Below, in pieces: positions 1 through 64,000 of a DNA stretch of 64,000 nucleotides (within the stretch, counting starts at the first letter, position 1; each line of letters opens with the position of its first letter). Made by a program: the position numbers and the translations under genes. The notes below the pieces were generated by a model. The model was not told the DNA's origin, searched no databases, and saw only the letters and a program-made list of their open reading frames with translations. Location: contig NW_020194684.1 in NCBI RefSeq assembly GCF_002865645.1, positions 5,433,952 to 5,497,951 of the forward strand, written 5' to 3'. The stretch comes from Hyaloscypha bicolor E. Lineage: Eukaryota > Ascomycota > Leotiomycetes > Helotiales > Hyaloscyphaceae.

Positions 1-301
1 ATGGAGGCAACCCTCGGCGTCGACCTCTACCGTCCTGCAAAGCAGGTAAACAACAAAATCCGCGAGCCATCCTAGGTGATAACTTCAATGTTCCCACACA
101 CGCAGTCGACTTTCCAGGTGGCAGACATCGGAATCGGAAATCCACAAAAGCTGTACCTGAAGTGTTTGAGGATCAGGAGAATGGAGGCGTAGTTCCACCA
201 GAGGTAGAGCACTTCATGCGCGGTGAAGTCAGTCCGAGCAAGAAGGGAGACCTGGATTGTATCCAAGGATTGTTGTCGTTGAGTCAAGGCAATTGGAGAT
301 A
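1..301 (+). CDS. Possible 3' end of a gene cut by the window edge
   Basis: A likely intron runs from 46 to 105 (donor GTAAAC, acceptor CACGCAG). Joining 1-45 to 106 in the third frame gives an open reading of about 80 codons ending at the TAG at 299-301. That stretch is rich in charged residues and Pro. The first frame instead gives a short ORF from the ATG at position 1 to a TAG at 192. I cannot choose between them without the sequence to the left. No domain was recognised, and chance openness is possible. Confidence 0.25.
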
Positions 302-931
302 GTGGAGCAGACAAAGCTGTGAGGTCTGGGTATGGTATAATGTTGGAATTAGCTTTTGCTGGGCTGCATGGTTGGTGTTGGGATTATGGCCCATGCTTCT
401 CTGTCGATTTTTATTGCCCGATACCATGACTAGAAATGCTGATGATTCACCAGAAGATGATATCTCAAATGTACATCCTTCTCTATCCATTGCGATTCCT
501 GATACTCCATCGGTGCAGTGGCTGTTCTTGCGCCTAGTTTGGCATTCTCTCATCGAATTTCTTCTGCTTCGGTACAAAATAATTTTGCTTGAAAAGCACC
601 CAGCAGGATTGAACTTGACTATCTTGCTGGACATGATTACTCCTGAATAAGCTTGCATATTTGCTTTCATTTTCAGCCATCTTTACAGCTCATAATCTTC
701 AATTGAGGTGCATTTTGCAACTCTATGGCCAGCTTGGACCATTAGCTTTCATTTCAGCCAGCTTCGATAACTCCAATGTTTCTTTGACAGTACCAGTTTA
801 TCTTTCGCACATTGCTTTGGGACATAACCACCCTTTTCGCCCATTTCTCTCATAAGTCCCTGCTTTCCACTCGTCTTTGCACTCCACTTTCATTCGAAAT
901 CACTTCTTTGTCCATCTTTCATAATTGCTTA

Positions 932-1048
932 TTTTCTGCCGGTCTTCGCAACCCGTCCTTCAAACATTATCACTTCCGTTCTGTCCATTTCTGCAAGTCC
1001 TCGTTTTCTGCTGGTCTTCGCAACTGTTCCTTCACACATTATCACTTC
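932..1048 (+). repeat. Two copies of a 45-bp direct repeat, period 72 bp
   Basis: The copies are at 932-976 and 1004-1048. Both begin TTTTCTGCYGGTCTTCGCAA and end CATTATCACTTC, with only a few mismatches. A weaker third copy follows around 1062-1085 (CTCTCGCAACTCCC). The intervening spacer is also pyrimidine-rich. Confidence 0.7.
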
Positions 1049-1410
1049 TTCTACGCCAGCCTCTCGCAACTCCCTATTTTCTGCCCATCTTTTGTATCTC
1101 ACCTCCGTAGGTTGTCACCTGTATACTCATCTTCCATTCAGCAGTGATTGACTTTCAGGTTGATCCTCGGGATTGAATATTCTTTGCTTTCAGAACCCTT
1201 ACTCTCAGCAACCTTCACCCTTGAATATTACGTGGTGGGCTTGGGTCTCTATCACCATTATCCACCACAATCTTTGGAGATTCGTCCTACTTCTTGGCAG
1301 GATTTACTCTCAACTGCCCTATCCTGCTAGGCCATTTGGCTTCAGTGTCCTAGGCTAGCTGAGCCATCTATCTCTACTTCCGACAACCCTCAGAATCCTG
1401 CACGTCCCCC

Positions 1411-1735
1411 CTTGCCAAGGACATCTTTCTTCACCCTCCTAAACCATATTGGACCCTGACTTTACACCTGAGTTTGACTGCTCACACCAGGACTGGAACA
1501 TTCTGCCTTACCTTTTTTGCCACCTTCAGCGTTCACCTTCGCACCGGCAACAAATTGGCAGTCGGATATTCTTCCTAGGCAAGGACATTTGCATTACCGT
1601 TCTACCTCGCCTCCGCTATGGGATTTCTTTTGGCAACTAATTATTTTCCCTAGGCAAGGTCGTTCGGCTTTAGAATACCACATTGCCTTCGCAACTCACC
1701 TCCTTGGCTACCGAAATTTCTTCCAAGGCAATGTC
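1411..1735 (+). repeat. Dispersed CCTAGGCAAGGACATT-like motif
   Basis: Related motifs occur near 1411 (CTTGCCAAGGACATC), 1572 (TTCCTAGGCAAGGACATT), 1646 (TTCCCTAGGCAAGGTCGTT) and 1721 (TTCCAAGGCAATGTC). The spacing of the last three is roughly 75 bp. They look like eroded copies of one tandem unit. Confidence 0.5.
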
Positions 1736-2102
1736 AGCGTCCTTTCACATTTACAACCACCTGGCAGCATTTAACAACCGAAACTTCTTCCTATGTTTCG
1801 ACATTTAGAACCAACAACTGCGACAAAGTAAACATTGACCCTTACCTCTTATGCCGAACTATCCCCCCTATCTCGGATATTTGGCATCATAGCCTCGGAC
1901 AAAAATCGACATCGATCTCCCCGTTTGTCTCGGGTATCCCGTCTGATCCCAAACAGTTGGCATCACAACCTCAGACGACCCCTGATGTGACTTCTACTTC
2001 TCGTCTCGGCTATCCCCACCAACAAAGGACATCAGTATCATTCTCCTAGAACAACTTGGTCAATGTTTTTCACTTGACAAAGGGATCTTTCAACTATCAA
2101 CT

Positions 2103-4269
2103 ATGGATACCGATCCTGGGCCGTTCGAAGAAAGTGACTGCGATTGTAGTGCTGCCAACACGGATTACCGATCCTTCAGCATGGCTGTTGCTTCTGGTAC
2201 ATTAACTACGGGAGATATTATTATTCGTCAACCCCATTCATTTCTTCTCCCGGATCTTACTTTCGTGGCTTCTCAGGTCCAAACACGAATTTCAGCGGAA
2301 GATAGTGGTAAAGATAGCAGTGGACTCGAAATCGAGGGCGGCGGCAGAAATCCCGGGAGGGTGGAAATTGAGGGCGACCATAATGGGGTCAGCGGTTTTG
2401 AGAAGCACAGTGGAGTAGCAAGGATCGCTACGGAAATCTCTACAATGAGAACGGTTACAAACTACACACCTGGTGCAAGAGCCGAGGCCGAGAAGGGAGA
2501 TGAGGGAGAGAGTGAGCTTGAGAATAGGGGTGCAACCGAAATGAGAGTAATGGAAGATACGAAGAGGATTGCAGCCACGTGGAACAAGACACCCACGATA
2601 AGACCAGCAATAACAACGACAATAAAGACTTCGACTGTGAAGCTAAATTACGCAAATCTCTCAACACCAAAATATAGCAATAAGTCCTGGTCTTCAGAGG
2701 ATTCCAACATAGGAGGAGTCATGCTGAACTCGCTAAAGCCCCGTGGTCGCCAAGCGAGCTCGCTTGTCTCCACAGCCCCTATCCGACACGAAATCGTCAC
2801 CGGCTCGGAGTGGAGAGTACTTAGAGACCAGAGCATCTCTCCCACCAACGATGGAGATATGCAAGATTTGCCCAGTGCCACACCTCCTACCAACCATAGA
2901 GTAAAACAAGACTCATCTAATGCAGTCGGTCATACCAATCATCGAGTTATATATTACTCACCCGCTGTCGTCACTCCTAGTAATAGCCGAGCTATACAAG
3001 ACTCACCCGGTGCCGGCACTCCTAGCAATAGCCGAGCTATACAAGACTCACCCGGCGCTGTCTGCCCTTCTAATAGTCGAGTTATACACAACTCACTTAG
3101 TGTAGTTGCTCCTACCAACAATGAAGTTATACAAGACTCACCTGGCTCTGTCTCCCCGGCCCCTTTGCACTTCCACCGCAAGTCCCGCCATGCACAGCAT
3201 GACAATCACCAATCAGTGACTCCTGGACCTTCCACCTGTACCAAGACCCGCAAATACAAGCTCTTGCACACCCCTGATACACCTCTTACACGCCGCCAGA
3301 AAGCAGAGCCCGATATCGAAGCCCTCACCGACAACCTCCAAAACCTGACACTTCGTCGCCCGACCCCTTGGGTCTACTCTCCCGCAGCAGTTCGAAAGGC
3401 ACTCAGCCAATGGAAATACGATGAGCAATGGATGGAGAATGCAGAAAGACTCGAGGCAAAGAATCGATTCCGAGGCATCGACCTGAATTATGGATGGAAC
3501 AGAGCGGCAGCAAATCTTATTAATTCCACGAAAGATGCCGCTTGGGTTGCACCCTACTTTGAGGGGGGACCGGAGATGAGGATGAAGATCACAGAGGCGT
3601 TGAGTAGGTTCAGTTTGTGGTCGCAGCTGGAGCCTATTGAGTGGGATGCGGAGGAGTTGAAGGGGATGTTTGACATGGTTTTTGTTGGGGAGGGATTAGG
3701 TAATTCTGGGTGGGCAAGAAAGCCGGGCAGTTGGTGGGGAACGAGGAAGAAGCTATTTGATGGACATAGGGGCAGAACCTTTCTTGAGGAGCTTGATCTA
3801 TGGGTGAAGGAGATTGAGGATGGGCGGGAGAAGTGGAAGCAAAAGAACAAGGGGAAATTGTTTGCGCTTGGAAGCCTGAAGCGAAAGACGAGCAGTGCAA
3901 AGGCGCAGGTCGATGTTGAGGGTGACGGACGGAGAAAGAGAATCAAGATGCCAAAGACAAAGGCAGAGCAGGTGATGAGCGAAGAGTGGCGTGCAAGGAG
4001 GAGAGTACAGGAGAAGAATGCAGGCAGGTGGACGGATGGGACATTGAGAATGGACCGGATGTGGGCAGCGTTCCATTGTAGGTGTTGGGGGAGAAATCTT
4101 TTCCTATTTGCGACTGTTCCATGAGTTTTTCTTAAGTCAATGTCCTCTCCCGAAACAATCCCAATTGAGCAATTGCTGACTCCCCGGTTACCTAGGGGTG
4201 TTGAATACGGACGATCCGAATCACTACCTTGACCGGCTATGGCCAAAGGAAATTTTTACACGCTCTTAG
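2103..4269 (+). CDS. Unrecognised 682-residue protein with seven 15-residue repeats
   Basis: Two exons: 2103-4077 and 4196-4269. Exon 1 alone stays open to 4124, but the splice gives a better C-terminus (FHWVLNTDDPNHY...) ending at the TAG at 4267-4269. The intron is one of two homologous introner-like copies in the window. Residues 248-352 are seven tandem 15-residue units of the type SNSRAIQDSPGAGTP. The N-terminal half is low complexity and rich in Thr, Ser and charged residues. The C-terminal third (about residue 415 on) is Trp-rich and looks folded, with a basic stretch KRKTSSAK...RRKRIKMPK that could be a nuclear signal. No known family was recognised. Start chosen at the first ATG of the long frame. 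Confidence 0.75.
2844..3158 (+). repeat. Seven tandem 45-bp coding repeats
   Basis: The seven units are in register at 45 bp (15 codons). The two central copies are nearly identical, differing mainly in their last residues. The outer copies are more diverged (TNDGDMQDLPSATPP at the start, TNNEVIQDSPGSVSP at the end). This pattern suggests recent expansion from the centre. Confidence 0.85.
4078..4195 (+). mobile_element. Introner-like intron, copy 1
   Basis: A 118-nt intron with donor GTAGGT and acceptor TTACCTAG. It aligns along its length with the intron at 47870-47993 in an unrelated gene. The last 43 nt match at 36 positions, and the GTRGTGTT..GGGGG start and CTTTTCCT block are also shared. 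Its removal restores a continuous protein (T|GG gives Trp). Confidence 0.7.
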
Positions 4270-5381
4270 TATTAGACTTGGGCGGGCTGGGAAAATGGCG
4301 ATGAGTTCAGCAGATGGAGTGGGCCTGATTTTAGCCTGATCTTAACAAAATATCATTAATCCAAACCACCTTAGTACATTGACAGACTTTGAGCGTACCT
4401 GATTTTGAGGGGCAATGGCCATATTACAGCGACCTTTCTTGATTATCCACTGGATGTCATTGTTCTCGCGATAATTGGAACATTGTGTAATATTTTTGTG
4501 CCCTCAATATGCTTATCTCCGCGGAACATTGAAAAGTTTCATTTATTCAAAAGATTCAAAGGCTCCAGGAACATTGTGGCTTCCTCTCAATCCCAAAGTC
4601 CTACCTTTTAATAACAGTAGGCAATATCAAGTTCAATATACCGAGAATCAAGGTATATCACGGTTACTCTATACCCTCAATGTCCAGTATTTATAGAACA
4701 TTGCGTGACCATATAATCTCGAATGTATTAAAGCTCAAGGAACAATGGATGGCGACATGACTTGGAATGCAGTTACATTTAACATTACGAAGGCGACGGG
4801 CGTTGAAAATCGTCCATTTGCAGACTGCGTGCAAAATTGCCTTGTGCGGAAAGTCGCACTAATCCCCAACGCAACGCAACGCCCAAAATTTTCTATAAGA
4901 GTTTTATATAATAGAAAAATAGTACGTTAATCATTTCCAAGAATTTTATAACGATTAAAGTTTGGGAAAAAATTGCGAGACATTTATAACCGCGTAGCCC
5001 CTAGACTTCCCAAATTCTCGCTTAGCGAGTTAGACGGATTTTAATGCTCACCGCATTCGTAAAGAAGTGAACTGTGCAGCTCGAACGCTCCAAAATCTTA
5101 GGAATACTGAACATTGATATTCCCTGGATATATCAAGATTCCGTCCGGGAATACTTAAATGCTTGTACGAGAACTTTGTATTCTTATATAAGCTTACTGC
5201 AAAATAAAAGTTCTGCCAACTGCCGAGGAAAAGTTAAACATCCGCCAGAGAACTTTGTAAGAGGATTTCAGTATCCCGATGTGTCTTCCTTTCCCAGATC
5301 TCTCAAATACAATGTACCAGCTCCCTCAGCTAAGCCAAGAGTATGAACCATGTGTTCCTCTTGACCTTGAATCCAGGTCCA
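4270..5381. other. AT-rich intergenic stretch, no supported gene
   Basis: Moderately AT-rich, especially 4880-5000. The word GAACATTG recurs near 4477, 4525, 4572, 4696 and 5109, and GAACAATG lies near 4740. A short palindrome CTCGCTTAGCGAG lies near 5018. It may be an eroded repeat element, but no termini or coding remnants could be defined. Confidence 0.4.
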
Positions 5382-6444
5382 TCATGTCAACGCACGTGTA
5401 TCATTATCCTTCATCGTAACTATTTTCCTAATCCCTTCTACGGCTTCAAGGAGACGGATCTGGTTCTTCTCTTCGATAGGCAAGCTAGTATGGAAAAATA
5501 ACTCGAATGACTTCAATCCCCTAATAGCCTTCAGTGCAACGCAGTCTGTGATAACCTTGAGTGCACTCTCGTCGACAGAGACACTCTTTGCTGTGCCCCA
5601 ACCCCAGGAGTTGTAAGGCGGGCCACGATGTATTGTCGAGTGCCAAGGATACAAGCCAAGGTTGAGAGTAAAGTGCTGTAGATTCTTGCAGCTGGCAATC
5701 ATCTCGAATGGTCTTCCACACGCCCGGGGTGATTTGTCATCGAAACACTTCTTGTATATTTGTAGATTCAGATCCAGTTCGATAGTGCGGATTGCGTCCT
5801 TGTGCCGGGGATTAATGACCCACAGATAATTCAGCATCGTCGACGGGCTGGTGAAGGAGAATTTTCGGAACTGGTAGAGCAGACCACTGCCAACAACGTC
5901 TACATAGGCCTGTCGACTTAGGAGATAGAGTGCTTCCGTTTCTTTCGAAGCGTTTCGCCAGTTGCGGTCATAGAATTTACTGCCTTTCTTCCACGGCGTG
6001 ATGGGTGATCCTTTCTCAGGACCGACTGTCCAATCGTCGATCACATGCTCGTAGATTCTGTTGCGACACTCGATGGGTAGTCTGAAGAATCCGGACTTTT
6101 GCGGTGATATAGCCTGAGCCCATGCGAGAGACTGTCATCCAATATTAGCTAGCCGTTTCGAAGTCGATCGAGTGCAGAGTCTTACATGAATTCCGACCTC
6201 TGGCTCTGGAAGCTCTTCGCATTTGACAAATTTTGGTTTCTTCCGGTTATTTCCCCAGCCAGTCACCCGGCTCTTGGTCGGCTTTCGTTTCTTTGGAGGT
6301 GGAGCTTGTGGCTACTTGCAGTCAGCATTATGGAGCTCTCTTTGCTCCGACATGGAAGCCACGTACATTGAAAGCATCGAAACTACCGACTTTCTTCCAA
6401 TGCATTTTGGAGTCCCCTTCGCTTTGCTTTCGTTTGGCTGGCAT
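5382..6444 (-). CDS. 2EXR/F-box-like protein, 317 aa
   Basis: Three exons on the minus strand: 6444-6367, 6311-6186 and 6131-5382. Splices use GTACGT..TAG and GTAAG..CAG, and the total is 318 codons including stop. The N-terminus is basic and Lys/Pro-rich (PKKRKPTK at about 31-38, a plausible nuclear signal). Exon 3 opens with the motif FRLPIECRNRIYEHVI. This is typical of the fungal 2EXR/DUF7730 F-box-like family, and is followed by a beta-rich region including NPRHKDAIRTIELDL. Members are abundant in Pezizomycotina and poorly characterised; some are thought to be ubiquitin-ligase adaptors. Function is inference from the family only. Confidence 0.8.
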
Positions 6445-7194
6445 CTTGATGATCTCCTACTCTGTGATCCTGGTTTTGGGTCTTGTTAGTGGTCTCGACT
6501 TGTTGTGAACCGCAAGAGGTCTGCGAAAGCGACGAGGTCAAATAACTTCAGGTCAATTTTCGAAAATTAAGGCCAAGCCGGAAAATGCCCTCAAAGTGAG
6601 GTTACCTAGGGTGTAGTGCAACTTAGGTCCCGCCGTCAGGCTGAAGCTGGTAGTGAACTACACTTGGTTCTCTGGGACCCGAGCCTTTCAGTGGTTTAGC
6701 GTGGTTCAGCTCAAACGATTGCAATAGATTCAATGTTCAGAAGCTACTGGTAGCACGTAAAATGTGGTCTTGGAGGCCAAGAAGATGATGCGGAATGGAA
6801 AATTCGGATTAGGCTCTGCACGAAGTCACTCACTCGCGTCGGAGTTGCTTCAGCCTTGTGCGCGCAGGCAGCAGCGCCTACAAAAATTAAGACTCACGGG
6901 CTGCTTGCCTCTCCTAACCCGCTCAGAACAGTCTTGATTGGTCTGTTTATTTCCCGATGTAAAGTGGGGAGCCTCAACAGTTGGGACAGGGGCACAAGCA
7001 ATTCATGAACAACTTCAAACGATATGGAGCGTCATTAGCACTGGACGAGCCAGCAGAGTCTTGTATTTAATCGTCTCGTCTAAAACGCCTTTCCTAGGGT
7101 GAACGCCACCAATGCATCCGCGAATGAAATGAAACCGAGTTTCAAAAACCCAGTGACCAGCACGGAATGAAAGCGTTGCAATATGTGGATAACT
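6445..7194. other. Intergenic, nothing recognised
   Basis: This lies between the divergent-side upstream region of the 2EXR-like gene and the 3' end of the NAD kinase gene. Short open frames here lack coding character. No repeat or RNA gene was seen. Confidence 0.5.
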
Positions 7195-9084
7195 CTAACC
7201 CTCGAGCAAGCTCATGGCCGTTCGAGGAGGGCTAGCACTATCGCTGCAATCTTCGCTTGTGCCGTACGCAGAATCGTCAAAATCAATGTCCCACTCATCG
7301 CCTTGCTCTTCGTTCTCTTCCAGACCGTCCCATCCTTTCTGTGCTGCACCTCTGGTGTTCCATTTCAGAGATGTAGACACACTTTCGAACCATTCCGAAC
7401 CAGATTTCATTACGGTAGGGAATGGGTATTGAGACGCAGCGATTGTGATATGATCACCTTGCTTGAGCTCCACGCGATTTTTGCCGTCAAAGGAGCAGTA
7501 GGCTGTGGCACGGGAGTTGCGAGGAATAGAGACTCGAAGCAGAAGACTGTCCGAAAGAACCATAGGTCTGAAGGAAAGGGTGTGTGGGCAAATTGGGGTA
7601 AGAAGAATTGCCGGGATATCAGGGTGGACAAGAGAGCCACCCGCTGACAGAGAGTAGGCTGTCGAACCAGTTGGTGTGGCGAAAATGCAACCGTCGGCCT
7701 GGACTACGGTGAGGAGTTCGTTGTCTCCGTACAACTCAAGGTTTGAGACGTAGGGAGATGGTCCACGGTCAATGACAAGCTCATTGAGAACCTCAAATTG
7801 CTCGGCCTCTTCCATGTCTTGACCGGAGACGCCACCTTTGTAGACAGTGCATGTGAAACGCATACGCATGCTTACTCGCATGCCATCCTCTCCCATCACC
7901 TTGTTCAACTGCTCTTTGAATTTGTCGTATTCAAAGTTGGTCAAGAATCCGAGGCTGCCGAGACTGAATGACAATATTGGGGGAACGATCCCTTGGAAAA
8001 GCCAAGACGTGAAGAGGACAGTGCCATCACCTCCAAGGGTGAGGACCAGGTCAAACTTCTCGGGTTGGTTCCGACACATCTCGGGTCTCCAGTATCGCAA
8101 GAGATGTTGTAAGCGAGGATGCGCCTCCAAAATATCAGCAGCACCAAACCGTTTCGACGTCTTGAGTTTGGCATCAACGTAGACAGTAACACCAAGCTCG
8201 GATCCGTATCTGGGAGTGCTCATAAGCCACATCGCAAGCTCCTTCGTCAAGTTGACCAATTGATTGTCTCTCGCTTTAGTAACGATCATGACATTACGGA
8301 CCGCCCTTTTCATTGGACGACGTTGTAGTTGTTTTGATATTTCTCGGACACCAGTAGCCGTTGCGAGCAGCCGAGAGTGGGAAATCCATTCGTTCCCCTG
8401 GATCTCTTCGAGAACTTTGTCGATGTTGAGGACATCATCAAATCGTTCGTGATAGAAGCAGGGCGATTGTAGGGCAGTGAAACGAGGAGTTGTTGGGGTT
8501 CCGGCCCTGTCCGTGAGGCTTGACAAGGCGGCCGACAGTTTTTGGGAGGAGGCAGTCCCAGGTCGATGCTCCATCTGTTTATGTGCGGCAATCATGCTGG
8601 ACAAGGATAAGTTTTGCGGGTTGTGATTCCTGCCAGCGGATGCCAATGCCTTTATGATTGTTTGCCTGGGTATGGACTCCACGGACAGAGCGTTCTTGCG
8701 GTGCCCGAAGGCAGGCTTAAATGAAGCTGGAAACACGGGTGATGAGGGAAGGGACGCGGAGTCGTTCGGGGAATTCTGTCCTACTGTGGTAGCAGCAGAG
8801 AATGAAGATTCGGAGGGGTCATTGTCGAGGTCGTAGGGGTATCTCTTCGTGTTCAATGCGGTGAGGGGATCCGGGGCGTGTTCACGGTGACGCTGGAGCG
8901 ATTCTCCGTGAGAGCTGCTTTTCAAGTCATTAGGATGTGGTGTTGCAAGAGACTGCGCACCTGCGGACTCGTAAGGTGGAGATGGTGGGGATGCCTCATT
9001 AATGGAGGCCAAGGGAAGAGTGTGAGGATTGGTCAGAGCAGGGTGGTGGATCGAATTGGAAGTGGGAGAGCGAATGTCAGCCAT
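7195..9084 (-). CDS. NAD+ kinase (ATP-NAD kinase), 629 aa
   Basis: Single exon from the ATG at 9084. The first ~220 residues are Ser/Pro-rich and probably disordered. The catalytic domain follows and carries the signature GGDGT (351-355) after FDLVLTL, the NE/D motif VLNELVIDRG (432-441) and the Gly-rich ATPTGSTAYSLSAGG (470-484). It phosphorylates NAD+ to NADP+ and so supplies NADPH. Length and architecture resemble the cytosolic Utr1/Yef1 group rather than mitochondrial Pos5, since no clear presequence is seen. The C-terminus is acidic. Confidence 0.95.
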   Translation of the reverse strand: MADIRSPTSNSIHHPALTNPHTLPLASINEASPPSPPYESAGAQSLATPHPNDLKSSSHGESLQRHREHAPDPLTALNTKRYPYDLDNDPSESSFSAATTVGQNSPNDSASLPSSPVFPASFKPAFGHRKNALSVESIPRQTIIKALASAGRNHNPQNLSLSSMIAAHKQMEHRPGTASSQKLSAALSSLTDRAGTPTTPRFTALQSPCFYHERFDDVLNIDKVLEEIQGNEWISHSRLLATATGVREISKQLQRRPMKRAVRNVMIVTKARDNQLVNLTKELAMWLMSTPRYGSELGVTVYVDAKLKTSKRFGAADILEAHPRLQHLLRYWRPEMCRNQPEKFDLVLTLGGDGTVLFTSWLFQGIVPPILSFSLGSLGFLTNFEYDKFKEQLNKVMGEDGMRVSMRMRFTCTVYKGGVSGQDMEEAEQFEVLNELVIDRGPSPYVSNLELYGDNELLTVVQADGCIFATPTGSTAYSLSAGGSLVHPDIPAILLTPICPHTLSFRPMVLSDSLLLRVSIPRNSRATAYCSFDGKNRVELKQGDHITIAASQYPFPTVMKSGSEWFESVSTSLKWNTRGAAQKGWDGLEENEEQGDEWDIDFDDSAYGTSEDCSDSASPPRTAMSLLEG

Positions 9085-11093
9085 TTCGATTTTCGAGGCC
9101 TACACAAACGGGCCGGTCGGTCGGCAGTCGGGATTTGCCAAAACAGTAAGCGCAGGGGATCGGCGATAAGGTTAAGCTATCCGAGCACGACAGTTACACT
9201 GCGCAATGTCCGTGGGACAGAAAATCTCATGTGACGTGGTGGCTCTGTATCAAAAATGCGAGGCAAGACGAGGCGATGCGAGCGACCGTGAGGTGTGTCC
9301 GAACGGCAACTTGCACTCGTCGCCCGGGTAGAATCTCGTTGTCGAGCTTGGAGTCGATTCGATCCCGCTTTCTCGAGAGCCGAATTAGATTGCGGAGGAT
9401 TTAATACCTGGGGAAGTCGGGTGATGGTGCACTGTTCAACCAAGTCCGAGTCAATGGGCTTTATCCGGCACAATGGGGTGAACTAGAGAAATCATTGGGT
9501 ACGTCAGCTGTGATTCTATGCGGCATTGTGATGAGGGGGGAAGTATTGAGTGAGGTTATGAGAAAGAAGCATCTTGCATCAGATCGGTGATGTGACGTGC
9601 TGTGTGCAAGCCACGAACGAGGTACATGCACTACCCCGCCATCAAATCAACTGCCACATTGACTAACACGGGGCCTCATGTGCAATCGTTCTGGGAAAGA
9701 CATGGGCCAGGACTCCAATAAAATTGTCCGGATGCAGGAGATGAACTCTACTCACTCGACGAAGCGAAGAAGGTTTGATGCAGGATGCCGTGTGTGATGA
9801 TCTTCCTTACTCGTCCACAGAAGTAATCGTGTATGCAGGTGAAAATTTCTGAGATCGGCGCGTGTGCGGTGACGAGTGTGGTGACGAGTGTGGTGACGAG
9901 TGTGGTGATAGTGATAAGCTTTGCAGCCGGGACGAAATGAGGGTCTTGAAATATATAACAAGAACGTAGCAAAAATGTTGGAATTGGATGGCGAAAATGG
10001 TATCTCCAGGTACTGTAAAAAAAGGGATGCTTGGTCTATGGTCTATAAATCGACGCCGGAAAATGCAACAATAAAAGTCTATGTGCGAGAAGTGTGCATG
10101 GCAAAAGCAGAAAGTATAAACAAGGTGCAAGTAGGAACAAAGTGGAAGCACAAGCTACCGGAGCTCTGCTGTGGAAGATGATAGCCGGTGCGATGGGTCT
10201 GGTGAGGAAGTCGGGAGGACAAATTTGGACCCGGACTCGATTTTGTCTTATAGGAGGCGCCAACCTTGGTCTTAGGCCCTTGATCTTCGATTTTTGTAGG
10301 CGAGTTTCGATGTGTCGTCGTCTCAAAGATCACGGGCGTGACAGGCTAGCGTTTTCAGTGAGTGGCTGGCGACAAGTATCAGCCCACCAGGACGAGTGCA
10401 GTGGTGCACAGTGGCGGCATAATGTTTGGAGTCGGGTGGCCAACAAGCGTTGGGTTTATGGGGGACCCCCTTTAGGATAATAGCTCCGGAGCATCAAACG
10501 TAGTTGGAGCTTCGTTATCACTTCCATCTGATAAGACTGAGGCTGGAAAAGCTTCAACGACATGGAGGCGGCAGAAGTCCAGCCTAGATCTCAAAAATAG
10601 GAGGCAGTCACATCCTGAATTTGGCCTTGTGTCAACATTTTCCCGCACATCACAAAGGCGTCGCTAATCCTCGATGTTCATTGGGTTTGAGAGCTGATGA
10701 AACTTCGCCTCAAGTCAGGGGTCCAGGTCTCCAAACAGCCCCACAGCACTGACTACTTGTTACAGCCTAGTCTCCGCGGTCAAGTCCCACGACTTTGCTG
10801 CTCGCGCTATTTTTGTAAACAAATTCGGGGAACAAGGGTCACTCTGTTGGATTCACGGTCCGATCCTTCAGAGGCGGCTATTTAAAAACATTGCCGCCGT
10901 TGAAAGATCGTAAGCTTGGCATCAATGCCATAGCCCCTCATCATCCAGTCCCCCACGACTGCGGTTGCCTCATTGTACCAAACACATCCCGTAGAATGAC
11001 CTTGCCCCTATTGAGGAAGTCGGCCGCTGCCATTGTACCAAAGGATCGTGAAACGTTTGAAAGCTGTGGAGATGATAAGTGTTGCTAAGTCGA
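9085..11093. other. 2-kb intergenic region, no supported gene
   Basis: Contains a short 12-bp tandem repeat (listed separately) and several short open frames on both strands with no recognisable motif. The part next to 9085 is the NAD kinase promoter. No RNA gene was recognised. Confidence 0.5.
9868..9915. repeat. 12-bp tandem repeat, three full units and a partial fourth
   Basis: The unit GGTGACGAGTGT is repeated at 9868, 9880 and 9892. It then decays into GGTGATAGTGAT. It lies in intergenic DNA. Confidence 0.85.
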
Positions 11094-11961
11094 TCATTCT
11101 TTCCAGTGGAGATCTGCGGCAACTTTTGCCTGGAGGGTTGATTTGACAAACAGTTGCGTTCCTCCTTCCTTCTTGTCCATCATTTCATGATCGTCCGACT
11201 GTTTTGTTTCATGGCAGCATGCTGCTTTTCCAGCTTCATAGATTTCATCCCAATCGCCGATTGTAAAACTACCCTCACTTTCTGCGACCAACAGGTCGCC
11301 CTGAGAAGTGAAAGCCAACACGTGGAGTGAATCTGCGCTTTGGGATTGGATGAGGGTTGGATTTCGAATTATTCTCTTGGCGGTTCCGTCGGACGTAAGA
11401 GCAAGTAAGACCGATGTCAGAGTAAGAGAGAGGGGCATCGAAGCAGACAACAAGGCTAGGATTGAGGTTTGAAGAAGTGCGGGGAGAATAGGTAGGTTCT
11501 GGATCGATTGGGTCAGATCTCAATCCAATTGACCGGTAACATATGCAAATACCGAAGCTGCTTGTACCAACTTTGACCCCGCATTTTCATTCTCTGGTGT
11601 GCTCATGATCTGTAATGAGACCTGAATTAGGGTTCGCGGGAAATTCTGAATGAGGATGATTTGGCGGAGGGTGGACTGCAGGATAGATTCTAGATGTCGC
11701 TCCCGCGTACCTAAAATGAGACAGGTGAGAGCATGTCCACATAGGAGAAGCTCGAGACTGGAACTACGGACCTCCAACTCCAGCCGCAGGCCGTACGATC
11801 ACATCAACAACTGCTTCCTCTGGCAACTCGTCTCGTCTTTGCACTTCGAGAGGGCCATTGACTGCGCCGATGACCGCGTAGCCATTCTGTGAGAATGTCG
11901 CGGACCCATCTGCGCGATGCAGATGAGATAGAATCGCCGTAGGCTCTGCTGATGGTGCCAT
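11094..11961 (-). CDS. RRP46: Exosome subunit Rrp46 (RNase PH fold), 250 aa
   Basis: Three exons on the minus strand: 11961-11772, 11710-11553 and 11498-11094 (251 codons with stop). Exon 1 carries the RNase PH hallmark RADGSATFSQNGYAVIGAVNGP and RRDELPEEAVVDVIVRP. Exon 2 has TRERHLESILQSTLRQIIL and ends LVQAAS, and exon 3 continues with alternating hydrophobic segments of the PH-domain core. Yeast Rrp46 is 223 residues, so the size fits. In the eukaryotic exosome Rrp46 is a structural, non-catalytic ring subunit acting in nuclear and cytoplasmic 3'-5' RNA processing. The start is 195 bp from the divergent PTPA gene, so the two may share a promoter. Confidence 0.88.
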
Positions 11962-12156
11962 GATTGTTAATAGCTTTTGTATCTTTTTAGGAGTTTTGAC
12001 TTGAACCGTGAATCAAACATTGCAAGTTGCTCGCGGAACTTTTTATGGTGATGACGCTAAAAGCGGAACATCCTTGCCCCACGTTGTTTCCCTGTCAGCT
12101 TGAGCAATGAGGCGTCATTCTGCCCACAACCTCGTACCACAACAACAGAATCAATA

Positions 12157-13452
12157 ATGCCATCAAGTACAGACAATACCTTGAAAGAACGACCAGCTGT
12201 CGCTATCTCGGATCTGCGAGACCGGCTGCCAAAGCTGACACCTCGGCGTCGACCACCTCCTGCTGCGAATCCTCTGCCAGTACCCGAGACTCCGAATCTC
12301 CCACCGCCTCCGGAGCTCTCGACATTTAGTTTCAAGAAGCCCACGAGACGTATCCTCTCACCAAAAGACCATGACCTGTTTCTAAGCTCTCCCACATACA
12401 ATCTCCTGCTGGCTTTTGTTTTTGGCCTTACAGAGTCGGTCGTCGACACCCCAGTCTCAGCAGTCAAGGACAGCGATCTCAGCCCCGCAGTCAAAAACAT
12501 TCTTGATATTCTCGACAAAGTTGAAGATGTGGTCAAGAGAAGTCCACCAGAGGAGCAGGGTGATTCCCGCTTTGGCAACAGAGGATTCCGCGACTTCATC
12601 GACCTAGCAGGGAAGGAGCATATAGGGTGGCACGAACAGCTAGGCATCAGACCCAAGGAAGCTATCACCGAGAGCTCAACATACTTCCTCCAATCCTTCG
12701 GCAATCGCACAAGAATAGACTACGGTTCCGGGCATGAGTTAAATTTCATGATATGGTTGTTCTGCCTCTACCAGCTGCGAATAATCACCCCATCCGACTT
12801 TCGCCCCGTCGTTCTTAGGGTCTTCACCCGATACCTCACTCTCATGAGGAAAATCCAATCCACATACTATTTAGAACCAGCAGGCTCACATGGTGTGTGG
12901 GGACTAGATGACTACCAGTTTCTCCCCTTCCTTTTCGGCTCCTCGCAGCTCCTCCATCACCCTTTTATCCGCCCCCTCTCCATACACCAAAGCCTCATAC
13001 TCGAAGAATACGGAAACGATTACTTATATCTGGGCCAAGTCAACTTCGTCAACAGTGTCAAGAACGTTGAAGGCTTAAGATGGCATAGTCCTATGCTAGA
13101 CGACATATCGTCAGCAAAGTCGTGGTCTAAAGTCGAAGCTGGAATGAGACGTATGTTTGTTGCAGAAGTTCTGAAGAAGCTACCAGTTATGCAACACTTT
13201 TTGTTTGGATCTTTGATACCGGCGGTGGATGAGATGAGCAAGGAGGAAGAATTTGGAGTTCCGAGTGAGGAAGAGGATCCTGAGGGAGGAGAAGTGGTAG
13301 TTATGGTTGATGGAATGAAACATGTGCATCAAATGAATAGCTGGGGCGATTGCTGTGGTATCAAAGTGCCCAGTAGTGTTGCAGCTGCTCTGGAAATGAA
13401 AAAAAGAATGGGCGGTGGCGGAGAAGGCCTGAGACGAATACCTTTTGACTAG
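12157..13452 (+). CDS. PP2A activator / peptidyl-prolyl isomerase (PTPA, Rrd family), 431 aa
   Basis: Single exon; I start at the first ATG (12157), because the open frame upstream has only a TTG. After a Pro-rich N-terminus, the all-helical PTPA fold is evident from the blocks YLQ/YFLQSFGNRTRIDYGSGHELNF, RIITPSDFRPVVLRVFTRYL, GSHGVWGLDDYQFLPF and WHSPMLDDISSAKSW. These are the characteristic conserved PTPA signatures. The protein activates the PP2A catalytic subunit and has proline isomerase activity. An acidic loop near the C-terminus (about 380-400) looks like a fungal insertion. Of the two yeast paralogues (Rrd1, Rrd2) I lean to Rrd2 but cannot decide. Confidence 0.93.
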   Translation: MPSSTDNTLKERPAVAISDLRDRLPKLTPRRRPPPAANPLPVPETPNLPPPPELSTFSFKKPTRRILSPKDHDLFLSSPTYNLLLAFVFGLTESVVDTPVSAVKDSDLSPAVKNILDILDKVEDVVKRSPPEEQGDSRFGNRGFRDFIDLAGKEHIGWHEQLGIRPKEAITESSTYFLQSFGNRTRIDYGSGHELNFMIWLFCLYQLRIITPSDFRPVVLRVFTRYLTLMRKIQSTYYLEPAGSHGVWGLDDYQFLPFLFGSSQLLHHPFIRPLSIHQSLILEEYGNDYLYLGQVNFVNSVKNVEGLRWHSPMLDDISSAKSWSKVEAGMRRMFVAEVLKKLPVMQHFLFGSLIPAVDEMSKEEEFGVPSEEEDPEGGEVVVMVDGMKHVHQMNSWGDCCGIKVPSSVAAALEMKKRMGGGGEGLRRIPFD

Positions 13453-13691
13453 ATTTAGTAATCGTATCTCTCCTGCTCTACCCTGGAGAGATGAGCATCA
13501 TGACTTACAATTCCCTCAAATGGCTACTTATGTAATGACTCTGCCAAGCCACTTCCCATTCTCAATAGCCTCACCAGAAACCTCACGTCACACTGCAGCA
13601 GAAGGATTCCAACACATACAATTTATTTTCGTGTTTTCAAACATTAGAAGTCATAATAATGCAATCCAATCCCGGTATCCCATTGTGTTTG

Positions 13692-15423
13692 TTACCAACC
13701 ATCCAAAACTTTCGCCTTAACATACATACCCTTCGCAGGTCTAGCAGTCACACCACCCTTAATCACCACATTTTTCTCATCCAACTCCCTCTCATCATTC
13801 AATGCAAACTCAAACCTGCCAATCCACGCCGCTAATAAACACGCGAACTCCGCCGTTGCAAAACGCTGCCCGATACAACTCCGAGGGCCATGCAAGAAAG
13901 TCAAAAGTGAGTAAGCGCTGTTAGCCCCGCCGTTGGGGTTGTTGAGCCATCGGTCAGGGTTAAATTTTCGGGCATCAGGACCCCAGAGTTCTTCGGATTT
14001 GTTGACGGCCCAAGGGATGAATATGACGCGGGTTCCTTTCGGGATGTTGTGCCCTAGAATCTGGGTGTCCACTCCTGCGTTGCGGAGAGTGAGAGGAACA
14101 GGTGGGTAGTAGCGGAGGACTTCACTGCAGACAGCCTGTAGATATGGCATGTTGTCGATTTGCTGGCTTGTGACGCTCTCGGATTCGTTGAGACTGGGGA
14201 GATTCCCCCGGATTTCCGCACGGAGGCGACTTTGGACGTCTTGGTTGAGGCAGAGCATGTAGACAGCCCATGTCATCGCAGTAGCTGTGGTTTCGTGACC
14301 TGCTGCCAGGAAAGTCATGAGTTGATCGATGAGATTCTCTTCGCTGAAGCCACCACTTTCTAATGCGACGCTCAGAATGTCAACGTCTGTTAGTTCACGC
14401 TTCTCAAGCTTGTCTTTCTTGGCACGGATGAGTTGCCTGCAAGTGGACCTGATGACTGCTGCTGCTGCCTCTATCTCCCCGTTTCTCTTGATGGGCAATC
14501 TGCTCACGAACCACATTGGCAAGAACAGGTTCAGAAGTCCGAGTATCGCAGCTTGACGGGAAGGCTTGAAAACGGTTCGGTAGGTCTTGTTGAGGACCGT
14601 ATTTGGGTCACGAATAGCCCCAAAATCCTGGCCCAAGCCGGCCACACCAATGATATCGAGGGTAGCCCTGCTTGCCCACTCTCCCACTTCCAGGACTGCA
14701 TCATCGTTTTCCACATCCGGACGCTTCTGGAAGTCTGGCAAGTCCTCATTCCGGATGCCACCGTCTTTGACCTGCTCCGTCATCGCCTCTACAGCCTCTC
14801 GAGACTTCTCCCAGAATAGTGGGTATAGATCCTTCACATGTCTGAACGAAAATGCCGGCATTAGATTCTTTCTTTGTGTCTTGTGCTCCTCTCCTTCCGC
14901 TAACAATATGCCAATACCAAGAAGTCTTCCAAGGCCAGATCGAAAATGGTTGGGCTTGATAAAATCGTAATTTCGAGTTACAAGCACCTCACCCAGCGCT
15001 TTAGGAGAGGTGATCATAATGCGCTCTGAATTGAAGAGGGCCTTATACCGGATAATTCCTTCATTTGGGATATTGTTCACCCTGAAACCCAACGTCAGCA
15101 GTGTAGTGGCTTGCGCACTTGCCACCAAGATCTTACCATTCAATCATGGGCGCGCCAGATGGCAGCGCTGATATTTGAGCAAAGTGGCCATTCCACCAAC
15201 TGCCGCCTGTTGGCTCGGGGAGGTATCTCAATGGCGAGAACCACTTTGGGTAGAGAATAATCCTCCAAAAACACCATCCAAGGAAGCTCAAGACCCAAAG
15301 CTGAATGAATGTGCCCAAGTATGACGGCCGTGAAAAGAGTAATCGCCCCGGGAAGTGCCCGACAAGAATGTAGGAAGAAAAAGCAGAGACAGCCGTCACG
15401 GCTTTCAAGGGGAAGCCTGACAT
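13692..15423 (-). CDS. Cytochrome P450 monooxygenase, 558 aa
   Basis: Two exons on the minus strand: 15423-15137 and 15081-13692. The intron has GTAAGA, a CTGAC branch and TTTCAG. Hydrophobic segments in the first ~70 residues suit an ER membrane anchor, followed by a Pro-rich hinge (RYLPEPTGG). The I-helix motif AGHETT is at 356-361, the ExxR motif EVLR at 416-419, and the haem-binding FLHGPRSCIG at 491-500 with Cys498. The segment EGEEHKTQRKNLMPAFSFRHVKDL fits microsomal fungal CYPs. Substrate unknown; no biosynthetic cluster partners are adjacent, so an isolated oxidative role is as likely as secondary metabolism. It is convergent with the PTPA gene. Confidence 0.93.
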
Positions 15424-17158
15424 TGCGATTCAGTGATAGATTGTGGATCTAGAGTATGGTGATGACTATTCAAGGCGGGGCTGGAGTTAGGGTTGAAATT
15501 GGGCCAACGAGGGAATAAATGGTAATAAATGGCAGAGATGAATGATTTTGACAGCAGTCAGCAGCGTAATGAGCGTGTATTACTGTGCGGCTGCCGTCAA
15601 ACACAACTTCGCGCAATGTCTGCCTCCGGCGCAACTTGATGTGTCGAATCACACCCAATGACATCTGTTTTGCGGCAGGTTTCAGAAGAGCGAGTAACGC
15701 GGGGTGCTACTCGGGCGGGCCACGAAAGACGATGAGTGAGCGACACTAGAAAAGAATCAGATGGGAGGAACAGCATATATACAGGAACCTGTAGGCAATC
15801 GCACGAGCATCTTTAGTAGTGTTGCTCGAGGCGAACGGACGGCATTGACAGGGTAGGGATTTGATGCGAGGCTGCTCCTGATTCGCGGGGAGAAAGCTAG
15901 CCCCCAGCAGAAGAACTTCCGTGCGATTGGCAGGCTGTGTTTTTTTGCGAGATGCCTCGGGCAAGACAGCACAAGACAGCACAGGACAGGACAACGGTAC
16001 GAAAGTGGTGTGAAGGCGGCCGCAGTCCAATAACGCCCGTGTGCTCTGGAATCTCTGGATGAACTACCGTAAGGTTACGTACATCGAGGTGGCTCCAATA
16101 TGGGTCACGCCCTGGAAGAAGACGACCTCATTCGTTGGAGCGAATTTCAAATATTGATTCCGGCTCCGGGAAGGGAGCAGAGTTCCACCGATATTCCGAC
16201 CATGCTGCTAGACGCATCATCGCATCGCAACCGAGACGGGCGTATACAGCCTTGTCGCTTCGAGAAGAGGCGGTCAGTGAATTCGTCCGCCGCCGCGTGT
16301 GGCTGCAGCAGGACAAATAGGCTGCCAGATCGTTGGGAGCAAGAGACAGCAAAAGCTTCGGCGGGCCGAGGTACAGTTGAACAACCAGTGCAGTAGTAAA
16401 TATATGTTCAAGAGTCTTTTTCAACGGACACGTTGTCGAGGATGTTTTATTTGATATTCGCTTGAAAAGGGGGCATCCATCAAATTTGGCCCCCATGTCC
16501 ATTGTGTTGCCGAATCTCGTCAAGATTGGTGGGACGAACTCACGATACATGCGGAATCTTGCAGACTATTTGGAACCCATGCGTTACTTTCAATAATTGG
16601 CATCTAGTTTCGCACCAGGGACTACTTTTGTACCACTGACTTCAGTTTTCAAAGCCGTGGCAACCATCTGGACGGCCTGCTTGCATCTGAGCGAGACTGG
16701 TGCTTGGGCATGCACTTCCAAAAACCACTACGTTTCTATGCGATTGGAGAGATCTGAAAGGAAGGGAAGCAAAACCACCAGATATATACCGGTAGTGTTA
16801 TCAGCAGCGGGCCTCGAGTGTTTCGAACTTCTTCCCTTAACGGCCGCGAACTGCTCGGCTGATGAAAGTTGGCTGAAGACCATCGTCGATACTTTCATGC
16901 AATGGGAGCTTTGGTCCCCGGGGGAGAGCGAAGAATGCGCATAGGCATTGTATTAATTGCTTCTACCAAAACGACTACCAGTCTGTCCACAGACTGTTTT
17001 CTCTGCCAACGGCTGCATACTTTCGTGTCACGTGTCTGCTCACCAATCAAGTCCGATGTAGGCCGTTATGACTCTCACTTTCCTCTTTCGGGCACCATCT
17101 TTCTTTCTCAATAATTGTCAGAGCTCGGTGCCAAATTTTAGGAGTTGATCTGAATACG
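15424..17158. other. Intergenic, no supported gene
   Basis: Open frames on both strands here are short, mostly lack an ATG and show no motif. A small GACAGCACAA-type direct repeat lies at about 15960-15995. The two ends are the promoters of the P450 gene and of the dehydrogenase gene. Confidence 0.5.
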
Positions 17159-18520
17159 ATGGCGCCTCTAGCAACTGTGGGTATCTTATCCATTGGCGAC
17201 ATGGGGATGGGAATTGCCAAGCTCCTAATTGCAAGGAATTACAGAGTTGTCACGAATCTTGAAGGTAGAAGGTACTTGATTTCTATTGCATTAGATTGTG
17301 GTCGTTGTTCATGTTTGATATCCAAAGCTCCTTTCGTCCCATTGCTGCTTCAATGCTTCTACAATGCTTCAAGATGATGACATTCTGTTGCATGCATTCT
17401 CCAAGCACATAGGTCATCTGTGACAATCATCAGGAGGAAGTCTGACAGGTTCGCAATGATCACAACGTGCTGAAATTTCGTGGAGAAGTCCAACCCAAAA
17501 CAATGTGCATTTCGGGAATTGTTTTGTACAGTAGTTTCGATTTCGTCTTAACACTCCTTGCCAGTGACCTTGCTCCACAAGTCTTCTTCACCCCACTCCT
17601 GATCCATAACCATCGCAATGCAATTCAGCGTCTTATCTCATGTCATACTAGCTTCAATAATACTGACCCTTTCCAGCCAAGACACACACACTCGCGTGCA
17701 GAAGGCTTCCATCGAAGCACTCCTAACAGATACCTCTCTCGTCTCAGCCTCCGACTACATTCTCTCTATCGTGCCACCGCGCGATGCTCTAGCAACTGCA
17801 AAACGTATCACAACCGCCTTCAAGACTCTCCCAACCCCTAAACCTAAACCTCTCTACTATATCGATCTCAACGCCATCTCTCCCGGCACCGCCCGCTCAA
17901 TCGCAGCCCTCTTCACCACCCAAACACCCACAATCAACTTTCTCGACGGCGGCATAATCGGCAGCCCCCCCTCCCTCAAAGAAACCACGTGGTCCCTCCC
18001 CTCCATCCCCATCTCAGGGTCACATTCCCTAGCCTCCGCCATCTCAGGCACCCACCTGCAAGAATCCTTAAACATCAAGCACATCGGCCCCGAAGTCGGG
18101 TCTGCCAGCGGCCTAAAATGCTGCTTTGCAAGCACAGCAAAAGGCTTCACAGCGCTATGCATCCAATCCTTCACGACCGCGCAATCGCTCGGCGTCCTGC
18201 CCAACCTGCTTGAGGAGATGGAAGCTAGGCTTCCGAACCAGCTAAAGTCTGCGCAGCGGGGACTTACGGCTATGCCGCCGAAGGCATACAGATGGGTTAA
18301 AGAGATGGAGGAGATTGCTATGTGTCATAGTGATGAAGGAGGTTTTGAGGGCGAAGGGAAAGGGATTTTCGATGCTGTGGCGGAGGTGTATAGGAGTGTC
18401 GCTGATGAGACGGTGTTGGGAGAGGAGAAGACGGAGAGGAGGAAAAGGGGACTTACGGTGGAAGATGTAGTGGGGTGTGTGGGCGAGGGGTTGATGAAGA
18501 AGAGGAAGAAGGTTGAATAG
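17159..18520 (+). CDS. 6-phosphogluconate dehydrogenase-like NAD(P)-binding protein, 318 aa
   Basis: Two exons: 17159-17271 and 17677-18520 (319 codons with stop). The intron is 405 nt, long for this genome, but the join is convincing: AG|C makes Ser in NLEGRSQDTHTRVQKAS. The N-terminal Rossmann motif GILSIGDMGMGIAKLL replaces the usual GxGxMG style. ASDYILSIVPPRDALA and IDLNAISPGTA follow, then NFLDGGIIGSPP and SGLKCCFASTAKGFTAL. The last two match the beta-hydroxyacid dehydrogenase/DUF1932-type fold, where the lysine region is the active-site helix. Probably an NAD(P)-dependent dehydrogenase of a small acid; substrate unknown. The C-terminus is unusually basic (KKRKKVE). Confidence 0.82.
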
Positions 18521-18907
18521 GGAGGCTGGTCATGTGAGAGATTGAGCCGAGCGACCGAAGAAGCAATAAGGTAGAGGGACGAGGAGAATGCTTTCAGATT
18601 GTTCAATGCATAGTGCTTATGTTGTGCAACGCTGCGTGAAAAGAGCGGCCATTCCAAGACATCATTCTTTTCTTGTCCCATCCTTTTGCTCGTCCATCTA
18701 AGTATAAAATGTCGAATATATCCGGGCTCAAAATATAATTCAGCCGCGAGTCAAGAGCATCAGAACCTGAGATGAGGGAACACATCATATGCGTATAAAT
18801 AACTATATACAAGAAAGCATCTAATTTTATACAGGGTATCCCGAATCCGATGCACCTATCTTTAACTCCGCCCAATGCAATGCTCCGTCCTTTGCTCAAG
18901 GATATCT
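18521..18907. other. Convergent intergenic spacer
   Basis: 3' flanks of two convergent genes. Nothing is recognised beyond likely 3' untranslated sequence. Confidence 0.5.
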
Positions 18908-20891
18908 TTAATGCAACCAAACCGCTAATGCCACAAAGGAAATTTGCAATGCGACGAAAATAACACCCCCCCTCCGTTTCTCCCCCGCATTCTTCTTCGG
19001 GGCAGCCGTTGCAGTAACCGTCATCATTCCCCCTCCGATAGTAACGGTCCCCACAACAGTGATCGCCGTTCCGCTCGGCTCCAAACTCAGAACGTCGATT
19101 CCGACTGTAATCTTCCCGCCTGGCGTAAGCGTTTCCCCAGCAATAACCACATTCGTAACAGGCCCCTGACTCGGAATGACACCCGTAGCAAAAGTCGTCG
19201 GAGCTGGACTCGGTAACGTGATGATCTCGCCACCAACAGTGATCGCACTTCCCGGGTACAGAGTCTGAGAACTGATTACGAAGCCACCGCTGGAGTCGGC
19301 AGTGATGGTTGAGCCGTCGATTACGACAATGGAGGTGAGTGTGGGCGTGGGTTCAGGGATATAGCCGTTGACGATGATGGCGCCGCCTGAGGCGACGGAG
19401 ATGCGCTGGCCGTCGGAAAGGGTTACTGCTGAGCCTGGGGTGAGAGTCTGTGAGCCGATTATGACATCGGAGTTGGAGTTTACGGAAATTGTTTGGGATC
19501 CGACTAAGATGGGTGAAGCGGGAGCTGTCGTTGCTGGGACCGCGTTCGACGAGGGGCTTGAATCGAGAGTTGTGGAGGCAGTCCCTGGATTCCCAGTGGC
19601 AATCCCAGTCTCAGTTCCAACCCCTTGGCCAGTGCCGGTGCCAGTTCTTGTTCCAGTCCCAGTCACGCCTCCTAGGCCAGCCTCTGGGGATGTGGGTGCT
19701 GGTGAAGATTGACTTTGTTGTTGAGCTGGTGTTGATACAGAATTAGATTGCTGATTTGGTGGATTTCCACTACCAGGGCCGGATGCGGGAGTGGGCGTGG
19801 GAGTGGGCGGCAGCAAGCCGGACTCAGCTGGCTCGGTCGTTGGAAAAATGTTTGTTGAAGTGGTAGGCCAGGGTTGGCCAATCTGGGTTGGCCAATCATG
19901 TGGGGAAGAAGTAGATGAACCCCCATTCTCAGGTAGGTTGGGACCATTCGATGGTCCATCGGGACCCTTCACAGAAGTTGGAGGAGGTGAGTTATTGGAT
20001 GAAGAGGGCGTCTGGGTTGGCAAACCTTGCAGCGAAGAGCTAGTTGATTCTCCATTGAAAGGCGGATCGGGGCCATTGGGACCCCATGGAGACTCGATCG
20101 AAGTCGTGGCAACCGCGGTACTTGATGACAGGGTTATCTGGATAGTAGTCCCTGTGTTGACCGGTGGTGATGATCCAGTAAAGAATACCCCCTTCGGTCC
20201 TCCTCCTGGTCCATTGTTTCCCCCAAAATCAAGCGTGGTAACCACTGTCATAGTTTGGGAACATGAGTCCTTGATTGGAACAAAGGGCTGACCTTCAGTT
20301 GAGGTGACTTTTGCTGTACAGGGAGCAATCCCAATTGGAGAATTTGGTTGGGTGCTGATAGAAATAGTTCTGTCTAAGCTCGTGCTACCTTCCTGTGGTG
20401 ATATTGGTGCTGCTGGAGAGGTTGAGGTGCTGACAGTGCGGCTCGAGATGGTGGGTTGAGAATCGGGGCTCAAAATGGTTGGTTTGCTTGGACTTGAAGA
20501 TGATGAAGGGCTTGGAACTGGGGTTGTCGAAGTTGTTGATGGAACGGGTACAACTATATGCGCTGATATTGAGGGAGATGTGGTAGCTGGCGGAAGTGAG
20601 GACGTGGTTGTGTGTTCAGGTGTTGATAATGATTGTGAGGTGGGAAAAACGGGAACCGGTGTCAAGGAACTATTTTGTGCAATCGCAGGCCAGTTCGAGT
20701 TCCTTTGAGCTAGTATTATTGCTGCACCCAATTGTAAGCATTTGTCGATCAAACTTCAGATCGCGGGAAGGTTTACCTCGACGGTCAGAAAGCTTGCCCG
20801 CGGCAGCGCCATGAATGAGAGCCAAAGCTCCCACAGTGAGCCTTATCAAATGCATGATAAGCGCGAACAGTGGAAGCTTGAGAATTGGCAA
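18908..20891 (-). CDS. Ser/Pro/Thr-rich GPI-type cell-surface protein, 642 aa
   Basis: Two exons on the minus strand: 20891-20777 and 20721-18908 (643 codons with stop). A signal peptide is evident from the hydrophobic run LIRLTVGALALIHGAAAG; the start may be the ATG at 20891 or the in-frame one at 20855. The middle is a long Ser/Thr/Pro/Gly-rich stalk with glycine repeats (GTGTRTGTGTG). The C-terminal third has repeated beta-type units of the form SQTLxPGSAITVxGxxIxLxS, about five copies. The C-terminus has a basic spacer (KKNAGEKRRGG) and a hydrophobic tail (VIFVALQISFVALAVWLH), the GPI-attachment pattern. Likely a cell-wall or plasma-membrane mannoprotein, heavily O-glycosylated. Confidence 0.85.
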
Positions 20892-23027
20892 GTCTCAACC
20901 CATTCAATGAATCGCGCATGGAAGTTACTGACAGAAAACAACAGGATGGAAGGAACGAAAGGATGGAAATCATATATCCGAAGGAAGAGTGAGATTTTGG
21001 GGGCTGAGCTGCAAAATGTGCCTTTCACCAACGATCTTCACCAGGATGAGAGGAACTCATTTTAAACCCAGGCGCGGATCCGAGCTACACGACTTTGCAA
21101 TATAGGAAACCGGCCGCTTAGAGGCCTGACCGTACCCGTATCTGCCTCTGCGGCACACGATCAAGGAAGAAGTTGGATCGCATTGGGACAAACGCATGCG
21201 GTGCAGGCAGTGCTATTTTCAAGTTTCGGTTCATGGAAGGCTCACGGAGGTCCGAAACGCAGTATAAAATTGAGATTTGATGATGAGAGCGTCAGACCCC
21301 GAAATAGCATGAGGACCAGCGAAGGATTCGCGTCATTGGGCAACCTGAAGTGCGGGGAGGGGGCACTGCTCTTCAACCACCCAATGGGCATGGATGTTGG
21401 TTGATCCTTGAGAACAATTTGGCGTGGCGCAGGCTTTTTGACCTAGCCAAAATGGCTTAGCGAGCTCAGCATTCAGGGGTAAATTCGTTGGTTGGTTCGC
21501 TTAGACGCCCCAGCCGCCCTAGCTCGACGCCGTGCTCCCCTTCCCGTTCCCCCCACCATCTCCCCTGAGCCTCACTCTTGGCCCACGACCATATCAACGT
21601 CGAAGACCGGTGGTCAGTCCCGTCTGCACAGGGCTCTTATACCAACCCTGCCGCTGCTGATAGCATGTTTATCCAGTCCCCAAATATATCGTGCTTCCAA
21701 CGGACCCAAACTTAACCAGGAGAAGTATTCTCGGCGGCAAGTGCAGGCAGGGACCAACCTCGCCGATGACCCGATTTTCCACTTGTTCTCCTTTTGTACT
21801 TGATTTTGCCAGTTCCATTATTGGTGGTCGTTTCAAATTATTTTGCATATTTCGTCATATGGAAGTCGTGAGAACTGTATTCATCCGCGGAAATATCAAT
21901 AGTTTTTCAAGATGTTGCTCATTCCCGAATTCAGTCCTTCCACTTTCTTGCAACATGATGGTCTAGTGAGCTTTCCTAGCGATTGCATTGTTGGTTCTGT
22001 TTGGTCTCCTTGAGAGATCTTCTGCGGCCACAATGTCCTCTTTGAAGGCGCCGGAAGCAGCCCCTGCGCCTCCTTTTGTTCCCCCGAGCCAACTTTGTAC
22101 GTTTAAAATCGAAGACAGATCACCTTCACGCAGCCGCAATCCTCGGTCTCGTGATTTCTAGGGGTTAGTAATGATGGCCGCTAGTCTTCATTCTTCTCTG
22201 AGTTGGCCCCCCCAAAAAAGTGAGAGTTTTGGTGTCAATGGCAATCAACCAGCGCTGGTGGTCGCACAATCTCCCCACTGGTACGAAAGCGAGCTTGGTG
22301 TAACAGTGACTCACAAATGACCTAGAACGGAAACCATGCCTTTCGTTTCGGGTCTGTCTGCTTAATTCGCAGTGGAGCCACGTGAGGTTCTTGAAATGCA
22401 TGCTGGAGAGATAATGGGGAATGAGGTTTGTAGACCTGTGGCTCGGAGACCGCAGCGATCGGTTTGAGGTGGTGATAAGTGAAAGAGCTCTCATCATTTG
22501 GAGGGAGACTTATGGAGGAAGAACCTCTCGGGTATTGATGGATGACTACATCTGAAAAACCCAGATGGCCAGAGTATGCACCGAGAACATCGAATGAACA
22601 AGGGCTTCAAGATGATAGCGTTGAAGTGTTGAAGAACAGTAGTGAAGAGAGACGACGGCTGAGGTTGAGTAAACGATTCCAAGCTGGTACAGTACATTGT
22701 GAACTCAACAATGCAGAATGCTTCAAAGATGCATTGTCAAAGTCGTTGATCTCCCCTTTCCTATTCTAAGGAGTGTTACTCCAGAAATAGAAACAATGAT
22801 TTCAGGGGAGCTTTTTGGTATTAGGAACAAAGGACGGGCTTCTCTTGGCACCGCACTTATACAATGAGCGTGCCAAGCAACAGCTATAGAAGCGAGTTGA
22901 ATTTTCGTGCATGGTTAATACAAGAAGTCTCTTAGCCGTGAAGTGTCTTGAAAAAGGAGCCAGCCAGAACTCATCTACAAGACCAATTGAGTGCTCAAAT
23001 GCAAATACCCTCTCTACCCACGTTGAC
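20892..23027. other. Intergenic, no firmly supported gene
   Basis: At 22032-22095 an ATG opens a Pro/Ala-rich frame (MSSLKAPEAAPAPPFVPPSQ) followed by a possible donor GTACGT. I could not find a convincing next exon, so it is not called. The remaining open frames lack motifs. Confidence 0.4.
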
Positions 23028-24477
23028 TTATTCCACCATCTCGATATCAGCCTCAGCGGTCACCCCGGCACCATCAGCGCCATTCTCCTTCGCTCCCCAG
23101 TAATCTTCCATCTCTGCATCAAGCTCTTCTTGTGTCTTCTTAGGTCTTCCGTCCCGAGCGAGACGCTCTCCACCTCCACGTCCACCACCTCGTCTCTCTC
23201 CTCGCTCTCTCCTAGCACCTGGGCGCCTCCCTTCCCTTTGGCGCGGACGAGGGCTGCGGGAACGACTGCCTCGGCCTGGGACATAACGATCGACGTTGCT
23301 TGGTGGCGGTCCACTGACGTCTGAATGGCGGATTGGTGAGTCTGAGCGGGGTTGACCTGCTGGGAGTGTGATTCGGTCAAACAAGGAGCCTTTGGAAGCT
23401 GGCGCAGGTCCTGGATTTCGGCGTCCAGCAGAAGGACCAGAGGGGATAGAGATCAAGCGAATTGGTTGTCCTGAGTAAATTAGCCTAGTCTTAGCCATAT
23501 CTGAGACTGCCCATACCCTTTGCATTTGCACCATCGAACTCGCGAATGGCTTTCGATGCATCCTCAGGGAACTCGTAGGTAACGTAGGCGATGCCCTCAG
23601 AGCGGCCCGCACGATCGTATGTGAGTGAAAGCTTCACAACTGGTCCGATTCGATTGAAGAGGTCCTGTGTTAAGCCTTAGCTACACTCTTACTTCGAAAC
23701 TAAAATTGTGCCTTACATCCAAATCATCCTCCGTCAGGTCATAGTGAAGATTCTCGACGCGAAGTTTAGCGCTGGCGGAGTTGCTGGTAACAGGTCAGCG
23801 CTGAATTGTGAGAGTGTAGGACTGGTAGACTGACTAGATAGGCTCGGGAGAAGAGCGTCTGTCATTGCGGGGAGGTCTTCGTCCGGCTGGGAATTCGTGA
23901 GCCAAGGCCCTAAAAAGGAGGGGCGGTTGTTCGTACTGTTATCGTCAAACTTATCGTGAACCCATTCCCTGGAAATGAATCAGTAGATGTTTAACTCGTA
24001 AGGAGGGTGGGGCCTACGAGTCTATGTTTCTATTGTCTTCTCGATTCGACTGTACGAAAACGATGAAAGGCCTGGTTAGCTCATGTATTCAATTTACGTA
24101 CTTCTCTGGACCGCCTCGAAAGGCATCGAGAGCGGCTTGTTGTGCTGCGACGAGGTCCAAGGAGGATTCGAGCATTCATCAGGATTGAGGAGGAGGAGGA
24201 GGAGGAGGAGGAGGTGTATGCACCTGCAGGAAAACATTAGCCCGAAGTCGATATCCGTCTGCAGCCTTCAAAGCTTACCTTTCTTACGCCGTCACGAGGA
24301 TATTCATTACGATCATTTCTGCGGCCACCACGACGTCCGCGAGATCTGCCACCTCTCTGTGCAGGATGTTAGCAAAGGCACCTCTTGGTCAGAGCCTCCA
24401 TCGCAAGGCTGAAAGGGAAAGCGACAGCAGGAGCGTACGTGACGTTCTGCAACAATTTCGTCGAGTGCACGATCCAT
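23028..24477 (-). CDS. YRA1: mRNA-export adaptor of the YRA1/ALY/REF family, 296 aa
   Basis: Eight exons on the minus strand: 24477-24439, 24356-24279, 24049-24018, 23968-23937, 23886-23835, 23783-23717, 23664-23517 and 23470-23028. They sum to 297 codons. The N-terminus MDRALDEIVAERH matches the UAP56/Sub2-binding motif of yeast Yra1, and the C-terminus carries a second copy (TQEELDAEMEDYWGAKE). Between them lie an RGG/Arg-rich stretch, a single RRM at about 84-156 (RNP2-like LRVENL, RNP1-like SEGIAYVTY) and a second Arg/Gly-rich tail. The protein couples transcription and splicing to mRNA export in the nucleus. Intron 2 (24278-24050) is 229 nt and carries a trinucleotide repeat. Confidence 0.9.
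24188..24213. repeat. GGA/TCC trinucleotide repeat inside YRA1 intron 2
   Basis: About eight GGA units on the + strand, read as CCT/TCC in the transcript. They sit in the oversized second intron and form a pyrimidine-rich tract upstream of a cryptic acceptor (CTCGTCGCAG). Confidence 0.9.
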
Positions 24478-24990
24478 TTCGTAGGATGGTACAAGATGTT
24501 TATCTAAGAGCAAACGTGAATTGAACTTGGTTGTGTTGGGATAGGTTGCTCGAAAGTGTAACGGTTGATGGAAACAGTCGAGGCCTTGAGATATTTGGCC
24601 TGACGTCGAGGCTCGGCAAAACAGCATCATGTGACCAGAGCACCTTTGATTCAGGAAGGACATTTATTAGAAGACTGTAGACAACAAGACTACTACCAAG
24701 AGAAGGATTTATAGTAATTCTTCGTCATGGGCTCGACTAGCTTGTCCAGTGAGATACTCATCAGGAAATGATTTTTGTTTTCCTTTGTATCTTCCTTCCA
24801 ATTTCGGTGATGAAGACACCAAACTTTCTTGTCCCAGCGCCCAATCCATTACTCTCATTTGATTTACAACCGTACATTACATGCCACACCAAAATAGTAG
24901 GTTGGATTTCGTAGTATACACTATGTCATAACTCTGGCGGTTGTCCGACCCAGCCTACCAAAGACTTTCGGATATTTCATATTGCTACAT
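24478..24990. other. Intergenic, nothing recognised
   Basis: This is the upstream region of the YRA1 gene and the 3' flank of the next gene. No repeats or RNA genes were seen. Confidence 0.5.
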
Positions 24991-26700
24991 TCAAACAAGT
25001 CCATCGGGGGAACCAACTTCTTTTTCTACGCTTTCTGCCTCCTCATAAATATCCAACGGACTTCTTTCGAAATTCTCTCGGTAGACATAAGAGTAAGGAA
25101 GGTCGATTTTCGTTTCGATTGCAGGAGTCGTCGACTTGTCGCGCTCGCCCTTGCGCTGAAGAAACATTCCTGACTCTGATACACATCCGAAATGGTTAAG
25201 ATAGACTTGGACGTCGAGTTTGGGCACTTGCTGGTCCTCGTTTTGCGACATATCGTGAATTTCATCTACTGTGCTAGGTACCACCCCCACCACTGTACTC
25301 CCAAGTGCAGAATCGACGTATCCCCGTTCATTTTCTATTAAAGGGTCGACTGCTTCGTCATGTTTTGCAACAACCAAGAACTGGATGAAAGCACCCTGCT
25401 GTGCAACGTTTCCTAATGCGGATGTTTGCTGTTCATCCAGAGTGCCTTCCGAAAAATCATACCGGGACTCGTTGTTAGTGCAATAAGTCGTCTGAGGGTC
25501 GAGTGAAAGTAACCCTTGCTTTATCCCCCAACCGCCACCACCACTGAGAACACGACAAAGTGTTGCCCCTTGGTCAATAAAGTCACCGACGTAGCAACAA
25601 TCCTTGCCCGTCGAAGGTGCCTGTTTGGCCATCAGATCTTCCACATCAGACATCAAGACCTTTACTTTATCACTCCAGGGACCTGACAAGGCTTCCACAG
25701 GAATAACAAGAGCCCAAACATCAATTACCGAATGGTCGAGACCTTGTTTGGACAAATACTCGGTCACGCGCATTTCCAGCTCTCGGGAGGCGGGCCCAAC
25801 GTCCGGTAAGCCTCCCTCGCCAAAATCGATAGTCCTAACAATGTTTCCGAGGCCGCTTTGAATCCGCCGCATTGGAGTCAAGGGGACGGACGGAATTTGA
25901 ATGCTGGGACGAGGTATTTGTAGTCTGCCAAAGACGTTCACGGTAACATTTTTCTTCTCGGTCTGTTCTTGCGTTACCTCGAAGGAACCACCAGAGGATC
26001 TCCATCTTGTTAAGAGAAGCGTCGAGAGCCTCCCGTTCTTGAAAAGGGTGTTCGCCAAAGGGAGGGTGAGAGTAACGTTGTGTCCCTTGTTCGCCGAAAA
26101 CGTTATGGTTGAATGCAAGTTGGGGCTAACTGCTGTGGGATTGCACTCCCAAAGATCATCTTGCTTCCATGGTTTATGCAAAATTGAGAATCCTGCCCCA
26201 GAAGGTTGTTTCATTGACACCGGCCGCGGTGCCAACCCATCACATACCCCACAGACAACATCTACCTCAATGGGTCTCAAAGTTCCAAGAACACGTTGAA
26301 GAGCCTTTGGAATGAACTCGGAACTTGCTTCCAGCCAGGACGCAAAACTTGGGGTAGCAAGGATGAATAGGGTATGGTGATTGAATGCGGCAAAATTTTC
26401 CAGCCTGCTTGATATCTTTTGAAAACTTGCTAGTGCATCCAGTACATGTTGTATGGTCTGAGTTCGTTAGCAAATATTATGTCCCGAACAAAATGTAGCC
26501 TTCCTTACCGCCTGTTCTGGCCGATCAATGCTGATTGTCACCTGTCTGGTAGGGGGTGGCTGTAGAGTGTGCGGAGAAGGACGCTTTGTGGTCGTCCGCT
26601 TTCCCTTGCTGGTGGTGACCTTGCGAACCTCTATTGTCGACTCGGTGCGAAGACTCCTCAGAGGGATCCATCGCGCTTGTCTGGATAGCGCCGCGAGCAT
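24991..26700 (-). CDS. Conserved fungal protein with mitochondrial-type N-terminus, 552 aa
   Basis: Two exons on the minus strand: 26700-26509 and 26457-24991 (553 codons). The N-terminus MLAALSRQARWIPLRSLRTES is an Arg/Ser-rich amphipathic presequence of mitochondrial type. The body contains HHTLFILATPSFASWL, a beta strand with VDVVCGVCDGLAPR, and the Gly-rich motif RVLSGGGGWGIKQGLLSLDP. The Gly-rich motif is conserved in fungal proteins sometimes annotated as FIST-domain-like. That assignment is from memory of family character and is weak. No catalytic residues can be named. The last ~70 residues are acidic and probably disordered. Confidence 0.78.
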
Positions 26701-28524
26701 AGCTTGATGCTTTGCTCTTTCGGTGTAGTTTTGTAATTGATTCGATGTCGTCGAGTATCTGCATCTCGTGAAGTGATGATTATGTAATCTAACACACGTG
26801 ACCAGCCTTTTCCAGATAGGAAAAAGGGGTATGATTGCTTAAGAGATGCTTACCGTGCCAACTTCTCACGATGATGTGAGAGTGAGAGCAATCATACAAA
26901 TTCTACTTCTCTTGATATGTGGCGTTTTACTAAAGTCACCGAAGACTGAATGACAAGGTCAAATTTGGAATAAAGTGCCTGTTTGAAAGTGTCTGCTCGT
27001 ATGCAGAACAATCTCCTAGCGAAATGATCAATTTCTCGAGTACTCACCCAACCAGTCACAAAAGGTGCGGGGCAAATAAAAAGGTAAGAAGAACGAGGTA
27101 TTCAAGGAACAACCATCTTCATCGAAAATCTCGATTTTCGACTGAGGACAACCTTGAGCAGCAGGTAAATACTCGGGCTGCTCCAATTTTTGGAACCCGC
27201 GAAGGCACACTGTGAGGCTGACGTGTGGCCAATCGAAGCGGCGTTTCAATCCTGTGCGCAACGACTTGAGGGGCGCTTGCTCGTAAGCGGTTTAGACATC
27301 GAAGCGGTTCGCATATCGGTCCTCGGCGGGTCAGCTGGAAGACCATCCTCAGTTCACGGAGGTGCCGAACACATCACGAGTCAACAAGATGAACAAGGAA
27401 TTATATGCATGGGGTATTGAGGGCGCCGGTTGAAGTCGGCTTGCTGTTTTGAAGACCATCCCAATTTGAGAGATGCAAGAAAGTTGACCTGATCTACGGG
27501 CCTCCCTGATGGCGCCTGGAGATGACGACCGCAGCACCCGGAGTAGTGATGTTCCGTCTTCACGGCCTTTTCAACCCCTGCTCCTGCCTACTAAAATAAT
27601 GATAAGAAGGCTTTTCAGTTGATAGGGGAAATCGAGATCTCTGTCCAATTTCCTCCACCCTCGCTGAAGTCGGACTGGGTCGCAGTAATGTCGTAATTGT
27701 ATAATGAGTGGCAAGAATGGGCGGGAGGCTCTCCTTGATATTTGATACTTTGAGAATCGGATTCAGACTAGCGTTGCTTGCCCCGCTGCGTCTGATGCAG
27801 GGGCTCGTCTTGTCATCAGACGGATTTCTCATCCAGATCTGAAGCCCCCGAGCCTACAGGGGATCATTTGGATAAAGGTGTCCAAGATTGAAGCATATCG
27901 GATGGCGGAGCCTATGCAGATGCAGCAAGCTTGCAGGGCACCCAAAAGAAGGACTGCTGCGCGAGCTCCCAGGCATTAACGACCACCGAGCGCTATTGCT
28001 TCAAATTGTGAATTTCATTGTATGCGCTCTCGGCCGCCTGAGAGGCCATGGTAATCTTGCATTGTTGGACTGAGTGGTCAAGTCCAAGAGAAGGATGCAT
28101 GGAACACTGAGATGGAAGGGATTGACGCAATCTCTGCTGCGGAAACTCCTCCCATAATAATAAACTGAACTCGAAATACGGACGCCCTGCTTGCACGGGG
28201 GTGAGGGTGGGCTCTGTTTCTCGCTTTGATTATTTACAGGCTACAGGGGCGCTAGCGTCAAGCGATCGATTTGGCGGCTTCACCTCGCAGCAACCTCTTC
28301 GTTTCCTTCTCGCAACCAAGGCCAAACAATCCCAAGCACCACTCTCTCCACCGATTCTGGCAGACCTTGTTAGAAGATCCAAAGAGGTCTCTCTATCATC
28401 GTCGCCGTCCGCTCCTTTCAGCTTCTCACACTCCTTTACATCCCGAATCCCTCGATCGTCCAGGGGCCCATTGCAATCTTATTCACCCAACTCACTCCTG
28501 AGAGATCTTCGAGAACCCTACCAG
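26701..28524. other. Intergenic, no supported gene
   Basis: Only short open frames with no motif. The 3' half merges into the probable 5' leader of the disordered-protein gene at 28801. Confidence 0.5.
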
Positions 28525-28612
28525 GTACGTCAGTGGGGAAGTATGGTTATGACTCGTCATCCGTTATTATCGCCGTCGTCGGAGGGACTCATGCTAATGA
28601 ATCTGCCTTCAG
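28525..28612 (+). other. Probable intron in the 5' untranslated leader
   Basis: CCAG|GTACGT at 28525, a GCTAATGA branch site and CCTTCAG at 28612 make a good 88-nt intron. It is about 190 bp upstream of the ATG at 28801. It contains no part of the coding frame. Confidence 0.45.
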
Positions 28613-28800
28613 TTTGTTGTTGGTGTCGACGAGTTCACTTTTAAAGTCTGCATGCCGCCGGAAAATTACATCTTGCGACGAGCCCCGAAGATCGGGCCTC
28701 GATCAATTCCCACGAACCGAATCCTCAATCGGTCGAGATCCTTCATGCCATTCATTTAGCCGCCTCGTGTGATATCTGGTCGCCTTGCGGCGTCGACACC

Positions 28801-31434
28801 ATGGCTTCGACGTCTGCGATGTCGTTCACCGCACAGCAAATAAGCCTTGCGAATGGTACATTTCGGACCAGAGGTGATGAAGACATGTCCCAAACATCCC
28901 CCATGATTGCCGGTCAGACATCTCCCCAAGGTCCTGCACCGCTCCCCAGCTTCGTATTTCCCTCGAGAGTGCCATCATCGCCTTCAACTTCTTCGGCTCC
29001 AGCGTCATGTTCTAGGGCTACCGGACGCAGACCTCTATCCGCCGTCGAAGTTAGAGCTGGTCTTAACGAGAGATCGAGCAGTTCTCATGGTGAAAGCAGC
29101 AAACTCCCTGACTTCTCATTTGGCATGCAGTCTCCACCACTCTCTCCTCATTCGAGGGACATCCCGAATCGACACAAGAGGGGAACAAGTGAATTCATTG
29201 GCGGAGATGGCGAAACCGGTACTGGGCAATTACTTTCTGCCTCCCCAACAAAGTCCCAAGGACACCTACCTCCTCCACCCGGTCGTCGAGGCCATGCCCA
29301 CAGAAGGTCGCAAGCCTTGTCCTCGCACGATTTGAGCATGATTTTAAAACCGACACAGAGTATACAAATAGGTGGTTCTGCCCCTACAAGTCCATCAGGC
29401 ATTCTCGATTATCAATCCCAGCCTTTCCCAAGTCTCCAGCACTCGACCGTAGAGTCTTCAAATCCAGAGCCGGAAACAATAACCAATGAGCCTTTCAAAT
29501 CATTCAAGAATTCACGCGTGGGGTTCAATGAAGTAGTGCAAATCATCCCTCGACCACTCTCCCTCGTCAGCAGCGATTCCTCAAGTACTGTCCGGGGCCC
29601 GGGTCACAGTGTTTCTGGTTCAATTTCTAGCATCATTTCAGCTGGTTCACCTCCGTCAAAAGAGACGAGAGCTAGACAAGACGCACGGCCGAAGACCGCT
29701 GACAACCAAGCCTCAAGAACGCCAGACTCGTTGAAGCGTCGTGGATCTCTACCTCTGCTAATGGAGAGTGCGACTGCCTCTATTGTTGCTCCATCTACCC
29801 CCAGATCGGCGAGAAAGTGGGCCTTCTTCGGCGAACCAAAATCTGGCGAATCGTCACCGAGATCCAGACCGGCATCCGCCTCAAGCTCGATGAAGGAAAA
29901 GAAGACCGAGACAGCTGCATCTTCTCCAGGCCTCGCCTCACCCGACATACCGATTCCATCCACTGAGCAATCCTCGAGGAGATCCTCCATATCGAGAAAA
30001 CCAAGCAAGAAACAAAAGAAGGTTCGCTCATGGGCGGGCTCAATCCTGTCTCGCAAATCTCGACAACGGAGCCAGAAGAAGATGAGCAGACGATCACCCA
30101 CACCTCCTCTGAGAGCCTACACACCAATGAACGAGAACGTAGATTTTGACTTCAATAATAATGAACAACCAGCCCCCTCGAAACCCGAGATTCAAACCGA
30201 TTTTACAACCTGGAAGCCAAGAAAGCTACCTCCCCAGGAGGAAGAATCGATGAGTCCAATTATCGATCTCGACGCAGCTCTCGGCCCGTTCAATACCCCG
30301 TCAAGTTTTGGATCTGATTGGGATAATTCACAACGAGGTGGCACAAGAAAGAGAGCCATGCACAGCGCGGCAGGCCTTGGTGGTTTTACAGGACCTGGCA
30401 TGCATTATCATAGACGTACAGAGAGTGCACCGGAATTCGAGAATCCCAGATTCGGCCTTCATCGCCTCGGAAGTAGTTCTACAATGGCTGATGTATTTGA
30501 AGAAGACGAAGATGAGGAATGGGAAGATGCAAAGGCCTCTTCAGATCGGGAGTCGACTAGCAAGGCACCCGAGCGTGATGATGATAGTGAGACTGGTTTA
30601 GGGATTGACATCAAGGTCGTGGATTCTGAGGGCATGGATACTGGGAAAGTCATGGACTTTGATGAAGTGAGCTTCCAACGAGGAGTTAAGCGGAAAGGCT
30701 CGGGTTTGAGCGAAGGTGATCGCCGCCAGATGAGCTCAACAAAGTCTGTCCACTCGGCAACTTCGCTGATGGACGAGCCAATCCAAGAGGAATCACCCAA
30801 TCCAGTAGAAATAGTCGACGATGCTGTTCCTTCCAGGCCTGAGTCTAGAGCTCAATCCTCGGACTCCACTGCAACCCCTCCGTTTCGGCCTCGGCCTGGA
30901 AAGGATCTAGCGCCTGTTGAAATCCAGCCATTCTCTCTACAACCGCCATATCCCACTCCGACAAGTCCTCGATCTACCACTCAATCTTCTTTCCCCTCAC
31001 CTCGGTCGCCGTTCTCGTACGATGCTCAGTGTATCTCTACAGCTCCCTCGTCCATCACAGATGAGAACGGATTCCAATCTCTTTTGATGGGAGAACCTGG
31101 TCCGGAGCTCCGCATGTCAGTTGATGAAGTCCCATCTCTAACAAGCAGCAATTCTACGATGACAAGAGAGAGCGTATTTCAGCAAGGTGCAAATTACCCT
31201 CAATTCCGCGACGGCCAACGCTCGGCCTCCCTTTCCTCGGCGGCTGTGACTCGCAAACGATCAAGCATGGCGAGCTTGTCACGTCTGATCAGCAGTTCTC
31301 ACGGAGAGAGGAGTAAGCTTTCGATCGAGTCTCGTCCTGAAAGTTCAAGTGGTGTCGATAAGAAGGACAAGGGCAGTAAGAGCAAGCGACTCAGCCGGAT
31401 GATGCAATTCTGGAAGCCGAAGGGGTCGAATTAA
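28801..31434 (+). CDS. Large Ser/Pro-rich disordered protein, 877 aa
   Basis: Single exon with ATG in a good context (CACCATGGC). Almost the whole protein is low complexity. It is Ser/Pro-rich in the N-terminal half with many SP/TP sites, has a basic patch near residue 400 (KPSKKQKKVRSWAGSILSRK), an acidic block near 565 (EEDEDEEWED), and ends in a short basic, aromatic tail (RLSRMMQFWKPKG). There is no signal peptide or membrane segment. Homologues are sometimes labelled cell-wall proline-rich protein, but the absence of a signal peptide argues for a cytoplasmic protein. The many SP/TP and RxxS sites suggest control by phosphorylation, perhaps cortical or polarity-related; this is inference. 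Confidence 0.85.
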   Translation: MASTSAMSFTAQQISLANGTFRTRGDEDMSQTSPMIAGQTSPQGPAPLPSFVFPSRVPSSPSTSSAPASCSRATGRRPLSAVEVRAGLNERSSSSHGESSKLPDFSFGMQSPPLSPHSRDIPNRHKRGTSEFIGGDGETGTGQLLSASPTKSQGHLPPPPGRRGHAHRRSQALSSHDLSMILKPTQSIQIGGSAPTSPSGILDYQSQPFPSLQHSTVESSNPEPETITNEPFKSFKNSRVGFNEVVQIIPRPLSLVSSDSSSTVRGPGHSVSGSISSIISAGSPPSKETRARQDARPKTADNQASRTPDSLKRRGSLPLLMESATASIVAPSTPRSARKWAFFGEPKSGESSPRSRPASASSSMKEKKTETAASSPGLASPDIPIPSTEQSSRRSSISRKPSKKQKKVRSWAGSILSRKSRQRSQKKMSRRSPTPPLRAYTPMNENVDFDFNNNEQPAPSKPEIQTDFTTWKPRKLPPQEEESMSPIIDLDAALGPFNTPSSFGSDWDNSQRGGTRKRAMHSAAGLGGFTGPGMHYHRRTESAPEFENPRFGLHRLGSSSTMADVFEEDEDEEWEDAKASSDRESTSKAPERDDDSETGLGIDIKVVDSEGMDTGKVMDFDEVSFQRGVKRKGSGLSEGDRRQMSSTKSVHSATSLMDEPIQEESPNPVEIVDDAVPSRPESRAQSSDSTATPPFRPRPGKDLAPVEIQPFSLQPPYPTPTSPRSTTQSSFPSPRSPFSYDAQCISTAPSSITDENGFQSLLMGEPGPELRMSVDEVPSLTSSNSTMTRESVFQQGANYPQFRDGQRSASLSSAAVTRKRSSMASLSRLISSSHGERSKLSIESRPESSSGVDKKDKGSKSKRLSRMMQFWKPKGSN

Positions 31435-32428
31435 ACACCTTCATTCAACATTGCGAACGACGCTAGACTTGAGACTACCGACTTTTGCTTTGCCTGACTG
31501 GCGAGGACCAAGAACAAAACGGGGAGCAGATTACCCAATATCATGTTGATGTACTTGATGATGAACAAATGGATGTTATGTGTATATTTTCTTTCTACAT
31601 GGGCACACCAACCTCGAGCTCAGCTTACGTTTTGCGTTTCTTCATTGCTGCGGTACTTCAGCGAATTCATCAGCATTAGCAGACAAAAGCTGAAACGTGA
31701 TACGCTCCTGCAGTTACCTTGAAACTATCCTGATTTGGAAAGATCGTTGTTTTCTAGATGGGATTTGGTGCATTTCGAGAGGTCGCATCTAATGATAGGA
31801 TGGACGGATTGCTCAGCATGGAGATTTAGCGTTTGTGTGTTTGCTATTGCATTGCATTGCATGCTCTGACCCGACGGGGGAGGACGAGCATTTCCACTTC
31901 GATACGGATGAGATGAATAGGGAACATGGGCATTCACGGGCTTGGCGCTATATGGTTCTCGATCCTGTGGTCTTCAATGGAGTGGGAGGGGATGAAATTG
32001 GGCACCGAGTCAATAGGCTACATCGAGACGCTCGCACTAACCGTGCTGATGCGAATAATGAATACATAAACTATTTGAACATCACCTTTTCCCTTGAAAT
32101 TAGAACAAGGTGTATATGTCTAGCTTTCTGCCTTAGGGGGAAATAAAAGAGGGCTAATAAGGAAGCATAGCCCTCCGCGCAGCGAGCACTTTGCCGTCTT
32201 TCATTCGGGGCAGGCCCCAGGCCGTCATGGAGGCAAGGTCAAGAGCGAATTCCAAGGCCCGCCTCCAAAGCAGTGGCCCTCGGAGGGCCAGTGGAGCGTC
32301 ATGTGGGAATCCCCTCTTCTTGCTCGCGTAGCGTCACTGGAAATCTATTGTTTCCTGTCCATCAGGGGAGCAGGCGCCCAAACCCCCAGGCCTCGCTGCG
32401 CTCGAAGGAGGCAAGATGAAGAACGCGC

Positions 32429-32459
<31 letters not shown>

Positions 32460-32578
32460 GCGGTGTTTGTGGGCAATTTTCGAGCGATTTTGAAAGCGTC
32501 GCACGCCCTAGACGTAAGAATACCAAAACCTAAGTAAGACCTAAACTAACCTAACTAAAGACCTTACGAGAGTATACT
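31435..32578. other. Intergenic with poly-C tract
   Basis: 3' flanks of two convergent genes. The notable element is the poly-C run at 32432. The nearby duplicated word CATTGCATTG (about 31848) is minor. Confidence 0.6.
32432..32459. repeat. 28-nt poly-C homopolymer
   Basis: An uninterrupted run of 28 C residues, followed by GCGG. It is unusually long for a fungal genome. The exact length may be an assembly artefact. Confidence 0.9.
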
Positions 32579-34734
32579 CTAACGATTAGCCTTCTCATTC
32601 TTCTCATTGCCAGTCTCGTTGCCAGTCTCGTCGCTATCTACTCCACCGCCTAGCGGAGTGTTCTTCTTCTGAACAACCGGCACACTAGACGTCCTAACAA
32701 AGTACTCATGAATTTCTGAAGGATATTCGTCATCAAATACAATAAGATCGTCTGATGCAACCTTCTCAGCTTGTCTGTTGGTCCATTCCTCGCGTATATC
32801 CTTGACCTTGTCTATGTAGTCAAGTTCAGGGTTATAGGACTTGCCCGCGCCACGAAAACGTTCCCAGACAGAAAGATGGTGAGGGTGGACGGCGATGCCG
32901 TGGTACTCTTGTTCGCGTCCTGCGCGGATATATTCGAATCGCCGTTCTTGCTCCTTGAGATCGAGACCGGTGGTATCGGGGAGGAAGATGAAGGTAACGA
33001 TCATACCGGCTAGTCCAAACCACGGAACGAAATGGAATTTTTCTACGATATCGGTATAGGTAAATACGATTGCTGCCGTAAGTGCTCCCAATTTCCCGGC
33101 TGCGGCAGAGACGCCATGAGCGGTGGCACGAACGGGTGTAGGGTAGACCTCAGCGGCGACGAGGAAAGTGGTACTATTGGGTCCAAATTGGTTGAAGAAG
33201 GATGACAAAAAGTACATGGTCTGGAAAGCACCAATGTGAGCCTTCGTGGTATAGTAAGAGTAGTCCCAGCCTGGAACGACGAAAAGGACGAAGTCCATTA
33301 GGAAGCCAAGTTGCTGCAACCTCTTTCGTCCAATGAATTTGTTATCGATGAGGAACGAAGCGAGGTAGTAGCCGCAAAGAGACACGCCAACATTGACCAA
33401 GTTCCATAGCCAGCCGGTCATGACTGATTTGTTGCCGGGGGAGATAACGGCTATAAATTGGCTTTGGAACAGTTTATTGCCGTAGAAGAAGACATCATTA
33501 GCGTACCAGGCTCCAGCGGTCGCAATCAAACGGCCACCAAAGTGTTTGCAGGTCAAGTTCAAGGATTGAACGTCGTAACCGGTAACACGTGCCTTCTTCT
33601 TGACGGCATTGAGGGTTTTGGATGCAAGTGGCATCTTGTAATAACTGCCAAAAGTCAGCGCATGTCAGATGAGGTAACGAATCAAACCTACCGGTAGTAG
33701 ACCAGCCAAAGTGTACCAAGAGCCGGGATGGCAAAGGAGACACGGAATATCCATTGAGCCGCAACAGCTGAGTATGGTGGATTTCCACTTCCGTGATGGA
33801 AGATGAGGAGCAGAACGATAAGAAGCGACTGGTTAAAGAATTGACCCCAACCTTGCATCAAGAATGCCATAGTGACCTTGCGGCCACGATGAAGACGATC
33901 TTCTTTGGTAGAGACCTTCCCAGATCCAGTGGCATTCTCCATAGCAGCAGTAGCGGTCATAGGATATTCTCCTCCTACGCCAATACCATAGAAGAATAAA
34001 GCCCAGGCGTAACAAATAACCCAGCCATTCAAACTAGTACCCCAGGAAGCTACGAGCATGAGCAGGCCGATGAACATGACAATGGCATCCTGGATCAGAC
34101 CCCAACGACGACCGATTCTTTTAGACATTAGCTTTCAAGGTTTATGAATCGAGCCGCTCCACTCACCCATCACCAAGAAATCCGACGATGATTTGACCAA
34201 CGATAATGCCGGAAATCTCGAGGTATGAGATTGCATCGACCCATGTCTTTGTACATACTGTGTAGTTTTTCCAGCAACTAGGCCATACCGCAGCGAAAAG
34301 AGGTGTCACGTTTCCGATGGAGAAAAGAACGTAACTTAGAAATGTCAGCTGTGGTAACGGTAGTATAAATGCGAAACATACCCTTCGAGGCCCAACCCAG
34401 CACCTGGCAGAACTGCATTCTTGAAGTACCAAGCAACTGGGCTCAGGGGATCCTCTTTGATCATATATCCGGTGGATCGCAATTCCTTCGCAGCTTCAGC
34501 CCTGTCGACCTTAGCATTAAAGGCCAATTGTTTGCCAAATGGGAGGTCTGCCCAATATGTTCCCTCGGAGGTGTAGGTGTCGTCGGGATAGATCAAGCTC
34601 TTCAAGACTTTGGCCTCGTCGCTCTGCAGTGGGGGGCCGACGATGGCATGGTCATCGCTGGTTTCCGGATCATGAGGAGCACTGAACATGCCTTGGTTGG
34701 TTGGATCATGGTGGTGATGGTGTTGGAGAGCCAT
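32579..34734 (-). CDS. MFS phosphate / glycerophosphodiester-type transporter, 670 aa
   Basis: Four exons on the minus strand: 34734-34382, 34334-34167, 34117-33692 and 33644-32579 (671 codons). The topology looks like 12 membrane segments. The loop after the second pair reads VGFLGDGIGRRWGL, which is MFS motif A, with Gly where Arg usually follows Asp. GVGGEYPMTATAAMEN is characteristic of the phosphate:H+ symporter family (Pho84, Git1). NSTTFLVAAEVYPTPVRATAHGVSAAAGKLGA lies in the second half. N- and C-terminal tails are cytosolic and hydrophilic, and the N-terminus has a His run. Likely imports phosphate or glycerophosphoinositol across the plasma membrane; I cannot separate the two. Confidence 0.88.
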
Positions 34735-36682
34735 CTTGTCGGTCTTGCTCTTGCACTCGAGCGATGGAGCCTTGCCTTATTACCCTGTCGCTTTGTTGAG
34801 AGGCGCTGCGAGGGAAGCTAGATGACGAAGAGAATCATGTAGGGGACAATTGACTATTTACTTATAGCAGACCTGGACAGGCTAATGTATGCAGGCAAGC
34901 TGAGGTGATGTTTCGACAAATCTCCTCTTGCATACTTCGTAACCAGGATGCAAATGGAGGGACTGGCCCGGAGCACAACGGGCCAGGTGTGGAACTCCCA
35001 CAAAAAATTGGTACGCTGACATGCATACTTTAGATTACTGTGCAAAAGAGAAACTTAGAATTTGAAAAGTAGATGCTTGCCTTTGACATATATTAGCCAA
35101 GACCACAGGGCAAGGCAAGGGCCAAGGCAGATGAGGATCCGGGCTCACGCAGACAGTATGCTTTTCCATTATCTCCCGCCTGGGCCCAGGGCCTGTTCGC
35201 ACGCCACCTCTTCTCTGCGATTGAGGATGTAAGAAGCACTCTGTCTGTTATGAGAAAAATCCGAAACCGGATCCGGCTGGCCCTACCTCTGCAAACTATC
35301 ATTAAACGGAAACGCGCATCCACCAGCTCTTCCTCGCTCATAATCCTCGAATTCATGCCGAATATGCCGGACCCGTCAGTCCTGCCGAACCTGCCGAATC
35401 CACTGGCCATGAAGAAACTCATAATATTCCAAGATCCTGAAGGCTGTTCGGAGAAGTTAGGCGTGGGCGTTATCATCTCCCGGACACTCCGCCACCATCA
35501 CCATTGGTGTAGAAAACGGCCCCACCATGCACTTTAAGGGTGATATCAAGTTCTTTCTCAATCCGTGGGTCGGTGGCCATCGATGTGACTGCTAGAGCGC
35601 AGACGGCACATCAGCGCTATCGACTTGCTCACTCAACAGTTCAAAAACATCGAAGGCTGAATCAAAGACTCAAACCTGGCGACAGCCCCGCCTCGGCCAC
35701 AGTAACAGTCATTTGTGATGGTGGCGGCGACGGAGGTGGTGGTGGTAGTAGTCATTGTTGCATGAATCTGTACCAGTAGTAGTCCGACGTCATTGTAGCA
35801 ATGCGGCGGCAGCCAACGCCAAGTCTATAGTCAAGAACTTTGCAGTACAACACAGCACTTCTTGTTCAGGTATATGATGATTGTGAACATTAGAAATGGG
35901 CGAAGAATGAAGCCGGCAAAACACTACTGCATTGTACCGCAGATTTCACCTCGAGAGATGTCGTCCACGTTGTCCAATCAAAGTATCAAGACTGAGCACG
36001 CACCCCCACCGGCCATCTCGGCCCCCTACTGTAAGCGAAACCATCCCCAACATGCGATTCGAGACGCGGTTCCCTATGTATCAGCCAATATTCATCAGAA
36101 TGGGCACAAGTTGTACCTTTTGTACGTAAGAATTGTTTTTACTTGTCACGAAAGCTTGAGTCGGGTTCTGCTCCAAGGTGGCCAAAAGGCATTTCGGAAC
36201 ATGGCAAGAATTTCGATCCGAGATCTGGTTCTCGCTGTTCGCGAATTAGGTTCTATCAAATTGGCCAATTCCACCTCCAATTTGGCAAATTGCGGGCCCC
36301 ATACGAAGGACGATAGGAATTGACCAATTCATCGATTAAACGCTTTTCCCCAATAGTAGTTACACTTATTTTGGTTTTATCAGGATGCCTATTTTCTCAT
36401 CTGCAAAGTCTGTACCTTTTACATTTATCCTACTTAGGAAATATGAAGATGTATTTAAAAGAAAGTAATCATTATCTGTAGCAATCTGAGCAGCCAACAC
36501 CGTTCCGGGTGATCGTAGCGGCATATCTATGAATTCATCTAAGAAGAACGGGACGGCTCAGGCCATATATGAAGAACCGAATCCACCCCTTAATGCCCAA
36601 ATATTGCCATTCGTAATAGAGCCGTGATCACCACCCATAAGCCTCAAAATGCTCGATGCGAGAACCAGCTTTCATTGCATCA
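34735..36682. other. Intergenic, no supported gene
   Basis: Promoter side of the transporter gene, then 1.8 kb without coding character. Short AT-rich patches are near 36330-36500. No termini of a mobile element were found. Confidence 0.5.
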
Positions 36683-37965
36683 TTAGCCATATTTGCCAGC
36701 CCACAAGCGAAAACGCACAGCCTCACTCGCCGAAGCATCCCCCGCCGCTTCCGCTACCAACGACTTGATATCCGGACATCCAGCGTGCACTGTCATGGTG
36801 GTGCTAGTCGAATCAACTTGTGAAACAGATTCCTTGCTGCTGGTATAAGGTGATGAAGGGCTAGTGCAGAAAAAGTTCGCTTCGAAATCCTCTCTCCTCA
36901 TTGCCGGCGCAAGTTCACGACCACAAATATTCTCGAAAATTGTTCTGTGACTGTCGGCCCAGACAAATCTTATGCTAATTTTTCTTGTCGAGTCCTACTG
37001 CCAGTTTGTGTGTGGGATATGTGATCCAAAATATATGACACCGCACGCGAAATACCAGTCCCGCCAATAGGCATATAAGGGTGCAGAGCGACCGTAAGGA
37101 CCTTCGAATAAGAAGGTTCATATAAAGACGCTATTAGACTTCTTACAGCTGTCGCGAATGCAGCGGGTCCAGCCATCACAAGGTCGAATCCAGAAGGAAA
37201 GAGTGGGACTGGGCGGGGTAGGAGTTGGGAGGTTGCTGGGTTGGAAGACGCATTTTCCAAGGGAATTGAGGATGTTGATGCAATGTGGGTAGATAGTTCT
37301 TTTTATCTATCGCCCTTACTCGGTACTAACTCAACTGGCCCTTTGCTTGGAGCAACGGAAGATTCGTCATTCCAAGGCTAAAAGGATGGTTTTCGTAGCC
37401 TCATCATGAAAGCGGCTGGTACAAGAAGTAGAACTGTCCTAGAGCTGGGTTAACAAGAGGCGATACAGCCCTGACTTCAAGCCTGATGATTTCGAAGTCC
37501 TCGTGGTACGTGGCCACAGCTTGTTGTGCTCTGGAGCATTTGTTTGCTGAATTGCATACGGAAGTTGCAGCAAATGAGTGGAATGGCACGGAGAAAGTGG
37601 TCGAAGAACCAAGTTGCGGCGATGACCCAGAAGGGAAGGTCGCATCCGCCGTAATATTTGGACGGTGCACCCGATTGCTCGATATCGCTTTGAGTTTGAG
37701 TCTTCTTATAGTTGCGAGGGCTCTTGAGGAGGTTATAGATCATCCTTCCAATGCCCAGGCTCAGAAGCCATACGCAGGTGCAGGCCCTAATGTTTGTCAC
37801 ACCGCCTTGGATTCTGCCAAGCAAAATTCGGTTGTAGCGTATGCTACGGGGGCACTTCAGCGCACCCCCCTGCAAAGGCGGTATAACAAACGTCAGGCCT
37901 GCACCTGCGTACACGCCAAGGCAACATGTTAGGCTTTGGGGTTTTCCGCCGTACCAAGCGTGCTA
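36683..37965 (-). pseudogene. Decayed ferric reductase (FRE family), interrupted by a MITE
   Basis: Reading the minus strand from about 37965, pieces of a fungal ferric reductase appear in order. They are WFFDHFLRA, then DFEIIRLEVRAV...NPALGQFYFLYQPLS (FAD-binding domain), GYENHPFSLG, YILDHISHTQTGSRTR, FVWADSHRTIFENICGREL and TVHAGCPDIKSLV (NAD-binding end). Lesions include two consecutive TGA codons at 37406-37401 directly before GYENHPF, where CGA CGA is expected. There is a -1 frameshift in the A-run near 36977-36983 and stops after LLQAKGQLS. The N-terminal membrane domain is absent. A 137-bp MITE sits at 37773-37909. Non-functional. Confidence 0.8.
37773..37909. mobile_element. MITE with ~36-bp inverted repeats and TA target duplication (Tc1/mariner type)
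   Basis: The left end CGCAGGTGCAGGCC and the right end GGCCTGCACCTGCG are exact complements. The inverted repeat extends imperfectly to about 36 bp on each side (ending near ACCGCCTT / AAGGCGGT). The element is flanked by TA at 37771-37772 and at 37910-37911, the duplication made by Tc1/mariner transposases. There is no internal coding capacity. A GGGGGCAC...GCACCCCC hairpin is in the centre. Dropping it joins the flanks into one open frame of the ferric-reductase relic. Confidence 0.85.
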
Positions 37966-37984
37966 GGTGTTAGTAATTGGCTTC

Positions 37985-38110
37985 ATGGAGACAATATGAA
38001 TAAGACAAATTAACTCTTAATATATATAATAAATATAGGATACTATTAAAATTTATTAAATTAAATAAGAATATAAATAAAGAAGTATTGAGAAGTAGAT
38101 AGAGTTTTAG
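37985..38110. other. AT-rich island
   Basis: About 125 bp is almost entirely A/T with TATATA runs, sharply different from both flanks. It lies just beyond the ferric-reductase relic and before PEX4. Confidence 0.7.
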
Positions 38111-38236
38111 TCGGGTAATATTACAACTTCGAAGGCTATCGCAGACTCTAAATACCTGCACCTCTGAAAGGCCACTAAAGTCGACTTACAAAACACAATC
38201 CTTCACGCCTGACCAACCCAGCCTTACCTCAAAACC

Positions 38237-38812
38237 ATGTCCGCCCCAAACAAACGCTCCCCAACCTCATCAACATCCTCCTCCTCCTCCTCCTCCCGCA
38301 CACCCACTAAACGCCTGCTCACCGAGCTCTCAACCTTCAACGCCTCCCCCCCCTCCTCGCACCCGACCCTCCTCTCCCTCGTCCCCTCGCCCTCCTCCCT
38401 ACTCTCCCTCCGCGCCATCCTCACGGGCTCGCCGCTCCCGATATCAACCGGCTACTCCTCCGGCCGCTGGCTCCTCAACATCACCGTCCCCGCAAACTAC
38501 CCGAACTCTCCACCCACGATAACCTTTGTTACGAAGATCTGCCATCCGAATGTGAAGTGGGAGACGGGGGAGATTTGTCTCGATGTGCTAAAAGAGAATT
38601 GGACCCCTGTGCTGGGCGTTGTGGGTGCGTTGGAGGCGGTGGGGAGACTACTGGGGGAGCCAGGCGTGGATAGTCCGCTTGGAGTCGAGGTTGCGGGTTT
38701 GTTGCGGCAGGGGGATTTGGTTGGTGCGAGGGGCTTGGTGGGGTTCTGGTGTGGAGAGGAGAGGTTTGAGGGGGTTTTGGAGGAGGGCGGGGAGAAGGAG
38801 GTGAGAAGGTAG
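38237..38812 (+). CDS. PEX4: Peroxisomal ubiquitin-conjugating enzyme Pex4 (E2), 191 aa
   Basis: Single exon. After a poly-Ser N-terminus (TCC repeat in the DNA), the UBC fold begins near RLLTELSTF. The E2 signature has HPN at 103-105 and the catalytic Cys114 in GEICLDVLKENWTP. Pex4 monoubiquitinates the receptor Pex5 at the peroxisome, working with Pex22 and the RING peroxins, so that the receptor is recycled. The absence of a C-terminal extension and the overall size (about 21 kDa) match Pex4 rather than other E2s. First half of the gene is very C-rich, second half G-rich, a marked strand-composition switch within one ORF. Confidence 0.85.
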   Translation: MSAPNKRSPTSSTSSSSSSSRTPTKRLLTELSTFNASPPSSHPTLLSLVPSPSSLLSLRAILTGSPLPISTGYSSGRWLLNITVPANYPNSPPTITFVTKICHPNVKWETGEICLDVLKENWTPVLGVVGALEAVGRLLGEPGVDSPLGVEVAGLLRQGDLVGARGLVGFWCGEERFEGVLEEGGEKEVRR

Positions 38813-39302
38813 TGAGAGGATATATTGGGGTGATGTGGATATGGATAGGACGAAACTTATATGGGTGCTTTTTAGATTGATATTTTAAGCAAGCGGGCGA
38901 ACAGGTCCGAATGGGATTACATGGCTGGGAGAAGGACAGAGTCCCAGACTATACGACTAGCGTTGCATTGAATGAGGATACAGACTATGGGGGCTTTACA
39001 GTGGACAATTATCAGCAAAGGAGGTGCTTCTTCCTTGGTGAAGCATGATCAGAAGGCAATAATGTTTTATGCCGCTATATAAAACAAGAATTCAAGTGGT
39101 CCGCACATCTATGGTATACACAAGTTCAAACCATTATAGAGTCCATGTGATGCAATGCCATAAACGCCGTCATAAATACAAGATGAACCGCCTTGTACAA
39201 CTTTTGGTGTTGTCGTGCTGTCTCTGTCCATCTATCAACCCGGCTACATTTGACTTGATGTCAATATCTATATGAAGATACGAGTGCAGTGTACCGGACA
39301 TC
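38813..39302. other. Convergent intergenic spacer
   Basis: 3' flanks of PEX4 and MNN9. No gene or repeat was recognised. Confidence 0.5.
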
Positions 39303-40465
39303 TCACTCATTGTAATGGTACACCTATATCAAATTAGTCAAGGTTTCAGGATGTGGAAAATGGGGGTAAATACCTTGTAATTCGGTAGCCCAAATGAGCT
39401 CCACCCTAGCCTCTTCGCCATCTTCGCAAATCCTTCCGTCTCAATCAAGTTGTAGAAGGGGAAAGGTGGAAACATAGCCCCATCTCGGTGCACCTCTGCC
39501 TTAACCAACAACGCTGTCCCTCCAACACCATCTAGGTCAACCTCCTGCTTCAGGTCCCCATTGTTTTCTGCCATGTATGCCATCAATGTTCGATATGTAG
39601 CCATTTGTGCATACCCTTCCAACAGAATGTCGTCTTTACCCATCCCTTCTGCAAGTTTCTGTGCCGTCTCACTATCTTGCCAACTGTTGAAATCATAAGG
39701 TCGTTCCGCACGTCTCCTCGTCTTGGGATCAGTGAATCGCTGGAAACAGTTTGGAACAATGATCGGTTTGTTGTGTGCTGCAAGATCTTGAATTAAAGTT
39801 GGTGGGGTCTCCACGATATCCGCATCCAGCCACAGAACCCACGAGGTGGAGGGCCCCAGAGTGGTGAACAGAAGGGAATTCCTCGCTCTTGACATGGCAG
39901 CACGTCGCGCCTTCTGGTTCTCCATCTTATGCCGCTCCGTCTCCGTCTGTGAAACCAATGGCGGCTCAAAATCCTGTCTCTCGATGATGATACTTGCAAA
40001 TCGCTTCTTTTCCGGTCCAGACTTCTGCGTCTTGGTGATTTGCTCTTGCAGAGCCGCCGTGGCAGCATTTCCTTCTCGATTCTTCGGTATTATGAACGCA
40101 AGTGTTACGAGTTCATGGGGATATGATAGTCGCAGCAGATTATCCCAATACTCTTGGTAAAATTTGGCGAGTGGTGTCAGGATAAGGACAGTTTCCCGGT
40201 TCCCAACAGGATCACTGGAGCTTGTGAGGTTGTTCATATGGTAATGCACCACCGGAGGAGGAATTCGTTTTCCATTTGCCTGCTCGTTCTGTTTTCGAAA
40301 CGGTGATGTAGGTGGAGATAGAGGATTCGATGCCGCGGCGGCCTTCCTTGCTGGCGGGTCCGAATTCGAGGGCTGGAGTATGAAGATGAAAATCACTATA
40401 CACAACACCACACCCACTATGATTGTGAGCGGGTTGGTGCGTCGCAGTGACCGAACTGGCCCCAT
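39303..40465 (-). CDS. MNN9: Mannan polymerase subunit Mnn9 (GT62), 370 aa
   Basis: Two exons on the minus strand: 40465-39374 and 39323-39303. Exon 2 encodes only VYHYNE plus stop, and this makes the C-terminus LPNYKVYHYNE, matching the Mnn9 ending. The N-terminus is a type II anchor (basic MGPVRSLRRTNP, then a hydrophobic segment about 12-30). The catalytic-type DxD is D214-A-D216 in WVLWLDADIVETPP. In yeast Mnn9 sits in both M-Pol I and II complexes of the cis-Golgi and starts elongation of the alpha-1,6-mannan backbone of N-glycans. It is distinguished from Anp1/Van1 by the ending and by the LRRTNPLTI start. Confidence 0.9.
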
Positions 40466-42818
40466 GCCGTCGTGCGTTGGGTGTCCTCAATCAATGCGAT
40501 TTGGAGGATCTGGAATCGCATGTGTGAAATCGGGAGCCGCATGCAGTGTTAGCGGCTCTTCGCGGTGGGTTTGACGACTTGATCGTCTTCCCGGTGCCGG
40601 GTTCCTGTTGACTGCGCCGTAAGGGAGTGATACTGTTGATGAGTTGCCAAACAATGGGTGTGATGATGTGAAGCTTTTCCGTGATCTTTAGCGGTTTCGA
40701 TGCGCGGGTACTTCCACCAACTCTTCCCGGCTAGCGACCCCTGCGGATACGAATATTACGACTGGTATCCTCACATGAGAACGTATTCTGTGAACAAGGT
40801 TTTTTGCTCAACCATGACAATTAAATTCAGCAGAGAGCGATTCATCTTGCAATTCACCCAGAAGACTTTTTGGTATAAAGTAATGACGTCTCGTTGAGAT
40901 TTCAAGTTTGAACACCCACACCTGGACATTTACAGTTGTTGTCCTTAACCTTCTACCTGGAGCCCGTCAGTCCAGTTAGTGGTTCTCTTGACCACTCAAA
41001 ATGTCTTCAAAGACTTTAAAAGTAAAATGCATCTTGGCATTTGTATGGAAATCGCTTGTATCGTCTGATCTATGAATCTTACCCAATATAATCTTGAGGT
41101 ACACTTCTCAGGTTTGCCCAGTGTTCGGCATTAGGTTGGACCTACCCAACCTACACCCCTTGTAGGTAGGTAACCTAACCTAATTTGAGGGCTGTAGGTA
41201 GGTTAACCTACATACAAATTTTGATAGGCTGAATAGGTTCAACCTATGACCTACACCAAACCTAAACCTAAATAAATCCTTTAGGTAGGTAACCTAGGGT
41301 AGGTTACCTAGGTTGGACCTATGAAACTCAACCTAATGCCGAACACTGGGTTTGCCCCTGGAGCTGACTTCACACCTGAAAGCTGGAATCTTGCAAAGTC
41401 TCATTGTGTGGCCGGCATGCAAGTTCCAAGCTCACCACAAGAAAACTGAATAGATTTCGGACCTTTTCCTTCGGATCTTCACTGCATCATTGTTATCCTC
41501 AAAGGCTGCAGATACATCCCACCATTTGTTCTCCAATCTCAGAAGAAAATTGAGCTCGGATAGGAGCATTTTCTCGTGACCAATTGCTTACACAATCAAT
41601 TGTGTGTCGCTGCTTCCATTCCCCCTTTCATAAGGAGAGGGGAGAGCGTATAATTAGTTAAGTGTTAAGATGTCAATTATGAGGTCCTGCCTGAACACTC
41701 ATGCCATTTCCATCCGCCCTCAAATTTCTTACATCCTCAGCATGAATGAGAGATTATTTGGTCCTGGCAGCTGACGCCCCAGAAACGATTCCAAGCCGTG
41801 AAGAGGCTCACACATATTTCGAGTACGCCTCTTGGGCGACGTTGAATCCGATATGTAGCTCAAGATCTGCTGCAAGCAGCCGCCGCATTGACGGCCTAAT
41901 AATACTCGATCAACGGGTGTCAAACAGCTGCCCCGAAATGTAATGGCCACTCGGCAGTATGAGAATTGAAACATAGCATAAATGATACTTGAGGGATTTC
42001 GAGGACGCATGATATGTTACACCAGTCCAGCCTGCCTCCGGGAGCAGATGAGTGCAAACAAAGGCTTGGACGACGTGCATGAAACGGTTGGACCACGCTG
42101 GAAAAGCAATCAGCCGTGGCGTGCAATGATCACAAACATGCGCAGCACAGCGACTGTTTCGATTCCCAAAGCGCATGCTGCTGCGACGGAAGTGGAAGGC
42201 AGAGGGGAAGGGGGAGGGGAGGGCTGGAGATTCCGTCGTCCGAGGCCACTATTGAGTAATGTGAATGTGCCAGCTGGACTCGGAGGCGTGCAGAGCGCTG
42301 GCTCGCGAAGGCCTTGTCGCTGGCTGCCAAAGCGTTGCGGCCAGGCTAGGCATTATGCGCTTTTAATTGGCTGAAATTGATGTAGCCTGGCCCTGTACCC
42401 CGGAATCACGAAGCGAAGTCCTGGCGGCTGATTCCATCAAGCCCGTTCCTCTGCACTTGGCCAGAACTCCGTCACCCTTCCTCCTTAACATCCTCACATC
42501 GCACCACCTCGCTCTCGACCTCTATGATCCCGGGAACAGATGGCTTCGAGCATCTTCAGCATCCTCTGGCTCTCCTCATAACACGCACCTACAGAATACA
42601 TTCCCCCTTACGTCTTCTTGCATTGGCTGCGCTGAATGCCGAGTCCTACGCGTAGACGCCGGGAAGAACCTGGAATAATTTCGAGGCAGAAGCCGGCGGT
42701 TGCATTGATACTTTGATTTTACGAACGCGGCTGCGGCTGTGGAATCTTCGATTGTTTCTTTCTCCTTCGACAGTTGGATCGAACGCTATTCAAGATAAAG
42801 AGAAGAACTTGTCCGGGC
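40466..42818. other. Long intergenic region containing a hAT-type MITE
   Basis: No coding gene is supported. The MITE at 41119-41348 is the only defined element. The rest is mixed-composition DNA with short unsupported frames, and the 3' end is the promoter of the gene at 42819. Confidence 0.6.
41119..41348. mobile_element. Non-autonomous hAT-type MITE with 8-bp target duplication
   Basis: The left end CAGTGTTCGGCATTAGGTTG and the right end CAACCTAATGCCGAACACTG are perfect 20-bp inverted repeats. The 8-bp target duplication GGTTTGCC is exact at 41111-41118 and 41349-41356. CAGTG termini and an 8-bp duplication are the hallmarks of hAT elements. The interior has no ORF. It is built from many short ACCTA/TAGGT words in both orientations (for example TAGGTAGGTAACCTA), which could be subterminal transposase-binding motifs. 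Confidence 0.93.
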
Positions 42819-43965
42819 ATGGAGCCCGTCCCAGAGACTGAGAGGATGGAGGAATTCAGGGCGTCGCCGGTTCCTAGGCTTAAACTACAAGATTCTACAG
42901 TATACGAACATCAAACCATCGATCTGAAGAACAAGAAACCTCCAACACTTCGATCAGCCACGGATCCCAACCCTTCCTCGCCACTTTCGCCAGTAACTTC
43001 CTCTCCCTCTATACCGTATAGACCCAGAAACACATCCCCATACTCACGAGGTCATCTCCGATCCAAGTCCTCGACAGCTTCTCTCGCCCCACCGATGACG
43101 CGGGCTCAGTCCATGCCAGGATTCAACGCATCGGGGCATCTGCTCTCCTCTCCACATCAACGTCCCTCAAGTCCTCTTGGGTCTCCGACTCGAAACCGAA
43201 CACCAAGGAAACCAGTTGATGAGGTATTCCCAGGTCTGCCAAACCGCGGATTGAAGGATATCAGCGAGGCAGATGACACTTCAGAAGAGCATGCCCCAAG
43301 AGCACCAGAACGAAGTAGTTCGCCAGTTCTTGGTCTGCCTCCATCTGCCAGCTTCACGCGAACACGTAGACCATCCTCTCCCCTTCGATATCTTGTTCAG
43401 CATAGTAGTGCGGCCAGTACGGCTAGCAGCACAGCTCCAACCACTCCTTCTTCCATAACCTCTTCTCCCTCTTACCAATCTTCGAGATTCCACGACTCTT
43501 TCTTGGGCATGAGCAGTTACTCTGGATCTCTCAGTTATCCTGGCTCTTATGCATCGTCCTCCATGCCCTCAACCCGTAAGTACTTGGCTGCTGAATATAC
43601 CCCTCACCAAAATTTTCCGGCCAACGAGCCCTGATGAATGCACATTTAACTAACTTTCTATCTTCCTAGCCACTTCTGCGAGATCTCGAAGTCCCTCCAT
43701 TTCATCACTCGAGACAATAGAGGATTCACCTGACGCCGAGGAGGCTGCTTTGAAGCAGGAAGCTGAACGTATAGCACAGTTGAAAGCCGATGCGGACGCA
43801 GCGGAGAGCGGAGAGGATTCGAAGACAAAGGGTAATCTCGACACGCCTGGTCCACGGGGGAGATCATTAGCTACAAGCTTTGGCAGAGACAAGCGGAAGC
43901 GGTGGAGTGTGTGCGGTGCTGAGAGAAGAGGTGACTTGAATCTGGACACGATATGGGAGGATTGA
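42819..43965 (+). CDS. Ser/Pro-rich disordered protein with C-terminal coiled coil, 350 aa
   Basis: Two exons: 42819-43575 and 43670-43965. I start at the ATG at 42819, because the upstream in-frame codon is TTG. Splice C|CC makes Pro in PSTPTSARSRSPS. The first 250 residues are Ser/Pro/Arg-rich with many SP sites (TPRKPVDEVFPGLPNRGLKDI is the best-ordered part). Exon 2 has an acidic, Ala-rich helix (EEAALKQEAERIAQLKADAD) likely to be a coiled coil, and ends DLNLDTIWED. There is no signal peptide. I do not recognise a family. The phosphorylation-rich character suggests a regulatory or scaffold role. Confidence 0.8.
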
Positions 43966-44631
43966 CTAAGAATAGCTGGCTCAGAAATTCTGGCATCAGC
44001 GCAGCCATGATTTCGATCTCAAGCTCGCCTTGGAGAGCCATGAGCATGTTTCTGCGCGCGATGCCGACCAGTGCCGGCACGCTCTACATTCGCAGCGCGA
44101 ACTGCGGGCAGAAAACTTTATTTTTGGGCAAGGTGTATTACCGGTTGCTGTATTCCCTTGCTCTCGATATCGAGTACGATACCCAACTGCATTTTTCAAT
44201 CGTCAGACATTGGCATTCTGGTCGGAGTACGGAGGGTAAACTGCGTGCTGAGGGTTATTGAAATCCCGTTGTAGATAAGGAGCAAGGGTCTCCCAATAAA
44301 TCAATACATGACGAATGGAATTATAGAAATTCTTGGTGACGTCTGTCAACTAGCCATACCTTGCTTCATTTGGGTGCTTCACTCCCTTTCCAATGCTTCC
44401 CCTCGTTTGCGAACCTCGCCCAGAATGAACCCCCTGAGACCAAGATTGACAGGTTGTATAAAACGGGGAGAGAGTACTACCAATACTTGATACCTCGCAC
44501 ATCCATCACTCTCATTTAAACATCTCTCGAGCTTTTTAAGCACATTTGCAGTTGCAATTCATATCTTTGCTCAGCCCCATCTTTTTCATCCAGTTCAGCG
44601 ACCACTTCAGCATCTGAGCTCAACCTTCGAT
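43966..44631. other. Intergenic, nothing recognised
   Basis: 3' flank of the preceding gene and promoter of the secreted-protein gene. A TATAAAAC motif at 44457 and a CT-rich stretch close to 44632 are compatible with a fungal promoter and leader. Confidence 0.45.
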
Positions 44632-46342
44632 ATGCAGCTCGTTACTATGATTGGCGCAGTTGCGCTGTTGTCGACTTCAGCAATGGCTGTTCCGGGAAAA
44701 ATGGAGAAGAGTCCGGTCAGTGCCTCCCACTCTCGTGGCCGATCAAGCTAACATTTCCTAGCAGGACCACTGGTGGAAGTAAGTTTAACTTTCAACTTCT
44801 CAAGTTATTCATTTGGAACGTTCTAATGCAGGAATAGTTTAAGAGACTCGCAGCAGGGCAGACATCATCATAGACAAGCGCAAAGAGATAGCAGCCCAAG
44901 TTCCACCGAGGCTGCAGCCTCTTCCTTGACCGCAGTCGACAGCGCAGTGATAACCGACGGCGTAGTCACGACTGAAAATGGAGCAGCGTACACCACCGAA
45001 TATATCACGCTGCAGAGTGGTGATACGTCTGATTTTGGATCCGCCTACACGACGATATACTTTGATCTAACAGCTTCTGATTCAGCAGAGTCCCGTTCTC
45101 ATCACAGTCGCCACCAGTAAGTCGACCTGAGGAATTAACTCATATCTTGTACCTTTCTGAATCGTGTCTTCGGATGATTTTACTTGAGTCTTTTCACGAC
45201 CAGGGCAGTGCTAATTTGCTATGCAGTACCCATACTCGCAAACAGCACATTTCTCTTACTTCTTCTATAGTCTGCTCAGCAACAACTAGTACTGTCACAG
45301 TAACGACCTCCGTGACTGTCTCGACATATGCTTCTTCGATCCAGTCGTATAATTCAACTCCAATGGGATATAATTCGTCTATCACCACACAAACGTCAAG
45401 CCAAGGATTTCCATCTTCCACCGCAAACATTACTTCAGCAGCAACCACTTCCGATTCGGCATCTTCCGCCCTATCCGCATCCTCATTGGTTTCTTCTGGA
45501 TTGGCATCTTCAGCAGCAGCTTCCTTCACATCCTCTTCCTCTCCGCCGCCATCTTCTGAAGCAGCGAACTCTGGAGCACTCGCTTCTGGAACAACAAGAT
45601 CTTCTGAACTTGCAGGCACTTCTACGAGTACTCCAAGGTGATTGCCCTGCCACGCATATCACACTCATATTTTACGGCTGCTGACACGGGAAAAGTGCTG
45701 AACATCACACCAGACACCGCACAACCGTAACTAGACATCGCCACCGCACCCAGTCTCCCTCATCGTCTATAACGACAAGCGTCTGGGTTTCCGCATCTCC
45801 GGTTTCAGTTGCGAGCGGAACATCAGACTTACACCCATCTGCGACCATCACACCAAGTAAGTCGATTTAAACTTCGCATGAGGGTGTGTAGAGACAGCGA
45901 TGATACTGATTCTCCAACTTTAGCGACGACAGTAACAGGGGGCAGCATCATACCAACTGGAACCCCGAATGTGAATGCTAGACATTGCGGCGTTCACGGT
46001 CTGCCTAATGGCGATTACTTCATCGCGGAGTACATTGATAATAGCAACGACGTACATGTCACTCTCCTGGGCTGCTACGAGTTCTGCTTGGTGCGTTCCA
46101 TGCCATTTTAACCCATCTGCCCTGGGAGGATACTAATGATGTTGTTTTTGCAGGGCTCAAATGCTGCCACAGGTGGCTGCATGGCCTACCAATTCTACCC
46201 TGATCTAGACCTAGATATGGAAGGAACGGAAACACGCTGCAAGCTCTATGGCGCCAGTGTAGCAGACAGTTTGATGGAATTCAGCTATGTGCCAAATGTG
46301 TGGTACGATCTGGGCTGCGGAAACCCTATGGTCTCGCACTAG
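44632..46342 (+). CDS. Secreted Ser/Thr-rich protein with Cys-containing C-terminal domain, 431 aa
   Basis: Seven exons: 44632-44715, 44762-44778, 44832-45116, 45227-45637, 45714-45856, 45924-46090 and 46154-46342 (432 codons with stop). The first exon is a signal peptide (MQLVTMIGAVALLSTSAMA). Exon 2 is a microexon of 17 nt. The middle is a Ser/Thr/Ala-rich stalk containing ATTSTVTVTTSVTVS, typical of fungal cell-surface stalks. The C-terminal ~100 residues form a compact Cys-containing domain (RHCGVHGLPNGDYFIAEY, GCYEFC, GGCMAYQFYPD, YDLGCGNP), reminiscent of extracellular PAN/apple-like domains. No GPI tail. Likely secreted or wall-associated; partner unknown. Confidence 0.8.
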
Positions 46343-47025
46343 GGATCAGTTCTCAAGAAGAGGCTTTCGAAGGGCGATTTAGATGTTTGGCGGTGGCGCG
46401 CGCAACTATGTTGATAGAATTAATGGTAGTCAGGGCTTCCTTTTTATTTTGCATCTGGTTTTGAAAGGGGAAGAAGGAACGTTTGCGTTGCATCTAGATT
46501 TGGAGAGGAGATGGAAATACACAAGCCACGAGTCTTATACATCAATCGTTTTACTCCTAACCAAAATTCTCGTCTTATACATATGGCGTCAATGCAAGTA
46601 AGAAGACTTACTAAGGCCCTTCACCCCTCGACCCACTTTTCTCCTCGGTTTTCTGAAGATTTACACACTATGTTAGACATACTAGACTGCTCCATTCCTC
46701 CACAAGTGAGTTGACATATGACTACGATTTTTAGGCCCTGCGAAAATAACTCTTTTTCGATTTCCACGCATTATCGGGAGGGTCTGCCCTTGGTCGCACC
46801 AGCCCCACACTAAGTAAACAGACCCCTTTTCCTTCCAAGTTCGTTAAGCGAGGACCGACACGATCTCGACCACTAGACTTCTTCCACATTTGTGAATCAA
46901 TCGTACCCCACCTCTCTCTCGAATCTTCCTTACATCCAGCCGTCCGCGAACCTAGTTCTCGCCTCATCTCCCACGAATAGTCTTCGCCATTCCCGTGGTG
47001 GGTGTATCTAACCCCCTCTGTCAAA
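46343..47025. other. Intergenic, nothing recognised
   Basis: 3' flank of the secreted-protein gene and promoter of the membrane-protein gene. No RNA gene or repeat was seen. Confidence 0.5.
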
Positions 47026-49568
47026 ATGAGGGACCACTCTCGCACACGGCTGTATCAACTTCTGCTATTCACTAGCGTGTTTTCAATACTGGCATCTTCC
47101 ACGGTTTGGAAAGGGCAGGGAAATTACACTTCTCTTTCAGACGCCTTCGTTCAACTCGCGAACCTCACGCTTCTGCCGGCTTCGAATCGAGAACCTTCTG
47201 GAGGGGGACAAAACTTCACACATTGTTGCCTACTAGCTGTCAACGCCTCTCTCGAAGTGCTCAACGGATCTGTTGTTGAGAAGGTACCTTACTATCTCAA
47301 CGCGTCGGTTGATGACTTACTTGCTGCTACCAAAGCAGGTCAGTTTCCTTGTGGTGCTGTATGGGATGGCAATTCCGTCGGTGCGCCTATCGTGGAGGTG
47401 CCATACGCCTGGGTAGAGGAGACATGCCCTGGCTGGCAACTTTCCACCTCCGGCATCGAGAGCCAGTGGTTATCTCCATTCGTTGGGTTTCTTCTTCCTG
47501 CAGTTATCTTTTGTATGTCTAAATCCTAGTTTCCCAGCAAAATCTGACTAACTTCACAGGCTTGACAATACCGAGACGTAGAAAGCTTACGGTGTGGCAC
47601 CAGTTGTTTGTACCAGACTTGTCTCGTGCAATCTCATGGCTCCTGGCTCCCTTGGCTATGGTCCTCGCCGGCATGTGTGCCATTTGCGACACCATCAGTT
47701 GGCTTGCGATGTGTTTTGCGTTCGCGAGTCCTATGCTTTTGAGTGGATTCTACGAGGCTTATCTGGACTACATTATCATAAATTTTCTCCAGGAGAAGAC
47801 GGAAAACTTTCGACTGACATTAGATATGAGGGCCCGACTTCTTTTCGTGGTACTATGTGGCAACCTCGAGTAAGTGTTATGGGGGAACTCCTTTTCCTGA
47901 TTCGGACCGTCTCGTGATATTCTCATGAGACATTGTCCCAGTACTTCCAAAAACAATCTCCATCGAGGAATTGCTAACTCCTCAGTTACCTAGCTTGGAA
48001 GTGAAAATTAGAGAGAGCGACAGACAATTCATGGAATGGAATACATTGCACCAGAACGGCAATGAACATTGGCCCAACTTTACAACCACGACAGAGCAAA
48101 ACCCTAGCTCGCCATGGACGCATGTGCAAACTCTACTCTATCCAATCCGAACATATCGAGATTCTGACATCTTTACTCCTCGGCAATGGCCGCTTCATGA
48201 CGAGGAGTGTCTAGTTCCAAACTGTACAGACTTGAAGTGCAAAGAAACTCCTATCCCTCGGAGCCCACGATTTCTAAGAGATATTGGCCGCACGAAGACC
48301 AGAGTAAGCGCCCATTTCAAATCAATGCACCAAGCTTCGAATGCCAAATACCAGCACTGACATAATAACAGCTGAGAACCATGCTAGCATGCCAATATTC
48401 ATTTGGAGCAACTATTGGCTGTCCGATAGTTTTTTTCCTGGGAGCCTTCGTCTTCGCTATTGTCACCATACTTTCTAACCTTGGGGATAACGACACGAGC
48501 TTGGCTCTGGCCTTTGGGATGTGGTATATGATAATTCCTCACCTGTCCATAGTTTCTGGTCTTCTTTTGGCGGGCAACAATCCCAATACGTTCGAAGGAG
48601 TGGTTGCCCACGAGTTTGGCGATACGGAAGACCATCAAGCTTTAGAAGAGAAACACTTTGGGACGAGGCTCTTCGAGCTGGCTTATAATAGCCGCTACAA
48701 GCCGGCCTGGTTGTGGCTACGAGGTCGAAGCAAACGAGACTGGGTGGAAAAGGTTTGGAAGACCTACAAACTTCGGCCACCGGCAGGACAGAAAGGGGAG
48801 TTTGTACTTGATGAAGACATGGATGCTCTTCGTAGGTTTACTACGCTTTCCATAATGGGCTGGGCCGTGGTGATCAGCCTGACTCTTCTCTTAATGGGCG
48901 TTCCATTTGTGCTTGCATTTCTCACCGGATTTTACACGCCCCAAGTCGGATTGTCTTGCAGGAGCTTGACTTTCACGGTCTACGCCATCTCACAAATATC
49001 TCAAATCGTTCTCTGGATGTGGGCATTTGCAGGACCTCCACAACAGGGAAAGCTTCTATCATTCCTTCGAAAGGGAGGGGTGCTTGATCGAAATGGATTC
49101 TTCACGCCAACCGATACCAGAACACTCTGGTCAAGAGAAACATATTTCTCCCTCAAATCAGTTTGGGCAATCTTATGGTACGGTTTGGCGAGTACATTGG
49201 GCATTGGAGGTGTATTCACGTCTATTGGAGGGACGATGATGCAATTGATAGGTGTCTATCGGAGTGGCAAATGCCTCATAAACGCCGAGTGGTGGACGAA
49301 ACCAAATGGAGGAGTTGGGGTGATCATTTCTTCGAACTATGCCCTGGAGATTGAAGATGCCAAAAAGCACTGGGCGAGTTGTGGTATCACAGCAACCATG
49401 TTCTTAGGTGTTGTGGCCTTCTGTGGGTGGTGGTATCAAAGAAGAGTGAGAGATCTCTTCAGGGAGCTTGTGAATGATCTCGGCAACCCAAGAACCGATA
49501 GAGAGGATGTAAAGGCGACAGTGGCAATGCCTAATGGCAGAAAGGAGAGTGCTTCAGTCTCGTCATGA
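47026..49568 (+). CDS. Multi-pass membrane protein with N-terminal signal peptide, 767 aa
   Basis: Four exons: 47026-47512, 47560-47869, 47994-48303 and 48372-49568 (768 codons). I start at the ATG at 47026. A signal peptide (YQLLLFTSVFSILASS) is followed by an extracellular domain with paired Cys and several N-glycosylation sites (NYT, NLT, NFT, NAS). The rest has about eight or nine hydrophobic segments with long cytosolic loops (for example HQNGNEHWPNF, KRDWVEKVWKTYKLRPP). This layout is common among uncharacterised Pezizomycotina membrane proteins. No transporter or channel signature was recognised. Intron 2 (47870-47993) is an introner-like copy homologous to the intron at 4078. Confidence 0.82.
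47870..47993 (+). mobile_element. Introner-like intron, copy 2
   Basis: A 124-nt intron with donor GTAAGT and acceptor TTACCTAG. It is homologous to the intron at 4078-4195 in an unrelated gene. It contains a hairpin at 47904-47938: GGAC and GTCTCGTGA pair with TCATGAGAC and GTCC. Earlier AGs at 47949-47950 and in CTCAG are skipped, because using them introduces stops; only TACCTAG restores the frame. Confidence 0.7.
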
Positions 49569-50054
49569 GTTGTGCCGAGAAGTTGGAGTTTTTTTTAACA
49601 GTATCGTTGGTTGACTTGTGGGACCACGGGGCTGTTGAAGTCCTCGCTTGGTCGCGGCAGAGACAAATTAATTGTCGACGCCGGTTGAGTAGCTTCCTAG
49701 CCAGAAGAAGTTATCCAAGTGAAAATGGCAAGAATTCATAGGAGCTCCTTGTGTAGATAATGCCTTTCGTTCGCATCGCTTTCAAAGATAGGACTGAGAT
49801 CTCAGAAAATAACGTTTCTTCGTATCTCTTGCAGTTGACTGGTAAATTGAAATTCACAGAACTATTTTCATGGCCCTTCCTTATGGCTCAAATGATCGGC
49901 GGGCTCATCGCGACAAGTTGAAGTAGTGCTGGTCTAGGTGGACGTTGACATGCCAGTGTGGATCATCAGGATCGTCGCCCACTCAGCCGAATCTCCTCAA
50001 ATTTGCTTGTCCCACAACACATGTTCACATTCATATTTTCATCACAGACTGAAA
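49569..50054. other. Intergenic, nothing recognised
   Basis: Spacer between two co-directional genes. Only short frames without character. Confidence 0.5.
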
Positions 50055-51783
50055 ATGAGCATCACAGCGCTCCCCAACGACATCTTCCTCTTAATAATTG
50101 CATACCTTTCTCCCAAAGAACTTATCCTCAGCCGCCGTGTGTCGAAGCAATTCCACGATGCTTTCACGGAGTTCGAATTGGGTCGGCATGTGCTTGTTCA
50201 ACACTATCCCAGAGCACGCGAGCTCCGCCATGCCGACCAGAATGGTTCTTTAGATTGGCCGAGCCTGTTTGCAAAAGTTGCTGGAAGATATCATCATCTG
50301 AAGAGCGGAATACCACGAAGCGTAGAGAAGCTTCCTTTAGCAAGGTCGTTTATCGTTCCGCAATGGTCACAGAATTATGGAGTCGCACCCTGGCAAAGGC
50401 ATTTGCAATTCGGGGAGAAAGAAGCTCCTTTCCATTATCCGGATACTCTTTGGACTTATGAGGAAGGCCTTTTGATCTTCCCTTCAGCCGATTTGCAACG
50501 CTATGCGGTGTATGATCTTGATGCTGGAATAGTATCTGAGGTCAATTTTGACCCGGAGAAGAAGCTCGTCCGGAGGCTGCGATTACATGAGAGAGTTCTC
50601 GTAGTCGAGTGGTGCGAAAACCATCCGTATCACCAGTTGAATGAGAACGAGATGGTCTACAGGCATTTCGCCACTGCGTACGATGTTGTCAAAGGAGCGG
50701 CTGAGGGGGAGTGGAGAATCGCTTTCAGGTCAGTGCTTCCTTTTCTACTTCCCATATTTGAGCTGATGAGCTTAGAAATGAATGGAAGATACACTTTCTC
50801 GGCATGCCATTGAATTCCAGAGATCGTTTCTTCAGCTATCACACTTCTCAAAAGTATGCTTTATATGTCTGGCAGCCCAACAGGAGTGCCTGGGGAGAAG
50901 ATGAGCCAATCGAAGCCTTGGCGGTTTGGGACATCTCATCACCGTCACCGTATCTCCCATCCCAAGATCCCAGCGGAAATGGAAAGCCAGATGGCAGTCT
51001 TGAAGGGCCCAAAGTCGTGAGGAGGTTCTCATTTAAGGACCTAGATTTCTACATGATCAGACAGCGTTCGACTCCTGTCCTCCGTGGTCTTGAGCTGGAT
51101 GATGGTCACGTGTATGTCATTGAGGAAGACCATCGTTGGATTGTCGGCCAACAAGCAGGACATGCCCTTCCAAGGTTGCACAAGTTCAAGACTATCGGAA
51201 TTCCTTTCACCATAGGACCGATGTGGGTTGATTCATGCGGAGCGGACAGAGATATCTGTCAAAGAGTCTCCGATTCAAGGCGCCACCATCTTACGCCATG
51301 TTGGAGACATGAGGTGAGTGGATTGTAGTGTGTTTATAGTATTCATAGCTAAGATCCATAAGGAATTTCCGTACTTGACTATCACTGAAGCAAGGGATGC
51401 CAAAGCCGGTGTGGTTTTCAGTGCACGGAATTGCTTCATGTTAGAGTCAATATCAATCAGCTTGAAGCCGGAGGCCCACAGGACAGAACCTGGCTATGAG
51501 ATTTCGCTGAGAGACGATTTATGGCAACAGCTTCTCGAAAAAGGGAAGATCTGTGGAGATGAACGATGGTAGGCTACCTATTTCTTTGTCTTATATCCCG
51601 AGCTCCTTCCTCACTGGCAGGGAGGATGTTTCATGCTCCCGGCTCGCTCCCGGCTTTCTCCTCCCTAAAGAAAATCCCCGCTAATTTGTTGGTAGGCTCA
51701 TCGGCGAGAATTCAAATCAAGAGGTTGTCATCGCCCATTTTGATAGGGAAAGGAAGATGAGGGTCCAAGAGCTGAAGACTTAA
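50055..51783 (+). CDS. F-box protein, 501 aa
   Basis: Four exons: 50055-50728, 50776-51313, 51363-51568 and 51696-51783 (502 codons). The F-box is at residues 4-45 (ITALPNDIFLLIIAYLSPKELILSRRVSKQF), with the start placed directly upstream of it. The remainder has recurring beta-strand signatures (LRRLRLHERVLVVEWCE, KYALYVWQPN, EALAVWDISS) suggestive of a beta-propeller-like substrate domain. The last exon encodes LIGENSNQEVVIAHFDRERK and ends RVQELKT. F-box proteins link substrates to the Skp1-cullin-1 ubiquitin ligase; the substrate here is unknown. Confidence 0.85.
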
Positions 51784-52458
51784 AGTACGTAACAAGCGAG
51801 CGGGGCCTGGCTGTCTCATTCTCCATGCTGTATGTGACTTGCTAGTGTGGTTGTGTGGCATTTCAGTCTCAGCTTGCTAGTATAGTCGTCCACTCCCCCA
51901 AGGCGAAACCTGGAATCTTACTGCAATTTGCAAGGCCCCTGTGTAACTTGGTAGGACAGAGAGCTTGTACCTCTCTTTACTATAGTTAACTTACACTTCC
52001 TCAATTCGTATACGGCTCGAGGCCACTGGTCTTCGTTTTGATGATTCTGGACTGGGGTATCAACACCCATTTAATGAAGCTTTGCCCTCTTATCAGCATC
52101 AACGAAGTGCAAACTTGAGGTTCTCAATTCGGTGCCTATACGTGAAGCTAAGAAACTCAAAAAAAATCCCCGGAAAACCTTCTTTACAAAGAGCTTAGCT
52201 TTAGAAAAGTTTCTTCCGAGCACCGCTAGGTAGTCTAGCTTAACACGCGGGAAGTACTCGACTATCTCACATCCCCACTTTTTAAGATTTTGTTTCGAGA
52301 GCTGAAGGTCCCATTATGGCAAAGATGACCCTGTATGTTTCAATGTCTCCGAGCTTTGGAACGATCCCAGCTGGCTGTGTCTGGATATACATTAATGCCA
52401 AAGATCCTTCGAGGTCGATCTCTTTAAATCAAGCTTGTAGCTAGACTCATGCTACGGG
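51784..52458. other. Intergenic, no supported gene
   Basis: AT-rich, with no clear frame. It may include eroded upstream parts of the acyl-CoA-ligase relic that follows, but I could not identify them. Confidence 0.4.
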
Positions 52459-52696
52459 ATTGAAGCGGTGGGATTGTGTTTGCCTAAATCCCTTCAACGA
52501 TGTGAGAATCGTCTTGACGTTCTTCTCACATCTTTTAACCTTTCTAATAGATATACTACCACACGCTATTCTTGGGAATCATTGGTGCGGGCGGGAATCT
52601 CTTGTCATTCCTAAGAATCTGTCTGGGAAGATCTTGAAGAGGGTTCTCAGAGAGATGGCTAAGCAAGAGTTGGAGCAAGATAAAGCTAGACTGTGA
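52459..52696 (+). pseudogene. C-terminal relic of an AMP-dependent acyl-CoA ligase
   Basis: The frame ending at the TGA at 52694-52696 reads VIPKNLSGKILKRVLREMAKQEL. This is the A10 motif (PKxxSGKILRRxLRE) of the ANL superfamily, with the catalytic lysine region, such as in 4-coumarate-CoA ligase-like enzymes. The adenylation core that should lie upstream is not recognisable, and no ATG-led full gene can be built. Probably a truncated remnant. A gene with heavily diverged upstream exons is less likely. Confidence 0.6.
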
Positions 52697-53004
52697 TCAG
52701 ATTTTAGGAGGAGCTCTCCGAAAGGGGTAGCAATTCCTTGCGAAAACTTGTTTTGTCTGTTCCACCGCTCTGACTCAATACACCGGAACCAAAAGGCTAG
52801 GTACGTATCTGTCGACTTTTACATATCTTGATGGAACTACCAGTACTCAAACAAGTGAATAGCGAGGGTTTAGATCTAGGATGTTCTTGTGCTCTAGATT
52901 GGCATACTTAATGAATTCCTGGCTTACAATAAATTGGGAGGAGGAAGAGAAGGAAGGATCAGGAGGCAACGAATTCAGGCTTGAGGAATCGGTTGTTCAA
53001 TACA
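52697..53004. other. Short intergenic spacer
   Basis: Between the ligase relic and the 3' end of the SEC20 gene. Nothing was recognised. Confidence 0.5.
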
Positions 53005-54335
53005 TTATAATTCATCATTCTTTCTCTTGGCCTCCGTTGCCGACTCTTTCTCTTCCTCCCACATTCTCTTCTTGGGATTCGGTTGACTCTCGACCTCTTC
53101 TCCTTTGGCTTCCTCGTCGCTAGTTCCTTTTTCACTGCCCGCTCCTTCGTCTTCAATCGGAGCGTCGCCACTCTCGTCAATGATTTTGCCAACTTTTTCA
53201 GACACGCTATCTCCTGCCGCTTCATGGGGCCTTCCTTGCAGTGTCCCAGTCGCCTTCGCGGGCCCTCCTTTCCCACCACCCCCAACTTGAATACTAGGGG
53301 CTTTTTGTCCTGCCATGGCCACCTTCGGCCCCCTAGTGCCACTAATATGCACGACAGTCTCCCCTCCCGCCACCGAGCTCACTCCAACATCTGTTTTCCG
53401 ACCACCGATCACACCCATAAAGGTAAGAATTCCAAAGCACCCTCTGAAAAACGTCCTCGGTAGAAACCATAATATCCACCAAGTCGGCCCATACAAAAGC
53501 CTTCTCCAGACTAGCCACGCAATTGTTGCCAGGAGGATATAAAATGCCGTCTCAAGATACCACGTATCGCTCTTTTGACTTGTTAATAGAGTACCCAGCA
53601 GATTCCTCGACCTCGATAACATTGTATCCAGTGCAGAGTAAGTCTCCGAAAGCTGGGCTAAAGCTGCGGTTGATTCTTTTAAGGTGTCGTGTGCGAATTG
53701 TGATCGTGAAAGCTCGGCCGTCATCATATCGTGTGTCCTTCTCAGAGCCAAAGTAACATCAGTACTAGCGTTGACCTCTTTCTCCTCCTTTGAGAGCTCC
53801 TTATTTTGCTCCTTCCTTCGCCGTTGTTGCCCTGCCATGGGCAATGCTGTAGAGGATCGTGGCTCTAGGTAGGATTGTAGGAGGAGTTCTCTCTCGGCTC
53901 GCTGGGCAATTTGTAGGTTGCGCCTGGCAGTCAACTGAGCTCTGCGGAATGCGGTTTGGCATCTAACAGAGGGTCAGCCTTATCCACGACCGGGAGAAGC
54001 TTTCAGTGGAAGTCAGAAGCCTACCCTTTAAGCTCTTTGACAGCTCTTTTGACAGCTTGGTCAAGTCTATCCTTTTGCTGCTCAAGCTCACTTCCATGCC
54101 TCCCAGAATCCAAATCGCAAACATCCTCCTGCAATAATTCAAGATCTTCATCCTGGTCTTTTAGTGTCTGCTGTATTTCCGAGGTGAGCTCGGTGATAAC
54201 ATTTCCCTCTTCATTGTACAAAGGGATGGATCCGGGTTGGAACTTGATGGTTGCGAGTCGTCCGATGAGTTCTTTTAATTGGGCATTTGACTCTTGCAGA
54301 GCTGTGAGACGCTCTGAAAGAGTTTGAAAAGACAT
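53005..54335 (-). CDS. SEC20: SNARE protein Sec20 (Golgi-to-ER retrograde transport), 422 aa
   Basis: Two exons on the minus strand: 54335-54025 and 53962-53005 (423 codons). The first ~200 residues are predicted coiled coil, including the Sec20/SNARE-like segment LALRRTHDMMTAELSRSQFAHDTLKES. One membrane segment (about 228-265, WYLETAFYILLATIAWLVW) follows. A long lumenal tail, Gly-rich then highly charged, ends in NDEL. Yeast Sec20 also has a lumenal tail, ending HDEL, so the retrieval-signal position is conserved. Sec20 belongs to the Ufe1-Use1-Sec22 SNARE complex on the ER. It is 264 bp from the divergent mL53 gene. Confidence 0.88.
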
Positions 54336-54599
54336 CTCAATGTTTTGGAACGTCTGTTGTTGGGTTGTAGAAAAGTGTCCAATACCCTTGGAAAGTTGGC
54401 CAGATCAAGACATGTCGGAGCTACGCAACGGAACATGCCGGCATGCCTCGAGACTCTTGATCTCCCGACCTCACTCCTCACCACGTTCACTTTTCCTTGC
54501 GCGATTGTGCGAGGGACTTCAGGTACATTCAAATTCGTGTTCATACTGTCTAGAGCACTAATTGACATTGCAGAATCTAGCTCCAAGTCTCAATTCAAG

Positions 54600-54946
54600 A
54601 TGATCACCAGGTTCATCACCGAGGTTTCAACGACCTTCAATCCGTTCCTACCCAGAGCGAAGACGGCCCGTCTATTCCTCTCCTTCCTTCCACCGAATGC
54701 GCGGCAGACTATGAAAATCGACACAAATTTATTACCGAGGACATCGCGAGATCCAAGTTTCATAAAATTGAAATTCAGTAAGCTATATCCGAAGCCACCG
54801 GGTAGATTTTTCTTGACACGAGTATTGCAGAGGATGGAAAGCAGATGAAGCTGGATGCTGAGAAGTTAGGGATAAAGGGAGTTGTTGAAGAGGTGGATAG
54901 ACATTCTAGAATTCTGTCAAGACAGGAAGAGCTGAATGGGAATTGA
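54600..54946 (+). CDS. MRPL44: Mitochondrial large-subunit ribosomal protein mL53 (Mrpl44), 97 aa
   Basis: Two exons: 54600-54777 and 54831-54946 (98 codons). The N-terminus MITRFITEVSTTFNPFLP and the C-terminus EVDRHSRILSRQEELNGN match yeast Mrpl44. The splice A|AG makes Lys in LKFKDGKQMKLD. The ORF extends further upstream without a stop, but the conserved family start is this ATG. A small, basic, mitochondrial ribosome component with no known catalytic role. It shares a 264-bp intergenic region with SEC20. Confidence 0.9.
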
Positions 54947-55322
54947 TGAATCAAGTTATTGTATATTATTGCATATGGGAGGCGTTCAGGAGCTTGCTGA
55001 GTAGTTTGCACAAGCTGTTAAAGAACGACCGACATACCAAATGTTCTAGTGTTTTCTGTGGAAATCCTAGGCTCGAGGAGCTTTTAGTACAACGAGAGAA
55101 CGAAAGGACTCGAACCAAACAGGGAATAAGATCGCTTTCTGGGTGCGGGAACAGCGTTTCTTCATGTCACTTCACACGAAATCCAAGAAAACGGGTCTAA
55201 GGCAGTATGTAATTACGTTGCAAGGTCCATCTAAAATGTGAAGCAAAGGCTATTTTTGTGCCAATTCGGCAAGTCATGATAGTCAGTCTTTCCTCTAACC
55301 CAGTTCCTTGTGCTGAACGCGT
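54947..55322. other. Convergent intergenic spacer
   Basis: 3' flanks of the mL53 and pyrophosphatase genes. Nothing recognised. Confidence 0.5.
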
Positions 55323-56785
55323 TTATGCAGCAGCGCCAGAGATGAAGAACCACTTATCGATGCTAGGATCGATGGGGGCTGGGACTAGGTTCTCGTTCTG
55401 TGGGATATGAGGAAGCTGATCTGGGCTGATACGGCTGTGGGAATGCTTCACAGTGAGATTGGTCCTGTATTGGTGAGTATGCTATTGAACAGAAATGTAC
55501 ATCAAGACTTACGTAGAAATCTCACCAGGGTTGGTCTTGCCAGTGATCAGCTTCTCCCAAGCCTCAGCACACTCACGAACAATGTCGGTGGCATACCTCC
55601 ATCAGTTAGCATCGTCTTTAGTTTGGGCGGAGGAATGCATACTTCTTGTTCTTGCACTCTCCAGTGAAAGCAAATTGGTTCTCTGGCTTTCCGTCTGGGA
55701 TCTTGTAGATTCTGAACCATTCATTTGTAGCCCTCAAAAGACCAGGAAGGTGTCGTTCAACGTCCTCGACGTCATTGAGCTTAGGTGCCAACGGGTCGTT
55801 GACATCAATAACAATGACCTTCCAGTCGGTTTCTTCCTCATCAAGTAAAGCCATAACACCAAGGACCTTGACCTGCTTGACTTGCCCCGGGTATCCGACC
55901 AATTCGCCGATCTCGCAGACATCCAATGGGTCATTGTCGCCCTTGGCTTTCGTCTCGGGATGAATAACGTTGGGATCCTCCCATGTCTGAAAGATGGTCA
56001 GCTCTTGAGCCCTGTGCGAGTTGAGGGGTATTCGAACCTGGGGGAAAGCACCGTAGTTCCAGAGGTATCCCTTGTGAGGGAAGCAGTTGCGGACGAATCG
56101 AAGCTTGCCCTTCTTGATATCTTGCTGTAGAAACACGCGATGTCAGCAATTTTCAGCCAAAAAGCAATTCGAGTCCAGAATCTGTCCAGAACCGAATATA
56201 CCGCAGACCTCGATCACATACTTTGATAGGGTTCAAGTTCTGCTCCTTGCTTATCTATTTGAAGAGAAATTGGTCAGTGATCATTATTCTACGGGCTCGT
56301 GATGACAGTGATGGCGGGGTCGGTGAAGCTGGCCGGGAACTACATAAACAGCTTCAAGAGAGAGGAAAACATACCTCCATCTTGGCATTGGTCCATCTCG
56401 GAATCTCGACGATCATGTTCAAGATGGTCTGTTGTTCATTGGCATACAAGGGGATGTCGTGGAATGGAGAAATCGGGACTCCATCCTTTTCAAGGTAGAT
56501 GCGGTGCTCCAGAGTGTTAGGAGCTCCGATCTTGCGGGTGGCATACTGGGAAGCCATGTTTGCGTTGGCAGTAGGAGTGGTATTGGAAGAAGAAGACGAG
56601 CTCGAGAGGTGTCGAGCTATCTGGTTTGTGCGAGAAGAAATTTTGTGTGTATTATTGGGTGGCGCCAGTGTGGCCGCGAACGAGAACGAGAACGCCTGCA
56701 GATTATGGGATAAGGCGGTGGAGAGTTGAATTCCTGCGAGTGTTCCACGTGTTGACGCCCGAATGCACTGACTTCTGAGGAACAT
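55323..56785 (-). CDS. IPP1: Inorganic pyrophosphatase, 383 aa (307 aa from the internal start)
   Basis: Five exons on the minus strand: 56785-56375, 56254-56222, 56124-55643, 55596-55513 and 55464-55323 (384 codons). The canonical cytosolic form would start at the ATG at 56557 ([18 protein letters not shown]). The frame stays open to an upstream ATG at 56785, which adds 76 residues rich in Arg, Ser and Ala with no acidic residue. That composition resembles a mitochondrial presequence. The signature DNDPLDV is at about 211-217 of the long form. The enzyme hydrolyses PPi to two phosphates with Mg2+ and drives biosynthesis. It is divergent from DUS2. Confidence 0.95.
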
Positions 56786-57083
56786 CCAAATAGGCTGGAG
56801 GATGGAGAGCTGGTCAATGAGGAGAGGATCGCAATTGGTCTGGTCTATTGACTTATTCCATCCGCCCTCAAGTGCCTGCTTTCGAGATCAGCCGGAGCGT
56901 TGCTGGCAACCAGGGAGTAACCGAGATGCTCCCGGCGATTGCCCCGATAGAGGGCACGGACCGTGATTTTGTATCGATAACCTCGAAATGTTTTTGGCTC
57001 TTCAACCTCGACCGGCAGTCATTCCTTTTCATTCTCCCCACGCAACACCGTACAATGGTATGCAGCGCCTTGCTTCAGCCATC

Positions 57084-58438
57084 ATGACATCGGTAAAACG
57101 GGTTCCAATCCCTGCTCGCGGGGTCGATTACAGAGGCAAGATTGTACTGGGTGAGTCTTGGACAGCCAGGCCTCCTCCGGCTCCTTAGGCTGAGGAAAAG
57201 TGATATTAACTTTGAAACTGAATCCAGCGCCGATGGTCAGAAGTGGAGAGCTTAGTAGTCGTCTTTTGGCTCTTCAATATGGAGCAGATCTTGTGTGGGG
57301 TGAGTTTCCTAGTATGATTTGCCTCGATTTTGAGCTAACCAATCTGCTAGGCCCCGAAACTGTGGACAGATCTATGATAGGAACGACACGCAAGGCCAAT
57401 GAACATCTCTCCACAATAGACTTTACTCGACTACCATCTCATGGCTCAAAGGACCCTCGAAAGGATCAGAAGGAGAGTCTGATATACCGACTACACCCGG
57501 AGAAGGAGGGGAAGCGTCTCATATTTCAAATCGGCACATCCGACCCAGAACGAGCTGTCCAAGCAGCAAGGATTGTCGCTGCGGATGTTGCAGGAATCGA
57601 TGTCAATGCCGGATGTCCCAAACCTTTCAGTACAAGTGGCGGAATGGGAGCAGCACTTTTGCAAACACCAGATAAACTCTGCTCGATCTTGGAGGCCTTA
57701 GTTAAGGAGATATCTATGGAGTTCGAGATTGGGATCAGTGTTAAAATTCGATTGCTGGAGACGGCCGAATTGACGGAGGTACTTGTCCGAAAGCTTTGTG
57801 CGACTGGTATTACCGGATTAACAGTTCATTGCCGAACGACTCCTATGCGACCACGCGAAAAAGCCATACGGGGACAACTGAAAATGATTGCGAAAATCTG
57901 CCGGGAAAACGGGGTGGCTTGTCTTATGAATGGAGATGTTGAGAACCGCGCACAGGCAGAAAAATTGATCACTGAATTCGGGGTGGATGGAGCCATGATT
58001 GCAACAGCTGCCGAAACAAACTCAAGTTGCTTCAGGAATGAAGTTGATGGTGGAGCGGCTCCGTGGAACGAAGTCGTTGAGCAATATATCAAGACTGCAC
58101 TGGAAGTCGAAAACCGGTTTGGCAATACCAAGTATTTGCTCAATCATCTTATTCCAGGAAAGCAGCCTGTGTACAGAGAGGTCACAACTAGCAAGAGCTA
58201 TCTTCAAGTCTGCCAAATGCTTAAACTTGAGCATCTCGAGACTAAAGCCAAGGAGATCGATGAGAAGCTTGGCATTACCCCAGAGACCCAATCTCAAGGG
58301 AGAAGAGGGAAAAAGAACAAAAGTGCGATGGCAGCTGGTGGTAATCAAGCAAAGATACGGTCAATCGAGACAGATGAGAAGAAAGGTCTCTCCGAAAGAG
58401 GAGTTCAAAATCAAGCTGTTGTGACTGTGGATATTTGA
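57084..58438 (+). CDS. DUS2: tRNA-dihydrouridine synthase 2 (Dus2/Smm1), 408 aa
   Basis: Three exons: 57084-57150, 57228-57299 and 57351-58438 (409 codons). The N-terminus [35 protein letters not shown] is the typical FMN-barrel start. The catalytic Cys is C135 in GIDVNAGCPKPFS, and CLMNGDVEN and GVDGAMIATAA line the FMN site. Dus2 reduces U20 of cytoplasmic tRNAs to dihydrouridine using NADPH. Intron 2 is 51 nt, a multiple of three with no stop, so its retention would insert 17 residues in frame. The C-terminal tail is basic and probably disordered. Confidence 0.92.
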
Positions 58439-58708
58439 AAACACAATCAGATCTGGACGTTATGAAGGAGAAACTGTGCATTAGATTTGGCTAATCTCGA
58501 TAAAGAATACAAAGGCCAGGGAGATATACTGGTAGATATCCCGGCGCATGGAGCTTCTAATATGGGAGGTCAATAAATCTCTCAGCATATCATAGTGTCC
58601 GTGTACATAAAGTAGAGGTCCGTCTCCGAAGAAATCTTCTCTTCCACAAACTTACCTCCGTCCCATTCAAACAGTTTTGCAGTTTTCTGTTGCTTTCCAT
58701 TTCAAATT

Positions 58709-59461
58709 CTAACCACAGCACAAAGTTGCTTCTTCCTGGGTCCTAGGTCCGCTAGATCCATGTCAACCCCTAAACTCTCATCATGAATTAGTACATACCT
58801 CAAATTAACACTTTTCCAACTGAAAACGAACCAACCAAACCAAGCTCCAATACAAATGGATACCAAGATGAACCCATTATAATACATAGCCAACAGCATA
58901 ACGAAATACGCAACTGCAAACTGCAACATGTGCAAAGTCGCCCGAGCTGCCTGCTGCTTCACATTTGGTCGAAACGGCTGTTGATTCGAGATCGCCAATG
59001 TGGCCTCACCACTGCTCCTTGAAGGCAGTAGCCCCTTTGATTCGATACCATTTTGCCCAGGGTCTGCTAGTTGATGTTGACGGTGCAGATGATTATCGTA
59101 TACTTTTGCCATTCTGCGAAGGAATTCGAGGGACATAACGAGGAGGATGACACCAAGGCAGGAAGCGGCGAAGATCCCGTTCGATCTTATGTGCCATGAT
59201 TCGGAGATGAAGCCTAAGTAGGGATCGGTCAGAAGGCAGGCATGCTAGGTGCATGAGTGTGCGCTTACAGGAATCTACTGTGTTCCAATTCCATAACATC
59301 TGCGAATGTTTGTCAGTTCATGATACTTTTAGTTGTTATTATGTGCTCCTAAGGAAAGTCCTTACGGAAATCTTGCATGGTGAAGCTGTTTCATTTGGCA
59401 TCGAAGTAGCAGATGCTCCTGCTGAGGTGGTGGCTGCCATGCCCATGTTGATCATATCCAT
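58709..59461 (-). CDS. Ctr-family copper transporter, 194 aa
   Basis: Four exons on the minus strand: 59461-59366, 59299-59269, 59213-58799 and 58751-58709 (195 codons). The N-terminus MDMINMGMAATTS is Met-rich (a Mets-type copper site). [23 protein letters not shown] leads into the first membrane segment. The second membrane segment carries MLLAM (MxxxM, copper pore) and the third GAWFG (GxxxG, helix packing). The last exon gives EEATLCCG, and a CC-ending tail is a copper-binding feature. Ctr proteins are trimers that move Cu(I) across the plasma or vacuolar membrane. The short last exon was found by splice signals (GTATGT, CTAG). Confidence 0.92.
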
Positions 59462-60138
59462 AATTTCGATTTTATCTGTTCCGTCCGTGGTTTTGGAGAA
59501 CGAATGTACTGTGGCGTGTACTTGTGAGAATATGCTTTTGTGAAGCGTAAGTTTTGAGATATTATTAGATTGATAAAGAGTTCCTTAGATGCACGAGGAT
59601 TCATCTCTCTGGAATGCCGTGTAACGTAGTTGGAATGTATCCGCAACCTTCGAGATGCCATGACACGCATTCATTGTCCCCAGTGGTATAACGAACTTTG
59701 ACTTTAGACTCTGGGATAGAAAAAGGGGTGCTCAGTCCTGAGGAGATCGACTAACTGGTTGCAAAGTCGGGTACGCCAGGTGTTGAGTTAAAGGTGGCGA
59801 ATGAAGAGGTTTGAGTCGTTTGAGAGATTACGAGAGTATGTTATGTTTGATTATAGGGCTTGCTCCACGTTTAATCTGAATGGAATTTACGCTGTTCTCA
59901 GCCTCGAGCGAACATTCTCTCTCCTGAGATGCTTGGCAGAACCGGGCATCCAATCACGATTACAGTTACTGTAAGTCGCTTTTCGTGCTGAGGCGCGACG
60001 TTATTTTTTATCACCCTTAACGACCCAGGTCCTTTCTTGTTCAGCCAGGGAAGAGCAAACTCAAATCACACTCGAATCTGAATCTTCGTCGAAGCATAGT
60101 TACAGGACTGAGATATCCGGCCGCGTCCATCCTTAGCC
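59462..60138. other. Intergenic, nothing recognised
   Basis: Promoter side of the copper-transporter gene and the region ahead of the HET relic. No gene or defined repeat. Confidence 0.5.
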
Positions 60139-61642
60139 ATGCGTTTGTTGAACACCTCAGCCCTCGCTCTCCATGATTCCATGGACGACAACATACCCAG
60201 CTATGCAATCCTCTCACATCACTGGGAAGACCGAGGGGTTATCTTCCGAGATTTGCAAACAGGAAGAGGTCCTGGAATGGCGGGATACTCGAAGATCACA
60301 GGGCGCTGTGCTCACGCAGCTTTGGATGGTTTTGAATACGCCTGGATCGACTCTTACGGTATCGACAAAACGAGTAGTTCTGAGCTTTCAGAGGCTATCC
60401 GCTTTATGTACAAATGGTACCGGGACGCGCAGGTCTGCTATGCTTATTTGAGTGATGTGCATGGCGGGAGGATCGGAGAAGACCATGTGCGAGAAGACCC
60501 GTATTTCGGAGCCAGTAAATGGTTCACCAGAGGCTGGACACTTCAGGAGCTTCTTACCCCACGATCCGTTGTGTTCTTGATAGAGATTGGGCGGATATTG
60601 GAACAAGTTCTAGCATGGAAAGCCTTGTGTCCTCTATCACGGGAGTAAAAGACTTAAACGAGTTTGAAAACGCATGTATCGCGCAGAAGATGTCATGGGC
60701 TTCGCGAAGACAAACGACTCGGATCGAGCATCAAGCGTACTGCTTGATGGATCCATTTGGGGTGAACATGCCACCTATACGGGGAAGGTAGCAAAGCGTT
60801 TTATCGGTTGCAACTGAAAATTTTGAAAGAGTCTGAGGACGAATCGCTTTTTGCTTGGACGGCGCAAGAACCTGACGGAAGTGACAATGTAGGCATGCCC
60901 GCATCATCTCCTGCTACATTTTCGGTTGTGGGAGCGTTGTCCGGAAATTGTTTGATCCTAACAAGCGGGAGTTCACCATGACGAAAAAAGGGCTTCGTAT
61001 GGACTTGCTACCTATGAAGGAAGAAGGCATACGTATCGGGAGGCTTGTTGCCCCTCTCAATTGCTCTCGTGAGAGAAATTGCAAGCCATTAGGAGCTCGT
61101 CTAAGGAGAACTTACAAAGATCAATTTCTCCGAGTGTCCTCCCAGTCCCATCTCATATTAGACAAACAAAAGAGGCGCATGGATAGGACCACTGTTTACA
61201 TAAAGCAACGTTCCCTTCCGAGGCAAACCTTCACAAAACCGTATATATTCGAATTTACGGCTGGTAATCTAATAGATAATGGATTCGGATTTCCAGGAAC
61301 CTTCCGTGTGGGTTATCCAAAACTTCATCATGGGACTCTCGACAGCGTGTCAAACTTAAAGTTCAGTCTTCTGGTGAGCGGACTCCCCAAGTCCTTTACT
61401 TAGTGCTGTGTAATGACTCTGAGGTTATAAAGTTTTTCAGAAACGGGAAGATGGGGGAAGAAAATTTCGGGGCCGTTTTGGATATATCGTCAATTGGGCA
61501 TTCAGTTCGCATTTTGATACCGATCTCGCCCACAACGGTGGAAGCTTGGCAAGGCTCCAATAGAGTATCGGCATCTCTGCACTCAGGAATGTCAGTTTCC
61601 ATAGTCCTGAAGGAACGAGAGCAGAACCATCAACATGTATAA
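60139..61642 (+). pseudogene. HET-domain (heterokaryon incompatibility) pseudogene
   Basis: The HET domain begins with MRLLNTSALALHD and SYAILSHHWEDRGVIFRDLQ, then HAALDGFEYAWIDSYGIDKTSSSELSEAI, WYRDAQVCYAYLSDV and WFTRGWTLQELLTPRSVVFL. A 1-nt loss near 60576 breaks the frame; LDRDWADIGTSSSMESLVSS continues in another. A second shift near 60773 follows NMPP before YGEGSKAFYRLQLKILKESEDESLFAWT. A third open stretch (from about 60948) carries the distal part with GLRMDLLPMK. Intact HET proteins trigger programmed cell death on fusion of incompatible hyphae. This copy is inactive as read. Confidence 0.82.
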
Positions 61643-61846
61643 ACCAGGCAAACTGACTGAGAATCTCGCAACATTGCCATTGTTCAACCCTCCATAAATT
61701 TTTATTTATATATCTCATGTCCATCGCAGGATGACTGAACAGAATCTCCTCTAATTATTTGAAGCCATCTGGATCTCGTCCCTCTCGCGCTTGCCAAAAC
61801 AAGCTTTGTTATATGGATATACTGCAACAAAATGTATGTAATTAAG

Positions 61847-63337
61847 TCATCGACTGAGTGCTGGAATAAAAGTTCTTTGCTCGGGGGTCATCGATCCACC
61901 CAATCCCCGCTCGTAGCGAAATTCCTCCAGTACGTTATCCCCAAAATAGATGAAGCTCTGGATGAGTCCACTTCGTTTCCGCTCTCTCAGTCTTCGCTTC
62001 ACGTTCTCCGCTGCACATGTCTCCAGTTCATGACATCGAGTTGATGGCATGATCGGATTTGATGTACGAATTTCTCGGCCAGATCTATTGCATCGAGGAT
62101 AGCACAATTTGCTCCCTTGCCTAGCATCCTGGAGATACTTTTAGTATTAGCGTGGTATACTTACGCCGCCAAAGGGCAAAGTACTTGAAGACTGCATCCC
62201 CAATAAGTGTCATACAGCTTGTGCCCCAACGCTTGACTGCTTTACAGTCTCTGACAACATGAACATAAGCAGTGCTGATAAGGCATTTCTCTTCAAAGAG
62301 ATGAATTTTGGATCAACATTGGGAAGCGATCTGACGCGTGCAAGGCATTCTTTCTTCAATTCTTTGGGGGAGAGCTTTCCTGGCGGCTTCTCGATATTCA
62401 AAAATTATTTCGCGGAACTTCTGTAACCAATCATAATGAACGAGTCATCTGGCACAATCTCATAATCGTCAAATTTCGTCGCCTATGGCTTGCGAGTGTT
62501 TACCTATGAGTGAACCATGACGTTTTGGTTATTCTGAGTACATGCCTACCTTCATCTCAGCACATAACGATAAAGCCACAGGACATTGAAACGGGTTCAT
62601 ACCATAACCGCAGAAGGCGCTGGGAGAAGGGCTTTTGTGTCAGGAGTTAATGGAATCTTGAAATATATGACTGCAACAGAGACCTTCGAATTCGGGAGGA
62701 GTTGATTCTGACTTTGGAACCAACATCATCTATGCCAATAAGCAAGTCGAAATCGTTGACATTTCCGTCATCGAAGTTCATATTCACAGTTCTATTCTTT
62801 AGCTTCTCGTATCGTTGAAATGTCTTCCCGAGCTTCACAAAACGCCCACTATTGTGAAGAAGAGTATTTCGCAGAAGCCAGAGGGAAACGGAAGACGAGT
62901 CTTTCATCTCGTCCGCGTCAAAGGAGAACATTTCCTGGCCAGAACTTAGGGGCCGTAAGCGTTTGAGAAGGGAAGCTCCTGGGATGGAAGCTCCCTCTTC
63001 ATAAATGTCCATCCATGGGCATTCCCTGGTGAAATCCCGATGCAGAGAGCAATTTCGCTTCGAATATCCTTGAAAGAGATGCATGAAGCTGCCTTGTTAC
63101 AAAATGGGACATCGTGATCTGGTAGCCAGATAAGCTGTCCAGCCCTAAAGTTTGCATTTACATGGTGACTTGAATGTTGGGAGCATTTTGGAGTAGGTGA
63201 CCAAGCGCTAAGCCACCTAAAACTGCCCCAATAACGGCTACTCGAAGGGGCTGCTCGCGGGACAGTACACTTGGTGACGACGACCACGATGACCAGCTAA
63301 ATGATGAAGAAGATGAGCGTGGTGGGGTAGCCTCCAT
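61847..63337 (-). pseudogene. FAD-dependent monooxygenase pseudogene
   Basis: The minus strand reads MEATPPRSSSSSF then RVAVIGAVLGGLALGHLLQN. The dinucleotide-binding GxGxxG is broken (GAVLGG). A stop at 63160-63158 follows directly. Further pieces in other frames are SGYQITMSHFVTRQLHASL, then the FAD-fold core DFDLLIGIDDVGSKVR, ARVRSLPNVDPKFISL, and GKGANCAILDAIDLAEKF near 62095. They appear in the right order for a PHBH-type flavin monooxygenase such as those in fungal secondary metabolism. At least one stop and several frame changes show decay. Confidence 0.78.
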
Positions 63338-64000
63338 GATTGATCTGCTTTGACGTTATGAAGCACGAGGGGCAAGCCCTAGAATGTTTCTTGGGCTGTA
63401 TGGAAATTTGCGGCTTATCATATGAATAAGGGGAAAGAAAAATAAATTCGGAGAACGGTCGTGTGCCCCGGCTTCAGACATCGGATGTCCATGACATGAT
63501 GTTAAGTTACACCAGGGTCCGAGAGCCAGTTTTCTGGGATGCCTAGGGGGTCAACCCCTTGAGATCCACATCTGTGACGGGCCATTCTGGAACTCGGGTT
63601 GTTCCTGCAGTCGGTAGTTGGTATACCCTGGTTGGCGGAGCTGGCGTGTTCGTTAATGAAGCAAGGATTTGGACGGAAAGAAGGAAACGCGTGCGACTCT
63701 TAAGGGACACTTTAACCCTGGCTTTGCGCGAAGAGGGTGGGTGTGATATTCTTGGGTATGCAGCTCAATTTGTGAACGGAAAGATTGGATTGGACTCTGA
63801 AGAGATTAATAATCGGACGTCTCGGGGACTCCACGACCCCGAAGCGAACATTTAAGGGGTTGTCTCGGATAAATCCGGGCTCGGCTTGGGCAGTCACATG
63901 ATGAGCTAAATAAGCGTGTTTTCAGCGCGATCCAGCGCGTCTTCGACAACTCTTGCTTCTCCGTACAATTGAGCCTCACTGAGACCTGAACCTCAATCAA
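63338..64000. other. Right edge of the window, no firmly supported gene
   Basis: A frame at 63559-63855 (+), starting only at TTG, contains NEARIWTERRKRVRLLRDTL and looks mildly protein-like. Without an ATG or a recognised family it is not called. Nothing else is supported. Confidence 0.4.

Follow-up and report, generated by a model that had tools for sequence, protein, structure and literature searches.

New spliceosomal introns have an origin that is an old open question. Huff is said to have described DNA-transposon introners of algae in 2016, and the introner-like elements of Dothideomycetes were reportedly described by van der Burgt in 2012 and Torriani in 2011. These Dothideomycete elements are treated in PMC4457414, and according to PMC8469720 an AG/GY insertion preference was reported for them by van der Burgt et al. 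In the Hypoxylaceae and Xylariaceae, sister stwintrons have been reported, for which passages of PMC8469720 and PMC12403724 give no exon-base or phase bias and no insertion preference. PMC9860276 (sections 7 and 8) presents ascomycete introners as outliers to the DNA-transposon account, with families having neither terminal inverted repeats (TIRs) nor target-site duplications. Here we describe a dispersed intron family of Hyaloscypha bicolor E and compare it with these systems.

Results

Two homologous introns in unrelated genes

The original prediction was that two introns of the window (the whole 64,000-nucleotide stretch of DNA that was analysed) are homologous from donor to acceptor and are candidate introner-like elements. 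The homology was borne out. By blastn w1 and w2 (Table 1) matched at 70% over 124 columns, donor to acceptor, with an E value of about 2e-12, and their global alignment scored 48, compared with a mean of -9.5 and a maximum of 11 for 5000 shuffles in which the splice ends were kept. Agreement in the final 43 nt was exactly the 36 positions claimed. Removal of either intron restored the reading frame, as had been proposed, to give ..WAAFH[W]VLNTDD.. in host gene 1 (phase 1) and ..CGNL[D]LEVK.. in host gene 2 (phase 2), whereas with the intron retained there were stops in both frames. The GNLDL residues around the w2 junction were identical in 14 of 14 aligned homologues (14 of the 120 listed). 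The two host proteins had no blastp match to one another (E<=1) and their 1-kb flanks no blastn match (E<=0.01); therefore, the hosts are unrelated, as predicted, and not paralogues. A Pfam search of the host gene 1 open frame gave no match, and scanning the window for Rfam families and tRNAs likewise yielded nothing. The w2 intron is an older, diverged copy.

Table 1 Features of the two introns and their host genes (positions in the window)
Feature	Positions	Strand	Remarks
Introner copy w1 (L004)	4078..4195	+	118 nt, GTAGGT..ACCTAG, phase 1, junction T|GG; nearest copy 94% identical
w1 5' arm of near-terminal inverted repeat	4079..4093	+	element positions 2-16
w1 3' arm of near-terminal inverted repeat	4180..4194	+	element positions 103-117
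w1 branch-point-like CTGAC	4176..4180	+	A 16 nt before intron end; from sequence, the family's commonest motif and spacing
Host gene 1 open frame up to w1	1986..4077	+	stop-to-stop start
Host gene 1 last exon	4196..4269	+	in frame only once w1 is removed
Introner copy w2 (L001)	47870..47993	+	124 nt, GTAAGT..ACCTAG, phase 2, junction A|CT; nearest copy 74%
w2 branch-point-like CTAAC	47974..47978	+	from sequence
w2 internal hairpin	47904..47938	+	not shared by every copy
Host gene 2 (membrane protein) exon before w2	47560..47869	+	
Host gene 2 (membrane protein) exon after w2	47994..48303	+	

A dispersed family with exact shared ends

Further copies were plentiful. The 82-Mb assembly contained 83 distinct profile matches, 82 of them at E<1e-3, including 64 complete copies with exact GT..AG ends and lengths mostly of 117-118 nt. 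The last profile position was reached by 80 of the 83 matches, all 80 of which ended in AG, and copies reaching profile position 1 started GTAGGT, GTAAGT, GTACGT, GTAGGC, GTGGGT or GTATGT. The commonest branch state was CTRAC, 16 nt before the end, and the closest pairs of copies were 98% identical. Of 92 match clusters 85 were examined; three of these lacked a profile match, and none contained a longer element sharing the family's ends. The other seven clusters were weak 5'-end matches, about as numerous as in the control.

We give virtually no credence to chance resemblance of ordinary introns or to shared ancestry of paralogous hosts. The L002 (at 511-628) and L025 hosts are possibly related and have the insertion position in common, as shared ancestry would have it, but this is set against a single flank-to-flank DNA match among 67 hosts. 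Chance does not account for a w1/w2 score far outside the shuffles, nor for genome pattern searches that gave 62, 46 and 41 matches versus 0 in each reversed-pattern control. Both explanations are refuted at the level of the whole family. With abundant copies in hosts that are not paralogues the introner reading of the original prediction is supported, and to judge from the sequence w1 and w2 are almost certainly copies of an introner-like element in a Helotiales (Leotiomycetes) fungus. Its protein neighbours likewise place the fungus in Helotiales, outside the Dothideomycetes.

Exact removal, sense orientation and recent gain

Protein homologues in five hosts support the view that the copies are spliced out exactly and the host protein is left unchanged. 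At the junctions compared (host gene 2, L092, L089, L005 and L032) no residue was gained or lost. Homologues of the viperin-like L092 host and of the GH1 L089 host carry the junction residue with no gap, the junction W of L005 is present in 58 of 59 aligned homologues and the junction Q of L032 is found in the closest full-length homologues that lack the intron, among the matches listed. Three of the searches aligned 14, 54 and 59 homologues, each of 120 listed. The L008 junction was uninformative, its W aligning with Y in a homologue (first alignment), and the match from an L014 structure search stopped short of the junction. After removal, the frame stayed open for at least 30 codons to either side of the junction in 49 of 67 hosts.

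Insertions are in sense orientation. Calling strand where the coding score was better by >5 (random window points gave 0.317 vs 0.303), we found sense to be better in 43 of 62 copies, antisense in 6 and 13 undecided, and thus 43 of the 49 clear cases were sense. Two of the antisense calls, L099 and L100, show what we take to be sense protein motifs. No target-site duplication was found in 64 copies at any tested offset or length.

Metagenome proteins are called without splicing. Two insertions other than w1 and w2 were, in protein records, shared with relatives of 94-98% identity and missing from those of 91% and 80%, a presence/absence pattern that fits recent gain.

Paired ends and an internal hairpin

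In the consensus, 14 of 16 positions of the near-terminal stem pair, 12 of the 16 being Watson-Crick in register, a pairing that is an RNA stem as well. In the shuffle test Watson-Crick pairs (p 0.0008) did, if anything, better than RNA pairs (p 0.003), so the pairing does not favour RNA over DNA. The terminal stem was present in the minimum-free-energy structure of 51 of 64 copies versus 6 of 34 control introns, the latter being mostly shorter, chosen by a rough rule and including one counted twice and one distant family member. Fold z-scores of five copies ranged from -0.78 to -4.49, and no covariation was detected in the near-terminal stem. The strong hairpin that the original prediction placed in w2 is real there (about -17.4 kcal/mol), but across 37 copies only 72.9% of its pair cells were paired, so the hairpin is not general to the family. 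Its covariation was weak, with one pair changed on both sides. The near-terminal inverted repeat is the more widespread structural feature.

Inverted ends of this kind would also be expected of a non-autonomous, MITE-like DNA transposon whose TIRs coincide with the splice sites and whose transposase leaves no duplication. The imperfect repeats are consistent with such an element, as are hits of the family profile to several members in reverse complement, biased target bases and the predominance of DNA-type introners outside the ascomycetes (PMC9860276). We nevertheless consider it rather unlikely, given the missing duplications, the 43:6 sense bias and the fact that no clearly intergenic copy was recognised, although intergenic copies should persist. 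The junction bases also speak against it.

Junction bases follow subfamily and codon phase

The sequence T|GG was found at 19 of 64 junctions compared with 1.35 expected, and the -1 exon base was T in.58, C in.30, G in.09 and A in.03 of copies. CC|A was present at six junctions, and none of the 11 C|A sites was C|AG, an absence to which any avoidance of tandem AG acceptors could contribute. This preference differs from the AG|G of spliceosomal exons. Among the 53 of 62 copies for which a phase was assigned, those with T|GG and those with C|A lay mostly in codon phase 1. The +1 exon base followed subfamily (mutual information z 7.6, 6.3, 6.7 and 3.2 at four cut-offs), and the -1 base did so less clearly (z 2.7, 3.2, 4.9 and 1.6), with no association in a nearest-neighbour test (z 0.6, p 0.29). 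The T|GG excess, the subfamily-linked +1 (less clearly -1) base and the phase-1 bias are new and unexplained.

Two simple accounts were discarded. T|GG and CC|A are not one double-stranded site used in two orientations, because they separate by subfamily and the C|AG partner is missing (0/11); the same pattern is contrary to a MITE-like element. Nor are T and GG extra bases left by the element, because intron-free homologues already carry the L005 W and the L032 Q. Overwriting of target bases at less conserved sites is possible.

Alternatively, breaks or stalled forks could receive a copy of the intron plus one or two donor-exon bases, made from DNA or from unspliced RNA, with 1-3 nt of homology matching its ends to the target. 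That subfamily members share the +1 base, as well as -1 within clusters, agrees with this, the +1 base being the same in 43% of pairs at least 90% identical versus 28% of other pairs, and the L005 and L032 homologues that lack the intron have the matching base. However, the -1 base fails the nearest-neighbour test, matches beyond one base are barely enriched, and sense-only insertion and reading-frame bias are left unexplained by copying itself. We regard this route as unlikely.

A tentative and rather doubtful suggestion is a subfamily-specific target code, in which integration reads or brings one exon base per side (T|G or C|A by lineage) and the reading frame can sense the insertion (phase 1). 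If true, the mobile unit would be an intron keeping some memory of the exon it came from rather than a bare excised intron, a mode of gain that to our knowledge is in no described introner.

Discussion

We lean weakly, at about even chances, toward an RNA-linked, transcription-associated copying route. The element, an entire spliceosomal intron of about 118 nt with GT..AG ends and a CTRAC branch site, has multiplied and dropped into coding exons of unrelated genes; on this view its excised RNA, perhaps kept by the near-terminal stem, would be inserted into, or copied into, a transcribed coding strand. The whole statement, introner identity together with RNA-linked copying, we consider somewhat probable. 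Results that count against the RNA-linked route are the lineage-specific +1/-1 exon bases, which do not follow from an excised intron RNA because such RNA is free of exon sequence; a junction preference unlike AG|G; and the absent covariation in the terminal stem. The sense-only pattern could come partly from selection against antisense exon insertions, a selection that intergenic copies would survive.

In this family some copies are recent, the subfamilies can be read, the inverted ends are not accompanied by duplications and the exon bases track element phylogeny. Hence, reverse splicing, DNA transposition and homology-guided copying should be distinguishable by sequencing a few related strains. 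This may be the first report of introners for Leotiomycetes; non-exhaustive searches of the open-access literature for introners returned only Cladosporium and Dothistroma genomes for Leotiomycetes and no mention for Helotiales genera among the best matches.

Among known systems, the DNA-transposon introners of algae and protists resemble ours in being dispersed introns with inverted ends (PMC9860276), but our copies neither show a target-site duplication nor derive a splice site from one. Our family also departs from the ascomycete families as portrayed in PMC9860276, in that it has inverted ends while likewise having no duplications. The Dothideomycete elements, as reported in PMC8469720, resemble ours as canonical introns with many similar copies in unrelated genes, seamless exon insertion without target-site duplication, decay with age and predicted structure or inverted repeats. 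Our elements differ in belonging to another fungal class, in using T|GG or C|A by subfamily instead of AG/GY and in a frame bias tied to junction type. The AG/GY preference, absent here, is a species trait rather than the definition of a fungal introner-like element. Hypoxylaceae and Xylariaceae have sister stwintrons and cropped sister introns, which share with ours near-terminal inverted repeats that join the terminal Gs and seamless insertion on the coding strand only without duplication (passages of PMC8469720 and PMC12403724). Unlike stwintrons, our copies are single introns, none starting with a donor split after its first base as in a [D1,2] stwintron, and unlike the elements reported in those passages, our family has both an exon-base and a phase bias.

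The window introns and their family

Two introns, at 4078-4195 and 47870-47993, had been proposed as homologous introns in unrelated genes and as candidate introner-like elements; each of these points was borne out. Both introns lie at those coordinates and align end to end (70% over 124 columns, the final 43 nt agreeing at 36 positions), with a score far beyond all of 5000 shuffles. Removal of the intron restores the frame of each host gene, and its retention gives stops in both. Neither the host proteins nor their 1-kb flanks match each other. Neighboring open frames of the window, at 7195-9099, 12061-13452, 13692-15143, 39338-40486 and 57194-58438, match the NAD kinase, PTPA, cytochrome P450, Anp1 and dihydrouridine synthase families.

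Further copies were found in the window's own assembly (82.04 Mb, 76 contigs). A profile made from 37 copies returned 91 rows which, less 8 reverse-strand self-matches, left 83 distinct copies, 82 of them at E<1e-3. With the first intron as query, 65 candidates yielded 40 scored matches; most of these span positions 1 to 118 and, apart from the query itself, are 82-94% identical. The second intron gave three matches, itself included. A pattern taken from the 3' end matched 62 times, one from the middle 46 times and one from the 5' end 41 times, against none for each reversed pattern, and a short 5' pattern gave 54 versus 7 in its control. All searches pooled formed 92 clusters, of which 85 sequences were examined and 7 left out.

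Exact GT..AG ends are present in 64 of the 83 copies, and these are 100-125 nt long, mostly 117-118. Eighty copies extend to the final position of the profile, and 66 of them have CTGAC or CTAAC 16 nt from their 3' end. Identity, compared among 69 copies, reaches 98.3% in the closest pairs and has a median of 90.6% between nearest neighbors. The first window intron has a 94% relative; the best neighbor of the second, an old family member, is 74%. By its tested features and way of working the family is a fungal introner-like element.

Paired copies and copies that have decayed
Locus	Positions	Observation
L002	511-628 and 1501-1622	two copies in apparently one gene, same strand
L009	740-845 and 1501-1618	two copies in apparently one gene, same strand
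L008	1143-1242 and 1501-1617	two copies in apparently one gene, same strand; one recent, one old
L021	1498-1615	decayed; 5' splice site or 5' end lost
L061		decayed; 5' splice site or 5' end lost
L109		decayed; 5' splice site or 5' end lost

The paired copies lie ~0.3-1 kb apart. The L002 copy at 511-628 and that of locus L025 (1501-1617) seemingly occupy the same position (Q-L-W-M/W-V-L and Q-L-W-L/W-V-L, the slash marking the element) in possibly related genes, by either parallel insertion or old duplication. These elements are 90.7% alike; the L002 copy has a 98.3% neighbor elsewhere.

Placement in genes and recent gain

Once the element is taken out, the reading frame stays open for 30 codons or more on both sides in 49 of 67 copies. 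An initial open-frame test found 42 of 65 copies sense-open and 18 antisense-open. A coding score taken over up to 60 codons on each side clearly favored sense in 43 of 62 and antisense in 6, with 13 undecided (random window points, 0.317 and 0.303). Several exceptions (L003, L099 and L100) are explained by neighboring introns or have, by eye, a motif showing sense. In L003, which encodes a fungal transcription-factor-like protein, the introner follows, by only a few bases, the acceptor of what looks like an ordinary intron (upstream of 1618), so that a tiny exon is left. No clearly intergenic copies were recognized, about nine copies being undecided.

Homologous proteins argue for exact removal. 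The GNLDL junction of the second window gene (66% to Phialocephala subalpina) has no gap in 14 of 14 aligned homologues, and the junction residues of L092 (viperin-like) and L089 (GH1) are likewise ungapped. The junction W of L005 (90% to Stipitochalara longipes) is present without a gap in 58 of 59 homologues. The junction Q of L032 (77% to S. longipes, 76% to Hyaloscypha variabilis; all three species are Helotiales) is found in 6 of 54 (P0122-P0126 and P0129), the others having mostly K or E, with no gap.

Two public metagenome protein records carry introner translation, because the reading of the gene runs from exon into intron or from intron into exon. P0266 (98% identity over 81% of the L005 protein) matches up to the junction and then has 15 further residues, 10 of them identical to a read-through translation of the intron (0 of 20000 shuffles equally good). 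P0121 (94% over 88% of the L032 protein) starts with MPSPKTINRVIADSP, 14 of whose 15 residues are encoded by the 3' part of the introner itself. As these records contain translated intron sequence, both insertions are present in close relatives. P0242 (91%, L005) and P0122 (80%, L032) run uninterrupted across the insertion sites. Provided that these metagenome proteins were called without splicing, as is likely, the intron is absent from both.

Junctions, ends and route of copying

The adjoining base on the 5' side of the element has frequencies T.58, C.30, G.09 and A.03, and the one on the 3' side G.42, A.28, C.20 and T.09. T/GG junctions occur in 19 of 64 copies, where coding sequence would predict 1.35 (p 5e-17), and CC/A in 6, where it would predict 1.3 (p 0.002). 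Among 34 control introns, picked by a rough rule, G is the commonest base before the donor (11) and T/GG never occurs. The frame is clear in 53 copies, 27 in phase 1, 15 in phase 0 and 11 in phase 2; post hoc, phase 1 accounts for 10 of 14 T/GG copies (p 0.0009) and 8 of 9 C/A copies (p 0.0003) against a coding background of ~0.28, the remaining 30 being 13, 9 and 8 in phases 0, 1 and 2.

The +1 base tracks element relatedness in a nearest-neighbor test (z 5.5, p 0.00025), with +4 and +8 weakly positive (z 3.1, 2.9) and no association at -1 (z 0.6). A cluster test at four cut-offs associated element cluster with +1 (z 7.6, 6.3, 6.7, 3.2), also with -1 (2.7, 3.2, 4.9, 1.6) and less so with +4 (1.8, 2.0, 3.7, 2.4). 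On the element tree T/G falls in lineages around L004 and L086 and C/A around L032 and L105, and lineages around L007 are mostly pyrimidine/pyrimidine.

In register, 14 of the first 16 consensus positions can pair as RNA with the last 16 (shuffle p 0.003), 12 by Watson-Crick pairs only (p 0.0008). The MFE structure has this stem in 51 of 64 copies; among the control introns, which are mostly shorter, it does so in 6 of 34. No compensatory changes were found in the stem, which is thus inherited rather than demonstrably kept, and the pairing fits an RNA stem and a DNA inverted repeat alike. No target-site duplication was found at the copies.

Because placement is sense-only in genes, intron ends are exact and duplications are absent, we narrowly prefer an RNA-linked copying route, by which the introners would have spread; such a route has been argued for other fungal introners in PMC8469720, PMC12403724 and PMC9860276. 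The lineage-specific exon bases favor copying in which a base of the donor exon is matched or brought along, and they count against an excised intron on its own as the source. Compared with the ascomycete families that PMC9860276 describes as having neither TIRs nor TSDs, the H. bicolor family has inverted ends and no TSDs, a combination shared with stwintron families. It differs from other fungal introner-like elements in its target code and frame bias.
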